Of a stretch of DNA of 64,000 nucleotides, positions 1 through 64,000 are shown one piece after another; positions within the stretch are counted from its first letter, which is position 1; each line of letters starts with the position of its first letter. The notes below the pieces were generated by a model. That model did no database searches, was not told where the DNA came from, and saw only the letters and a list, made by a program, of their open reading frames with translations. This DNA is from Siphonodentalium dalli. Its lineage: Eukaryota > Mollusca > Scaphopoda > Gadilida > Siphonodentaliidae. The stretch spans positions 3,251,566 through 3,315,565 of the forward strand of contig CP136069.1 of the NCBI GenBank assembly GCA_032622095.1. The letters are read 5' to 3'. A program made the translations under genes and the position numbers.

Positions 1-868
1 AAGGACTAAAAATAATGAATCTTCTGGGAAGGACTAAAAATAATGAATCTCCTGGGAAGGACTAAAAATAATGAATCTCCTGGGAAGGACTAAAAATAAT
101 GAATCTCCTGGGAAGGACTAAAAATAATGAATCTCCTGGGAAGGACTAAAAATAATGAATCTCCTGGGAAGGACTAAAAATAATGAATCTTCTGGGAAGG
201 ACTAAAAATAATGAATCTTCTGGGAAGGACTAAAAATAATGAATCTCCTGGGAAGGACTAAAAATAATGAATCTCCTGGGAAGGACTAAAAATAATGAAT
301 CTTCTGGGAAGGACTAAAAATAATGAATCTTCTGGGAAGGACTAAAAATAATGAATCTCCTGGGAAGGACTAAAAATAATGAATCTTCTGGGAAGGACTA
401 AAAATAATGAATCTCCTGGGAAGGACTAAAAATAATGAATCTTCTGGGAAGGACTAAAAATAATGAATCTCCTGGGAAGGACTAAAAATAATGAATCTCC
501 TGGGAAGGACTAAAAATAATGAATCTTCTGGGAAGGACTAAAAATAATGAATCTCCTGGGAAGGACTAAAAATAATGAATCTTCTGGGAAGGACTAAAAA
601 TAATGAATCTCCTGGGAAGGACTAAAAATAATGAATCTTCTGGGAAGGACTAAAAATAATGAATCTTCTGGGAAGGACTAAAAATAATGAATCTCCTGGG
701 AAGGACTAAAAATAATGAATCTCCTGGGAAGGACTAAAAATAATGAATCTCCTGGGAAGGACTCAAAATAATGAATCTCCTGGGAAGGACTAAAAATAAT
801 GAATCTCCTGAGAAGGACTAAAAATAATGAATCTCATGAGAAGGACTAAAAATACTAAATTTTGTTTT
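1..868. repeat. 28-bp minisatellite (about 31 copies), continues before the window
   Basis: Unit AAGGACTAAAAATAATGAAT plus CTCCTGGG, alternating CTCCTGGG and CTTCTGGG variants in no fixed order. Copies are nearly identical until the last three, which decay (CTGAGAAGG, CATGAGAAGG). It lies in the ASPM intron after exon 8, about 75 bp beyond that exon's donor. No coding capacity is conserved. Confidence 0.97.
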
Positions 869-944
869 AAGATTCTCATAAACGATCTTTGTAAATTAGG
901 CCATGATTGTATTACCTCAATCTCGTAGTCCTTACAAATCGTAC

Positions 945-1075
945 CTTAACTTCAGAGTCCTTGCAGAACAAACAGGGGTTGTGGTCGATCAGCCTCTGTG
1001 ATTTAGCTGTGTCCAGGAAATAAACAAGCAAGATGAATCTCTTAAGTGTGTGTTCGGCAACAGCCTCTGCATAGC
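945..1075 (-). CDS. ASPM: ASPM exon 8: [13 protein letters not shown] block, last exon in window
   Basis: 131 nt, residues about 1216-1259. The acceptor chosen is TTTATCATTTTAG|GCTATGCAGAG, giving [16 protein letters not shown], the same length as the vertebrate RDGHEEALSKFTLKK. The AG nine bases downstream (GCAG|AGGCTG) also keeps the frame but drops three residues. The exon continues [19 protein letters not shown] and [10 protein letters not shown], ending at AAG|GTACGA (phase 0), the position after which the family continues toward the first CH domain. The remaining exons are beyond base 1. The acceptor and first seven exon bases are repeated about 30 times in the upstream intron (1076-2130). 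Confidence 0.95.
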
Positions 1076-2130
1076 CTAAAATGATAAACAAATTAACTCT
1101 CCACATAGCCTAACATGTTAGACAAATTAACTCTCCACATAGCCTAAAATGATAAACTGATTAAACCCCCGCATAGCCTAAAATGATAAACAAATTAACC
1201 CTCCGCATAGCCTAAAATGATAAACTGATTAAACCCCCGCATAGCCTAAAATGATAAACAAATTAACCCTCCGCATAGCCTAAAATGATAAACTGATTAA
1301 ACCCCCGCATAGCGTAAAATGATAAACTGATTAAACCCCTGCATAGCCTAAAATGATAAACCCCCGCATAGCCTAAAATGATAAACTGATTAAACCCCTG
1401 CATAGCCTAAATTGATAAACTGATTAAACCCCCGCATAGCCTAAAATGATAAACTGATTAAACCCCCGCATAGCGTAAAATGATAAACTGATTAAACCCC
1501 CGCATAGCCTAAAATGATAAACTGATTAAACCCCCGCATAGCCTAAAATGATAAACTGATTAAACCCCTGCATAGCCTAAAATGATAAACTGATTAAACC
1601 CCCGCATAGCCTAAAATGATAAACTGATTAAACCCCTGCATAGCCTAAAATGATAAACTGATTAAACCCCTGCATAGCCTAAAATGATAAACTGATTAAA
1701 CCCCCGCATAGCCTAAAATGATAAACTAATTAAACCCCCGCATAGCCTAAAATGATAAACTGATTAAACCCCCGCATAGCCTAAAATGATAAACTGATTA
1801 AACCCCCGCATAGCCTAAAATGATAAACTGATTAAACCCCCGCATAGCCTAAAATGATAAACTGATTAAACCCCCGCATAGCCTAAAATGATAAACTAAT
1901 TAAACCCCCGCATAGCCTAAAATGATAAACTGATTAAACCCCTGCATAGCCTAAAATGATAAACAAACAAACCCTCCGCATAGCCTAAAATGATAAACAA
2001 ACAAACCCTCCGCATAGCCTAAAATTATAGACAAATTAACCCTCTACAGATCCTAAAATTATAGACAAATTAACTCTCGGCATATCCTAAAATTATAGAC
2101 AAATTAACCTTCCGCATAACCTAAAATATT
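1076..2130. repeat. 34-bp minisatellite carrying the ASPM exon 8 acceptor
   Basis: About 30 copies of a unit that reads GCATAGCCTAAAATGATAAA plus CTGATTAAACCCCC on the + strand. On the gene (minus) strand each copy reads TTTATCATTTTAG|GCTATGC, identical to the exon 8 acceptor and its first seven exon bases. Copies next to the exon and at the distal end are more diverged; central ones are almost identical. If a canonical copy were used as an acceptor, the frame would read GC TAT GCG GGG GTT TAA, a stop within five codons. Confidence 0.95.
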
Positions 2131-2742
2131 ATGAACTTCTTCGGGTGCGTTAAACTGTTACATTAGTATTCAGGCAGTATGCCAACTGGAGGAATGTAGC
2201 ATTCTGCTACCACGCCAAAAATTTCAAGCAAATCTACAGTAGCACTCCATAGATACCATCATCTGAATTACGCTCAAATGTAAATATTTACTTCTCGATT
2301 CGGGACGCTACTATCAGCGATAAAGTAATCAAATAGATTTTGCCATCGAGAGATTATCGTCCATTTCTATTTGATCACCCTACCAGAGTGTTTCACATCA
2401 CTATTAAAAATTTAGCCCTCCACATAGCCAAATTAACCCTCTGCATAGTCTAAAGTTATAGATATATTAATCATCAGAGTAGCCAATAGACAAATTAACC
2501 CTCCTCATAGCCTAAAATTATAGATATCGGTAAATTAACTCAAAGTCGAACTTGACCTGTATTTTGGGTTAGTAAACCCACATACCAACTTTCATTCCAT
2601 TCAGACTTACAAAATTTATCGTCAGGAAACCAAAAAAAACGTACCCTGGCGGATGGACCAATAACACAATAGTTACCGTTAAAAAAAAAAACAGCGGTAT
2701 AAAAAGATTAGAATCATTGACTGACAAAAAACAATAATTTAC
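2131..2742. repeat. Intron 7 remainder: dispersed repeat fragments
   Basis: 2131-2400 is related to 39540-39800 (shared ...ATGCCAACTGGAGGAATG..., CACTCCATAGA and GTAAATATTTAC blocks), a dispersed element of unknown class. 2400-2540 holds decayed copies of the 34-bp unit (CCTCCACATAGCC, CCTCTGCATAGTC). 2545-2690 resembles the '...TTGACCTGTATTTTG...' repeat also found near 5860 and 49080. Confidence 0.6.
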
Positions 2743-2884
2743 CATCTCTGTAAAGATGAGGCACGGTTGGATGCGAGTATTCAGCAGCAATATCTGGGTT
2801 ACTGAGTAATCTGGTTACAATAAACCGTGATATACCAATGACGTCATCGTTACTCTGTATCGGTAGAATCTCACCATATGTTGT
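2743..2884 (-). CDS. ASPM: ASPM exon 7: TTYGE... [19 protein letters not shown]
   Basis: 142 nt, residues about 1169-1215. The acceptor is TTTGTTTACAG|ACAACATATG (phase 0) and the donor GATG|GTAAAT (phase 1). It encodes [18 protein letters not shown] and then [20 protein letters not shown] and TVPHLYRD, which matches the family almost position by position (vertebrate TTYGELI... [19 protein letters not shown]). The upstream intron holds a 37-bp minisatellite about 55 bp from the acceptor (2940-3145). Confidence 0.96.
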
Positions 2885-2939
2885 CTGTAAACAAAAATAT
2901 ACGTAATTACTATAATCTGATTTATGGCGCAAAATATGT

Positions 2940-3145
2940 GTGTGCACAAAGGGTCACTGACCGGCTCAAAATATGTGCGCGCACACAGGGTCACTAACCG
3001 GCGCAAAATATGTGTGCGCACACAGGGTCACTGACTGGCTCAAAATATGTGTGCGCATACAGGGTCACTGACCGGCTCAAAATATGTATGCACACACAGG
3101 GTCACTGACCGGCTCAAAATATGTATGCACACACAGGGTTACTGA
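2940..3145. repeat. 37-bp minisatellite, about 6 copies (ASPM intron 6)
   Basis: Unit GGCTCAAAATATGTGTGCGC plus ACACAGGGTCACTGACC. It includes the near-palindrome GTGTGCGCACAC. Copies differ at the GCGC/GCAC core. The array starts about 55 bp upstream of the exon 7 acceptor but does not contain splice-site sequence. Confidence 0.9.
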
Positions 3146-3483
3146 CAGGATAAAAATATTTTATATTTGACCGACACGTTTTCATCTCAATGTCATTTGT
3201 CAAAATGTATTAATTATAAAACCAACAAGTCGCCACAGAAGATTACATTTGAGAGCAGAGAATATATACATTGTAAAATCATTAATAGATTAGGCCAAAA
3301 TATTACACGTTCTAGGTTTTCATACATGCAAATTTTTTTAAATCCTTACTCAAGAAAATATTGATTTTTTTATATTAAAAATAATAAATAACAAAAATTA
3401 TTCTCAAATCCTACCTAAAAAAAAAAAAAATTGGATGAAAATATGCTTTCAAAAAAAAATCTCGCCTTTTATTGCGCACATAC

Positions 3484-3551
3484 CTCCAAACCAACACGCA
3501 GCCACAGAGGGTTATACGATAACAAGAGATCCAATATTTGCTGTTTGATTC
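3484..3551 (-). CDS. ASPM: ASPM exon 6: 68-nt exon, SYNPLWLRVGLE
   Basis: Tiny exon found by homology, phase 1 in and phase 0 out. The acceptor is TTTCCCCAG|GAATCA and the donor GAG|GTATGT. With the last base of exon 5 it encodes GIKQQILDLLLSYNPLWLR followed by VGLE, the counterpart of the vertebrate segment ending NPLWLRIGLE. It fills exactly the gap between exons 5 and 7. It cannot be seen as an open frame on its own because both flanks stop quickly. Confidence 0.93.
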
Positions 3552-3859
3552 CTGGGGAAAAAATATAAAATGAACTATATAACAAATATCAATCAACGGC
3601 TCCTTGTATAAGGTTTTTGTAAACTATAACATGAGTACAATTAAACAATATACAAAATTAGATAAAAGATATGAAAATGTACAGTAATTGTCAGCCCTAT
3701 AGAAACATGCATGCTGCTGGTACCGGTATGTTGATTACTGCTCCAGCAATGGCATGTTAAGCTTAACATTGTTAGAATTATTTGTGACAACACTCAGATT
3801 CAGCACTCCTCATTAAAATGTTGAATTTCCTTTTCTGATTACCATACATGTAAATGCAT

Positions 3860-4918
3860 TAGTGATGTTCCGATAATCGGAATCGGAATCGGCCATCGGC
3901 CGATAATCGCCCATCGGAAATTAATCGTACCTCGCAGTTGAACATAGGCTTTTACCGATTGTCAAAATAAATAAAAACGTTCTAGTATCTAAGCGCAATG
4001 TGCACGCTTTAATAAACATACGCAATACAACTGTAGTATTGAATGTAAAACGCAGTTGTAACAGCCTAAAAAGAAGCCATTGGCATCATCAAAGCAGTCT
4101 GATATGATGATATATTATAAGAATGGCAATACGCATGCCCGATCGCATCCCGTGTAATATGAAGTTATTGGTTCAATCGCGTTGACACGAAATAGATTCA
4201 AAGAAAGATTTAATTAAAAAGCTGACCTGATTACAGTGAGGCTTCCTCTAGAGCACGTGTCATGTGACGTCACGTGCTATGTCAATAACTTGAAGCACAC
4301 ACTGAATGAATTAATACAGTTGTTATCAGAACTGTCTTCAATAACGATCAACGTTAGTAGGGGCATAATTAGCTTTTTCGTCTGTACAACGTATGCTATG
4401 AAATACGCTTAGCTCCACGTTGAACTTGCGAAACCAAAATTGAGCAGGCGGAACTATAAAAGCTTCTGAGTTGTTAAAAGATAAAAGGTGTGACCAATGT
4501 AAACTTGGGAAATCTCAGACAATATAGTTAATAATCATCGCCATTCCATACATTGTTGCAACTTACAAGTATACAATCAAGACTTTTACTCCGCATGCAA
4601 GTGTTCCACACATGGTCATAACGTTACTCTGAGTCGGCACCTTTGATCTCTTTGTCAAAACAACTACCGGTATACATCAAAGGAAGCACACAACCGACGT
4701 CGGCAGAAATACTGTCACGACAGTGTGTATATATTTCTTTGATGTATTTGGCTTTGAAACTATGCGGGATATGGAGTGCATTGGGTGTATATAAGTCCAT
4801 TATAGGAACAAACGCACAATATATATAAACATCGGAATCGGAATCGGAAATCGGCCGATTGTGCCTCCAGTTATCGGAAATCGGTCCGATAAGCTTTTTC
4901 ATTATCGGAACATCACTA
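3860..4918. mobile_element. Non-autonomous hAT-like transposon with 8-bp target duplication
   Basis: 1059 bp bounded by TAGTGATGTTCCGATAAT and its inverted partner ATTATCGGAACATCACTA. Both sides carry the direct repeat AAATGCAT (3852-3859 and 4919-4926). An 8-bp duplication and TAGTG...CACTA-type ends are characteristic of hAT elements. Subterminal CGGAATCGG/CCGATTCCG-type repeats are dense at both ends. No transposase could be read inside. It lies in ASPM intron 5, inside an older repeat (3600-5150) that has a sister copy at about 29130-30600. Confidence 0.88.
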
Positions 4919-5183
4919 AAATGCATATCACAACATTGGAACTCACATGGATTTAAGTGTATGCATGGTCGCTATATCTGTACATGTACTGCCATGATAT
5001 TTGAGTTTGATAGGTATACAAAAAAATAATAATATAATAATAGAATTCTGATTAATCCAGCATTGGATATGATACGCAACACCTTTTAGAACCTTCGTTT
5101 ATCAAAGACATTGCACAATTACATATTTTCATAACAGTTGGAGAAAAAAAAAAATCGATTTAAATAAGGCCAAAAAAAATAAA

Positions 5184-6588
5184 GTTTTGGTTCTCAGGCC
5201 CCGCCGCATTGAATAAAAAGGGCCGCATTAGGCCTTTTTATTGCAATGCCTAATGTTATGACAAAAAAACTTTTTTTTTGGGATGTTATCAACATGTCCA
5301 TAGCAGATGTGTGTTGAATATTAGTGTGCATTGAGCTCTAACATGTAATGTGTTAAAAAGTGACTTGCAGGCTTACAACATGAAGTAGATGACTACAATT
5401 AAGAAAATGATTAGCTGATCCTCATGCTCTTCTTACAATTAGTCATTGTGAACAACTTACACTAATTGTAACTTTTATATACAATTTAAAGGCACAGGAC
5501 TAAATTCAGGATCACATATTAGAATGGGGAGGTATCAGTTTTTAGACAACAAGTGCACCGCTGGGCGGAGGTAACGCCCCCGACTGTGCAATCAGAGAGG
5601 ATTTTGCTTATTTTTGTGCATTCTACCAGGTAACATTTTGACCAAACTTGAGGCCTGGTCAGAACTTTCTTTTCTGAGCACAGAAACTTTCTGGTTAAGC
5701 GCTATAAAAATGCCACATGTTGTTCCATATTAGCTTCAAATTTGGTCTGGTGCCACAAAAATAGAAGGAAAACTGATTTTTTTTTTTTTTTTTTTAAATG
5801 AATTTTTTAAGTCGAAAAAGGGTCATAACTCTCACAAAAATTATCCGATTGAACCGAAATTTTACCTTGACCTGTATTGCGATATTGGTAATACACACAA
5901 AAAAAAACGGGTTTTGCAAATAAACAATCCAAAATCAACTTATCATCGGGAAACCAAAAAAAGTAGCAAAAAGGGGTGTAACTCTGGAAAAAATGGCGGA
6001 CGAAACCACGGCAATGGGGAAATCTTGTCCCCCCGGCTGGTCTATTGGCATACCAAAGATCAACTGAATTAATTTAGCGAAACCAAAGTTATGAGTTGAA
6101 ACGTTCGTATGCCACAGAAAACTGAATTTTCTAAGTCCAAAAAGGGGCGTAACTCTGGAAAAAATGGGAGGACGAAACCGCAGTTAGGGGGAAATCTTGT
6201 CCCCCCGGCTGGTCTATTAGCAAACCAAAGATCAACTGAATTGAGTTAGCGAAACCAAAGTTATGAGTTGAAACGTTCGTACGGACGGCTCCACTATATA
6301 CCCCCAAATCTCCATCGGAGATCGGGGGCATAACAATAACAGTAGTTAATGTCAGGGGCATTATATATTGTCTCGTAATCCCAGTCATACACTGGTGGTA
6401 CAATGTCATTTTTATATAAGACTGAATGAGTTTATATGCATAACAGTTCCCTCTACCTTTCTGGTTATTACTAGACAGAGGAAGGTATCTTTGTCCATGC
6501 TTACTATGCGCAGAAAAAAATAAAAAATAAAAATAAAACCCTCCCTCCCTCATTGATTTGAAGAAAAAAATTGCCCGAGAACCAAAAC
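5184..6588. mobile_element. Probable TIR element in ASPM intron 5
   Basis: Ends GTTTTGGTTCTCAGGC and GCCCGAGAACCAAAAC are inverted repeats with one mismatch. The insert splits an older hAT/Charlie-like repeat: flanks at 5150-5180 and 6600-6675 together resemble 30590-30690. Inside are two copies of a segment around 'AGGGGTGTAACTCTGGAAAA' (5970 and 6140) followed by a GTTATGAGTTGAAACG motif, and a palindromic GGGCCGCATTAGGCC stretch. No protein is recognisable. Confidence 0.55.
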
Positions 6589-6676
6589 ACTTTTTTTTTT
6601 GGGCCTAAAAAAAAATCTTATTTATTAAATCAAATTTATTTTTTCTATTGATTTAAAAAAAAATCACCAACCCTGG

Positions 6677-6781
6677 CCCTAAGTAATCGACTCCTTAACC
6701 ACAGCAGAATTATGGGTAACTTTTCAGGATTTAGTCGGAAATATGCTGTGGTTAAGGAGTCAACTATTTAGGGCATTACTG
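6677..6781. mobile_element. Truncated Tc1/mariner-type foldback MITE touching the ASPM exon 5 donor
   Basis: Same family as the element at 11622. The right end ...TTAGGGCATTACTG is followed by TA (6782-6783) and then the eight intron bases up to the exon 5 donor. The left end is truncated, starting at GCCCTAAGTAATCGACTCC, and fused to the end of an older repeat (CCAACCCTG). Confidence 0.8.
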
Positions 6782-6791
6782 TAGCACATAC

Positions 6792-7028
6792 CTAAATCTG
6801 CATGAATCATTTTGTCTTTCCTGACAGCTATCCTCTTTGCGACAACCTCTGCCTCCAGCTTGTGAATGATACGAATCATTGACTCTGACTGGAACAATCT
6901 GCATGCCGATCTCCTCAACCGATTCAGTCTCTGTCTGGCAGCGTATGCACGGAAAGACAGGACTTCCTTTGTCGGCGCCAGATTCTGGGTATTCGCTCGA
7001 CCATCGAGTGCTAATTTATGTGCATCGA
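6792..7028 (-). CDS. ASPM: ASPM exon 5: [22 protein letters not shown] helical block
   Basis: 237 nt, residues about 1067-1145. The acceptor is CTGATTTATGCAG|TCGATG and the donor G|GTATGT, both phase 1. It contains the conserved family stretch [19 protein letters not shown] followed by [20 protein letters not shown] and [22 protein letters not shown], predicted as continuous, basic, amphipathic helix. The vertebrate counterpart has [20 protein letters not shown] at this place. The donor is under unusual pressure: a Tc1/mariner-type element ends at 6781, leaving only 8 intron bases between donor and its TA target site. Confidence 0.96.
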
Positions 7029-10000
7029 CTGCATAAATCAGAAAAACAATCATGTTACAAGTAATTCAAAATAATTATAAAGTACTAAACATGATAAAAA
7101 CATTAAATAACTAGAATGCACTCACTGGAGCTGCCTATACTTGCGCCCATCACACATTTGGCATGTTGTGTGGTGTCTTGCCAACAACAGTTTGAACCAC
7201 GGGTGCTGGCCCCTCGTTTGAGAGATCGATAAAAAAAATCTAGATATCAAATCTATATTCATCCATCGCTGAAATAGTTGTGTGTACGGACATAATATCT
7301 CTGTTATCTCAAGTTGATCTACACTAGTTACACTAATGATAGTCTTAGTAATACGTACGAGTTGTTTGACATATTAATATAACACTACAGACATCGTTCA
7401 CATGAAAGGGTGTGAAGACGATTGGTTGCCGACGATGCTATATTATATGCCAATTGGGTTAACTTACTAGTTTGACTAGAATGATATCAAGTGTGTATGC
7501 CGACACAATTAATTAAAAGAAACGGGATCATTGGTTAGTCTTTGATTAACAATGTGTCAACGTGAACATGCCCTTATCGACTGATCTACAGACTTCGGGA
7601 ACATATCAAAATGTCTATTGCGTTGAGAATGAGAAAGCTTGTTTTCCCAGTTAATTAATAAGGCATTTTAATAATCCATGTTTCCACATTCACATTTTCA
7701 GTGCAATTGTTTTTCAATTGAACCACGCGCTCGACTGTTTGACCGGACATGATTTATATGCACCAGGATCTTTCGAAAATGTTTTGAACTTTCCAGAAAT
7801 ATGTTCGCACCTCAGTCACTGCGAAAAAAAAAACGATTCCGCACGCATCTTTTAGACATGATCTCAACTCATTTCCTCGCGTTTGATGTTATATAAAATA
7901 GGCTTATAATGGGCATGTACTGTTGCCGATGTTTGTTTTACATGTAGTATATATATTTATAATAATCAAACACGAAGTTGTTGGCAGATGAAATGGTTTA
8001 GCCTGTCCGTGTAATACGAGTCTCAGCTGTCTGGACATCGACGCAATCATGTCTGTGTTTTGCGCGCCCATGTAGCTTGTGACGCCATGTAGCTTGTGAC
8101 GTCCTGATGTGCGTCGTGATCGGTTTTCAGAAAGAAATAATTCAATATTGTTCATTTATGAACGATTTAATACCAAAATAAAACCAGATAACAATGCAAA
8201 TTAAGTATATATGTGGATTTAAATAACAATTGATGCCACCATTTCATATTAGCGCGTGTTCATTTTTACAGTATGTACATCCGGTATGACGTAACATATT
8301 CACGGAAGGAAGGAAGGATAAACAGACATCCGAGCCGAAAACATTACTTGCGTCCAGCATAGACTGGCGCAAGTAATTATAGATCACAAATACCGGTAGT
8401 TTCAGATGATTAAAACTTTAAAAGCCCATTTAATTTTCGAACCCCCAGATCACATTATATAACATATATGCCATATTACATGTAATTGTATATACCATTT
8501 GAAACAGGAAGCTCCAAAACATTATATTAACTTATCCGGTGCAATAAACTCAGAAAATGTGGTTTTTGTTGAAGTACCGCCATGTTTTCCGTGCTTAAGT
8601 TTCATCTGGACTCTACTGCAAAGTCTATTAATTTCAATGACGGGAATAACTCAATGTCTTAGTTAATAAAATTCTGTGAGCGAAACAGGGGAAATGTTTC
8701 TATGATTTCAGCTATATTCTATTACGGCAGGGCTAGATTTAACTGGATTTGCATCGCGAAACCACGTGTGTTTATTTATTTTCGTAATTAAATTTAGCAA
8801 GTCGCGACTGCGCATGCTCTTCTAATTCGGCATCATCCGTCACCGGACGTGAGCCTCGGGGGCGGTGATGGAATCTGACGAGGTTTGACAAATGACTGGT
8901 ATTACTGCACGCGTCAAAACTCTGAACCTATCGATGTGGTTAGACGAATGTTGACCACAAGTCTTGTCAAACACCCATCGCAAGAGATTACATTTTCTCC
9001 ACTCCCTATAACAAATTAAAGAACAGACGACGTATGACATCTACCGGTATGCTCCCTATATAATATATTTTGGCCAGTCGATGGGAGTTAGCCGCAACAT
9101 TTTGCAACAAAATGGGCACCCAATAGTCAGTTCGTTCCGCAGGGCAACATAATAATGCGGAATTGTGCTATTTTTAGTTAACTGGGAATTCCCAATTAGA
9201 TTCACAAAATGATAACAAATTTACCCGTTAAAAAGAATGAAACAAGTAGTTTAAGCGCCGGAGTTGACAATGAGAAAAAAAAGAAGCAGAAATCTGACAC
9301 AAAAAGAATCGACATTGCGCCACCTCAGCATAAATTTAAAACCGTAACAGTAAAAAAAATGGATTAATAACGACTTAGCCATTTACAGTTTACCATGCTG
9401 ATAAAAATGGATCGAAGTTTTAATCATTTTGGTGCACTAATTAGTACAACACATGATTTTGATTATTATTTGTTGCTTGCTTAATGCCTTAATGAAACTT
9501 CACATTAATTTCATAATTTTCATTGGTTGTTTCCTTCCTTAGTGATTGCTTGGCAATATGACATTGGTACATGGAATACAGTGAGACTGATCTAAGGTTT
9601 TGATCATGCTGTTCATTACAGCAAAAACAAACATGTTACATTATAATTATAAACATGATCAGAGATGGTAAAACATTGATAACAGAACACAATAATACTG
9701 ACGTTATACTGGGGTACAGGGGTTTTGAAAGTGTATAGGTAGCTCAGTTTACATGTATATTAAATTGGTGCCTGTCAGTGACAGGCACGCTCAGGGGAAA
9801 TTTGAGAAATTATTTGCAGGCTTGCCCATGCTCAATGGGCACCTTCTGAGACAGACGTTCCAAATGGTGATGAATTTAATATAGTATTTTATTACATGAT
9901 CCTACCCTTATTCCATTCAATAAATTGTGATATTAAACGTTCGTTTAATAACAGGAAATAGTGCCAGGTGACCTTTGACTTCCGGTTTGTTGTCAGTTAA

Positions 10001-10283
10001 CATTCCGTACGCTACGTCTCAAAATACTATGGCTTCCAATATTTTTCCAACAAACTATCATGAATGAAGAGTTTGAAAAGTTATGTCACTAAATATACAC
10101 CATTAAATACGCCAAAGAGTCTTTATTTATCTGGAACTATTTCTTTATGCGTACAAACAACGAATAGTTACGTGAAACGTCATCGCATGCCTTATAGAAG
10201 CCGATGTTAGTTTCGCGTCCCATTTGTTGATTTAAGTTTATGATTTGTCGATGTTTTGGATCACGTAATAATTACAATCTACC
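7029..10283. other. ASPM intron 4, distal part: no recognisable feature
   Basis: Unique-looking AT-rich sequence. I saw no exon, RNA gene or array. Small items: an ACGCCATGTAGCTTGTG doublet near 8070-8100, and a GCCTGTCAGTGACAGGC hairpin at 9769-9787. Confidence 0.5.
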
Positions 10284-10413
10284 ACTCGTCTCCAGTTTAT
10301 AGCGGAAATTACAAAACTCGTCCAGTAAATTAGGTCTGGACCTCGCATAAGGCTCGGTCCAGACCTAATTTACTGGACTCGTTTTGTAAATTCCGCTATA
10401 AACTGGGGACTCG
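10284..10413. mobile_element. Foldback element, 130 bp palindrome
   Basis: Arms ACTCGTCTCCAGTTTATAGC... and ...GCTATAAACTGGGGACTCGT pair over about 60 bp each. The centre is GGTCTGGACC...GGTCCAGACC. A partial copy of one arm recurs at 41495-41545 (GGTCCAGACCTAATTTACTA) and near 51995-52040. Confidence 0.8.
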
Positions 10414-10572
10414 TTGTAGATCCTCTATTTAATCATATTTTCATAGATTGTTATTAAAACCGTATATCAATCATTCAATGCAATATAAAAACAATAATCG
10501 GCGACTCGAAAATTAAATGGGCCTTTAAATGCCGATACATTTCGTGTGCTGGTGCTGCATTAAAGATGCTGT

Positions 10573-10736
10573 GCCAGTGCATTCTCTTATATATGCGAGT
10601 CTCCCATAGGGAGCCTCGCATATATAAGAGAATGCACTGGCTTATGATGTCAAGGTAATTATTGTTAGGCAAATGTATTCTCTTTTATATGTGAGGCTTC
10701 CAATGGGAGACTCGCTTAAAAAGAGAATGCATTGGC
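10573..10736. mobile_element. Two copies of the GCATTCTCTTATATATGCGAG hairpin
   Basis: 10573-10641 is an almost perfect 69-bp palindrome (GCCAGTGCATTCTCTTATAT ... mirrored). 10671-10736 is a diverged second copy. This hairpin is the commonest repeat in the window; see 16594 for the full element. Confidence 0.85.
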
Positions 10737-11621
10737 ACAGGGTTTTCGCAAAATTTCAGGAAGCTTCTGTCATGAAAGTGTTTTAAATAGTTTCATATGA
10801 TTAAAACATTAAATGCCGTAAACTCATTTTCATTTATATAATTACCATGTTGTTTATATCATTCATAGAGCAGTGGTATTTTTCAGTCATCCCTGGCTGA
10901 AAATTCATTCATTTGTTGCAAATACTATAAAAGGAGATGACCCCATAAATGGATTTAGTGTACAGGTCCCCTTTAAGAGTTTATGCATTCTGAAATTAAT
11001 GCTCAGTACATATGGACATGTTGGAAAAACATGCCAAAAAATAGAATTTTTGTTTTCTTACTTTTTTTTAGTCATAATTTCTAAAATCAAAATAAAACGT
11101 CCAATGTGGGCCATTTATTTCAATGTGGCAGTGCCTGAGTAACAATTTGTTAATTTTGGATGGCCTTACCCTTAACTATGTATACACATATTCTCAAAAT
11201 AAACACAAACACAATCATTGCGTTCCTAACACGTTGAAGTTAGTTGTGACCGCGTTTAAAGCGGACCATGTTGAATTTAACTCGTTGCCTTGGGAGTAAA
11301 CGTGGCTGCGTAAATCAGTGCTGAATTAGCCAATTTTATAGTACCAGTATATCTTTAATTATGCTTTATTAATGTTCACATTTGAATAATTTCTTCACTG
11401 TCTTATGTTGTGTTGTGTGTTATCTCGACCGTGTTTTGTTATGTTGACGGTTACACTGACCGCATTATATTGCGTTGATGGTTATCTTGACCGCAATGAA
11501 AATTGGAGTATTAATTAACGTTGCGACCTCGTTGCATTAACACTAGATGGTAATTTTTCAACGCGGTCTCACAGCGGTTCCAGCATGGTTGAGAGGGACA
11601 CTTATTTTGAGAATATGTGTA
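10737..11621. other. ASPM intron 4, central part: nothing recognised
   Basis: AT-rich, no array. 11220-11600 repeats short variants of 'GTTGACGGTTA...GACCGC' without a regular period. Confidence 0.4.
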
Positions 11622-11843
11622 CAGTAATGCCCTAAATAATCAACTCCTTAACCACATCAGAATTATTCGTAACTTTTCAGGATTTAGTCGGAAATATGGC
11701 TTTTTGCCATTCATTGGAAAGCCCTCACTGAAAGCTTTTCGATTAATGGCAACAAGCCATACATGTATTTCCGACTAAATCCTGATTTTTTTTTACCCAT
11801 AATTCTGATGTGGTTAAGGAGTCGATTATTTAGGGCATTACTG
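11622..11843. mobile_element. Tc1/mariner-type foldback MITE
   Basis: 222 bp, ends CAGTAATGCCCTAAATAATC and its inverse GATTATTTAGGGCATTACTG, flanked by TA on both sides. CAGT termini with a TA duplication are the Tc1/mariner signature. The body is a long foldback (GATTTAGTCGGAAATATGGC ... inverse). About ten relatives in the window: 6677, 14807, 30960, 35650, 38677, 42131, 46180 (half), 52427, 55890. Confidence 0.88.
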
Positions 11844-11874
11844 TAACTCTGTATCCATATTACCGTATACTAAC

Positions 11875-12024
11875 CCTTAACTCTGTTCTTCACTTGATTG
11901 TACTCTTCCGGTGGAGTCAGCACAAAGTTAAGCCACTGCACAAATCCTCTCTCTTGTTTCTCCATCCAGCGTTCATCGTAGTACATATTACGTGCAGCAA
12001 ACGGGAGAGGGTGTCGAGGGAGAG
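11875..12024 (-). CDS. ASPM: ASPM exon 4: RHPxPFAAxNMxYDERW block
   Basis: 150 nt, residues about 1017-1066. The acceptor is GTCTTATTTCCAG|CTCTCC and the donor AAGG|GTTAGT, both phase 1. It carries one of the most conserved ASPM segments, [19 protein letters not shown], followed by [21 protein letters not shown]. This block lies upstream of the CH domains in all family members I know; its structure and exact partner are not evident from sequence. The donor uses GTTAGT rather than an overlapping GTTAAG four bases earlier, because only GTTAGT keeps the phase into exon 5 (K-VDAHKLAL). A Tc1-type foldback element (11622-11843) ends 31 bp beyond the donor. Confidence 0.95.
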
Positions 12025-12154
12025 CTGGAAATAAGACACTGTGATCAGAAAACGGCAGAAAGACGGAAACATAATGGGCTATGCACATTAGTTCGCAGGA
12101 CCAACACCAGTTTATCATGGACAATTCATATACGTGCTTCAACAGTACACCCTA

Positions 12155-12460
12155 CATGTTATTTCTATAATGATGACTATGACCCTAGAAAATCTGAACA
12201 GTTCAAAACATTTCTATGGAGAGATAATACATTTTCGATCTTATAACTCGTCTGGTTTGGCTCACAACCACATCAATACTTGTTTGTGATATGCCCTAAA
12301 TACTAGGTTCTATATAGTTTTATATATCATTATAGTCTGCACATGTGCGTGGATATGAAATACAAGCCATCTATTTGATTATTTATAATGATACTTGTTT
12401 TAGGGGGTAGTAGGAAGACAGCACGATAGGGCTAGGCTACTCCCAACAAATACAGCATTA
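12155..12460. repeat. Dispersed repeat, inverted relative of 54910-55180
   Basis: Shares 'GATAATACATTTTCGATCTT', CTCGTCTGG, CTCACAACCACA and TTTTAGGGGGTAGTAGGAAG blocks, in inverted order, with 54910-55180. Class unknown; no TIR or protein seen. Confidence 0.7.
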
Positions 12461-12462
12461 TT

Positions 12463-12851
12463 CAAGGCTCAAAATAAATTATTTAAATTCCAATCAACTC
12501 ATTATTCGTCAATGATGTGAATATTTTAGTGAGCGTCCAATCACCACCCAGGAAAAACCCATGTTATTTTTGTTTTTAAAAGCTCAAAAACTTTACGTCG
12601 ATTAATAAAGACATACGCAATTCTCAATTGACATAATTATATTACTCTGAATTGATCTGAAATTAAAAAAGAACTATATTTTACTTTCAATGTATGATTT
12701 GGCCAGTAGTGGCTCCTTGGCCGTACCCAAACAGATAGATTGTTTAAAACTTTGCATTGGACAAAATGTCCGACAGATACAGAAGTGCACTGGACATAAG
12801 CCTTTTTTTCGTCGGACAATGACCTTGACTGGCCGCTTATTTTGAGACTTG
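12463..12851. mobile_element. Short TIR element, relative of 49823-50567
   Basis: Begins CAAGGCTCAAAATAA and ends TTATTTTGAGACTTG, imperfect inverted repeats. 12485-12851 aligns in the same orientation with 50212-50567, e.g. CACCCAGGAAAAACCCA and GGCCAGTA(G/A)TGGCTCCTTGG. Any reading frame across it is shared only because the DNA is shared. Confidence 0.65.
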
Positions 12852-13489
12852 ACCTAATTATATCTTACTGCCATTGCATAATTCAAGTGTGTATTGTATA
12901 TAAATTATACTATCCTATCCCCTGGACAATAATACTCTTTAATGCTCCAATTAAACATGCATGCACCTTTATTATTATCTTCGGAAATTCCCCCCTTGTA
13001 CAGTGCTTATTTGGTTCTGCATGTTTATTAATTTTAAGGCTATGAAAATTGAAATCAGCAGAAACTCAAGATTTCTATATGATAATGATATCAAAATAAT
13101 GAGCTTACTGATAACTTTATGCATGTACATATTCAAGTATATGGCATACATGTGAACATTTAAATATTGAATAACACACACATGACACATACTATGTTAC
13201 TCCTATACTTGACCTGCTATAAAAATAATTTGTTTAACCACAGTTGATGTTTTGCGCACAGTTCACCCTGCACTATTATTTGGGTCTGCACTTTCATTAA
13301 CTTTCAGTGGAATTCCCCCCTGCACTATTATTTGGGCCTGCACTTTTATTTGGAGCCCGAGAGAAAAGGGTCTACCGGTATACATGCATATGGACTATAT
13401 ATGAGAATTTTCAATCAATTAAACGACTGCAAAAGATAAAAAAAATACTCCTATTGCCCATACTCATGCGGTCAGTCAGAAATACTGTA
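12852..13489. other. ASPM intron 3: nothing recognised
   Basis: AT-rich. Twice 'CCCCCCTGCACTATTATTTG' or near variants appear at about 13268 and 13315. No exon seen. Confidence 0.4.
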
Positions 13490-14152
13490 TAATTAAACTA
13501 ATTTAAATAGTGTATAATTAAACTAATTTAAATAGTGTATAATTAAACTAATTTAAATAGTGTATAATTAAACTAATTTAAATAGTGTATAATTAAACTA
13601 ATTTAAATAGTGTATAATTAAACTAATTTAAATACTGTATAATTAAACTAATTTAAATAGTGTATAATTAAACTAATTTAAATAGTGTATAATTAAACTA
13701 ATTTAAATAGTGTATAATTAAACTAATTTAAATAGTGTATAATTAAACTAATTTAAATAGTGTATAATTAAACTAATTTAAATAGTGTATAATTAAACTA
13801 ATTTAAATAGTGTATAATTAAACTAATTTAAATAGTGTATAATTAAACTAATTTAAATAGTGTATAATTAAACTAATTTAAATAGTGTATAATTAAACTA
13901 ATTTAAATAGTGTATAATTAAACTAATTTAAATACTGTATAATTAAACTAATTTAAATACTGTATAATTAAACTAATTTAAATACTGTATAATTAAACTA
14001 ATTTAAATACTGTATAATTAAACTAATTTAAATACTGTATAATTAAACTAATTTAAATACTGTATAATTAAACTAATTTAAATACTGTATAATTAAACTA
14101 ATTTAAATACTGTATAATTAAACTAATTTAAATACTGTATAATTAAACTAAT
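13490..14152. repeat. 25-bp minisatellite, about 26 copies
   Basis: Unit TGTATAATTAAACTAATTTA plus AATAG. The GTGT form fills the first two thirds and the CTGT form the last third, with one CTGT copy early on, so the array shows block-wise homogenisation. It lies in ASPM intron 3. Confidence 0.97.
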
Positions 14153-14806
14153 TTCTTGATTACTACTACCGAGAACTCCATCAACTAATCACTAGTTAGT
14201 TGCAAATGAAAGGTGCCTGTATTCCCCCCCCCCACCCCCCGGTGCTACCAATAATTGGCAGAAGAGATGGAAAGGACAAATTTCTCATGGAAAATTCAAT
14301 GCTGTGGCATATTAGATTCCACATGTTGTCATGGCCTATTTTGAGAACTGTTGATAATTGACATGTGACCCAATGTGCAATAGGGCTGTAACGATACACC
14401 TGGTCACGATACGATACATGATATGTCAGTCATATCAACAGAACCAATATTTTTACCCTGTAAGGATAACCCTCAAGGCAGTCGAGAAAAACTGCAAACA
14501 AAATTGCCCAATCGGCCTCTGTGTCAAGTTCTAAAAAATTTACCAAAAAATGTAGGAATAAAAGCTCGGACTAAATAATGCATTTTGAAAAAAAGGGGGA
14601 TATGTGTATTATAAACTCAAAAAAAAAACCCGACAGACCTCATAATGCAGGTGCACAGGTTCCCATAGTACTAAATATCTGTACCATGTGTTAACAAAAT
14701 TGACCGAAAAATGTAGGAATCAAAGCTCGGACAAAATTGTGTCCACGAGCACGAGCAGCAATTTAGCCAGTCTGTTGTTTCTCATTTCTTTCTAACAAAC
14801 ATGGTA
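14153..14806. other. ASPM intron 3: dispersed repeat debris
   Basis: Contains a C-run (14222-14240) and two related blocks, 14515-14570 and 14690-14740 (AAATGTAGGAAT(A/C)AAAGCTCGGAC). No gene seen. Confidence 0.4.
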
Positions 14807-15004
14807 CAGTATTGCCCTAAGTAATCGACTCCTTAACCACAGCATAATTATGGGTAACTTTTCAGGATTTAGTCGGAAATATGGCTTGTTGCCATTCACT
14901 GAGAGCTTTCCGATGAATAGCAACAAGCCATATTTCCGACTAAATCCTGAAAAGTTACCCATAATTCTGCTGTGGTTAATGGGTCGATTACTTAGGGCAT
15001 TACT
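14807..15004. mobile_element. Tc1/mariner-type foldback MITE next to ASPM exon 3
   Basis: Ends CAGTATTGCCCTAAGTAATC and ...CTTAGGGCATTACTAG. The arms mirror around CACTGAGAGCTTTCCGATG. It stops 69 bp past the exon 3 donor. Confidence 0.85.
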
Positions 15005-15073
15005 AGTACCCTGATCCCACTCTAGAATGGGCTTGTACATGTATATAAATATTTTGGTTTGAACTGTACTCAC

Positions 15074-15178
15074 TAGAAGCCGACTTCTTCACCAGCAGCA
15101 GTTTAGCTTGCGGCACGCCTCTCCCAGTCTTCTTATTACTCACAGCTGACATCTTTAAAGGTTTACTAACAACTTTTG
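15074..15178 (-). CDS. ASPM: ASPM exon 3: short basic linker exon
   Basis: 105 nt, residues about 982-1016, phase 1 in and out. The acceptor is TATATATTTCAG|CAAAAG and the donor TCTA|GTGAGT. It encodes a basic linker, KVVSKPLKMSAVSNKKTG followed by VPQAKLLLVKKSAS. The family has the same layout just before the conserved RHPMPF block: a lysine-rich stretch with a short hydrophobic motif (SSLTFIKP in vertebrates; AKLLLVKK here). Joined to exon 4 it gives [14 protein letters not shown] with no gap. A Tc1-type foldback element ends 70 bp downstream of the donor, and a hairpin-derived minisatellite starts about 85 bp upstream of the acceptor, so this 105-nt exon sits between two mobile repeats. 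Confidence 0.92.
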
Positions 15179-15263
15179 CTGAAATATATATAAAATCTCT
15201 TGATAAAATGTGCCGTAACACCTCCATGACTGGAGTTTCCTGAAATCTTGCTAAAACACTGTG

Positions 15264-16535
15264 CCATTAAATACATTCTCTTATATATGACAGTCTCCCA
15301 TAGGGACTAAAACACTGTGCCATTAAATACATTCTCTTATATATGATAAAACACTGTGCCATTAAATACATTCTCTTATATATGATAAAACACTGTGCCA
15401 TTAAATACATTCTCTTATATATGACAGTCTCCCATAGGGACTAAAACACTGTGCCATTAAATACATTCTCTTATATATGATAAAACACTGTGCCATTAAA
15501 TACATTCTCTTATATACCGGTAAGACAGTCTCCCATAGGGACTAAAACACTGTGCCATTAAATACATTCTCTTATATATGACAGTCTCCCATAGGGACTA
15601 AAACACTGTGCCATTAAATACATTCTCTTATATATGATAAAACACTGTGCCATTAAATACATTCTCTTATATACCGGTAAGACAGTCTCCCATAGGGACT
15701 AAAACACTGTGCCATTAAATACATTCTCTTATATATGACAGTCTCCCATAGGGACTAAAACACTGTGCCATTAAATACATTCTCTTATATATGATAAAAC
15801 ACTGTGCCATTAAATACATTCTCTTATATACCGGTATGACAGTCTCCCATAGGGACTAAAACACTGTGCCATTAAATACATTCTCTTATATATGACAGTC
15901 TCCCATAGGGACTAAAACACTGTGCCATTAAATACATTCTCTTATATATGATAAAACACTGTGCCATTAAATACATTCTCTTATATATGACAGTCTCCCA
16001 TAGGGACTAAAACACTGTGCCATTAAATACATTCTCTTATATATGACAGTCTCCCATAGGGACTAAAACACTGCCATTAAATACATTCTCTTATACATGT
16101 ATATGACAGTCTCCCATAGGGACTAAAACACTGTGCCATTAAATACATTCTCTTATATATGACAGTCTCCCATAGGGACTAAAACACTGCCATTAAATAC
16201 ATTCTCTTATGTATGACAGTCTCCCATAGGGACTAAAACACTGTGCCATTAAATACATTCTCTTATATACCGGTATGACAGTCTCCCATAGGGACTAAAA
16301 CACTGTGCCATTAAATACATTCTCTTATATACCGGTATGAGTCTCCCATAGGGACTAAAACACTGTGCCATTAAATACATTCTCTTATATACCGGTATGA
16401 CAGTCTCCCATAGGGACTAAAACACTGTGCCATTAAATACATTCTCTTATATATGACAGTCTCCCATAGGGACTAAAACACTGCCATTAAATACATTCTC
16501 TTATATATAACAGTCTCCCATAGGGACTAAATGAA
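15264..16535. repeat. Hairpin-derived minisatellite, about 25-30 copies
   Basis: Two interleaved unit lengths. The short unit (about 40 bp) is TAAAACACTGTGCCATTAAA plus TACATTCTCTTATATATGA; the long unit adds CAGTCTCCCATAGGGAC. GTGCCA(T)TAAATACATTCTCTTATATATG...CTCCCATAGGGA is one half of the hairpin family at 10573, so the array arose from a broken copy. It lies about 85 bp upstream of the ASPM exon 3 acceptor. Confidence 0.93.
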
Positions 16536-16593
16536 AAGTAAAATCTACCTGGAGCTCTGAATACATTATTAGGACATGTATTTCAACTATTCA

Positions 16594-16993
16594 TTAACCC
16601 TTTACCCAACAAACCGGCCAAAACCGGCCAAATAAAGCTTCAACAGCCTAAAATATCTTGGGTCTGTCTCAATAAAACCATACAAATATGGATATCATTG
16701 GAACCGGCTCCTTGACCACATTGTGATAGTTACAGTTATACCCTGTGCCAATGCATTCTCTTATATATGCGAGTCGACCATAGGTCGCCTCGCATATATA
16801 AGAGAATGCATTGGCCTAAAAAAAATCTTTTTTTAACACTTTTTACCATTTTTTCTTACATTCTTTAACAATTTTATAATTTTTAATGTGTTAAGCCAAT
16901 GCATTCTCTTATATATGCGAGGCGACCTATGGTCGACTCGCATATATAAGAGAATGCATTGGCACAGGGCCCTTCTGTTGGGTAAAGGGTTAA
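16594..16993. mobile_element. TTAACCCTTTACCCAACA element with two internal hairpins
   Basis: 400 bp bounded by TTAACCCTTTACCCAACA and TGTTGGGTAAAGGGTTAA. Inside are two perfect palindromes, 16747-16815 and 16895-16963, each GCCAATGCATTCTCTTATAT...mirrored around GTCGACCATAGGTCGCC, separated by a T-rich spacer. The TTAA ends suggest a piggyBac-type non-autonomous element. A near-identical copy is at 44626-45026; truncated ones at 19275-19520, 57366-57545 and 60481-60541. Confidence 0.85.
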
Positions 16994-17134
16994 CAAGTAC
17001 ATACAATAAGTTCAACAAATGGCCTAGATGTTTGTTGAACTTGTTATCGAACAGCCGTCTGCTTATATTACCAGAATAACCCTTTAGATGAATAATAGAC
17101 CATTCCAGGTCAAATCAGAATCGATTCTCGCTAA

Positions 17135-19183
17135 GGCCTAAACAAATAATACGTTTGTTTCCGCTAACCCGACCGACCCTATTTTAAACCGCCGACCCTA
17201 AACTTTTTATTGCCATTGCAACAAAAAAAAAAAATTGGACCAAAAAAAAATAAAAATAAAAAAAAAAAAAATTATTTAAAAAAAATAAAAAAATAATTTA
17301 GGTCCCAATTCATATCATAACAAGATGAAAAACATTTATATATTTATATATATTGACATAAGAAATTTAAGTTTACAAAAAGATTTAAGTTTAACAGTTG
17401 GAATCATACTGTAAAGTATGTTTGGCTTTATCTAGCTTTCATCTGTGAAAACTTCAAATAATTTGAATTCAGGTGCGGTATGTTATCATTCAGCGTTCAG
17501 ACTTCAGTATTTCAATCAATTACAGCACAGGAACATTAACAATTTGATCAAATCAACCTGGTTATCAAGTGGGATCTCATAATACCAAATGAAAAATTAA
17601 CATAGAGATTAGTACCATATATAGTCATTACTATCTTAATACATGTACATTGTTTCTGTACTACATGTACATGTAGGATTTCTGTATTACATGTACATGT
17701 AGTATATTATGTACGGTATGTGTCTCACTTGAATTTTATAAAATAGCCTATTTATGAATTAGAGTGATGATGGCAAGTCTAATTTCAAGCAGGATAAGGC
17801 TTCCGATAAGCATAATCCATAGAACCAAAAGATATCTGACAATAACTTATAAGCATTTCCAATCCATACATATATAAAAAGTTCCAAAGTTATGCTTGAG
17901 AAACTTGATAAAATTGACCTCTCTGTAAAATTCAAAATACTGACTCAAAGAGCCTTAGGTAGCAGTACACGATTTCCAGCAATTTTGCCAACCTGGGAGG
18001 GGGTACTGTAGTTCAAATCAATGCTGAGCCATTATCTTTGGCATAGGTCCCATCAAGCATGTTTTAATTTTGATAGAAAGTTTAGGTGTAATCATTTGTC
18101 TGTACTTTAGCTTCTTCGTACAATTTGTTATTGAGTTATGCCCCTTGGTCTGCACACACAAAACGCTCAATTTTACCCATTTTTTACTCAAATTGACCAT
18201 TTTCAACCCAAAAACAGACCATGATAGAGCGAATGTCAGTAAATAAGCTTCTTCCACCTGATAGAGCTATTTTAGTGCTGAGAAATATTTGAAATAAAAA
18301 AAAAAAAGTTATCGTATCAATTTGAAAAAAATGTCTTGCGAGCCCAGATGACAGAATTCAGGGGAGAGAAATCGGGCTATTTTCCTGTAACCAATAACAC
18401 AGAGTTGGCCTCCACTGAATACGAAAACCCTGTTGCGTATCCAAATTTTACACTTTTTTGAGAACTTTCCCAGTTTTGTAAAATAATTAAACCTTCAAAC
18501 CAGTAAATACACATTTAACACAGGCTACACTGGCTGTTATGGCCCCCAGATACTTATTTTTCTATTTTTCAGACCCCCTACAACCCGTGAAATCGTGTAC
18601 TGCTACCTTAGATTAGATCTAAATGCAATGGATTTTCAAAAAATTTCCAGGGGAAGAACCCCCACCATCATCAGGGGGTCACCCTTCCCAAACATTCCTC
18701 TGATCAGGCCTTCAGGTTATGCCTTCGGCATATCATTGCCCATAAACAGGTGTCCCCAAAAAATACCTAGATCCTTCACTGAATGCGGAGAAGGTGGTGT
18801 TGTGAAGCCATCCTTAAGAGATCGGTACAAGACGGTCACTCCAATATGTGAACAGTGCAGTGGTGCTGGACTGACTCCAGTTGTCGCCAGACCATATAGG
18901 AAATATTAGGATTATCAAAGACTATCTTAGTATATAGACTAGTATATATGTAAATATTAAAGCATATGTAAGATTGAATTGGAGTTTCTAGTTCCTCTGT
19001 CATCTGGGTTAACCTGATTGGGGCTAAGAAGTGCATAGTTTGGGTTATTGACAAGTATTATACAGTTATTTTTAAAGATACTGAAAAAAAAAAAAATAAC
19101 AAAAAAAAAGAAGTTAAGCCTACCTACCTACCCTAATTTTTTTTAGCTCGTTAGCGGAAACAAAGGTATTATTTGTTTAGGCC
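17135..19183. mobile_element. PIF/Harbinger-like element, copy 1 (with nested insert)
   Basis: 2049 bp. Ends GGCCTAAACAAATAATACG and the inverse ATTATTTGTTTAGGCC, flanked by TAA on both sides (17132-17134, 19184-19186). A 3-bp duplication with GGCC ends fits PIF/Harbinger. It is near-identical to copy 2 at 26668 outside two indels. Both copies hold a frame of 91-104 codons whose last 38 or so residues (GGVVKPSLRDRYKTVTPICE onward) are the same; I do not recognise it and see no DDE transposase. It lies in ASPM intron 2. Confidence 0.85.
17958..18607. mobile_element. Nested TIR element inside PIF/Harbinger-like copy 1
   Basis: 650 bp, ends GGTAGCAGTACACGATTTC and the exact inverse GAAATCGTGTACTGCTACC, flanked by TTA on both sides. 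Copy 2 reads straight through (GAGCCTTAGATTAG), giving an empty site that fixes the insertion and the 3-bp duplication. No protein seen. Confidence 0.92.
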
Positions 19184-19274
19184 TAAATGAAACATGCGAA
19201 TCAACTAAGACTCCCGAAACATATCTCTGTTTGGTTATAGAAAGATAGTCATATCATAGGTACTGCAGGGTGTT

Positions 19275-19520
19275 AACCATTTACCCAACAAACCGGCCAA
19301 AACCGGTCTTCGGTCTGTCTCAATAGAACCATACAAATATGGATATCATTGGAACCGGCTCATTGACCACATTGTGATAGTTACAGTTATGCCCTGTGCC
19401 AATGCATTCTCTTATATATGCGAGTCGACCATAGGTCGCCTCGCATATATAAGAGAATGCATTGGCCTTTTCTTACATTCTTTAACAATTTTATAATTTA
19501 TAATGTGTTAAGCCAATGCA
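19275..19520. mobile_element. Truncated TTAACCCTTTACCCAACA element with one hairpin
   Basis: Left end TTAACCATTTACCCAACA; hairpin 19398-19466; the right half is missing after GTGTTAAGCCAATGCA. Confidence 0.8.
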
Positions 19521-20533
19521 GTGTTTATTTTATTTGGCTAACAATAAATCTTTCAATATTGAAAATGCATGTACAATGAATATTGCAATTCGCATTCCTG
19601 TCATGTTCACATCAACTCACTTGATTATACAGGGAGAGGGCAACGTTTTTAAGATCTTAAAGTAAGATATTGAATACTGTTGAGAAATTGTCTTAAATCC
19701 ATCTCTGAGAAGAGTTAAAATTAAGGCACAAGGCTTGCTCTAATTGCATTGAATTTCCAAAACAATGCCAGGGGATACCCTTCGAACCACCTCTAATATG
19801 GAACAAGTGATATTAATCATACTCTATATACTTCTCCCACCAAACTTATGGCATACATATCATGATTCAATTTTGATTCTCGTACCATCAAACTTGTGAA
19901 TCAACTTTGATTCTCTCGAAAATGGATGGATTTTAAGGCATTCAAATGTATGCTTAACTCTAGTGTCCCGAATAGAAGAACAGACCGGAATAGTAGTACA
20001 GGGTGGACGATTGGGCAAATTTCAATAATAGAAGACTGGAATAGAAGTACATGGCGGACAAATTCTTAGATGTCTCAATATTCGAACAAGCCGATCATTG
20101 GATATCAATCTGTCAAGCCTCCCTTGATATTTGCGGGTACTTGAGTGTCCAATAACTGAAATGGAATTCAAAGTCAATGACATCCAGTTTTCGATATCTA
20201 CCAGTACCAATACCGGTACATGTATTACTACGCTACTGGTACATGTACTATTAGTGGTAACTTTAGATGGGGTTGAGTGTCATGACATGGATGATTAATT
20301 GGCTGTTGCCAGCTGTGGCTTATAAATTTGTCAATAAAAAGCTACAGCTGGCAAATTTTATACGATTTAATATGTCAGATTGAAATTGAACAAAAATAAA
20401 CATATAGACCGGAATAACCTCATACAGGGCGGCAATTTTCATGAAAAAAAATTAAACATACACGTATGTTTATTCGGGACACTAGAGTAGTACTTTTGCA
20501 ATTGATTTATAGGTAAAGAAGTGGTTAATGTAC
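19521..20533. other. ASPM intron 2, 3'-proximal part (next to exon 2 donor)
   Basis: No exon or array. A hairpin at 20300-20353 pairs TTGCCAGCTGTGGCTT with its near-inverse. Fragments 'GACCGGAATAG...GTACA' recur at 19983, 20037 and 20407. Confidence 0.5.
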
Positions 20534-22463
20534 CTTTAGGAACAGTTGTCATAGATCTCCTTGTTTGTTGCTTGGTTCCCGTTGTCATAGATCTCCTTGT
20601 CTGTTGCGTGACTCCCGTAATTGGTCTCTGTCTCTTCGACATCTGCTGTACCTTCGATACATTCTCGGGAGACTTCCTCTTTAGGTCACACGTCCCGCTT
20701 GGGTTCCTTACACTGTCACACACTTCCAGATGTTGCTTGGAGTTACTCATAGATAACCTGTTCTTCTGTCCCTTATCTTCATCACCTTTCGTCTCTACGT
20801 CAGTGTACTGTGACGTATTTCTCTCTGCGGCCGTTGTCACAATTGTAGGAACATTATCAGTCTCCGGGGCTTCAAATGAAATGTTTTCGTCGCTTGAATA
20901 TTTCTTGACGATGGGACTTTGAGAAAGAATGGCGGCTTCGTCGACATCATTATCGGTGCATGGAAGGGGAGAGAACAACCTCTTCTTCTCTATCCCTATC
21001 GTTTTATGAAGGTACGAACATCTTTTATCCACCAGATGAGTAGAGCGTCGTGACGTATCGGGATTTGGACTGGTCGGTAGTTGATTCGGTGTGATGTGAA
21101 TACTGTAGTTACTCGTTGCAGTAACAGGTGTCAGATGACATATTGCATTTGAATGAGAATTTTCTTTTTTCAATCTTTCCAAACTTGCAGTTCTGGAACA
21201 ATCGTCCAAATAATCAATATTACCAGCCTCAATTTGACTATGCCCGCCCATTGTCAGGCCACCATCATTCACATTTCCAGACAAGTCACTCCCACTATTT
21301 TCTTTCTCGTCTTCACTTCTTGATTCAAAGAGCTGCTTTCTCGACACAAATCCGTCCACATCAACTTCAATTTGAACCTTGGACTTTGTCACGGTACTCG
21401 TCATCAGAGGGTAAGATTTCGCGATGGTTAAATTCGTTAAATCTTCACTGCTTTTTGCGGGTACCTGTTCACACAAAGGAGCGCTGAATGGAGGTGAGAT
21501 ATTCGATGGAGCAGCACACTTTTTGGATAGTAATTTCTTGGGCAAATTAATCTTCTTCTTTAAAGACGTATATGTTGTTCTTCGTGGGCTAGAGGTAGCT
21601 TTCTCAATCTTTGCAATCCCTTTTTCTCCCTTTAGGGGCTTAAATTTCTCCTTACATGTAGTTGCTTCAACACCGACATGCTGTTTCGATGTCCGCACAC
21701 TTCTACCCGCAGCTATATTAGGTTGCCGTGGAAACTTCCTTAAGTTGTTTGCAGGTGACTTGGGTTTTAGAGGCTTTTTAACAATCACTCTCGTCGTACT
21801 GGCTGATTTCCTGACACCTGCTTGAATATTCTTCGTCTTGATATTATTTGATGATTTTTCGGCACTCTTCCGAATGATATTGGCTGCAGTAATAGACTCG
21901 GTCCCGCTTGCGTTCTTTGAAGCCTCAAGCTCCTTTAGATACGTATTAGGGCTAACAACAGGTTTATAGGCAACGCTATCTTCATAGAAAACATTTCTCT
22001 GCGGAGTCTGTGTAAATATACCAGTACTTTGGAACACATCAACATCAGTAATCTTCACATCTTTCAGAACAGACTCGGTCAATACTTTCGGAGAAAGTGA
22101 ACCAACAATCGGTGATATTGCCTGATTCTTGTCATGTCGTTTTCCCTTGATATCATCATAAGGACTATAATTTCCACTGGACTCGGACAGGACATTTTGA
22201 CTGTTGCTGTCCCTCAGAACCTTCGGCTTCTCAGTTGAATTGTTTCCCCTGAAGTTGAATGTTTTATCAGATTTTCTTGGTGAGCTGTTCTGGGTGGGAT
22301 GGATGTTTTCATCATTCTCCTTATTCTGGCTTGAGAAGTAATCATCAACAAGCGAGGTGTCGTTTGCGTTCTTGGGGTTGTAAGCATTCTGAAGCGACTT
22401 CAAGCCTGGTGTTTGAAGTACGTTTACTGGCTTTCGGACCCGGGAATTGAGTAGACCTCTTTT
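20534..22463 (-). CDS. ASPM: ASPM exon 2: large disordered, basic, S/T-P rich exon
   Basis: Long exon of 1930 nt, residues 339-981 plus one base. The acceptor is TATATTTTCAG|AAAAGAGG and the donor AAAG|GTACAT (phase 1), which rebuilds PK-AKVV with exon 3. In vertebrate ASPM the equivalent position is also taken by an oversized exon of low conservation. The product is low-complexity and rich in S, T, N, K and P, with many minimal Cdk-type S/T-P sites (QTPGLK, HPTQNSSP, FTQTPQ, LPTSPNPD, LKRKSPEN) and basic clusters such as KKPLKPKSP and SKRQRP that could serve as nuclear localisation signals. No folded domain is visible. Near the 3' end a 39-bp stretch is duplicated in frame, giving two copies of QQTRRSMTT. 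Codons are varied and the frame is clean, so the exon is not a relic. Confidence 0.92.
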
Positions 22464-24304
22464 CTGAAAATATATAAAATACAGTACAGGCTATTAGTAA
22501 CTTGTTACTTGTTAATATTTAGATGTGAACATGAAGAAGGCCCTATTAAATAAAAGAAAACTGCTCCTTCACAATTATGAATTTCAAAAATAAGATATCA
22601 GTAAATTAATTATTTAAAGGAAAAATCAATACGAATATAAATTTATTTACAGAAAACTTAATACCTGTTCCATGTTATTTTTTTTTTATTAATTCACAAT
22701 GTTATTACCAGTACTAGTACATGTACAATAGCTTGTTTACAAACTTCAGGGAGAAATCTCTTGAAGATTTTTAAAAAACCCAGACAGGTCATTATGACAT
22801 ACCGATTGGCCATTATTCCACATGATCGCTGATCTTATATACCAGTACATGGAGTCATGGACATGTATATATTTACTTATAAAACCAACTGCAAGGCATT
22901 ATTTTCTCAATTTATATATTCTCATTTTCCAATTTTGGGAATTTATGACTAATTCAATTGGTGTCGCCTACTAGTACATGTACTATTATTGCCTAAATAT
23001 ATTTAAACCAGATGAGTTTTAAGCTCAATTTATGCATAATTTTATTCTAATCTTTTTCATTGTGGTTTTTAGTTTTTACAATAGTTATCTTGACCTTGTA
23101 AGCCAGTGCATTCTCTTATAAATGCGAGGCTCCCGTAGCATGGATAGGGAGCCTCATATATAACAGAATGCAATGTAGTGTACTCACTGTACTGGTACCT
23201 GCAGGATCTTTAAATGCAGGCTTTCCGCTAGTAGGGCAGGGGGTCCCTAGTTTAAGGGTCCCATTCCCACAGCCAATTTTTCCCCTTCTGTCATACCACA
23301 GGACATATTCCATATGTATAAAGATGTTTACTTCTCAATTTTGTTGGGACGGTGCTAAGAAATTTAAATAGTTGTCAACTTTATTTGATTTCTAGCGAGA
23401 ATACACACTTGGACCGATCTAACACTAAAAGTTGGATGTCAGTATGTCTGTAGGCCGGAGCTAACATTCAACGTGCAGGGTCAATGTGTTCCATTTAGAA
23501 TATAGAGTACACTTTATTTAGTTTTTACTGAAATGCTCTGGATTCTGAACGAGCACACACGGCTCTGCACGTTGCACACTAGTTAGCTCCAACCTGCAGA
23601 CACAGATGAACTGAGGAAGTGATCAAACCCGACATCGCTAGAACACATGCTTTGGAGTCCGCTGGTTACATTGCTGTGGTTAGGTTACGAAAAATGACGA
23701 TAATTTAATCATACCCATTGATTCTATCTTCATGTCATAAAACATATATATCACTCCATTTTTTTCAAAGCATCTTATCTACCGGTATGTTAATTTATTA
23801 TAATCTACTAGTAGCTTGATATTTAGAACTAAAACATTGCGCCTTTATTCTATTCCTTCATTGCTTCCAACCTGCTGAGTATTATATTCCGGCACGTTAT
23901 GCCTCCGAACTATCTGCCGAGTCTTGAATAGTGAGTCGTTTAACTTGGGTAGCATAGTAACTTGGGTAGAAAATGGATGCAAAACGATTAGCAAATCTAC
24001 TCTCTGATTCTTCTATTGGCCGATACAACAAAAGTAGGTCCACTAGTGCTCCCACGACATTGAAAACATTGACTGCATTTTCCCCTCAGTGGATACAGGA
24101 CCTGTTCCCCAAAACCTGGCGGAAAGCCTGTTTTAAAAAAAATGCATTAACATTTTCCAAAGGAGTTGGGCAGGTCTGACAGAAGAAACACACCTGTTTT
24201 TAATTATTTATAACGGTACATGGGCTAGCTAATTTGTTCGTAAATGATCGATTTGTAGGCGACACCAATTTAATTAGTTGGATTACGTTTTATTTGTTAC
24301 ATAC
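22464..24304. other. ASPM intron 1
   Basis: Contains a hairpin-family copy (23104-23172) and several ACTAGTACATGTAC-type palindromes. An open stretch from 23973 to 24179 on the + strand has no recognisable product. Otherwise nothing identified. Confidence 0.5.
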
Positions 24305-25318
24305 ACCGTGCGATTTTTTGACGACAGGAGCTTCCACCACACCAAAGACGAATGCCTGCAATCTGTATACATTGTCTATGACAAAAAGGATCATCTCTCT
24401 GAAATTCCCAGGATCTTCAGGTGTCCATGTTATTTCCAGAGGATATGTGCCATCAGGTTCAACAAGAAAACATTTTTCTCCAACACTGAAGTTCTTCTTA
24501 AAAGGGAATTTTTCAATCTTCACCTCTTGAGTATAATCATGTGGATTTTTTATCAGGAGAGTTCTAAGTTTTCGATTCCCTTTCTTCATTTTTCCAAATC
24601 CCAATTTCGGTGAATTTGTAAAGTGGGTTAGCATCAAAACTTCCACTTCTCCTGAACTTCTACGTCTTTTTGTAGGTTTTGAATCAATTTTCTTGGGAAC
24701 ATCATCCTCAACTGCAATCTGTAGATGCTTTGTCGGTGGTGTGTCAAACCAAGATCTGCGATTTTTCTTGACAGACCTGTTCAAAGCATTGCTAACAGAT
24801 GCAGCATGCCCATCGCCAATACTTGCAACAGAAGTATCAAAAAGGAATGACCCATTAATACTATTGCTAGTGATGGAATTGTTTTGGTTATCCATACTGC
24901 TGCTGCTCATGTGTGTGGTCACACTCACAGGCAGATCCAGATCTTTGTTGAACTTGAAGCTATTGTTGTTTCCATCAAACTCAACATCCAGTCTCGATTC
25001 GAGATTGGCAATGTTTTTGTTTTTTATATGGAAGTCAGTAGAAAATTGCGAAAATCTATGGGATTTATATGTCTCCTTCGATTTACTGTTAGGATTTTTA
25101 TCGAAGATGTAGAAGTCACATTTAAAGCTCTTGACCAATGGAAATGGTGATTGTTCATTGACAAAACGAATGTTTACAAGAAATTTTCTTAGAAAATCGT
25201 GAATCAGAACGAACAAGCAGAAAAGCAGAGAAAGCGCAAATAAACAAAGCAGAATGACGAATATCTCAATGCGAAAATAAACAATAAATTCCAGAATGTC
25301 AACTTTTGTGCTTGACAT
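24305..25318 (-). CDS. ASPM: ASPM exon 1: N-terminal region and ASH domain
   Basis: First coding exon, 338 codons from an ATG at 25318. The C-terminal third is an ASH (ASPM-SPD2-Hydin) domain, roughly residues 224-331. It holds the blocks VLMLTHFTNSPKLGFG, NFSVGEKCFLVEPDG, LEITWTPEDPGNFREM and LQAFVFGVVEAP, which follow the family pattern of a small beta-sandwich used for centrosome/spindle-pole targeting. The donor is GGT|GTATGT (exon ends 24305, phase 0), joining KKSHG to KRGLLNSRV of exon 2. The 5' end is uncertain. Residues about 14-45 from the 25318 ATG are strongly hydrophobic, which is odd for a spindle protein, and the DNA there looks like a polypyrimidine tract. Methionines at 24910 (residue 137) or 24895 (residue 142) are plausible alternative starts, giving an N-terminus nearer the length of the vertebrate protein. 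The ASH assignment is firm; the start is not. Confidence 0.9.
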
Positions 25319-25500
25319 CAATTTCTTGTTTCAGAACATTCTTGAATCAAGCTTCTCTCAACGTGCATAACGTCTTCAGTCACCGGGGTCTCCATCATCC
25401 ATGTTGGATTCGAATCCAAATTTCGACCGTTTTCGAACCCAGCCAATCAGAATTGAAGATGAAAATATATGGACCAATTGTTAAAGTCCTTTGAAAGACA
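25319..25500 (-). promoter_or_regulatory. Putative ASPM promoter/5' leader: paired CCAAT boxes, CHR-like sites, two uORFs
   Basis: Read from + coordinates: CCAAT at 25443-25447 and 25474-25478, spaced 31 bp, a typical NF-Y pair. TTTGAA lies at 25490-25495, and TTCGAA at 25409-25414 and 25432-25437. TTTGAA/TTCGAA with CCAAT boxes is the CHR plus NF-Y arrangement of G2/M genes, and ASPM is a known cell-cycle gene of that class. On the minus strand two short upstream frames precede the 25318 ATG: an 8-codon one from 25402 and a 16-codon one from 25368, whose TGA overlaps that ATG. No transcription start is visible. The elements are short and could occur by chance; the spacing is what makes them worth listing. 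Confidence 0.45.
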
Positions 25501-26667
25501 ACGTAGATCACATGATCAATAATGTCAAGGTTATGATTTAGATCACATGACCGATCATGTGATCTTGGGATTTTCCATTTTTCCTTGTTTTGAAAATGAA
25601 GGAAGACTCATCAGCTCATTGCACAAAACATGATATAACTTTGCATAACAATCCACAATGATGGACACCACACGAATTCGTTAAACAATGAACAAATAGT
25701 GTGCATATAAGCTGGACCTCGATAGTTATGGTAAACAATTAGCAGTTTATTGCCACAAAAAAGACATTCAAGTTCAACGATGAATTAGTTAGTCAACTAA
25801 GTGACGTTGCCAGTGGGAGTATTTGTTTATGATTTAGTATCGACGAACAGTCTTATTTGTTGTATTATGTCAATATTTCTGAAAATAATAAATTCAGCAC
25901 CTTTTAAACAGGCTAATCATCTCATGACTTATTCTGGTGGAAGCAGGACGTTTCGTAGAATACCTGAAGTCCGTAGTACAATACCATATGGTCGTTTCCC
26001 TGGAATTTTCATGCCATCTAGCTGGTTGTTATGCAGTTGTGATTAAAACCATACTCAGACTCTAAAGTATGGTTTTAATAAGAACTGGTCGTTTTGTCGC
26101 AAATTTTTTGCTTGTTTCGTACCAAGAGTCTGGACGTTTTCACGGTACCAGGGGAACTGGATGTTTCAAATTTCACAGAGTGAAGTGAATGTTATAAAAT
26201 TGTGTTTGTTTCGTTTGATGTTCCCAATCCTATAAATAAAATACTACTAGTATCTGGATCTGGGTTGATACGTCATATAGACCAATGGAAACGGGCCGGC
26301 TCGTCCCAGGGCCAACTCGGTCCACTCGACCTGGGCCAGCTAGGTCGTCCCGAGCCAACTCGCCCGGGCTGGCTCGGCCCAAGGGATACATGAAATTGAT
26401 GAAATGATGAAAATGTTCTAGACATAATGTTGTTTTACTTTCTTTATTTGTTCTTTTTCTTGTTTTTGTTGTTGTTTCTTTCTGGGATATTGCACTGCTT
26501 ATATACAATGTATCTGAAGTGTGAGCTGTGATTAGCAGAGTGGTAATAGCTACTGTGTAAACAACCTGTATATTGTTTTGATAGTATTGGGGACAATAAT
26601 AACCTCTATAAGGGTTTCCCAAATTTAACCCAGATATACAATGTAGTGAGATGAAGTTCATAACTCA
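25501..26667. other. Divergent intergenic region between ASPM and the copper transporter
   Basis: Likely holds the transcription start and first exon of the copper transporter, but I could not pick it out; a coding part of only a few codons would be invisible. Items seen: a hairpin ATTAAAACCATACT...AGTATGGTTTTAAT (26043-26080), and a GC-rich patch at 26285-26386 built of degenerate GGGCCAACTCGG/GGCTGGCTCGGCCC words that recur weakly at 28738-28780. Confidence 0.5.
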
Positions 26668-28531
26668 GGCCTAAACAAAAAATACGTTTGTTTCCGCTAA
26701 CCCGACCGACCCTATTTTAAACCGCCGACCCTAAACTTTTTATTGCCATTGCAAAAAAAAAAAAATTGGACCAAAAAAACAAAAAAAACAAATTTGATTT
26801 AAAATTTTTTTTTTTTAATTTAGGTCCCAATTCATATCATAACAAGATGCAAAACATTTATATATTTATATATATTGACATAAGAAATTTAAGTTTACAA
26901 AAAGATTTAAGTTTAACAGTTGGAATCATACTGTAAAGTATGTTTGGCTTTATCTAGCTTTCATCTGTGAAAACTTCAAATAATTTGAGTTCAGGTACAG
27001 TATGTTATCATTCAGCGTTCAGACTTCAGTATTTCAATCAATTACAGCACAGGAACATTAACAATTTGATCAAATCAACCTGGTTATCAAGTGGGATCTC
27101 ATAATACCAAATGAAAAATTAACATAGAGATTAGTACCATATATAGTCATTACTATCTTAATACATGTACATTGTTTCTGTACTACATGTACATGTAGGA
27201 TTTCTGTATTACATGTACATGTAGTATATTATGTACAGTATGTGTCTCACTTGAATTTTATAAAATAGCCTATTTATGAATTAGAGTGATGATGGCAAGT
27301 CTAATTTCAAGCAGGATAAGGCTTCCGATAAGCATAATCCATAGAACCAAAAGATATCTGACAATAACTTATAAGCATTTCCAATCCATACATATATAAA
27401 AAGTTCCAAAGTTATGCTTGAGAAACTCTCTGTAAAATTCAAAATACTGACTCAAAGAGCCTTAGATTAGATCTAAATGCAATGGATTTTCAAAAAATTT
27501 CCAGGGGAAGAACCCGCACCATCATCAGGGGGTCACCCTTCCCAAACATTCCTCCGATCAGGCCTTCAGGTTATGTCATATCATTGCCCAAAAACAGGTG
27601 TCCCCAAAAAATACCTAGATCCTTCACTGAATGCGGAGAAGGTGGTGTTGTGAAGCCATCCTTAAGAGATCGGTACAAGACGGTCACTCCAATATGTGAA
27701 CAGTGCAGTGGTGCTGGATTGACTCCAGTTGTCGCCAGACCATATAGGAAATATTAGGATTATCAAAGACTATCTTAGTATATAGACTAGTATATATGTA
27801 AATATTAAAGCATATGTAAGATTGAATTGGAGTTTCTAGTTCCTCTGTCATCTGGGTTAACCTGATTGGGGCTAAGAAGTGCATAGTTTGGGTTATTGAC
27901 AAGTATTATACAGTTATTTTTAAAGATACTGAAAAAAAAAAAATTAACAAAAAAAAAGAAGTTAAAGGCACGTGCGGCCTTAATGGTCGAAAATATTCAT
28001 ATTTGTTCCAAACACCGTAAACAGAAAAAACAGTAAAACGCATACAGTTCCGTTCATATATACCATGACCATCGCGTAAACAGCATGTTATCATAAAGAC
28101 CTACTATATTTTACCTAAGCAATAGCCTGATTGTGTTACAAAAGACAGCACAATGCTACTGGCTAATCACACACAAATGGCATAAACGCTCTTTATTAGT
28201 TCCATATCAGGTATTCACCAACAAAGAACGCTCTTTATGTTTACCATCATAATATAAACAAACACCAGAAAAGTAACTTTTTACGCATTTGTTTACATAA
28301 CAATGGTCAAACATATGACCATAAGATACTGTTTATGCGATATTTCTTATTTGTATACGGACAAAGTCTATCTACATTTTGATGTAGTTTATGTTTGTAG
28401 CGGTTTTGGACGGGTGGAGATATTTTCACAGGATACCCACCGCCAAGGCCAACCGTGTCTTTAAGCCTACCTACCTACCCTAATTTTTTTTTAGCTCGTT
28501 AGCGGAAACAAAGGTATTATTTGTTTAGGCC
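26668..28531. mobile_element. PIF/Harbinger-like element, copy 2 (with nested TTAA insert)
   Basis: 1864 bp. Same GGCCTAAACAAA(T/A)AATACG ends as copy 1, flanked by TCA on both sides (26665-26667, 28532-28534). It lacks the 650-bp nested element of copy 1 but carries its own insert at 27966. Internal sequence is otherwise almost the same as copy 1, so both moved recently. Confidence 0.87.
27966..28460. mobile_element. Nested TTAA-target element in copy 2
   Basis: 495 bp between TTAA duplications (27962-27965, 28461-28464). Copy 1 shows the empty site GAAGTTAAGCCTACC. Ends AGGCACGTGCGGCCTT and the inverse of AAGGCCAACCGTGTCT are imperfect TIRs. TTAA suggests a piggyBac-type mover. No protein seen. 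Confidence 0.85.
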
Positions 28532-28534
28532 TCA

Positions 28535-30959
28535 TAGAGAATAAGGGAATATGAAAACAGTTCATTATTGTTATTTATGAATTTGCCGGTTTGAACGAGT
28601 AACCTTCTCGTTCAAACCGACTAATGTGATTACTGGCTATTATCTTTGTAAACAAAAGTGCCTAAATTTTAGTAGTCTAAATATCAAAATTGATGGAAAA
28701 AATTCTGAAATATATATTAACTTTACACAAATTCAATTCCCGGACCAACTCGGCCATAAAAGCTGGGCCAGCTCACTCCAAAAAAGTGTCTGGACCAATA
28801 TTGGCATTATCATGATGGGATGGGGTGCGCTAGATGTTTGCGTCCAAATAGTTCCGGAGTTCTTCCACGAACCACAGTGATCCAAGGACTTCTCTCCTAG
28901 TTTTTTCCAGTAAATGATTGTATTCAAATGAATCAAATTATTGTATAATTACAGGTACATGTACTTGTACTCTTCCTAGGGATGTGGCAACCGGGTTGGG
29001 TGTCAGTCGGAGTCCCAATAACTTTTATAAAAGTAATATTGGACTCGATTTGATTGATCACGTGACTTAAATCACGATTCAAGTCAATGATATATTTTAT
29101 TTAAATCATGATAAAAAGTCAAGAACTGCAATATCTAACAATGTTTCTGTAAACTACTAGTAGATATGATTAAACAATATACAAATTGGATAATAGATAT
29201 GAAATTGTACTGTAATTATCAACCCTATAGCGCCTACTGCATGGTACCGTATATACGGCTCCCGCAAATGGCCTGTTCCCCTTAGCATTGTTAGTATTGT
29301 TTGCAACTACACTATTTAATTATCCCCCGCCAAATGAAATTCATAACTTGAACAAATCTCAATGGATTTCAAAGATATTTGGTATATGAGTTCACTTGAC
29401 CAGTATCTAGAAGGAGTTCGCAAACCAGGTCCGGCCGGATATTTTAAGCGGATTTATTGGACTTTGTTTATTTTTGTGAGTGCAAATGGATGATGTCACA
29501 GGGCTCATTTCCACAAATGTCAACAGAATTCAAAGATTTTTGGTATATTCGTTCCCATGACCAGTACCTAAAATGAGTTCGCAAGCTAGGCTTTGTGACA
29601 AAATTCCACCTCATGTTTAGCGCATACTGAGAACGCAAACATTATTGAGAATGCACTTCCCCAACTGCACAATTCGGTGGGGGATACCGCCATCTGCGAC
29701 TGCCTGTTCTCTTTCTTTTTCTGATTGCCGTACATGTAAATACTAACTAAGTAACTCTACTATATACTCTGCCATTTAGCTACTCTAGTTATCTAGTGCC
29801 TATACTCAATATATGGTGTGATTACCGTCGCTTGGAGCAAACAGGATTGTTAATATTAAGTTTTCAGTGAAAATTGAATAAATTTATAAGTAAAAGTTTA
29901 AACACAGGTCTACATTTCCAGATATCACAAAATATGGAACCCAATGGACCTAAGGGTATGCATAAAGAACATTTGGGAGGCCAAATTCACATTTAATAAT
30001 GAATTACGCTTAACTACTATTTAACCTACCCCTAAACTATTGGCATGACCTGGTGTATCACCTAGCAACACAAGAGGAGCATTGGGCTGATTATAACTTG
30101 TTTTAATTAGCCTGAGTACCGTACTCAAGTCAACTGTGAGAATATGTACAGCAATGATAATTACATATTATCAGAATCCCTATATCAAAAGAATTGATGT
30201 CTCCTTCCCGGAACTCTAGTATTTTTTATATAATTTTTTATAAGTATTTTTGCACAGATTTGGGCCACTATGGTAATATAGCATGCATGTGGTGTCACTT
30301 AATGAGGGCTTGCTTACCTCATATGGTTTACTTATTGACTGGAAACATTGAAGAAAATCACAGTTGCCCCAACTAATACAGAAGGTAATGCTTCTGCAAG
30401 TTGCCCCAACTACACTGCCATGATATTTGGGTTTGATTGGTATACCAAAAATATTGAATACTAATACAAAAATTTAAAATCATAAAATTCTGATTAATCC
30501 AGCCTTGGATATAATAAACAACACCTTTCAGAACCTTCATTTATCAGAGAAATGGTACAATTACATACTTTCATATTTAAACAGTTATAAAAAAAATAAA
30601 AAGAATCGATTTAAATAAAAAAAATCTTTATTTAAATCAAATAAATCAATTTTTTTTATTTATTTTTAAAAATTAAAAAAATTGCCAACCCTGAGTATGA
30701 CTGTTTCCCGGAATATCATGTGACGGCTTTTGACCAATCAGAAATACATGTAGTGTTAATTAGTGAAGGGATGGATAATATTATTGTTATATACATGTAG
30801 CTTGTTTATATTAATAAACAGCCCATTGTACATGTATATGAGTTAGTGTTTATCCTTTGAGTGCCCCCTCATTTCCTGATACATAGGGTTAATTAGATTC
30901 TGAAGAACATAAATGTTTTTACCAACATGTCGATGGAAAACATTGAGCTCTAACATATA
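28535..30959. repeat. Dispersed repeat region upstream of the copper transporter exons
   Basis: A hairpin GCCGGTTTGAACGAG...CTCGTTCAAACCG sits at 28583-28620. 29130-29310 and 30400-30690 match the two halves of 3600-3850 plus 4970-5160, that is, a sister copy of the repeat hit by the hAT element. This copy is split instead by a segment with ends TATCCCCCGCCAAAT and CGGTGGGGGATA (about 29318-29687). The right end AAATTGCCAACCCTG is Charlie/hAT-like. No exon recognised. Confidence 0.6.
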
Positions 30960-31160
30960 CAGTAATGCCTTAAGTAATCGACCCCTTAACCACAGCAGAA
31001 TTATGGGTAACTTTTCAGAATTTAGTCGGAAATATGGCTTGTTGCTTTGCTCGGGGAGAGCTTTCCGATGAATGGCAACAAGCCATATTTCCGACTAAAT
31101 CCTGAAAAGTTACCCATAATTCTGCTGTGGTTAAGGAGTCGATTACTTAGGGCATTACTG
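30960..31160. mobile_element. Tc1/mariner-type foldback MITE
   Basis: CAGTAATGCCTTAAGTAATC ... CTTAGGGCATTACTG, TA-flanked on the right. Near-perfect foldback around GGGGAGAGCTTTCC. Confidence 0.87.
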
Positions 31161-31512
31161 TACATGTACCGTATACATGTATGTAATGTGTGAAAAATGA
31201 CTTGGAGAAATGTTTTGAACACGTTAATAGGATCACTTCTACATGTAGATGGGACTCCTAAAATATGAACCATTTTTGATGAAAAACATGGCTGCCGGCA
31301 GCCATCATGGATTTTACTCTTTCCATGACTAAATATTTCAGCACATCCTCCAGCCAACATTTTTAATTTAATTCTTCATCCAATTGATCCCAAACTTCAT
31401 ATGACTCTTTGAGTTGACCTCTGGTTTTTCCATAAACATTTAAACATTCGCTCCATTGCTGTAATGGATGACAAAATATCCCTTCTTCAAGTTGAGCTTC
31501 AGTCAAGCCTGC

Positions 31513-31926
31513 AAATAGCGTGTCTGTCATTTGCAGAATGAGGTCCTCAGAGGGTGAGTTTAGTGATGCTATCCCGCATCACCAAATTCACCCTCTGGAG
31601 ACCTCATTCTGCTTAGGCCTCATCTTCTGGGAAGTATCTACAGTATCAAATTAACATTGTTTTTAGTTTTCCCTTCTGGGAAGTTTCTACATGTATATCC
31701 CCTAATTTGCAGCAGATAAAATGCATAATCGAGGTGCCCAATGGGTGAACATCACCAACTTCAACTGGGGAACTTCAATCTGATCCTAGGTCTACCATAG
31801 CAGTTGAGGGCCTAAGCAGAATGAGGTTCCCAGAGGGTGAATTTGGTGATGCTAGCCCGCTATGCGGGGTAGCGTCACTAAATTCACCCGCTGGGGACAT
31901 CATTCTGCAAATGACAGACACGCTAT
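31513..31926. mobile_element. Foldback MITE with AATAGCGTGTCTGTCATTTGC ends
   Basis: Ends AATAGCGTGTCTGTCATTTG and the inverse CAAATGACAGACACGCTATT. Each end holds its own smaller palindrome (GAGGTC...AGAGGGTGA...TCACCCTCT...GACCTC around a GATGCTA/TAGCATC core). Relatives: 38143-38612, 44068-44500, 58814-59273 and partials at 54696 and 59290. It ends about 75 bp before the first located copper-transporter exon. Confidence 0.8.
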
Positions 31927-32001
31927 TGATACTTTTATTCTTAACAGCATCGCATGTCTCATTGAGAATTCCTCTTCCAAATGTTATCCCTCTTTTTACA
32001 G

Positions 32002-32074
32002 GGTTTGTACTTCACATTTGGTGACACATTGAAGAACTTCATCTTCGAAGGAATTAATATAGCTTCCACTGATG
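32002..32074 (+). CDS. Copper transporter exon: N-terminal FGDT motif
   Basis: 73 nt. The acceptor is CTCTTTTTACAG|GGTTTG (phase 0) and the donor GATG|GTATGA (phase 1). It encodes GLYFTFGDTLKNFIFEGINI and then ASTD. In CTR proteins the segment xFxFGDTxxxLFxGW lies just outside TM1; the aromatic-FGDT-hydrophobic pattern is kept. The exon starts immediately before the motif. In SLC31A2-type proteins only a few residues lie upstream of it, so the missing start exon may encode only a handful of amino acids. A foldback transposon (31513-31926) ends about 75 bp upstream of this acceptor. Confidence 0.85.
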
Positions 32075-32283
32075 GTATGATTATTTATATTATAAACTAC
32101 AACACAATATACCCATAAGGTGCATGCTGCTAACTATGTGGGGCTCCATGTGGGTTACATTCAGAGGGTTAACTCTTCCATGACTGGAGCTTCCTGAAAT
32201 TTTGCAATGTGCCAATGCTTTCTCTTATTTATGCGAATCTCCCATATCAAATCCAGTCGTAAGTCGGGATTTTTTTACCCTGT

Positions 32284-32585
32284 GCCAATGCATTCTCTTA
32301 TATATGCGAGTCGACCATAGGTCGCCTCGCATATATAAGAGAATGCATTGGCTTAACAATTGTTTATCATTTTTTTTAAATAAATGTTTCTTACAATTTT
32401 TAGGACATAAAATAAAAAAAAACATCCATTACCCTGCAGGGAGCCCCACACATATATAGAAGCATATAGAAGAGTGTTGTCTGCTCATGTTTGTCTGGGG
32501 CTCTGTATGGGTGAAATTATAAAATACATTGGCCTAACAAAATTTACATTGACTGTATAAGTCAGAGAATGCACTGGCACAGGAT
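32284..32585. mobile_element. Hairpin-family element fragment
   Basis: Palindrome 32284-32352, then a T-rich spacer and 'CAGAGAATGCACTGGCACAG'. Followed by 'TGCACCAGCGCAGCTCCCATC...GGAAAGGGTTAA' (32590-32627), the right end of a TTAACCCTTTCC variant also seen at 49630 and 52286. Confidence 0.7.
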
Positions 32586-32787
32586 ATTTATTGCTGCACC
32601 AGCGCAGCTCCCATCAGGAAAGGGTTAAATTATACATGTATATATCTGGAGTCTTGGTCTTCATTTATTAAACTCACATTATGTCTGAGATACAGTGGAA
32701 GTTTGAAAATGATCAACTTTTTGTGTAACTTTCTCTGAACCCAAATTCTGGAATTTGTTTCCTTTTACCCTGTCTTGGTGATAAGGG

Positions 32788-33278
32788 CCCCATTTGTGTT
32801 TTTGCAGATCTCATTGTGGTTGTGATTGTTATGACGTTGCTGACGATGACATTTGTGTTTTTGCAGATCTCATTGTGGTTGTGATTGTTATGACGTTGCT
32901 GACGATGACATTTGTGTTTTTGCAGATCTCATTGTGGTTGTGATTGTTATGACGTTGCTGACGATGACATTTGTGTTTTTGCAGATCTCATTGTGGTTGT
33001 GATTGTTATGACGTTGCTGACGATGACATTTGTGTTTTTGCAGATCTCATTGTGGTTGTGATTGTTATGACGTTGCTGACGATGACATTTGTGTTTTTGC
33101 AGATCTCATTGTGGTTGTGATTGTTATGACGTTGCTGACGATGACATTTGTGTTTTTACAGATCTCATTGTGGTTGTGATTGTTATGACGTTGCTGACGA
33201 TGACATTTGTGTTTTTGCAGATCTCATTGTGGTTGTGATTGTTATGACGTTGCTGACGATGACATTTGAAGCTGCGAA
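32788..33278 (+). repeat. 59-bp minisatellite carrying the TM1 exon acceptor (8 copies)
   Basis: Acceptor G at 32807, 32866, 32925, 32984, 33043, 33102, 33161 and 33220, an exact 59-bp period. Each unit is TTTGTGTTTTTGCAG, then ATCTCATTGTGGTTGTGATT and the next 23 exon bases. Copies are almost identical; the seventh has TTTTTACAG. Only the eighth continues into GAAGCTGCGAAAC. Splicing to any earlier copy reads D-LIVVVIVMTLLTMTFVFLQ then ISLWL and a TGA stop. Confidence 0.97.
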
Positions 33279-33425
33279 ACTAATAATGTTATATATTGAT
33301 CTCAAAAGAAAACAGGATCCATTGACGTACGGGCAAACCGATCGAATGGACAGGGTGGATGGGTCAGGTATTAACATGAGTTCTCTACTAATCCCGTCAA
33401 ATGAAGCAACAATACGTCGCAAAAA
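33221..33425 (+). CDS. Copper transporter exon: TM1 and cytosolic loop
   Basis: 205 nt. The acceptor is TTTGTGTTTTTGCAG|ATCTC (phase 1) and the donor CGCAAAAA|GTGAGT (phase 2). With the preceding base it gives D-LIVVVIVMTLLTMTFEAAKL followed by IMLYIDLKRKQDP: transmembrane helix 1 and the FEGLK-like motif at its cytosolic end. A hydrophilic loop with GINMSSLLIPSNEATIRRKK follows. Seven near-identical copies of the acceptor and the first 43 exon bases lie in tandem upstream. Only this last copy runs into the rest of the exon, because after the previous seven copies the sequence returns to TTTGTGTTTTTGCAG instead of continuing GAAGCTGCG. The long TM1-TM2 loop is within the range of the family. 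Confidence 0.9.
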
Positions 33426-33458
33426 GTGAGTAATTTATAAGTTACACTGAAATGGACA

Positions 33459-35670
33459 CCTTTAAACTACCCGTATGGAGCCCCTCACAGACGTGAGCAG
33501 ACGACACTCAGCAATACAAGCTGCCACCTGTATGGGGCTCCCTACAGGAAGCTCCAGTCATGGAAGGGTTAATACAGTTTTAGTTGCTGGGATTTTACAG
33601 GTTTTAACATTAAATGGACACCTTTAAACTACCCTTATGGAGCCCCTCACAGACGTGAGCAGACGACACTCAGCAATACAAGCTGCCACCTGTATGGGGC
33701 TCCCTACAGGAAGCTCCAGTCATGGAAGGGTTAATACAGTTTTAGTTGCTGGGATTTTACAGGTTTTAACATTAAATGGACACCTTTAAACTACCCTTAT
33801 GGAGCCCCTCACAGACGTGAGCAGATGACACTCAGCAATACAAGCTGCCACCTGTATGGGGCTCCCTACAGGAAGCTCCAGTCATGGAAGGGTTAATACA
33901 GTTTTAGTTGCTGGGATTTTACAGGTTTCAACATTAAATGGACACCTTTAACACGTTGAGTGCCGGAAATCAATTAGTAATCTCGCCAGTTTGCCAAATC
34001 GTGGCAAGATAGATACCCGTAGTAGACCATAATTTGGATGACGTCGCGACTTTAGATGACAGAAACGGCGATTGATAGTACTACGAGATAACTCGTAGCC
34101 GGCAATGGCGGAAGGAATTTGGGTATTCCCACCACCAGTGCCAACTACGAGTTATCTCGAAGACACAATTGGACACGTTTGACTCTTTGAGCAACAAATA
34201 TGAAGTAGAATGTAACCAAAACAAGTTATTTTGGTGGTCAGCATATTGATGGAGGTGTGTGTGTCCTTGTGGTGGTTATAGCTCGTTATATAGTTATATT
34301 ATGGCTGATGCACGCTGGAGAAAATTACTTATATGAGAATGCATGGCTACAGACGGTGAATCCGACGTGGAATCGGGTGAACTTGTTTCCTGTGAGGATG
34401 AGTTTATTTCATCCATGACTACGAGCATGCATATTTACGAGCATGCATCTTCTGTTGTTTCGGGCATTGTAAGTTATCTCCCATATAGCCTGATTTAGGC
34501 CTATGCTAGGGTTCCAAAGTACAGCCCGAAATAATAGTGTAGGAAGATTTGTCAGCACAAAATTAAAGCAACGATGCAACAGTAGCTAAATAGATCCCTG
34601 TATATTCAGGAGTGTGCTACATGTAACGATTCCATATAATCCATCCGTCTGGAAATAAGTTACCCTTACCCCAAACCCCTATGCTACACAAAACCATTTA
34701 TCCGTATATACATGTGGAACAGTTCGATGAACTGCATGACGTCTAGAGTACGGTAATTGTTATGCTTTCCATTGTCCAACACGTTCGGAAGAGGGTACAA
34801 TGTAGCTTTGGGGAATAATTGTTCCGCTTTACTTGAATTATAAATAATAAAATACCTAGCCCCCAAATGGAGCCGCACAGTGTATTCCAAAAACAACTGC
34901 TGTGTTCCCTAATAATGAGATAATGGTAGCATCAATGTGCGTAACGTCATGGATTATCCGCTTGTCTTGTATTGGATGCGTCCATTCGCACATGCATGCG
35001 CGGGAACAGATTTGGCAGGCCTGTGTGACATGTATGGGTGGTTGTGCGAAGTTTCTATGTATTGAAACACAACGATGTAACCATCATTCCTCGAAACTGC
35101 CTTCGCATGTTTGTACATTGTGAATATCCACCTCCTGACTGTGTTTGCAAGCTTGCATGCACAATATCAGTCTATTGAATACCAAAAACCCAATCCAATT
35201 GTCCACACACGACTGCCTCTGGCGGTCACTCATTGAGACAGTGTCAGCTGTATTCACTCACAACTGGATCATTTTGAGTAGAATATATGTGCTCATGGTG
35301 CTCACCTCTGTTGAACAATGCAAGGAGAGCCACACTATTTATTTGATAAAATCACTGTTCTGATGTCCCGATGCGGGTTTTCGTGGTGCATCGACATATT
35401 CCACTGCTTCCGTTTGTCAGTTACACGACATGGAAACCACTACGAGATAACTCGTAGTGGCAACCTGCGAAGGTTGCGTACTACGAGATAACTCGTAGTG
35501 GCACTCAACGTGTTAAACTACCCTTATGGAGCCCCTCACAGACGTGAGCAGATGACACTCAGCAAAACAAGCTGCCAAATGTATTGGGCTCCCTACAGGA
35601 AGCTCCAGTCATGGAAGGGTTAATAAAATTTTAGTTGCTGGGATTTAACATAATAATCGACTCCTTAACC
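33459..35670. repeat. 162-bp tandem repeat, four copies, the fourth split by a transposon
   Basis: Copies start (CCTTTAAACTACCC) at about 33459, 33621, 33783 and 33945. The fourth is interrupted at its TTAA and resumes at 35513. The unit contains AGCCCCTCACAGACGTGAGC and TGTATGGGGCTCCCTACAGG, ending in GGAAGGGTTAATACAG...GGGATTTTACAGG. Tandem cores of about 160 bp resemble those of bivalve pearl/CvA-type Helitron-related elements; that is only a suggestion. Confidence 0.9.
33952..35512. mobile_element. TTAA-target element inserted in the 162-bp array
   Basis: About 1.56 kb with ends CACGTTGAGTGCC and the exact inverse GGCACTCAACGTG, flanked by TTAA. The uninterrupted neighbouring copies (CCTTTAAACTACCC) supply the empty site. 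Near both ends are CTACGAGATAACTCGTAG palindromes. TTAA target and excision-like precision fit piggyBac. A short acidic frame from 34344 (MATDGESDVESGELVSCEDE) resembles the acidic start of many piggyBac transposases, but no DDD core is readable, so it is at best a relic. Confidence 0.85.
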
Positions 35671-35820
35671 ACCGCAGAATTAGGGGTAACTTTTCAGGAT
35701 TTGGTCGGAAATATGGCTTGTTGCCATTCATCGGAAAGCTCTCAGTGAGAGCTTTCCGATGAATGGCAACAAGCCATATTTCTGCTGTGGTTAAGGAGTC
35801 GATTATTTAGGGCATTACTG
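35650..35820. mobile_element. Tc1/mariner-type foldback MITE, left end missing
   Basis: Begins within AATAATCGACTCC, ends TTTAGGGCATTACTG then TA. The loop is TCTCAGTGAGAGC. Confidence 0.8.
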
Positions 35821-35939
35821 TAGTTGGGTACCCAGCTTTTTAGCTCAACTTTACTTTGTAAAGTTTGAGCTTTTGCCATGGCTTTGTCGTCCATCGTGCG
35901 TGTGTGCGTGCGTGTGTGCATGATTCGTCAACAATTTCT

Positions 35940-37330
35940 TTTAGCACGGGCTACAGGTTTTACCTTTGGTCGGATCTTTATAAAATTTGTCATGAAATTC
36001 GTCATGGATGTTAGTATTGACATGTAGATGGGAACGAGTAATTTTGGGGTCATTCGGCCAAAAAACATGGCCACCAGCAGCCATCTTGGATTTTACTCTT
36101 TGCATGACTAAATTGTTTTGGCACGGGCTACAGATCCTACCTTTGGTCGAATCATAATGAAATTTGTCATGGATGTTAACAATGACATATAGATGGGAAC
36201 GAGTCATTTTGGGGTCATTCGGCCATAAAACATGGCTGCGGGCAGCCATCTTGGATTTTACTCTTTGCATGACTAAATCCTTTGGCACGGGCTACAGGTC
36301 ATACCTTTTGTTGGATCATTATGAAATTTGTCATGACATTGACATGTAGATTGGAACGAGTCATTTTGGGGTCATTCGGCAAAAAAACATGGCCGCCAGC
36401 GGCCATCTTGGATTTCAAAATTCAATCCATTGGCACGGGCTACAGGCCGGAGTGTTTGTTTGATCATCATGAAATTTGTCATGGAAGTTAATATTGACAT
36501 GTAGATGGGATTGAGTAATTTTGGGGTCATTCGGCCAAAAAACATGGCCGCCAGCAGCCATCTTGGATTTTACTCTTTGTATGACTAAATCCTTTGGCAC
36601 AGGCTACAGGTCGTACCTTTGGTCGGATCATCATGAAATTTGTAATGGATGGAACGAATCATTTTGGGGTCATTCGACATAAAAACATGGCCACCAGGAG
36701 CCATCTTGGATTTTACTCTTTGCATGACTAAATCCTTTGGCACGGGCTACAGGTCGTATCTTTGAACGGATCATTATGAAATTTATAATGGCTGTTGACA
36801 TTGACATCGAGATGGGAACGAGTCATTTTGGGGTCATTTGGCCAAAAATCATCGCCGCCAGCAGCCATCTTGGATTTTAATCTTTGCATGACTAAATCCT
36901 TTGGCACGGGTTACAGGTCGTACCTTTGGTCGGATCATCATGAAATTTATCATGAATGTTAACAATAGCACGTAGATGGGAACGAGTCATTTTGGGGTCA
37001 TTCATTAAAAAAACCAGTGGCCATCTTGGATTTCATAATTCAATAAATTAGCACAGACTACAGGCCGGAGTGTTAGTCTGATCATCATGAAATTTGTGGT
37101 GGAAGTTAATATTGACACGTAGATGGGAACGAGTCATTTTGGGGTCATTCGGCAAAAAAACATGGCCGCCAGTGGCCATCTTGGATTTCAAAATTCAATC
37201 CATTAGCACGGGCTACAGGTCATACTGTTCGTCTGATCATCATGAAATTTGTCATGGATGTTAATATTGACATGTAGAGGGGAACGAGTAATTTTGGGGA
37301 TATTCGGCCAAAAAACATGGCTGCCAGTCA
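35940..37330. repeat. About 165-bp degenerate tandem repeat, about 8 copies
   Basis: Recurring blocks: GGCACGGGCTACAGG, GATCATCATGAAATTTGTC, ATGGGAACGAGTCATTTTGG, CATGGCCGCCAGCAGCCATC and TTGGATTTTACTCTTTGC. Copies are diverged and two are shortened. Preceded by GAGCTTTTGCCATGGCTTTG and TCGTCCATCGTGCGTGTGTG, a start common to dispersed mollusc repeats. Frames across it are not conserved as protein. Confidence 0.88.
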
Positions 37331-37810
37331 CATTCATTTAAAATTGGAAGTTGTCATGATATAAATTAGATATGAGGAAAGTTACCTGCATTTCAATCAA
37401 AGCTTGCTAGTGTTATATGAACTACATTGTATATGAAACATATGAATGGTAATTCCAAGTGACTGATCGCTCAGAAACAGGCTGATGTTATGACGTAAAT
37501 GTTTGCATCATTACGTGTGATGTTTGCATCACTACATGTGATGCTTGCATCACTATGCGTGATGCACATTCCTGATAGCGTTGTGTTTCTCAGTTAAGTG
37601 AGAAAACAATGGAATAGTTGAATTCGCGGAACAAATAAAAAATAATAATTATGGCATAAATAAATACACGCATAGTAGCCGAGAGTAAAAAAAATTCACC
37701 ACTTGTGGAATTGTGGTTTTAACCACTCGCCAAAAGGCTTGTGGTTAAAACCATAATTCCACTCGTGGTGAAAATTTGGTATTCTCGGCTACTATGGGTG
37801 TATTCTATAT
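37331..37810. mobile_element. Foldback-containing repeat, relative of 40612-40990
   Basis: 37360-37600 matches 40640-40830 (GGAAGTTGTCATGATAT..., GTGACTGATCGCTCAGAAAC). It is followed by a palindrome CGCATAGTAGCCGAGAGTA...TATTCTCGGCTACTATGGGTG around AACCACTCGCCAAAAGGCTT. Confidence 0.75.
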
Positions 37811-37950
37811 GCCCACATATTTAGGGCATCACTCTACTATTGCCCACACTAGGTCATATGCCCAGCTCTCGTTCTTTTTAGATTGCACGGGGGCTATTTC
37901 AGTCATATGGTTACTATTTTATGAGGTCCCCTCTGTTTCAATCTTTTTAG

Positions 37951-38066
37951 ATTGCAGTATTTGACGGCAGGTTATTTTGTTCACATGGTAACTATGTTCG
38001 AAGGATACATCCTGATGTTTGCTGTGATGTCGTATAATGCATGGCTTTTGCTTGCTGTTATAATCG
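37951..38066 (+). CDS. Copper transporter exon: TM2 with MxxxM
   Basis: 116 nt. The acceptor is TTTCAATCTTTTTAG|ATTGCAG (phase 2) and the donor ATCG|GTATGT (phase 1). It encodes K-LQYLTAGYFVHMVTMFEG followed by YILMFAVMSYNAWLLLAVII. MFAVM is the MxxxM motif whose two methionines form the copper filter in the trimer, and SYNAW matches SLC31A2 (MSYNTW). A second AG seven bases into the exon (ATTGCAG|TATTTG) would break the frame: the preceding AA then joins T to give AAT, and the following codons are ATT TGA. So the first AG is required. Confidence 0.93.
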
Positions 38067-38142
38067 GTATGTAACACATTTCCACAGTACCACATAAGCT
38101 CTGGTCAGCCCAGATATTACTTTTTTTTAAACAAGGCTTGAA

Positions 38143-38612
38143 ATAGCGTGTCTGTCATTTGCAGAATGAGGTTCACAGAGGGTGAATTTAGTGATGCTAT
38201 CCCGCACAGTGGGCTAGCATCACCAAATTCACCCTCTGGGAACCTCATTCTGCTGAAGCCTCAACTGCTATGTGAGACCTACATGTACATGTACAGATCA
38301 AGGCAAAACCTGAGTGTAGAATAAAACTGTGATCATTATGTAGTTATTGTAGTGTATCATTTCAAAATCAAGTAATGTAAACTCAAGGTTTTTTTTAAAC
38401 ATTCCAACAATAAATACATTGTGTACATCTCAAATACAAAGCTGGAGTATTATTATTGGGGTAGCATCACTAAATTCACCCTCTGAGAACCTCATTCTGC
38501 TTAGGCCTCATCTTCTCTGGCAAGTTTCTTTATCATAACCTGATGTGCAGGTTAATGTCAGTATATTCACCCTCTGGGGACCTCATTCTGAAAATGACAG
38601 ACACACTATTTC
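38143..38612. mobile_element. Foldback MITE with AATAGCGTGTCTGTCATTTGC ends
   Basis: Same family as 31513-31926; right end AAAATGACAGACACACTATT. Confidence 0.78.
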
Positions 38613-38676
38613 AAGACTTGATTTTAAAGATGGTTTAATTGTCTCTTCCCTGAAATTTTTGTAACATGATCACATA

Positions 38677-38838
38677 CAGTAATGCCCTAAATAATCAACT
38701 CCTTAACCACAGAAGAATTATGGGTAACTTTTCAGGATTTAGTCGGAAATATCGCTTGTTGCCATTCATCGGAAAGCTCCTGAAAAGTTACCCATAATTA
38801 TGCGGTGGTTAAGGAGTCGATTATTTAGAGCATGACTG
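38677..38838. mobile_element. Tc1/mariner-type foldback MITE, shortened
   Basis: CAGTAATGCCCTAAATAATC to TTTAGAGCATGACTG, then TA; part of one arm is deleted. Confidence 0.82.
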
Positions 38839-38998
38839 TACTCTACAATAGTATTAACAGTCATTGTGAACAAAAATTGTTAATCACCTTTGTTGTAGGT
38901 ATGAACGTTTCCCATACGTTTTGAACTGCGAAGTGTATAGGCTCTATATCCACCATGGTGGTTCATACCAATCCGACCACGCAACATAAAGACCCTGT

Positions 38999-39445
38999 GC
39001 CAATGCATTCTCTTATATATGCGAGTCGACCATAGGTCGCCTCACATATATAAGAGAATGCATTGGCCTAACAATTTTTTATCAATTTTTCTTACATTCT
39101 TTAACAATATTTATAATTTTATATCATTTTTTGTTACAATACGTACATTCTATAACAATTTTTATTTTTATTTTTTTATTATTTTTTCTTCCATTCTATA
39201 GGAATTTTTATCATTTTTTTTATCATTTTTCCTTACATTTTTTAACAATTTTTATCATTATTTCTTTAATATATTCTTTAACAATTTTTATCATTATTTC
39301 TTATATTCTTTAACAATCTGTATAATTAAAAAAAAAAAATTCTTACATTCTTTAACAGTAAAAATGATATAAAATTTGTTAGGCCAATGCGTTCTTTTAT
39401 ATGGTCCTATGGTCGACTCACATATATAAGAGAATGCATTGGCAC
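38999..39445. mobile_element. Two hairpins separated by a T-rich spacer
   Basis: Hairpin 38999-39067, a TTTTTATCATT-rich spacer, then a decayed hairpin 39382-39445. It is the core of the TTAACCCTTT family. Confidence 0.75.
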
Positions 39446-39539
39446 AGGGTTTTCACATTTTGTGATATAGCTACAGTAGGTACTTTCAAATTGCCATGTT
39501 ACAGTAACTCTGTGGGGAAATAAAGATCAAAGTCGACAT

Positions 39540-40390
39540 GTTAAAGACATATTATGGACTTGTTCAAGTGCGATAAACTTATAAGTGCGATAAACTTATA
39601 AGTTAATAAACAGCCGCTATGCCAACCTGGAGAATGCATAATTCTAATACATGTAAGATCACCGAAAATTTCAAATGAATTGAACATACCACTCCATAGA
39701 AAACATCGTCTGAACTACGCTCAATTGTAAATATTTACATGTCAGTTTGGGACGCAACAATCGGCGATAAACTACACAAAAGATTTTGCTATCTAGTGTC
39801 ATTGCATTTAATTAATATATGTAAGAATGACTGTGTGTGTTGTCAATTTGAATTAATATTCGTAAAAAAATAACTACTTTGAGCAAGATCATTCTCCATA
39901 TCTATTTGATCACTCTAACGGAGTGATTCACATCACTTTAATAAAAAAAAAACACTAGTTATACTTTCATAAATCGATGATATTATGTGACAAAAAAATA
40001 AATAAATTTTAATAGCTTTTTTATACACTTTCACAATTCCCTCAGGTTTCATATCCCTTCGCCAGGTAGCAGCACTGATGTACTAGTACTGAGTTGCCGG
40101 GGGTCCACAGAGGGTTGAAGCGTTGACAAATTTGTTCGATTTTTTAAGTTCTAACTTTCCAATATTATTCTTGTTGGTAGGATTATGGTATAATCATAAT
40201 ACACTCGTGTGGTAAACATAATACATGCGTGTGGTAAACATAATACATGCGTAGTGTTTCTGAATACCAAATTTACACCGCTCGAGTCATGGGATTGATG
40301 ATTTACCACACGAGCTTTGGCGAGTAAATCATCAATCCCATGAGTTGTGTAAATTTGGTATTCAGAAACACTATGTGTGTATTCTATATT
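39540..40390. repeat. Dispersed repeat plus foldback in copper-transporter intron
   Basis: 39540-39800 is related to 2131-2400. 40190-40390 is a foldback: GTGTTTCTGAATACCAAATT ... AATTTGGTATTCAGAAACAC around TACCACACGAGC...GAGTAAATC. No exon seen. Confidence 0.65.
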
Positions 40391-40611
40391 TATAACATAA
40401 TTGGCTGTTCTATTGTGTGTATAACACCCTTTTTGTAAACTTCATCTTTACACCCTACTGTGGGTATACAGTTTCCTTCTGTGGGTATACATTTCTACTG
40501 TGGGTGTAAATGTTCTAACGTAATTTCATGTGTTAAACGTGTATGACTATAGTAGAACTACATCTGTGTATGACTATAGTAGAACTACATCATAGTTAGC
40601 AAAATTATGTC

Positions 40612-40965
40612 TTATGTCACATACATTTAAAATAGGAAGTTGTCATGATATCAATTAGATATGAGGAAAATTGCCTGAATTTCATTCAAATGTAGCTTGG
40701 TTGTGCTATATTAACTAGGAAACATATGAATGATAATTCCAAGTGACGGATCGCTCAGAAACGGGATGACGTCATGACATTAATGTAAGCATCACTACAC
40801 GTGACGCACAGTCCTTATAGCGTCATGTTTGTGTATCTGGGTGAGGATACACATTCAAAGTAAACAGCGGGGTAGTTCCCCGTTCGTGGTATTGTGGTTT
40901 TAACCGCTCGCCAAAAGGCTCGTTGTTAAAACCACAATTCCACTGATGCTGAAAATTTGGTATTT
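40612..40965. mobile_element. Foldback-containing repeat, relative of 37331-37810
   Basis: Same order of blocks as at 37331, ending in the palindrome TTGTGGTTTTAACCGCTCGC...GGTTAAAACCACAA. Its right end runs directly into the 39-bp array that follows. Confidence 0.75.
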
Positions 40966-41475
40966 TCGGATACTATGCGTGTATTCTATATATATTTGGT
41001 ATTTTCGGATACTATGCGTGTATTCTATATATATTTGGTATTTTCGGATACTATGCGTGTATTCTATATATATTTGGTATTTTCGGATACTATGCGTGTA
41101 TTCTATATATATTTGGTATTTTCGGATACTATGCGTGTATTCTATATATATTTGGTATTTTCGGATACTATGCGTGTATTCTATATATATTAGTTGGTAT
41201 TTTCGGATACTATGCGTGTATTCTATATATATTATTTGGTATTTTCGGATACTATGCGTGTATTCTATATATATTTGGCATTTTCGGATACTATGCGTGT
41301 ATTCTATATATATTATTTGGTATTTTCGGATACTATGCGTGTATTCTATATATATTATTTGGTATTTTCGGATACTATGCGTGTATTCTATATATATTAT
41401 TTGGTATTTTCGGATACTATGCGTGTATTCTATATATATTTTGTATTTTCGGATACTATGCGTGTATTCTATATC
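40966..41475 (+). repeat. 39-45 bp minisatellite, 13 copies, grown from a foldback end
   Basis: Unit GGTATTTTCGGATACTATGC plus GTGTATTCTATATATATTT. The first six are 39 bp; later ones gain 3-6 bp (TTAG, ATT). The unit is the terminal 39 bp of the preceding foldback element, whose relative at 37780 has GGTATTCTCGGCTACTATGG once only. Because units are multiples of three, long open frames cross it; they are artefacts. Confidence 0.95.
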
Positions 41476-41534
41476 AGAGGTTTAGAATAATAATTATGAG
41501 TTGAGGTCCAGACCTAATTTACTAGACAAGTTTT

Positions 41535-41866
41535 GTAAATTCTGCATATCGATTTCAGTATCACGTCCGGTTAATATTTTACAGGTATATCGATTTCAGT
41601 ATCACATCTGGTTGATATTTTTCAGGTAGCGGCTTATCGATTTCAGTATCACATCTTGTTGATATTTTTCAGGTAGTGGCTTATCGATTTCAGTATCACA
41701 TCTGGTTGATATTTTTCAGGTAGCGGCTTACCGATTTCAGTAACATGTCTGGTTGATATTTTTCAGGTAGCGGCTTATCGATTTCAGTATCACGTCTGTT
41801 GATATTTTTCAGGTAGCAGCTTATCGATTTCAGTATCACGTCTGTTGATATTTTTCAGGTAGCGGC
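41535..41866 (+). repeat. 47-bp minisatellite carrying the last-exon acceptor (7 acceptor copies)
   Basis: Acceptor G at about 41583 (diverged), 41625, 41672, 41719, 41766, 41812 and 41858 (the real one). Unit: GATATTTTTCAGGTAGCGGC, TTATCGATTTCAG, TATCACATCTGGTT. Each copy repeats the acceptor and the first exon bases GTAGCGGC. Splicing to the nearest upstream copy reaches a TAG where the real exon's GGTAGC is read one base out of phase. Confidence 0.93.
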
Positions 41867-42019
41867 ATCGGTTACTTCATATCAGCTGTCATCGGACAAA
41901 AAATTACAATGAAATACTCAGGACTCAATTCATCAATTGGAAACCAATCGTCAGTGAATGAAACAGACCAGACTCCGCAGTATATGGTTTACGATGCTGC
42001 TGGTAATGATATATCATAG
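41859..42019 (+). CDS. Copper transporter last exon: TM3 with GxxxG, C-terminus
   Basis: 161 nt from acceptor GATATTTTTCAG|GTAGCGGC (phase 1) to TAG at 42017-42019. It encodes G-SGIGYFISAVIGQKITMKYS, then a polar tail ending VYDAAGNDIS. GSGIG is the GxxxG helix-packing motif of TM3. The tail is longer than that of SLC31A2 and lacks the HCH-type copper-binding end of CTR1. Six upstream copies of the acceptor plus the first exon bases (GTAGCGGC) stand in tandem from 41571. No clear AATAAA follows within the next 110 bp, after which a Tc1-type foldback element begins (42131). Confidence 0.9.
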
Positions 42020-42130
42020 CAGTCAATCAAATCATCAAACCGAATCGTTGGTGAACGAGGAACTACATAATACGTGATGAATAATGTTATTTGTTACTTG
42101 TTTGGATGAAATTGCAATCAGCTACATCTA

Positions 42131-42332
42131 CAGTAATGCTCTAAATAATCGACTCCTTAACCACGGCAGAATTATGGATAACTTTTCAGGATTTAGTCGG
42201 AAATATGGCTTGTTGCCATTCATCGGAAAGCTCTCACTGATGAATGGCAACATGCATTATTTCCGACTAAATCCTGAAAAGTTACCCATAATTCTGCTGT
42301 GGTTAAGGAGTCGATTATTTAGGGCATTAATG
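42131..42332. mobile_element. Tc1/mariner-type foldback MITE just past the copper transporter stop
   Basis: CAGTAATGCTCTAAATAATC ... GATTATTTAGGGCATTAATG. It lies 112 bp past the TAG, so it may be part of the 3' UTR. Confidence 0.85.
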
Positions 42333-42603
42333 TACATGGTGATAACGCACTTTTTAAGATGTTGTATCTCTGATTCTGGGCTGTCAAATAACAATTTGAC
42401 CCAGAGTCAACATGAACTTCTGTCGGCCGGAAATATGTTTTCCCCCTGAAATGTCTTCCACAATATTGGACAGAAAATTTAGCTATTTTTAGAACATTTC
42501 ATCATTTTAATCAAAAATGTACCTTTTAGAACACATGTTTTTAAGTATGATATATTTATAACAAGGTTTCTTCTGTTTTTTTTGGTCAAAGTTTGGACAT
42601 TAA

Positions 42604-43028
42604 TTAACCCTTTCAGTGCCAGGGGGCGATCTCATCGGCCCTAATTTACAGTCTGTAAAATCGGCCCTTTTTTGGGTATGCTTAAGCATGCTATAGTGAA
42701 TTTAAAAACAAACTGGATAAAACCTTAGGGGGGTGTTATAACTCAAAACTATCACCAAGTATTCATAGTAATAATTTTGATGCCCATGAAAAACATGAGA
42801 TTCCCTGGTACTAAACCTACAAAATAAGTCTGTTAAAGAATATAAGAAAAAATTATTAAAATTGTAAAAAATTGTAAAATATAATAACAAATGATGAAAA
42901 ATTGTTAGGCCAATGCATTCTCTTATATATGCGAGGCGACCTATGGTCGACTCGCATATATAAGAGAATGCATTGGCACAGGGTATATGGGTTGATACAA
43001 AAATCGGACCTGGCAGTGAAAGGGTTAA
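42604..43028. mobile_element. TTAACCCTTTCAGTGCCAGG element with hairpin
   Basis: 425 bp with ends TTAACCCTTTCAGTGCCAGG and the inverse CCTGGCAGTGAAAGGGTTAA, and an internal hairpin at 42909-42977. It is a sister of the TTAACCCTTTACCC element with different subterminal sequence (GATCTCATCGGCCC; GATACAAAAATCGG). Confidence 0.85.
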
Positions 43029-43212
43029 TAAGAGACCAGGACTCGTATTCACCAACTGGGTTTATAATTTCACCCATACAGAGCCCCAGACAAACATGAG
43101 CAGACGACACTCTTCTATATGCTTCGATGTATGTGTGGGGCTCCCTGCAGGGTAATAGATGTTTTTTATTTTATGTCCTAAAAATTGTAAGAAAAAATGA
43201 TAAAAAATTGTT

Positions 43213-43500
43213 AGGCCAATGCATTCTCTTATATATGCGAGGCGACCTAGGATCTCCAGAATGTTGATTAGGGTTTCCAGGATCTCTGGAATGTTGATTA
43301 GGGTATCCAGGATCTCTGGAATGTTGATTAGGGTATCCATGATCTCTGGAATGTTGATTAGGGTATCCAGGATCTCTGGAATGTTGATTACGGTTTACAG
43401 GATCGCCAAAATATTGATCAGGGTACCCAGGATATCAGAATGGTTAATAGAATACCCAGGATCTCCAAATCCGAAGAAATAGTAATATAGGGGTGTTAAA
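43213..43500. repeat. Half hairpin running into a 30-bp minisatellite
   Basis: 43213-43248 is the left half of the hairpin. 43250-43460 is about 7 copies of AGGATCTCTGGAATGTTGAT plus TAGGGTATCC, decaying to the right. The palindrome's missing arm is replaced by the array. Confidence 0.88.
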
Positions 43501-44067
43501 TCGGACGACATAGTAGAAGCCTACATTGGAGTGCATGCAAATAATTATTGTTTCGTGTATGGGTAACCAAATCTCATTTTCTGCGTAGAAATACAACTGG
43601 ACTTTTAGTTAAAGATGCATAATCCGAATTAAAGCTCCCAAGTTACTATTTCTTTGGCTTCGGGGTGAAAAATATTTTATTCGATTAGAGGAACCCACTC
43701 ATCAAAGCTCAGAGTGATCAGAAATCGATTTTTTAAATCTATTATTTTTCACCACCAGTACTTTTTGGCGGCCTGGCAAAATATCGACAAGCCGACAGTC
43801 TTGGACCAAATTGTGGATAAAGATGGATAACTCTAAAATCAAGTGGCTTTGGATGTCAGATATTTGACAATCCAGCCAAATTTCGTTGAACAAAATGTTG
43901 ATAAATAACAGGTTTTGGGCAATTTTATACCACAGTTGACTGTTTTTATTTTTGGGCAATTAATCGATTCTGATAACTGAAGCAGCATTTCAAAAAATTG
44001 TTGGAATCTGATGATATGGGGACCATCGAATTGGATTGAGCACCTTTAAACCCACTGATACCTGGAA
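43501..44067. repeat. Dispersed repeat related to 51520-51980 and 56705-56935
   Basis: Shared words: TTACTATTTCTTTGGCTTCG, GATTCGAGTCAAGGAACCCA (variant ATTCGATTAGAGGAACCCA) and CATCAAAGCTCAGAGTGATC. At the other sites it forms an imperfect foldback. No gene. Confidence 0.6.
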
Positions 44068-44500
44068 ATAGGGTGTCTGTCATTTGCAGAATGAGGTCCC
44101 CAGAGGGTGAATTTAGTGACGCTATCCTGCATAGCGGGCTAGCATCACTAAATGCACACTCTGGGGACCTCATTCTGCTTAGGCCCTCAACTGCTATGGT
44201 AGACCTACATTGTAGGATCAAATTGAAGTTCCCCAGTTGAAGTTGGTGATGTTCACCCATTGGGCACCTCAATTATGGATTTGATCTTCTGCAAATTAGG
44301 GGATATAGAAACTTCCCAGAAAGGAAAACGTAACTAAAAACAATGTTAAATTTGATACTATAGATAGTTACCAGAAGATGAGGCCCAAGCAGAATGAGGT
44401 CTCCAGAGGGTGAGTTTGGTGATGCTAGCCCACAGTGCAGGATAGCATCACTAAATTCACCCTCTGGGGACCTCATTCTGCAAATGACAGACACACTATT
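44068..44500. mobile_element. Foldback MITE with AATAGGGTGTCTGTCATTTGC ends
   Basis: Family of 31513-31926, complete at both ends. Confidence 0.8.
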
Positions 44501-44512
44501 TACAGGCTTGTT

Positions 44513-45026
44513 TAACCCTTTCAGTGCCAAGTCCGATTTTTGTATCAGCCCATATTTCCTTGATCATTTTTCAAATTTATTGATTATAATAATGTGATAC
44601 ATTGATGGAAAGAACTCTTAGAGGGTTAAACCCTTTACCCAACAAACCGGCCAAAACCGGCCAAATAAAGCTTCAACAGCCTAAAATATCTTCGGTCTGT
44701 CTCAATAGAACCATACAAATATGGATATCATTGGAACCGGCTCCTTGACCACATTGTGATAGTTACAGTTATGCCCTGTGCCAATGCATTCTCTTATATA
44801 TGCGAGTCGGCCATAGGTCGCCTTGCATATATAAGAGAATGCATTGGCCTAAAAAAAATCTTTTTTTAACACTTTTTACCATTTTTTCTTACATTCTTTA
44901 ACAATGTTATAATTTTTAATGTGTTAAGCCAATGCATTCTCTTATATATGCGAGGCGACCTATGGTCGACTCGCATATATAAGAGAATGCATTGGCACAG
45001 GGCCCTTCTGTTGGGTAAAGGGTTAA
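44513..45026. mobile_element. TTAACCCTTT elements in tandem (fragment plus full copy)
   Basis: 44513-44629 starts TTAACCCTTTCAGTGCCAAG and ends AGAGGGTTAA. 44626-45026 is a near-identical copy of 16594-16993 with hairpins 44780-44848 and 44928-44996, ending TGTTGGGTAAAGGGTTAA. They share one TTAA. Confidence 0.85.
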
Positions 45027-45374
45027 ACCCACTGATACCAGACTTGTTATTGTAAGTTAAGACTCTTATTTTATTATTGTTAATGATAATTTTATTTTTA
45101 GTGAAGAATAAAAAAATGACATATTCAGTTTGTAATGTTTTCTAGTAAAAGCCTTTCCAAATGGTGTGCGGCTGCCACAAATAGTTAAAATTAGAACATA
45201 TAAGGTGCATTGACAGTGAACGTAAATAACACGAATCGCCAGCATAGCAGCAGGTGGCAAACGTAAATAACTTTGACACGATTCGCCTGCAATGCAGCAC
45301 CATATTAAATACCTTCAATAAGTTGGGTTTGCCTTTCATTGATTTTCGTTGTTTGCATTGATGTAAAATAGTAG

Positions 45375-45700
45375 ATGTGATTCAACTGTGATTCAACTGT
45401 GATTCAACTGTGATTCAACTGTACAAATGGAATTATTTTTAATGAAGGAATTATTGGAGCCATACAGGAATTATTTGAATCATACAGGAATTATTTGAAT
45501 CATACAGGAATTATTTGAATCATACAGGAATTATTTGAATCATTCAGGAATTATTTGAATCATTCAGGAATTATTTGAATCATTCAGGAATTATTTGAAT
45601 CATTCAGGAATTATGAGAATCATTCAGGAATTATTTGAATCATTCAGGAATTATTTGAATCATACAGGAATTATTTGAATCATACAGGAATTATGAGAAT
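45375..45700. repeat. 11-bp and 20-bp minisatellites
   Basis: GATTCAACTGT about four times (45380-45422), then about 13 copies of CAGGAATTATTTGAATCATA with an internal A/T switch (CATAC to CATTC and back). Confidence 0.95.
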
Positions 45701-46179
45701 TTAGACAATAAATAACCAATGAAATTAAACATAATATCACTCAAAAGACCATAGGTATTCTATTTATTATATGCTTTAACCATGTCGATAGTTATTTTTA
45801 ATGTATTAATATTCCTTAATTAATGCGAAATAATTTCTCACAAAGCGTACACAAAATGTCAGTTGAAAATTGATTGTTGTTGTTCGCCAGCTGATAGCCA
45901 ATGAACCACTTTCAAATGGCGAGATATTAGCTAAAGAAAAAAGTTCCCACAAATTATCACTAAAAGCGACAAATTATTATGGACGGATACCAATTTAATA
46001 TCCCGTATAACAATTAGATGACATTCTAATCACAAAATAATAACATTATTTCAGTTTCAACAAGTCTCTTTTTATCATTTTCATACAGGTAGTTCTGTCG
46101 TGCATTGATATTCGTTCACTATTATTTGGCGATTTTACCGGAAGTTAGCGACAGTGAAGATATAATTTTTGAATAACGA
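45701..46179. other. No recognisable feature
   Basis: AT-rich single-copy-looking sequence; no exon seen. Confidence 0.4.
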
Positions 46180-46245
46180 CGAAATCCTGAAAAGTTACCC
46201 ATAATTCTGCTGTGTTTAAGGAGTCGATTACTTTGGGCATTACTG
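46180..46245. mobile_element. Half of a Tc1/mariner-type foldback MITE
   Basis: Right arm only: AAATCCTGAAAAGTTACCC ... GGGCATTACTG then TA. Confidence 0.8.
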
Positions 46246-46679
46246 TACGTCGCACTCCATGTGGAAATACCTTAACTATTGTTAAAGTAGTGTTTAGGCG
46301 ACCATGTTGCTTTGGATCTGTTGAACGGTTTACACATGTCCATTTAAGAAACTTGTTTCGATTAAGGTTATGCAGTTACATGTATCACCAAAAATGTTTG
46401 AAGTTAAATTCTATAATGCAGGTTATATAGTAAATTTGTTATTAAAATTTACAATTATAACTCATAACCTTAATCTAATAAAAGAGTTATTTCTTATACC
46501 GGTAGTTTAAACCCGTAATTGGTTAAAATTGTCCAGAATTGACCAATATATTTCCTATCTCCAATTTGCAATCAACAAGTTTGACATCATGCCAAACACA
46601 CATCTGTGCTTTCAAGAAAGTAGCACTGATTAAGATTATGGAGAAATAACATTAATGGATAATTAACCAATTGTATTAC

Positions 46680-47060
46680 AGTATTTCATGAAGTGTCGTC
46701 TGCTCCAGGCTATGAGGGGTGCCTTATGGGTTTAACTCATACTCTCTATATAATTGTATTACAGTATTTCATGAATTGACAGCTTATGATTATAACTTAT
46801 TGCATCAAAAAATTAATTCATATACTCTCTATATAACCTGCATGGTTATAACTCTATATAACACATGTAGCAACATACACTACTGAGTGTCGTCTGCTCC
46901 AGGCTATGAGGGGTGCCTTATGGGTTTAAATCATACTCTCTATATAACCTGCATGGAGCCCCACACAGGTAGCAACATACACTACTGAGTGTCGTCTGCT
47001 CCAGGCTATGAGGGGTGCCTTATGGGTTTAACTCATACTCTCTATATACAGTATTTCATG
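46680..47060. repeat. Irregular tandem repeat of a GTGTCGTCTGCTCCAGGC segment
   Basis: Three copies of GTGTCGTCTGCTCCAGGCTA ... CCTTATGGGTTTAA(C/A)TCATACTCTC at 46694, 46888 and 46987, mixed with ACAGTATTTCATGAATTGA repeats. Period irregular. Confidence 0.85.
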
Positions 47061-47144
47061 AATTGATGGCTTATGATTATAAATTATAAATTTTTGCATT
47101 TTATTGCACGATTTCCATTGAAAACATTGTTAATTATTGAAGCA

Positions 47145-47315
47145 GATGGGTATAGAGTAATCAATTAGTTCCGAGAATTACGTTAAATAATTCACTTGAG
47201 CGAGAGCCATTTATGTAAGAAACTCTGCGCCAACGCGCACTCGTTTCTTACGAACGTCACTCGCCTCTCATGAATTATTTAACGTAATTCTCGCAACCAA
47301 TTGATTGCTTTTTTA
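47145..47315. mobile_element. Foldback element
   Basis: AATCAATTAGTTCCGAGAATTACGTT (26 bp, split by mismatches) mirrors AACGTAATTCTCGCAACCAATTGATT around GAGCGAGAG...CGTTTCTTACG. Confidence 0.75.
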
Positions 47316-48765
47316 TCAATTAAAACAAGAACCACAACATGATGTCATGAATCACGCGATATAGGTATTCGATGGTGCTTGTGTTCCATTGAAAATAGAA
47401 TCTCCCCGTTTGGTACGTCTATGGATCCAACGCAATGGAGTCGTCTGAACCTCCTTTACCATGTACATGTAGTATGCACTTTCTCCTTTACCACTACATG
47501 TACTTTTTAATTTCATGACATTTTTTGTTTTTGTTAAGCTTGTTAGTTAATTAATGTTTTTGGATATTATTTGTGAATCGTGAATAAATATGGCACCTCA
47601 TGATGCTCAAATTTTACTTTCTTTTATTAATTATTTCCAGGTACAGACTCTATATACTCTATATTCCTATATACTCTATATTCCTATATACTCCAGAATA
47701 TGATTAGGCGTTAGTGTAATTAACGAACCAAAGCAAAACCGCTCATATGAGGGTAGCTGTGGCTCTTTTTTTAAATTAGATTCACATAAGCTATATTTCC
47801 TGGGTTCGTCGAATGAATGGACCCCAATAGTAATTTCGAGTATAAATTAGACAAATCGTACTTTTGTACTATTATCGTACTATTCATGGTTATAAACTAA
47901 TAGTACCAACATCAAAGAAAAAATAGTTATACCTTGTCGAGAGGCGAAAGGGAACATCTTTAATGAATTTAACCAATTTATTTCTTTTCTTGACGCTGAT
48001 GAGCACTACGGCGGAGATACTATACCGAGAAGCGTGTTCATTTCATTCAAAGGTCGAATTCATTAAAAATCGACGAACAACGTCATGTAACTTTCCCCAT
48101 TGACTGAGTTCGCTTGAAGTATCTTCTGCTTTGTTCATAATTATGTGTTCCTTTCGTTTCCAGAAAATAGTATATTTATGGATTATCACATGCATGTATG
48201 TACTATATAGTCTTATGATAACAATTAATTCCTTATTAAATACATGTTGCACAGTACCGCACCGTACCAATTGCTGTACATTAAATGCCCACCTTCACCC
48301 ACCTAAAACGGTAAATTTGTGATGACATTCTTATTATATTTCACATCAGGAATTTCGATCACTTTTCACTCACCCCGATGTGTGTAGACTGTAGTTATTA
48401 TAGTGTTGTTATTTATTGTGTCTTATTTTCTCAATAAAAGGTAAACTAACGCTACGAATGAACTTACATTGTAATTCAATGTTCATAATTTTTCATTTGC
48501 AATACCAGTAATCGAAAGACACAGTAACAAGATTTTCCGATTACGACATTAATGCCTTATGCCCACCGATCACTGTGTGACAAAAGTGCCTGCGAAATTC
48601 AAAACAGCTGCGTCGTATTAGATAATAATTGGTGACGTCACAAAATCAGATATAGTCTATATACGACCCAAAACGTCCGGATTTGGTTCGTTATAATAAT
48701 TGTTTCCAGGGATCAAACGAGGTAGAGACTCTATATACCCTACATTCCAAATTGAAATGAAAGGT
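47316..48765. other. No recognisable gene
   Basis: Contains a short TATACTCTATATTCC triplication at 47650-47695, an echo (CCAGGGATCAAACGAGGTAG AGACTCTATATACC) at 48705-48742, and otherwise nothing I can identify. Confidence 0.4.
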
Positions 48766-50115
48766 CGGCCGACCACAGTGTCCCCTGAAAACGTGGCAAG
48801 TCGCAACCGCTTTGTTAAAGAAATTTTAAAAAATGTTGAAATGTTCGAAAGGGTTTATAATTCCGTAAAGAAATAATTTTTCCGTCATCTATATGCATGT
48901 TGCACATCTCCAATATGTGGTTAACAACACTCTGAAGTTTCAAATATCTACGATCAAAGCTGTAGGAGGAGTTGATTACACCATGAAGGTACCCTCATAC
49001 AGAAAATGAGAAAAAACTAATTTTCGAAGTCGAAAGGCCCATAATTCTGCGAAAAATCATTGAATCAAACTCAAATTCGAACTTGACCTGTATTTTGATA
49101 TGAACGACCCACAAAAAAACATAATTTCCAATTAAACAATCCAAACTTGAGTTATCATCCGGAAACCAAAGAAAAAAGAACCAAAATTGAATTTTCTAAG
49201 TCGAAAAAAGTCCATAACTCGAGGAAAAATCATCGGATCAAACTCAAATTCAAACTCAACCCGTATCTTGATATGACTGATCCAAGTAAAAACGGTATTT
49301 GCAATTAAAGAAACCAAACTTGAGATATCATCCGGAAACCGAAAAAGTGAGAAATTTTCTAAGTACAAAAAAAGTTGAAAAAAGAGAAATAACTCCATAA
49401 AAGAATTTCGGATCAAACCCAGAATTTCAGAGCACCTGTCTGCTTGGTTGAGACACCTACATACCAAGTTTCAATCAAATCGGATAATCATTACTGGAGT
49501 TATAACTCCGGACGGACAGACGGACGCATGGATCGACGGACGGACGGAACTGATTACAATAGTCCACCGAAAATAAATTTTACGGGGGACAAAAATACCA
49601 GCTTTCAACTTTGCATGCACATACTGCTTTAACCCTTTCCAGATGGGAGCTGCGCTGGCGCAGCATTGAAGATACTGTGCCAGTGCATTCTCTTATATAT
49701 GCGACTCTCCTATAGGGAGAATCACATATATAACAGAATGCACTGGTTTACGAGGTCAAGGTAAATATTGTTAGGCCAATGTAATAGAATGTATTCTCTT
49801 ATATATGCGAGTCTCCCATAGGCAAGGCTCAAAATGATTTTTGTCCGTCTGTCCATCGTACCGTTCGTCCGTCACACTTTTGAGTACCTTCATGGTGTAA
49901 TCAACTCCTCCTACAGTTTTCATCCTAGAGATTTGAAACTTCAGAATATTGTTGCCCATATATTGAAGATGTGCAACATGTATATAGATGACGGAAAAAT
50001 TATTTTTTGACAGAGTTATTAACCATTTTCAACATTTTTGTTAATTTCTTTAACAAAGCGGCATCGACTTGCCACATTTTCGGGGGACACTGTGGTCTGC
50101 TGACCTTTTATTTTT
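48766..50115. repeat. Long inverted repeat pair enclosing dispersed repeats
   Basis: 48766-49000 and 49873-50115 are inverted relatives (GACCACAGTGTCCCC / GGGGACACTGTGGTC; GGAGGAGTTGATTACACCAT / ATGGTGTAATCAACTCCTCC). Between them are 'CATAACTC...ATCATCCGGAAACC' repeats (49010-49400), a GGACGGACAGACGG-type stretch and a hairpin-family copy at 49679-49746. Confidence 0.75.
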
Positions 50116-50567
50116 CTACTGACTGTCAAAATGACAGGCACCAAATGGATGGTGTTGGTCATTTCAAAATGGTGCCTGTCAAATTTTGAGATGTACTGAA
50201 TGAGACCGTATTGAAATTTCCAATCAACTTATTATTTGTCAATGAGTGAGTTAGTGAGCCAATCGCCACCCAGGAAAAACCCAAGTTATTTTTGTTTTCA
50301 AAAGTTCAAAAATGTTCCGTTGATTAATACATACAAATACACCTTCATAAACGAGATAATTGCATTAACTCTGAATTGATCTGAAATTAAAAAAGAACTA
50401 TTTTTTACATTCAACATCCGATTTGGCCAGTAATGGCTCCTTGGATACCCAAACAGATACAGATTGTTTAAAAATTTGCATTGGACCAACAGATACAGAA
50501 GTGCACTGGACATCAGCTATTTTTCGTCGGACAATGACCGTGACCGGCCACTTATTTTGAGCCTTGA
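49823..50567. mobile_element. TIR element overlapping the inverted pair
   Basis: CAAGGCTCAAAAT at 49823 and its inverse ATTTTGAGCCTTG at 50555-50567. The right half matches 12485-12851. Confidence 0.6.
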
Positions 50568-51067
50568 TTGAAAGTAATTTTCATTTTCTATTGTCTTGTG
50601 ATCCGAAAATTTACTTCGTTGGTGTAAAATGGGACTGGGGTTTAAGATTGTGTGAGGTACCATATAATTTGTATTATTATCCATCCCTTAACTAACACTA
50701 TTTCTGATTGGGCAAAAGTCACCACGTGATAATCCGGGAAAAAGTCATATTGGACTCCTAAGTGTTCAATATTAATTTTTTATCGGGACTCTGTCAAGTG
50801 ACGAATCAACTCTATTGTGAAATGAATCGGTGAAATTGTGATGCTCGCGCAACACTAGTTGAATTAGCAGACGTTTCACTTCCTTATTGAGAGTTTGTTT
50901 TCACTTCCGTGTTTAATGTTCCAAATCATGCTTTCTGATAATCAAAATACAGGCGCTTTTATAGAGAATTAAGTGGCGACAAATACCAAAAATAACCACA
51001 AAAAATTTTATTCCAAAAATTTGTATAAACATACAGATGGATAATACAAATGTCATTATACAACTCA

Positions 51068-51142
51068 TCCAGGTTGTGGTGAAAAGTCATATTGGACTCG
51101 ACACTGCGTGTCTCGTCCAATATGACTTTTCACCACAACCTG
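51068..51142. mobile_element. Short perfect foldback
   Basis: CCAGGTTGTGGTGAAAAGTC ATATTGGAC mirrored at 51113-51142 around TCGACACTGCGTGTCTCG. Confidence 0.85.
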
Positions 51143-51519
51143 GACTCGTAAACAAAAACTCATACTGTACACAACATTGTATAATAACTTTATATTATAT
51201 CAGGAGCGTTTCATTCATTTATTACACACCCGCTGTTGTATTCTTAGTTCAAGTCTGTGTAGTAATTTCAAGAGTTTCGGTAAGGGCGATCCTGGACTCT
51301 CCATGGAGATGCAGATGTAATTTCGTTACTAAAGGCGACGTAACATGAATTTAGGTACATGTAGTTTGTGATAAAAAAAAATGTTGCAAAAACAACAGAA
51401 TAATATTAATCAGAAAAGCTGAGAATAATATAACTTTTGCTTATGTTTGGGATATTTAATAAATAGAGGATCTAATGCGAGTCCCCAGATGATAGCTGAA
51501 TTTACAAAACAAGCTTAAA

Positions 51520-51985
51520 GGTACTCAATCCGATAAAACTCATCTCAATTACTATTTCAATGGCTTCGGGGGTCAAAATCATCAAAGCTCAGATTTGTTA
51601 GATATCGATTTTAGAAATCTATTATTTTTCATTATCGGGAATTCTTTCTGGCCCAGTACGTAGTCAAAACTGCGTTATTATTACCACTTGATTTTAGAGT
51701 TATCCATCCTTGTCTGTTTGAATAGAGTTTTGGTGTACTCATCTCGAGCAGGTTTCAAAATTGACGGCACTTATTAGTACTCATCTCGAGAAATTAACAA
51801 ATTTCAAAAATCAATATCTAATAACTCTGAGCTTTGTTTGATGGGTTCCTCGACTCGAATCAAATATTTTTTACCCCCAAAGCCAAAGAAATAGTAAATA
51901 TAGGACCCTCTGATCGGATTGTTGTTGTTGGAATCTGTTGAGATGGGGACCCTCTGTTCGGATTGTACCTTTAATACATTAGGTC
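51520..51985. repeat. Dispersed foldback repeat (GGTACTCAATCCGAT family)
   Basis: Starts AAAGGTACTCAATCCGAT and ends ...GTTCGGATTGTACCTTT, imperfect inverted ends. Internal CTTCGGGGGTCAAAA and TTTTACCCCCAAAGCC mirror each other. Relatives at 43501-43740 and 56735-56935. Confidence 0.7.
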
Positions 51986-52047
51986 TAGAATGAGCCTTTG
52001 GCGACGTCCAGACATAATTTACTGGACGAGTTTACTGGATAGGGTCT

Positions 52048-52286
52048 TTAACCCTTTGAGTGCCAGGTCGATTTTTGTATCAACCATATACCCTGTGCCA
52101 ATGCATTCTCTTATATATGCGAGTCGACCATAGGTCGCCTCGCATATATAAGAGAATGCATTGGCCTAACATTTTTTTTTTTTTTTTTTTTTTTACAATT
52201 TTAATAATTTATTCTTATATTCTTTAACAGACTTATTTTGTAGGTTTAGGGCCGATGAGATCGGCCCCTGGCACTCAAAGGGTTAA
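52048..52286. mobile_element. TTAACCCTTTGAGTGCCAGG element with hairpin
   Basis: 239 bp; TTAACCCTTTGAGTGCCAGG and the inverse CCTGGCACTCAAAGGGTTAA; hairpin 52097-52165 followed by a T-run. Confidence 0.86.
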
Positions 52287-52426
52287 TGCTGCACCAGCGC
52301 AGCTCCCGTCATGAAAGGGATAAAATGTGAAGATAGTGAGATATTTGTTAAGATAAAGATTTCAAATAATTTCATTTTGAATTGTGAATGTGTGCACAAC
52401 TAGGAATATTTAGTACTGAAGATATA

Positions 52427-52550
52427 CAGTGATGCCTTAAATAATCGACTCCTTAACCACAGCAGAATTATGGGTAATTTTTCAGGATTTAGTCGGAAAT
52501 ATGGCTTGTTACCATTCATCGGAAAGCTCTCACTATTTTGGGCATTACTG
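52427..52550. mobile_element. Tc1/mariner-type foldback MITE, internally deleted
   Basis: CAGTGATGCCTTAAATAATC ... TTTGGGCATTACTG, TA on both sides; most of the right arm is missing. Confidence 0.8.
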
Positions 52551-52795
52551 TACAACTGTAGAATAATTCATTAGCGGGAAATGTTCAGATATGGCTGCTT
52601 GTTGAACTTATTATCTGAACATTAATTAATTGCTTGTCATTTTATATAACACTCCCATATTGAGCCCCACGCAGACTCAAGCAGACGACACATATCATTC
52701 ATACAGTATGGGACTCCATAAGGGAACTACTTGCCATGGAGTATGTATTAAGGAAATGGTTAATCACAAGAGTATATCATGGGTAAATCTGAATT

Positions 52796-52870
52796 AAAAT
52801 AGAATTAAAATAGAATTAAAATAGAATTAAAATAGAATTAAAATAGAATTAAAATAGAATTAAATAGAAT
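52796..52870. repeat. 11-bp repeat, 7 copies
   Basis: GAATTAAAATA in tandem, immediately upstream of the TTAA element at 52932. Confidence 0.9.
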
Positions 52871-52931
52871 AAAGTCTTGATATGTGATTTATGTGAATAT
52901 GTTCCACAAATTATAAAGTGTCATGTATTAA

Positions 52932-53527
52932 AGGGGTACTGTACACAGAGATAGACGATTTTTTTTATTTACTCCCACTGAAATATCTTTCAAGTCAGAT
53001 TGTGTTCGCGTTATACGAGGAAACAAAAATATTACGATTTCAAACTACGCGCCATGTTTTTGACCTTCACCGGAGAAGACGCAGGTTGCATGAAGAACCG
53101 GAAGTTCGTTGTTCACAGCTTCAATCTCTCCCATCAAACAATCTCACTCCCTATACAAATACTTGACGCTTTGACTCTTGTTTCTTTCTCCTTTTTTTCC
53201 GAATCGGTTATAGCGGGCCTTTCTTTTGCAGGTAACATGTTTTGTTTGCAACTCAATAATGTTCGCGAACGGCCATCGATACTCGAAAAGACACCCAACA
53301 TATGAGATTTCAAGAACGGTAACTCGTAATGGCATAATTCTCCATTTTATGACTCCAGCCATAAATGAATTTATATTAAATAATTAAATTTTACTTTTAT
53401 GATAGCCTGTTAATCGGAACGTTTTCAGTAGACATCATCGACTCAAATTAGTTATTTTAAAATATAATATTGATATTAGATAGCTATTGTCACCAGGAAT
53501 TTATTGAAATTGGGGTACAGTACCCCT
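52932..53527. mobile_element. piggyBac-type MITE with TTAA duplication
   Basis: 596 bp, exact 13-bp TIRs AGGGGTACTGTAC / GTACAGTACCCCT, flanked by TTAA (52928-52931, 53528-53531). No protein recognised, although several frames of up to about 100 codons are open. Confidence 0.9.
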
Positions 53528-53576
53528 TTAAGCGAGATTCTTAATCTGTGATAAAATATAAATACCACAAAAAAAA

Positions 53577-54252
53577 AGAAAGTTCCCCCCTAATATATTC
53601 TGTAATATTTATGGAGATATTTAATTGGATTTTGATATGTGGTACCAGAGACATCAAGTGTGCTGAGTGAGCACGAATTGAATGGAAGAGGGGCACTTTT
53701 CAAAAGTTGCAAAAACACAGGTAATTAGGCCCCCACTTCTCACATGGGCTTGGAACATCCTTATAGATCTGTTGGTATACCTCAATGGCGTACATGGGAA
53801 ACATGGTTTACTGAAAAACATGGTTTACTTTAAAGAGACTGATATCAATAACTCTGTTGATCATGACATGAAACTTCAAGGTGTCATTCCAAAGGATTGT
53901 GGTTAGACTGAATGGCCTGGGCATGTAGCTGGCACATTGTGTCCCGAAGATGACACGCATGTTATCGTGGACTCACATTGTCACGTTTAGACCACATTTA
54001 CAGCCAGTAACAACTTGTGTGAACAATAGAACACTGGAGTGAGTGTCCACTCTACGTCAGTGTTTTGCAACTTTTGAAAAGCACCCCTCTGCCATTCAAT
54101 TCGTGCTCAGCCGTCGATAACATAATTCAGAGGACGGTGCCTCACACAGGTAGTGTCTCAGATACCACTATATATTTGCGTAAAGTTTCATCAAAATCCA
54201 TCCAATATCTCATAAAATATTACTGAATATATTAGGGGGGGGGCTTTCTTTT
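53577..54252. mobile_element. Long foldback element
   Basis: Outer ends GAAAGTTCCCCCCTAATATA and the inverse TATATTAGGGGGGGGGCTTTC; inner arms GCACGAATTGAATGGAAGAG ... mirrored at 54060-54113. Total about 675 bp with a middle of about 340 bp. Confidence 0.85.
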
Positions 54253-54686
54253 GAGGTTTTTATATAATTTTTTTTAAGGCGGGTGCCAAGTCTGAATATA
54301 TTAGGGGGGGGCTTTCTTTTTTTGAGGTCTTTATATAATTTTTTTTAAAGGCGAGTGCAAAGTCTGAATATATTAGGGGGGGGACTTTCTTTTTTTGAGG
54401 TTTTTATATAATTTTTTTTAAAGGCGAGTGCAAAGTCTGAATATATTAGGGGGGGGGACTTTCTTTTTTTGAGGGGGGGACTTTCTTTTTTTGAGGTTTT
54501 TATATAATTTTTTTTAAAGGCGAGTGCCAAGTCTGAATATATTAGGGGGGGGACCTTTCTTTTTTTGAGGTTTTTATATAAAAAAATTTAAAGGCGAGTG
54601 CCAAGTCTGAATATATTAGGGGGGGGGGACTTTCTTTTTTTGAGGTTTTTATATAATATTTTTTAAAGGCGAGTGCCAAGTCTGCA
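54223..54686. repeat. About 70-bp minisatellite grown from a foldback end, about 7 copies
   Basis: Unit: CTGAATATATTAGGGGGGG, CTTTCTTTTTTTGAGG, TTTTTATATAATTTTTTTTA, AAGGCGAGTGCCAAGT. The first half is the terminal sequence of the foldback element ending at 54252. G-run length varies from 7 to 9. Confidence 0.92.
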
Positions 54687-54833
54687 AGCCTGGATTTAGT
54701 GTGTCTGATATTTGCAGAATGAGGTCCACAGAGGGTGAATATAGTGACAGTATCCTGCATGGTGGGCTAGCTTCACCTAATTCACCCTCTGGAGACCAGT
54801 TCAAATGGGGTAAATGGGACCAGTCTAATGAAT

Positions 54834-55482
54834 GTAAGGATAGGATAATTTATTTACAATATACATGAATTATACAATGGCAGAAATACATAATAAGGTA
54901 AAGCAGTATATTGTCGGGGGTAGCCTAGCCCTATCGGGCTGTCTTCCTGCTACCCCCTAAAACAGGTATCAGTATAAATAATAGAATAGATGCTTGTATC
55001 CATATCCACGCACACGTACAGACTAAAATCATATATAAAAATTTGTAGAATCCAGTACTTAGGGCATAACAAAAACAAGTATTGGTGTGGTTGTGAGCCA
55101 ATCCAGACGAGTTATAAGATCGAAAATGTATTATCTCTCCATATGAATGTTTTGAACTGTTCAGGTTTTCTAAACATATGACAGATTCCGTTCAAGTTCC
55201 ATGGGTTTTGATATATTATCATGTACCAGCATTATTATCATTATATTTTATCTGGAAAAGATATCTTATTGATGAAATGAAATGTGTGTCTCAATTGTCC
55301 CTATTATTTTTAATGACTTGTTTTCCGTCAAGTATGAATACATTAAGTTGGTCTGACATTTTGTGTCAAACACAAAAGCTGCCATTTTTATCGATTGTAA
55401 ACAAGAAATGTCATGATGCATGCACTTAATTATCATATATACACAATACACATGTAGTTCCGGTTTCAAGATTAAGGCGAAG
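54834..55482. repeat. Dispersed repeat, inverted relative of 12155-12460, and unassigned sequence
   Basis: 54910-55180 matches 12155-12430 inverted. 55180-55480 has no recognised content. Confidence 0.65.
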
Positions 55483-55851
55483 AGTATGCTATGGAATCCT
55501 ATTAGGGCCACTTGCTAATGGCGCTTTCGGCGCACTTTTTGTCGCTTTCGGCGCGCGCCGAAACATACCCTAATGGCGCACTTTTTGTCGCTTCCGGCGC
55601 ACGCCATTAGGGAGTGGACCTAATAGTATGCCTAATGGCGCTTTCGGCGCGTGCCGAAAGCGACAAAAAGTGCGCCATTAGTAACGTGCCGAAAGCGACA
55701 AAAAGTGCACCGAAAGCGACAAATAGTGCGCCGTAAAGGCGCATATTTTGTCGCTTTCGGCGCGTTACTAATGGCGCACTTTTTGTTGCTTTCGGCGCAT
55801 CGCGCCAAAAGCGCCATTAGCAAGTGGCCCTAATAGAATTCCATAGTATGC
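55483..55851. mobile_element. GC-rich foldback element built from GCTTTCGGCGC words
   Basis: Ends GTATGCTATGGAATCCTATT AGGGCCACTTGC and the inverse at 55806-55850 pair over about 40 bp with few mismatches. The inside is many copies of CTTTCGGCGC and TGGCGCACTTTTTGTCGC in both orientations. It is the most GC-rich stretch of the window. Confidence 0.85.
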
Positions 55852-55889
55852 ATACGGATATGTAAATATGGAACATCAAGAACACTGTA

Positions 55890-56053
55890 CAGTAATGCCC
55901 TAATTAATCGACTCACTAACCACAGCAGAATTGTGGGTAATTTTTCAGGAGCCATTTCCGATGAATGGCAACAAGCCATATTTCCGACTAAATCCTGAAA
56001 AGTTACCCATTATTCTGTTGTGGTTAGGGAGTCAATTAATTAGGGCATTGCTG
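55890..56053. mobile_element. Tc1/mariner-type foldback MITE
   Basis: CAGTAATGCCCTAATTAATC ... TTAGGGCATTGCTG, TA on both sides; the left arm is shortened. Confidence 0.82.
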
Positions 56054-56079
56054 TACTTCTAAGAATGAGCATTGAATAA

Positions 56080-56706
56080 ATCTCAAATAAATCCAGGAAA
56101 ACAAATAGAATAATTGAATAAATCTCGAATAAATCTGGGAAAACAAATAGAATAAATGAATAATCTCGAATAAATCCAGGAAAACAAATAAAATAATTGA
56201 ATAAATCTCGAATAAATCTGGGAAAACAAATAGAATAAATTAATAAATCTCGAATAAATCGGGGGAAAACAAATAGAATAAATTAATAAATCTCGAATAA
56301 ATCGGGGGAAAACAAATAGAATAAATTAATAAATCTCGAATAAATCGGGGGAATACAAATAGAATAAATTAATAAATCTCGAATAAATCGGGGGAAAACA
56401 AATAGAATAAATTAATAAATCTCGAATAAATCGGGGGAAAACAAATAGAATAAAGCACTGGAAACAAACTCCGGGAAAACAAATAGAATAAAGCACTGGA
56501 AACAAACTCCGGGAAAACAAATAGAATAAAGCACTGGAAACAAACTCCGGGAAAACAAATAGAATAAAGCACTGGAAACAAATTCCGGGAAAACAAATAG
56601 AATAAAGCACTGGAAACAAACTCCGGGAAAACAAATAGAATAAATGAATAAATCGGGGAAAACAAATAGAATAAAGCACTGGAAACAAACTCCGGGAAAA
56701 CAAATT
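56080..56706. repeat. Composite minisatellite: about 43-bp then about 38-bp units
   Basis: 56080-56450: about 8 units AATAAATCTCGAATAAATC, GGGGGAAAACAAATAGAAT. 56450-56706: about 7 units AAAACAAATAGAATAAAGCA, CTGGAAACAAACTCCGGG. The two share AAAACAAATAGAATAAA, so one gave rise to the other. Confidence 0.93.
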
Positions 56707-56734
56707 AAAGATGCATAATCTGAATTAACAATAT

Positions 56735-57115
56735 CCGTTAAAGGTACTCAATCCGATCAGATGCTCCTAAATTACGATTTCTTTGGCTTCAGGTGTAAAA
56801 AATATTTGATTCGAGTCAAGGAACCCACCCATCAAAGCTCAGAGTGATCAGATATCGACTCGAATCAAATATTTTTTACCCCGAAGCCAAAGAAATAGTC
56901 ATTTAGGAGCGTTAAATCGGATTGAGTCCTATTTTTGTATCAAACCATATTTCTTTGATCATTTTTCAAATTTATTGATTATAATAATGTGATACATCAA
57001 TGGAAAGAGAGCTCTTTCCATCAATGTATCACATTATTACAATCAATAAATTTGAAAAATGATCAAGGAAATATGGGTTGATACAAAAATCGGACTTGGC
57101 ACTGAAAGGGTCAAA
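56735..57115. repeat. GGTACTCAATCCGAT foldback fused to a TTAACCCTTT-family fragment
   Basis: 56735-56935 pairs AAAGGTACTCAATCCGAT with ATCGGATTGAGTCC. 56940-57115 mirrors ATTTCTTTGATCATTTTTCA ... TGAAAAATGATCAAGGAAAT around GAGAGCTCTTTCC and ends CTTGGCACTGAAAGGG. Confidence 0.75.
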
Positions 57116-57365
57116 AGATTGTATCATCACTACACATTAATGCGACAAACCCATAAGGCCAATATAAACAATTTCCTTGATATACATCCCCTCCTCAATT
57201 TTGTTTTATTATTTGGATATCCTTTATTTAACGTTTTTTTTCATGCCTTAACCGTCAATTACGTTTCAATTACCCATTACCCATTCCAACTTAGAAAAGA
57301 ATTCCAAGTTGGAAAAAGGGGGATAACTCCGCTAAAAAAAAAGTCTGACCAAGCTCATAATCACT

Positions 57366-57560
57366 TAACCCTTTACCCAACAGAACGGCCCTGTGCCAAT
57401 GCATTCTCTTATATATGCGAGTCGACCATAGGTCGCCTCGCATATATAAGAGAATGCATTGGCTTAACACATTAAAAATTATAAAATTGTTAAAGAATGT
57501 AAGAAAAAATGGTAAAAAGTGTTAAAAAAAGAGAATGCATTGGCACAGGGCATAACTGTA
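57366..57560. mobile_element. Truncated TTAACCCTTTACCCAACA element
   Basis: Left end TTAACCCTTTACCCAACAGA, hairpin 57395-57463, then the spacer in reverse relative to 16594 and a half hairpin end GAGAATGCATTGGCACAGGG. Confidence 0.82.
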
Positions 57561-57619
57561 ACCATCACAATGTGGTCAAAGAGCCGGTTCCAATGATATC
57601 CATATTTGTATGGTTTTTA

Positions 57620-60120
57620 ACTCACCTGAGACAAAGTCTCCGGTGGAGCTATAGTCATCACTCCTCGTCCGTCGTCCGTCTGTCCGTCAACTTTTTTTAA
57701 AAACATCTTCTCCTCTGAAACCATCATACCAAATTGGTTCATATTTGGTGTGGATGTTCCCTAGGTGACTCTCATTCAGATTTGTTCAAATGAGGTCACT
57801 GGGTCAAATAGTTGCGAAACCAGGGCCATAATTCTATTCCTCCACAGTAATTCTTACAACAACTTCTTGTCCATAACCATTGTGCCGATTTAGCTAATAT
57901 TTGGTATGGAGGGTCCTTTGGTGACTGGTGTTCAGATTTGTTCAAATGAGGTCACCCGGTCAATTAGTTGAGAAACCAGGGCCATAACTCATAGTAATTC
58001 TTACAATGACTTCTTCTACAAAAATGTTGGGCCGAATTAGCTTATATTTGGTACTGAGGGACCTTGGGTGACTGGGAATCAGATTTGTTCAAATTGGGTC
58101 ACTGGGTCAATTAGGGGCAGAGCCAGGGACATAACTCTAAAAACCAAAAAATTACATTTTTGCATTTTTATCATATTTGGGGTGGATGTTCCCTTGGTGA
58201 CTGTCATTAATATTTGTTCAAATGAGGTCACTGTGTCAAACAGTTGCGAAACCAGGGCCATAACTATATTCCTCCTTGGTAATTCTTATAACGACTTCTT
58301 GTCAATAACCATTAAGCCGATTTAGTTTATATTTGGTATGTGGGGTCATTGAATGACTGGGGTTCAGATTTGTTCAAATGGGGTCACTGGGTCAAATAGT
58401 AGTGGAGCCAGGGCCATAATTCCCCAAAAAAAATTAAAAAATTCAGGAACTCCTTGATCAATTTAACATACAAAAAATATATATCACCCCCCCCCCCCCC
58501 CCACATGACCCAGAACCCCACCCCCAACCAACAGCATTCCACCCTATCTCATATCCTAACTCACAGGTAAATAAAGTATATTTATTTAAATTCCCATTAC
58601 AAGGCAACTCTCCTATGAACTGATAGACATGGCAAGGCAGATAGAGAGATAAAGATTCTGCAGCCTTAGACAGAGTCCCCAGGGAGTGTATTCATGTCAT
58701 CCATAATTTAAATGAGATTAATGGTGTTATCAATGAAGCACCCTTGTTGTTTATATTATCACTCAGTGGTCATTAAAATCAGATTAATTTCATTTTCTCA
58801 AAGAGTGCCTGGCAGAGCCAGAATGAGGTTCCCAGAGGGTGAATTTAGTGACGCTATCCTACACAGCAGGCTAGCATAACCAAATACACCCTCTGAGAAC
58901 CTTATTCCGCTTAGGCCTCATCTTCTGGGAAGTATCTAGAGTATTAAGATCTCATTCTGCTTAGGCCTCATCTTCTGGGAAGTATCTATAGTATCAAATT
59001 TACATTGTTGTTAGTTAAATTTCCCTTCTAGGAAGTTTCTGTATCCCTTAATTTGCAGAAGATAAAATTCACGATTGAGGTGCCCAATGGGTGAACATCA
59101 CCAATTTCAACTGGGGAACTTCAATCATATTCTAGGTCTTCCATAGCAGTTGAGGGCCTTATCAGAATGAGGTCCCCAGAGGGTGAATTTAGTGATACTA
59201 GCCCGCTGTGCAGGATAGCCTCACTAAATTCACCCTCTGGGTACCTCATTCTGCAAATAACAGACAGACTATTTCAAAGCTTGATTCAAGGCTAGCATCA
59301 CCAAATTCACCATTTGGGGACCTCATTCTGCTTAGGCCTCATCTTCTGGGAAGTATCTATAGTATCAAATTTACATTGTTGTTAGTTAAATTTCCCTTCT
59401 AGGAAGTTTCTATATCCCCTAATTTGCAGAAGATAAAATTCATAAATGAGGTGCCCAATGGGTGAATATCACCAACTTCAACTGGGGAACTTAATTTTTA
59501 TCCTTATCAGATTTGTGAAAATGGGATCACAAAGTCAAATAAGGGCAGAGCAAGAGACTTAACTATTTCACTACATAGTAATTCTTAAAATATGTTTGCA
59601 AGAACTAGTTGGCTTATATAGAATGGAATGTTCTTCCTTGACTGCAATTCAGATTTTTTTAATGGGGTCACCTGGTCAAATAGGGGCCAAGCGAAGGACA
59701 GTTTCCCTCTTAATATGCTTCAGGTCTATTTGACTGATATTTATGATATGTATGAAGGGTTCTTTGGTGTCTGGGATTCAAATTTATTCATATGGGGTCA
59801 CCAGGTTAAAAGGGTGGGACCAGGGACATAACTATATGTCTCTATAGTAATTCTTAAAATGTCTTCTCAAGGGATTTTGGACAATTTAGCTTACATATAG
59901 TATGGAGGAATCAGGAAGATCCTTTAGTGACTGAGATACAGATTTGTTAAAATGAGCTCAACCTGTCAAGAAATGGCAGTCTATGGGGAGTTAACACTTT
60001 TGTGTCCAATAAAATCATAGAAATACCAAATTCATTAAAACATCTACCTTGGAACCACCTGACTGATTGGTCTGACATACATGTATTGTGTTTTGGGTCC
60101 ATGGATAATTGGGCTTCAAA
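57620..60120. repeat. Dispersed mollusc-type repeat region, about 160-bp degenerate units
   Basis: Recurrent CAGATTTGTTCAAATGAGGT, CACTGGGTCAAATAG, CCAGGGCCATAACTC and GTAATTCTTACAACGACTTC blocks at about 57780, 57920, 58070, 58200 and 58370, and again at 59510-59960. It begins with CTCACCTGAGACAAAGTCTC and a CGTCCGTCGTCCGTCTGTCC stretch. Interrupted at 58480-58500 by a C-run and at 58814-59500 by the foldback family. Confidence 0.75.
58814..59500. mobile_element. Foldback MITE with GTCTGTCATTTGC ends, plus partial second copy
   Basis: 58814-59273 ends CAAATAACAGACAGACTATT. 59290-59490 repeats the right-internal part (CATCTTCTGGGAAGTATCTA ... GAGGTGCCCAATGGGTGAA). Confidence 0.75.
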
Positions 60121-60480
60121 CATGTTTAAATGGTTTTAGAAAAAGGCGCTTGTGAGATTGGAAATTTCCAACAATTGAGAAAGTTTGAGGTGTCGGTTGT
60201 GAAATTCCAACCTAAGACTTGGGAGTCTGGATCCCGGTCGGGAGGGGACTTGTTGAGCTGGAGGAGGGGGGTGATCAGTAGTGTACAGTTGGCAATTTCA
60301 AGGTGGTTTTTTACCAAGCTACATACTTGAAGTCTCTCTAGCCACATATCCTGTTTAAATCTACTTCTTTTAAAGTGATTATGAAAAGTGCTCACTGTTT
60401 TGGTCTCCAGAGTCCCAGTCTTATCAGTCTTTGCAGTCTGGTGAGCGACCCCACAGTCATTGACTGTCTTGTATTGAGAC

Positions 60481-60541
60481 AGACCCAAGATAATTTAGGC
60501 TGTTGAAGCTTTATTTGGCCGGTTTGTTTGGTAAAGGGTTA
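60481..60541. mobile_element. Right end of a TTAACCCTTTACCC element
   Basis: Inverse of the left 60 bp of 16594: TTTAGGCTGTTGAAGCTTTA ... GGTAAAGGGTTAA. The satellite that follows starts directly after it. Confidence 0.8.
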
Positions 60542-63500
60542 AGGGATACAGGATCGGACAAAGTTATGTCCACGGGCGGACAAGCTGGTTCTACAAGATC
60601 ATAATCATATTAGGGATCCAGGATCGGACAAAGTTATGTCCACGGGCGGACAAGCTGGTTCTACAAGATCATAATCATATTAGGGATGCGAGATCGGACA
60701 AAGTTATGTCCACGGGCAGACAAGCTGGTTCTACAAGATCATAATCATATTAGGGATGCGAGATCGGACAAAGTTATGTCCACGGGCGGACAAGCTGGTT
60801 CTACAAGATCATAATCATATTAGGGATGCGAGATCGGACAAAGTTATGTCCACGGGCAGACAAGCTGGTTCTACAAGATCATAATCATATTAGGGATACA
60901 GGATCGGACAAAGTTATGTCCACGGGCGGACAAGCTGGTTCTACAAGATCATAGTCATATTAGGGATGCAGGATCGGACAAAGTTATGTCCACGGGCGGA
61001 CAAGCTAGTTCTACAAGATCATAATCATATTAGGGATGCAGGATCGGACAAAGTTATGTCCACGGGCGGACAAGCTAGTTCTACAAGATCATAATCATAT
61101 TAGGGATGCAGGATCGGACAAAGTTATGTCCACGGGCGGACAAGCTGGTTCTACATGATCATATAAGGGATACAGGATCGGACAAAGTTATGTCCATGGG
61201 CGGACAAGCTGGTTCTACAAGATCATAATCATATTAGGGATGCAAGATCGGACAAAGTTATGTCCACGGCAGACAAGCTGGTTCTACATGATCATAATCA
61301 TATTAGGGATGCGAGATCGGACAAAGTTATGTCCACGGGCGGACAAGCTGGTTCTACATGATCATAATCATATTAGGGATGCGAGATCGGACAAAGTTAT
61401 GTCCACGGGCGGACAAGCTGGTTCTACAAGATCATAATCATATTAGGGATACAGGATCGGACAAAGTTATGTCCACGGCAGACAAGCTGGTTCTACATGA
61501 TCATAATCATATTAGGGATGCGAGATCGGACAAAGTTATGTCCACGGCAGACAAGCTGGTTCTACATGATCATAATCATATTAGGGATGCGAGATCGGAC
61601 AAAGTTATGTCCACGGGAGGACAAGCTGGTTCTACATGATCATAATCATATTAGGGATGCAAGATCGGACAAAGTTATGTCCACGGGCGGACAAGCTGGT
61701 TCTACATGATCATAATCATATTAGGGATGCAGGATCGGACAAAGTTATGTCCACGGGCGGACAAGCTGGTTCAACATGATCATATTAGGGATGCGAGATC
61801 GGACAAAGTTATGTCCACGGGCGGACAAGCTGGTTCTACATGATCATAATCATATTAGGGATACAGGATCGGACAAAGTTATGTCCACGGGCGGACAAGC
61901 TGGTTCTACATGATCATAATCATATTAGGGATGCAGGATCGGACAAAGTTATGTCCACGGGCAGACAAGCTGGTTCTACATGATCATAATCATATTAGGG
62001 ATACAAGATCGGACAAAGTTATGTCCACGGGCGGACAAGCTGGTTCTACATAATCATAATCATATTAGGGATGCAGGATCGGACAAAGTTATGTCCACGG
62101 GAGGACAAGCTGGTTATACATGATCATAATCATATTAGGGATGCAAGATCGGACAAAGTTATGTCCACGGGCGGACAAGCTGGTTCTACATGATCATAAT
62201 CATATTAGGGATACAGGATCGGACAAAGTTATGTCCACGGGCGGACAAGCTGGTTCTACATGATCATAATCATATTAGGAATGCAAGATCGGACAAAGTT
62301 ATGTCCACGGGCGGACAAGCTGGTTCTACATGATCATAATCATATTAGGAATGCAAGATCGGACAAAGTTATGTCCACGGGCAGACAAGCTGGTTCTACA
62401 TGATCATAATCATATTAGGGATGCAAGATCGGACAAAGTTATGTCCACGGGCAGACAAGCTGGTTCTACAAGATCATAATCATATTAGGGATGCGAGATC
62501 GGACAAAGTTATGTCCACGGGCGGACAAGCTGGTTCTACATGATCATAATCATATTAGGGATGCAGGATCGGACAAAGTTATGTCCACGGGCGGACAAGC
62601 TGGTTCTACATGATCATAATCATATTAGGGATACAAGATCGGACAAAGTTATGTCCACGGGAGGACAAGCTGGTTCTACATGATCATAATCATATTAGGG
62701 ATACAAGATCGGACAAAGTTATGTCCACGGGCGGACAAGCTGGTTCTACATGATCATAATCATATTAGGGATACAAGATCGGACAATGTTATGTCCACGG
62801 GAGGACAAGCTGGTTCTACAAGATCATAATCATATTAGGGATACAAGATCGGACAATGTTATGTCCACGGGAGGACAAGCTGGTTCTACAAGATCATAAT
62901 CATATTAGGGATGCAAGATCGGACAAAGTTATGTCCACGGGCGGACAAGCTGGTTCTACATGATCATAATCATATTAGGAATGCAAGATCGGACAAAGTT
63001 ATGTCCACGGGCGGACAAGCTGGTTCTACAAGATCATAATCATATTAGGGATGCGAGATCGGACAAAGTTATGTCCACGGGCGGACAAGCTGGTTCTACA
63101 TGATCATAATCATATTAGGGATGCAGGATCGGACAAAGTTATGTCCACGGGCGGACAAGCTGGTTATACATGATCATAATCATATTAGGGATGCGAGATC
63201 GGACAAAGTTATGTCCACGGGCAGACAAGCTGGTTCTACATGATCATAATCATATTAGGGATACAGGATCGGACAAAGTTATGTCCACGGGAGGACAAGC
63301 TGGTTCAACATGATCATATTAGGGATGCAGGATCGGACAAAGTTATGTCCACGGGCGGACAAGCTGGTTCTACATGATCATAATCATATTAGGGATGCGA
63401 GATCGGACAAAGTTATGTCCACGGGCAGACAAGCTGGTTATACATGATCATAATCATATTAGGGATGCAGGATCGGACAAAGTTATGTCCACGGGCAGAC

Positions 63501-64000
63501 AAGCTGGTTATACATGATCATAATCATATTAGGGATGCGAGATCGGACAAAGTTATGTCCACGGGCAGACAAGCTGGTTATACATGATCATAATCATATT
63601 AGGGATGCAGGATCGGACAAAGTTATGTCCACGGGCAGACAAGCTGGTTATACATGATCATAATCATATTAGGGATGCGAGATCGGACAAAGTTATGTCC
63701 ACGGGCAGACAAGCTGGTTATACATGATCATAATCATATTAGGGATGCGAGATCGGACAAAGTTATGTCCACGGGCGGACAAGCTGGTTCTACATGATCA
63801 TAATCATATTAGGGATGCAGGATCGGACAAAGTTATGTCCACGGGCAGACAAGCTGGTTCTACAAGATCATAATCATATTAGGAATGCAAGATCGGACAA
63901 AGTTATGTCCACGGGCGGACAAGCTGGTTCTACATGAACATAATCATATTAGGGATGCGAGATCGGACAAAGTTATGTCCACGGGCAGACAAGCTGGTTC
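60542..64000. repeat. 70-bp satellite, about 49 copies, continues past the window
   Basis: Unit: AGGGATGCGAGATCGGACAA, AGTTATGTCCACGGGCGGAC, AAGCTGGTTCTACATGATCA, TAATCATATT. Variable sites: ATACAG/ATGCGA/ATGCAA, GGGCGG/GGGCAG/GGGAGG, TACAAG/TACATG, TTCTAC/TTATAC. A few units lose 9-10 bp (TGATCATATTAGGG) or one base. Variant blocks cluster: AAGATC mostly in the first 700 bp, GGTTATAC mostly after 63100, which shows local homogenisation. Frames through it are artefacts. Confidence 0.97.

Follow-up and report, generated by a model that had tools for sequence, protein, structure and literature searches.

The window, a stretch of 64,000 nucleotides (36.8% GC), contains parts of an ASPM gene and of a copper-transporter gene. 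Ahead of each of three exons in these two genes stands a minisatellite (units of 34, 59 and 46/47 bp; cases 1 to 3) whose unit consists of that exon's acceptor and first bases. TRF and a split of the arrays into units confirmed the three acceptor-spanning arrays at the sites claimed in a preliminary description of this DNA, with small corrections to coordinates and counts. The unit split also bore out the observation made there that the copy nearest the exon is the only one to continue into it, as it does in all three arrays.

The ASPM exon has its first base at 1075, its acceptor AG at 1076-1077 and its donor GT from 944 downwards. The spliced ASPM frame comprises five exons and 242 aa and is open throughout, and an ASH domain (ASPM/SPD-2/Hydin; Pfam, 1.1e-19) was found in an open frame upstream on the same strand. 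The spliced copper-transporter frame is open as far as the stop codon and its protein matches solved CTR1 (4.9e-5); exon 33221-33425 taken alone gave no Pfam match. The open spliced frames together with the Ctr, CTR1 and ASH matches show that the exons behind the three arrays are real. Furthermore, neither frame needs an exon from inside the arrays. The family matches do not discriminate between lineages.

Table 1. Positions of the exons, arrays and repeat borders in the window.
Feature	Position	Strand	Basis
Candidate fourth case, in the next ASPM intron	1..854	minus	Unit split, acceptor-like motif, weak coding resemblance
ASPM exon	945..1075	minus	Frame open with four upstream ASPM exons; splice contexts
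Case 1 array	1069..2127	minus	TRF, unit split, unit counts
Copper-transporter exon upstream of case 2, acceptor outside any array	32002..32074	plus	Spliced frame
CATTTG microhomology, intron side, start of first unit	32791..32796	plus	Border alignment
Case 2 array	32791..33268	plus	TRF, unit split, stops
Copper-transporter exon after case 2 array	33221..33425	plus	Open spliced frame
CATTTG microhomology, exon side, where exon departs from repeat	33263..33268	plus	Border alignment
Copper-transporter exon between cases 2 and 3, acceptor outside any array	37951..38066	plus	Pfam Ctr 7.3e-7
Case 3 array	41547..41866	plus	TRF, unit split, stops
Last copper-transporter exon, coding part and stop codon	41859..42020	plus	Open spliced frame; spliced protein resembles solved CTR1

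The unit of case 1 is 34 bp long and has its acceptor at the unit end (consensus ...TTTATCATTTTAG/GCTATGC, the slash marking the splice junction), with about 7 exon bases inside the unit. From the first in-register AG to the exon there are 31 units, 30 of 34 bp and one of 25 bp. We counted 29 in-register decoy AGs; two more units have AC at their end, and an extra AG occurs 12 bases upstream in 21 of the 31 units. Interior units show 0-2 differences from the consensus, except two units with 4, and the edges are more divergent, with 6-10 differences in five units at one side and 9 and 6 in two units at the other. The computed differences thus reveal a homogenised interior with diverged edges in case 1.

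The 59-bp unit of case 2 (...GACATTTGTGTTTTTGCAG/ATCTCATTG...) includes 43-48 exon bases and is repeated over eight AG junctions, seven decoys and the true acceptor, one of which reads TTTTTACAG in place of TTTTTGCAG. Decoys 2-7 hardly differ from the true acceptor over the 59 nt before the junction and at least 43 nt after it, and divergence is almost absent across all units in the unit split. A border alignment showed the founding unit to have the same six bases, CATTTG, at either end. In case 3, a unit of 46/47 bp ending TTTTTCAG/GTAGCGGC includes 8 exon bases and forms seven AG junctions, six of them decoys. GT follows the AG directly in all seven, raising the idea that the case 3 decoy junctions (TTTTTCAG/GTAGCG) are recursive, zero-length splice sites at which a further step would correct a wrong decoy choice. 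This idea is barely credible, as the GT is no more than the start of the exon, cases 1 and 2 lack it, and GTAGCG is a weak donor word.

All 42 in-register decoys lead to a premature stop if used (29/29 in case 1, 7/7 in case 2 and 6/6 in case 3), indicating that their regular use would be harmful. The same stops could be expected if the decoys were regulatory, absorbing U2AF and U2 snRNP or sending some transcripts to nonsense-mediated decay and thereby tuning expression, and the abstract of a study of competing sites reports that two acceptors occupied simultaneously inhibit splicing (PMC5389562). However, long non-coding insertions are expected to bring stops anyway, and the two case 1 units ending in AC and the 21 with an extra AG look unconstrained. 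Case 3, moreover, precedes the last exon, where no splice junction lies downstream of the premature stop, and such stops usually escape decay. Regulation by decoy acceptors, as offered in the preliminary description, finds no support in decoys that would all bring a premature stop; we hold it to be quite improbable and infer no function for the arrays. RNA folding as a means of concealing the decoys was also considered and rejected. Fold z scores were -3.1 for case 2, -0.3 for case 3 and +1.0 for case 1, compared to -1.1 and -0.1 for two acceptors outside arrays. In a 58-nt stretch the true acceptor of case 2 forms the same hairpin (z -2.1) and the first decoy does not (z +1.6); in a 96-nt stretch around the true acceptor a different fold is favoured (z -1.0). 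Folding cannot explain the choice of the last copy.

The preliminary description knew of no report of such a pattern, which was incorrect: boundary-spanning repeats termed mirages have been reported from amphioxus Adh3, the globin genes BflGb6 and BflGb9, and others (PMC3087553, PMC3902484), the original paper on amphioxus Adh being that of Canestro et al. 2002. In the passages of these reports that describe them, mirages are minisatellite-like tandem duplications across an intron-exon boundary in which many units carry splice signals, and normal splicing is seemingly undisturbed (PMC3087553, PMC3902484). Likewise, the units of our three arrays span the boundary and contain splice signals, and the true boundary stands at the exon end of the array with the frame intact. 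Homogenisation of the BflGb6 mirage leaves out the cluster boundaries (PMC3087553), as does that of case 1. In contrast, amphioxus mirages have units of 10-160 bp, affect both kinds of boundary and come with RT-PCR on splicing, whereas the arrays described here lie at acceptors only and are known from sequence alone. By this comparison, the three arrays look like another example of mirages rather than a new phenomenon. One amphioxus mirage was misassembled in the draft genome (PMC3087553), and wrongly expanded repeats could be suspected here as well; the internal unit variants, the single 25-bp unit and the occurrence of three unrelated units in two genes make such an artefact very improbable, and an assembly would presumably alter copy number more easily than it would create the first duplication.

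Related rearrangements are described elsewhere. An intron of the potato gene RdRp was gained by a two-copy tandem duplication across an intron-exon boundary; as here, a putative branch site, the tract, the acceptor and the exon start were all part of the duplicated segment. That was one duplication yielding a new intron with a donor from a cryptic site, whereas our arrays are multi-copy and show no hint of a new exon (PMC4974935). Minisatellites with units of about 30 bp in human segmental duplications likewise alter gene structure, sometimes producing new introns, but half of them lie in coding sequence, and the pertinent passages of that report do not describe arrays made of acceptors (PMC2812944). 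In plants and green algae, tandem-repeat density is similarly higher near intron ends, a density statistic on short motifs rather than copies of the junction itself (PMC3887541).

Tandem repeats are common in the window, where 40 merged arrays occupy 23.4% of the bases, a general richness that was counted for a chance origin. These arrays cover three of the ten identified acceptors and none of the eight donors, the ten being those identified and not all existing ones, since short exons can escape Pfam scans. With unrestricted placement of arrays, a mean of 2.4 acceptors was covered (P 0.44 for three), and in so repeat-rich a window three of ten is thus no excess. Limiting intrusion into exons to 50 nt, a value picked after the data were seen, lowered the expectation to 0.4-0.5 and P to 0.003-0.005 (5/1000 and 3/1000 placements). 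Three acceptors were covered in 46/1000 placements at 75 nt, 50/1000 at 100 nt and 323/1000 at 150 nt, and at least three boundaries of either kind in 35/1000 and 37/1000 at the 50-nt limit. Three of ten acceptors are therefore an excess only if arrays are barred from exon interiors. The overlap beyond chance that the preliminary description had anticipated holds, within the window, under the 50-nt limit and fails under unrestricted placement and in the comparison with donors (one-sided Fisher P 0.15, worked by hand, not significant).

In a crude motif scan, 8 of the 40 arrays had an acceptor-like site within the unit, among them case 2, case 3 and the array at 1-854. Case 1 was missed because, in our reading of the scan rule, an additional AG lies shortly upstream in its consensus unit. 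An earlier inspection that met no splice-site sequence had covered four arrays, and the motif scan covered all 40. Six-frame Pfam scans (42.1-57.1 kb and 57.0-60.5 kb) and three-frame scans of the gene strand (12.1-20.4 kb and 25.3-32.0 kb) for further genes gave nothing above cut-off, their sole match being zf-HC2 at 0.077, which falls short of its threshold. A Med23 match at 0.16 was dismissed as noise, and Rfam at gathering thresholds gave no match.

A possible fourth acceptor-spanning array lies at 1-854. Its 28-bp unit contains TTATTTTTAG/TCCTTC, and the exon that would follow lies outside the window. The bases after the AG read PSQEIH in one frame, a peptide whose counterpart in human ASPM we take to be ASKEIL. 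Because 22 of the window's 637 acceptor-like sites equal these three identities and the phase after the AG does not fit the preceding donor, this array stays an unproven lead.

A duplication mechanism aimed at acceptors, such as slippage or break repair promoted by the polypyrimidine tract or by structures that form co-transcriptionally at the branch-point region, would fit the presence of arrays on acceptors alone and the rarity of three hits under exon-respecting placement, and the array at 1-854 may add to it. Yet acceptor and donor counts do not differ significantly, the excess fades as the intrusion limit is loosened and is gone under unrestricted placement, and the amphioxus cases lie at both boundaries (PMC3087553); we regard such targeting as clearly unlikely. 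A recurring process that duplicates junctions, as the preliminary description suggested, is plausible and matches the amphioxus reports; the acceptor and donor counts do not establish a specificity for acceptors.

We favour, at a probability of roughly three in four, boundary minisatellites of the mirage kind, in which chance duplications over acceptors were tolerated and then amplified. On this view, a tandem duplication spanning an intron-exon boundary would arise as a chance event, with two short matching words at its ends in case 2. Slippage or break repair, the routes named previously, is supported for case 2 by the CATTTG microhomology; inspection by eye of the unit ends of cases 1 and 3 revealed no clear match. 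The duplication would be tolerated because, judging from the sequence, the copy adjoining the exon keeps a complete splice site and the intact exon. With two copies in place, the interior could be expanded and homogenised by unequal exchange or slippage while the edges diverged, as the pattern of case 1 suggests. The spliceosome presumably uses the exon-proximal copy, the sole one with the full exon behind it. When beta-globin acceptors were duplicated so that 14, 55 or 205 nt of exon followed the upstream copy, the distal site alone was used, inefficiently, in the constructs described (PMC5389562). In a study of two competing acceptors, the upstream one was preferred overall, significantly less so with long introns, where according to the abstract the sites nearest across the exon are preferred (PMC9225289). 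Given this upstream preference, use of the last among many similar copies is not obvious. The acceptor excess under the exon-respecting null is not predicted by a purely random origin of mirage-like arrays, with the caveat that these arrays were reported for being striking.

A bolder reading, which we consider unlikely, is that acceptor-spanning minisatellites form a genome-wide, acceptor-biased class in this lineage that moves splicing signals. The case 2 acceptor would be an example: the array has copied an exon-derived, branch-point-like CTGAC upstream of this acceptor, and seven AGs and over 400 bases separate the acceptor from the original branch region.

Introns in which up to 29 similar acceptors compete offer natural tests of splice-site choice by the spliceosome. 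The three cases in two genes indicate that boundary minisatellites can be dense in one genome, and if the host is not a cephalochordate they would extend the mirage phenomenon, which the papers found report from amphioxus. Furthermore, boundary minisatellites might give rise to new exons and introns.

Array detection and unit splitting confirmed that three exons in two genes are each preceded by a minisatellite made of their own 3' splice site, as the preliminary description had it. The observation is true and striking. The copper-transporter gene has four identified exons in the window, two of which have such an array ahead of them. Most interior units of the ASPM array are nearly identical, while the five exon-distal units lie 6-10 bases off the consensus and the two nearest the exon 9 and 6; an additional AG stands 12 bases ahead of the junction in 21 of 31 units and is absent from the exon-proximal one. 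Furthermore, the array before exon 33221 carries CATTTG both at the intron start of its first unit (32791-32796) and at the exon end of the repeat (33263-33268), and border alignment found only scattered single matches around it. Such a pair is the mark expected of a single duplication between short matches.

Acceptor arrays and other features of the window.
Feature	Position	Strand	Description
Array before ASPM exon 945-1075	1069-2127	minus	34-bp unit, 31 copies (one of 25 bp), ending in the exon's own acceptor
Array before copper-transporter exon 33221		plus	59-bp unit built from the exon's own acceptor
Array before last copper-transporter exon, 41859		plus	46/47-bp unit built from the exon's own acceptor
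Array in ASPM intron after exon 945-1075	1-854	minus	28 bp, 30 copies, continuing past the window edge; acceptor-like TTATTTTTAG in nearly every unit
Tandem duplication	20545-20618		36 bp (a multiple of three), lying in a long open frame that is read as an ASPM exon
Predicted hairpin at two-unit junction before exon 33221	33183-33240		14 pairs, around the acceptor
Array after copper-transporter exon ending 33425	33450-33951		162 bp, three copies, beginning about 25 bases past the donor, which lies outside it
Single copy related to the 162-bp unit	near 35510-35640		by eye
Second AG, copper-transporter exon 37951	37945-37957		six bases 3' of the acceptor (TTTTTAGATTGCAG); possible in-frame alternative
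Array at right end of window	60542-64000		70-bp unit, about 50 repeats
Palindromic dispersed element (GCCAATGCATTCTCTTATATATGCGAG...)	e.g. 10570-10640, 32280-32355, 38990-39070		recurring; by eye
Second dispersed element, with TAATGCCCTAAATAATCGACTCCTTAACCAC	other places in the window		recurring; by eye

Both genes were identified through open spliced frames. The copper-transporter gene gave a Ctr domain match in Pfam (7.3e-7), and its spliced protein matched solved CTR1 at 4.9e-5. An ASH domain (1.1e-19) lies in an open frame upstream of ASPM exon 945-1075 on the same strand. In a Pfam search, neither the frames with this exon nor those with the other tested ASPM exons matched by themselves, and their putative assignment rests on frame, strand, the nearby ASH domain and a resemblance to human ASPM.

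TRF (score of at least 50) returned 40 merged arrays occupying 23.4% of the window. Among the junctions identified, arrays cover 3/10 acceptors and 0/8 donors, which is no evidence for an acceptor-over-donor excess. Unrestricted random placement covered 2.4 acceptors on average, and at least three in 44% of 1000 trials. We consider a restricted null the fairer one because coding sequence is almost without arrays (137 of 4311 bases, with assumed ends for two long ASPM exons). With exon entry of at most 50 nt and no array inside an exon, the mean fell to 0.40 and at least three acceptors were covered in 5 of 1000 trials; the 50-nt limit, however, was picked after the data were seen, and the finding itself was reported for being striking. 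When short arrays within exons were permitted, the mean was 0.465, with 3 of 1000 at 50 nt and 46, 50 and 323 at 75, 100 and 150 nt, wider limits at which arrays could swallow the smallest exons. Across the same four limits, the counts per 1000 were 1, 20, 34 and 193 for arrays of at least three copies, and 0, 12, 15 and 175 for at least five. At least three boundaries of either kind were covered, at 50 nt with all arrays, in 35 and 37 of 1000 (two runs). The evidence for an excess of array-covered acceptors over chance is moderate.

Use of any in-register decoy AG upstream of the true acceptor would lead to a premature stop (29/29, 7/7 and 6/6, in table order). These stops are no evidence of design, since long non-coding insertions usually give them, and in the last exon, 41859, a premature stop would usually fail to trigger decay. 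The host introns are long (1667, 1146 and 3792 nt). According to excerpts of PMC9225289, the preference for upstream acceptors is significantly reduced with long introns, where acceptors closest across the exon are favoured, and an excerpt of PMC5389562 describes duplicated beta-globin acceptors of which the distal site was used exclusively but inefficiently. It is therefore plausible that the spliceosome would choose the exon-proximal copy. The predicted hairpin before exon 33221 does not form at the first decoy, and a longer stretch prefers a different fold; the exon-derived arm of the hairpin also carries a branch-point-like CTGAC.

Among the other repeats, the array at 1-854 may be a fourth boundary minisatellite, and the two dispersed elements look like miniature inverted-repeat elements.

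The preliminary description knew of no account of such a pattern; excerpts of PMC3902484 and PMC4974935 indicate that the kind is already known, as the amphioxus mirages (minisatellite-like tandem duplications spanning intron-exon boundaries) and a two-copy version in potato. The former excerpt adds PGBD5 to the mirage examples and mentions troponin C. In the latter, two copies formed a new intron, whereas the arrays described here have many copies. The matches listed from the open-access literature included neither a genome-wide count of such arrays nor a mollusc report. The boundary minisatellites described here are of a known kind, and an ordinary explanation for them is the likeliest. Outside cephalochordates, such arrays would broaden the mirage phenomenon; within cephalochordates, they would be more of the same.
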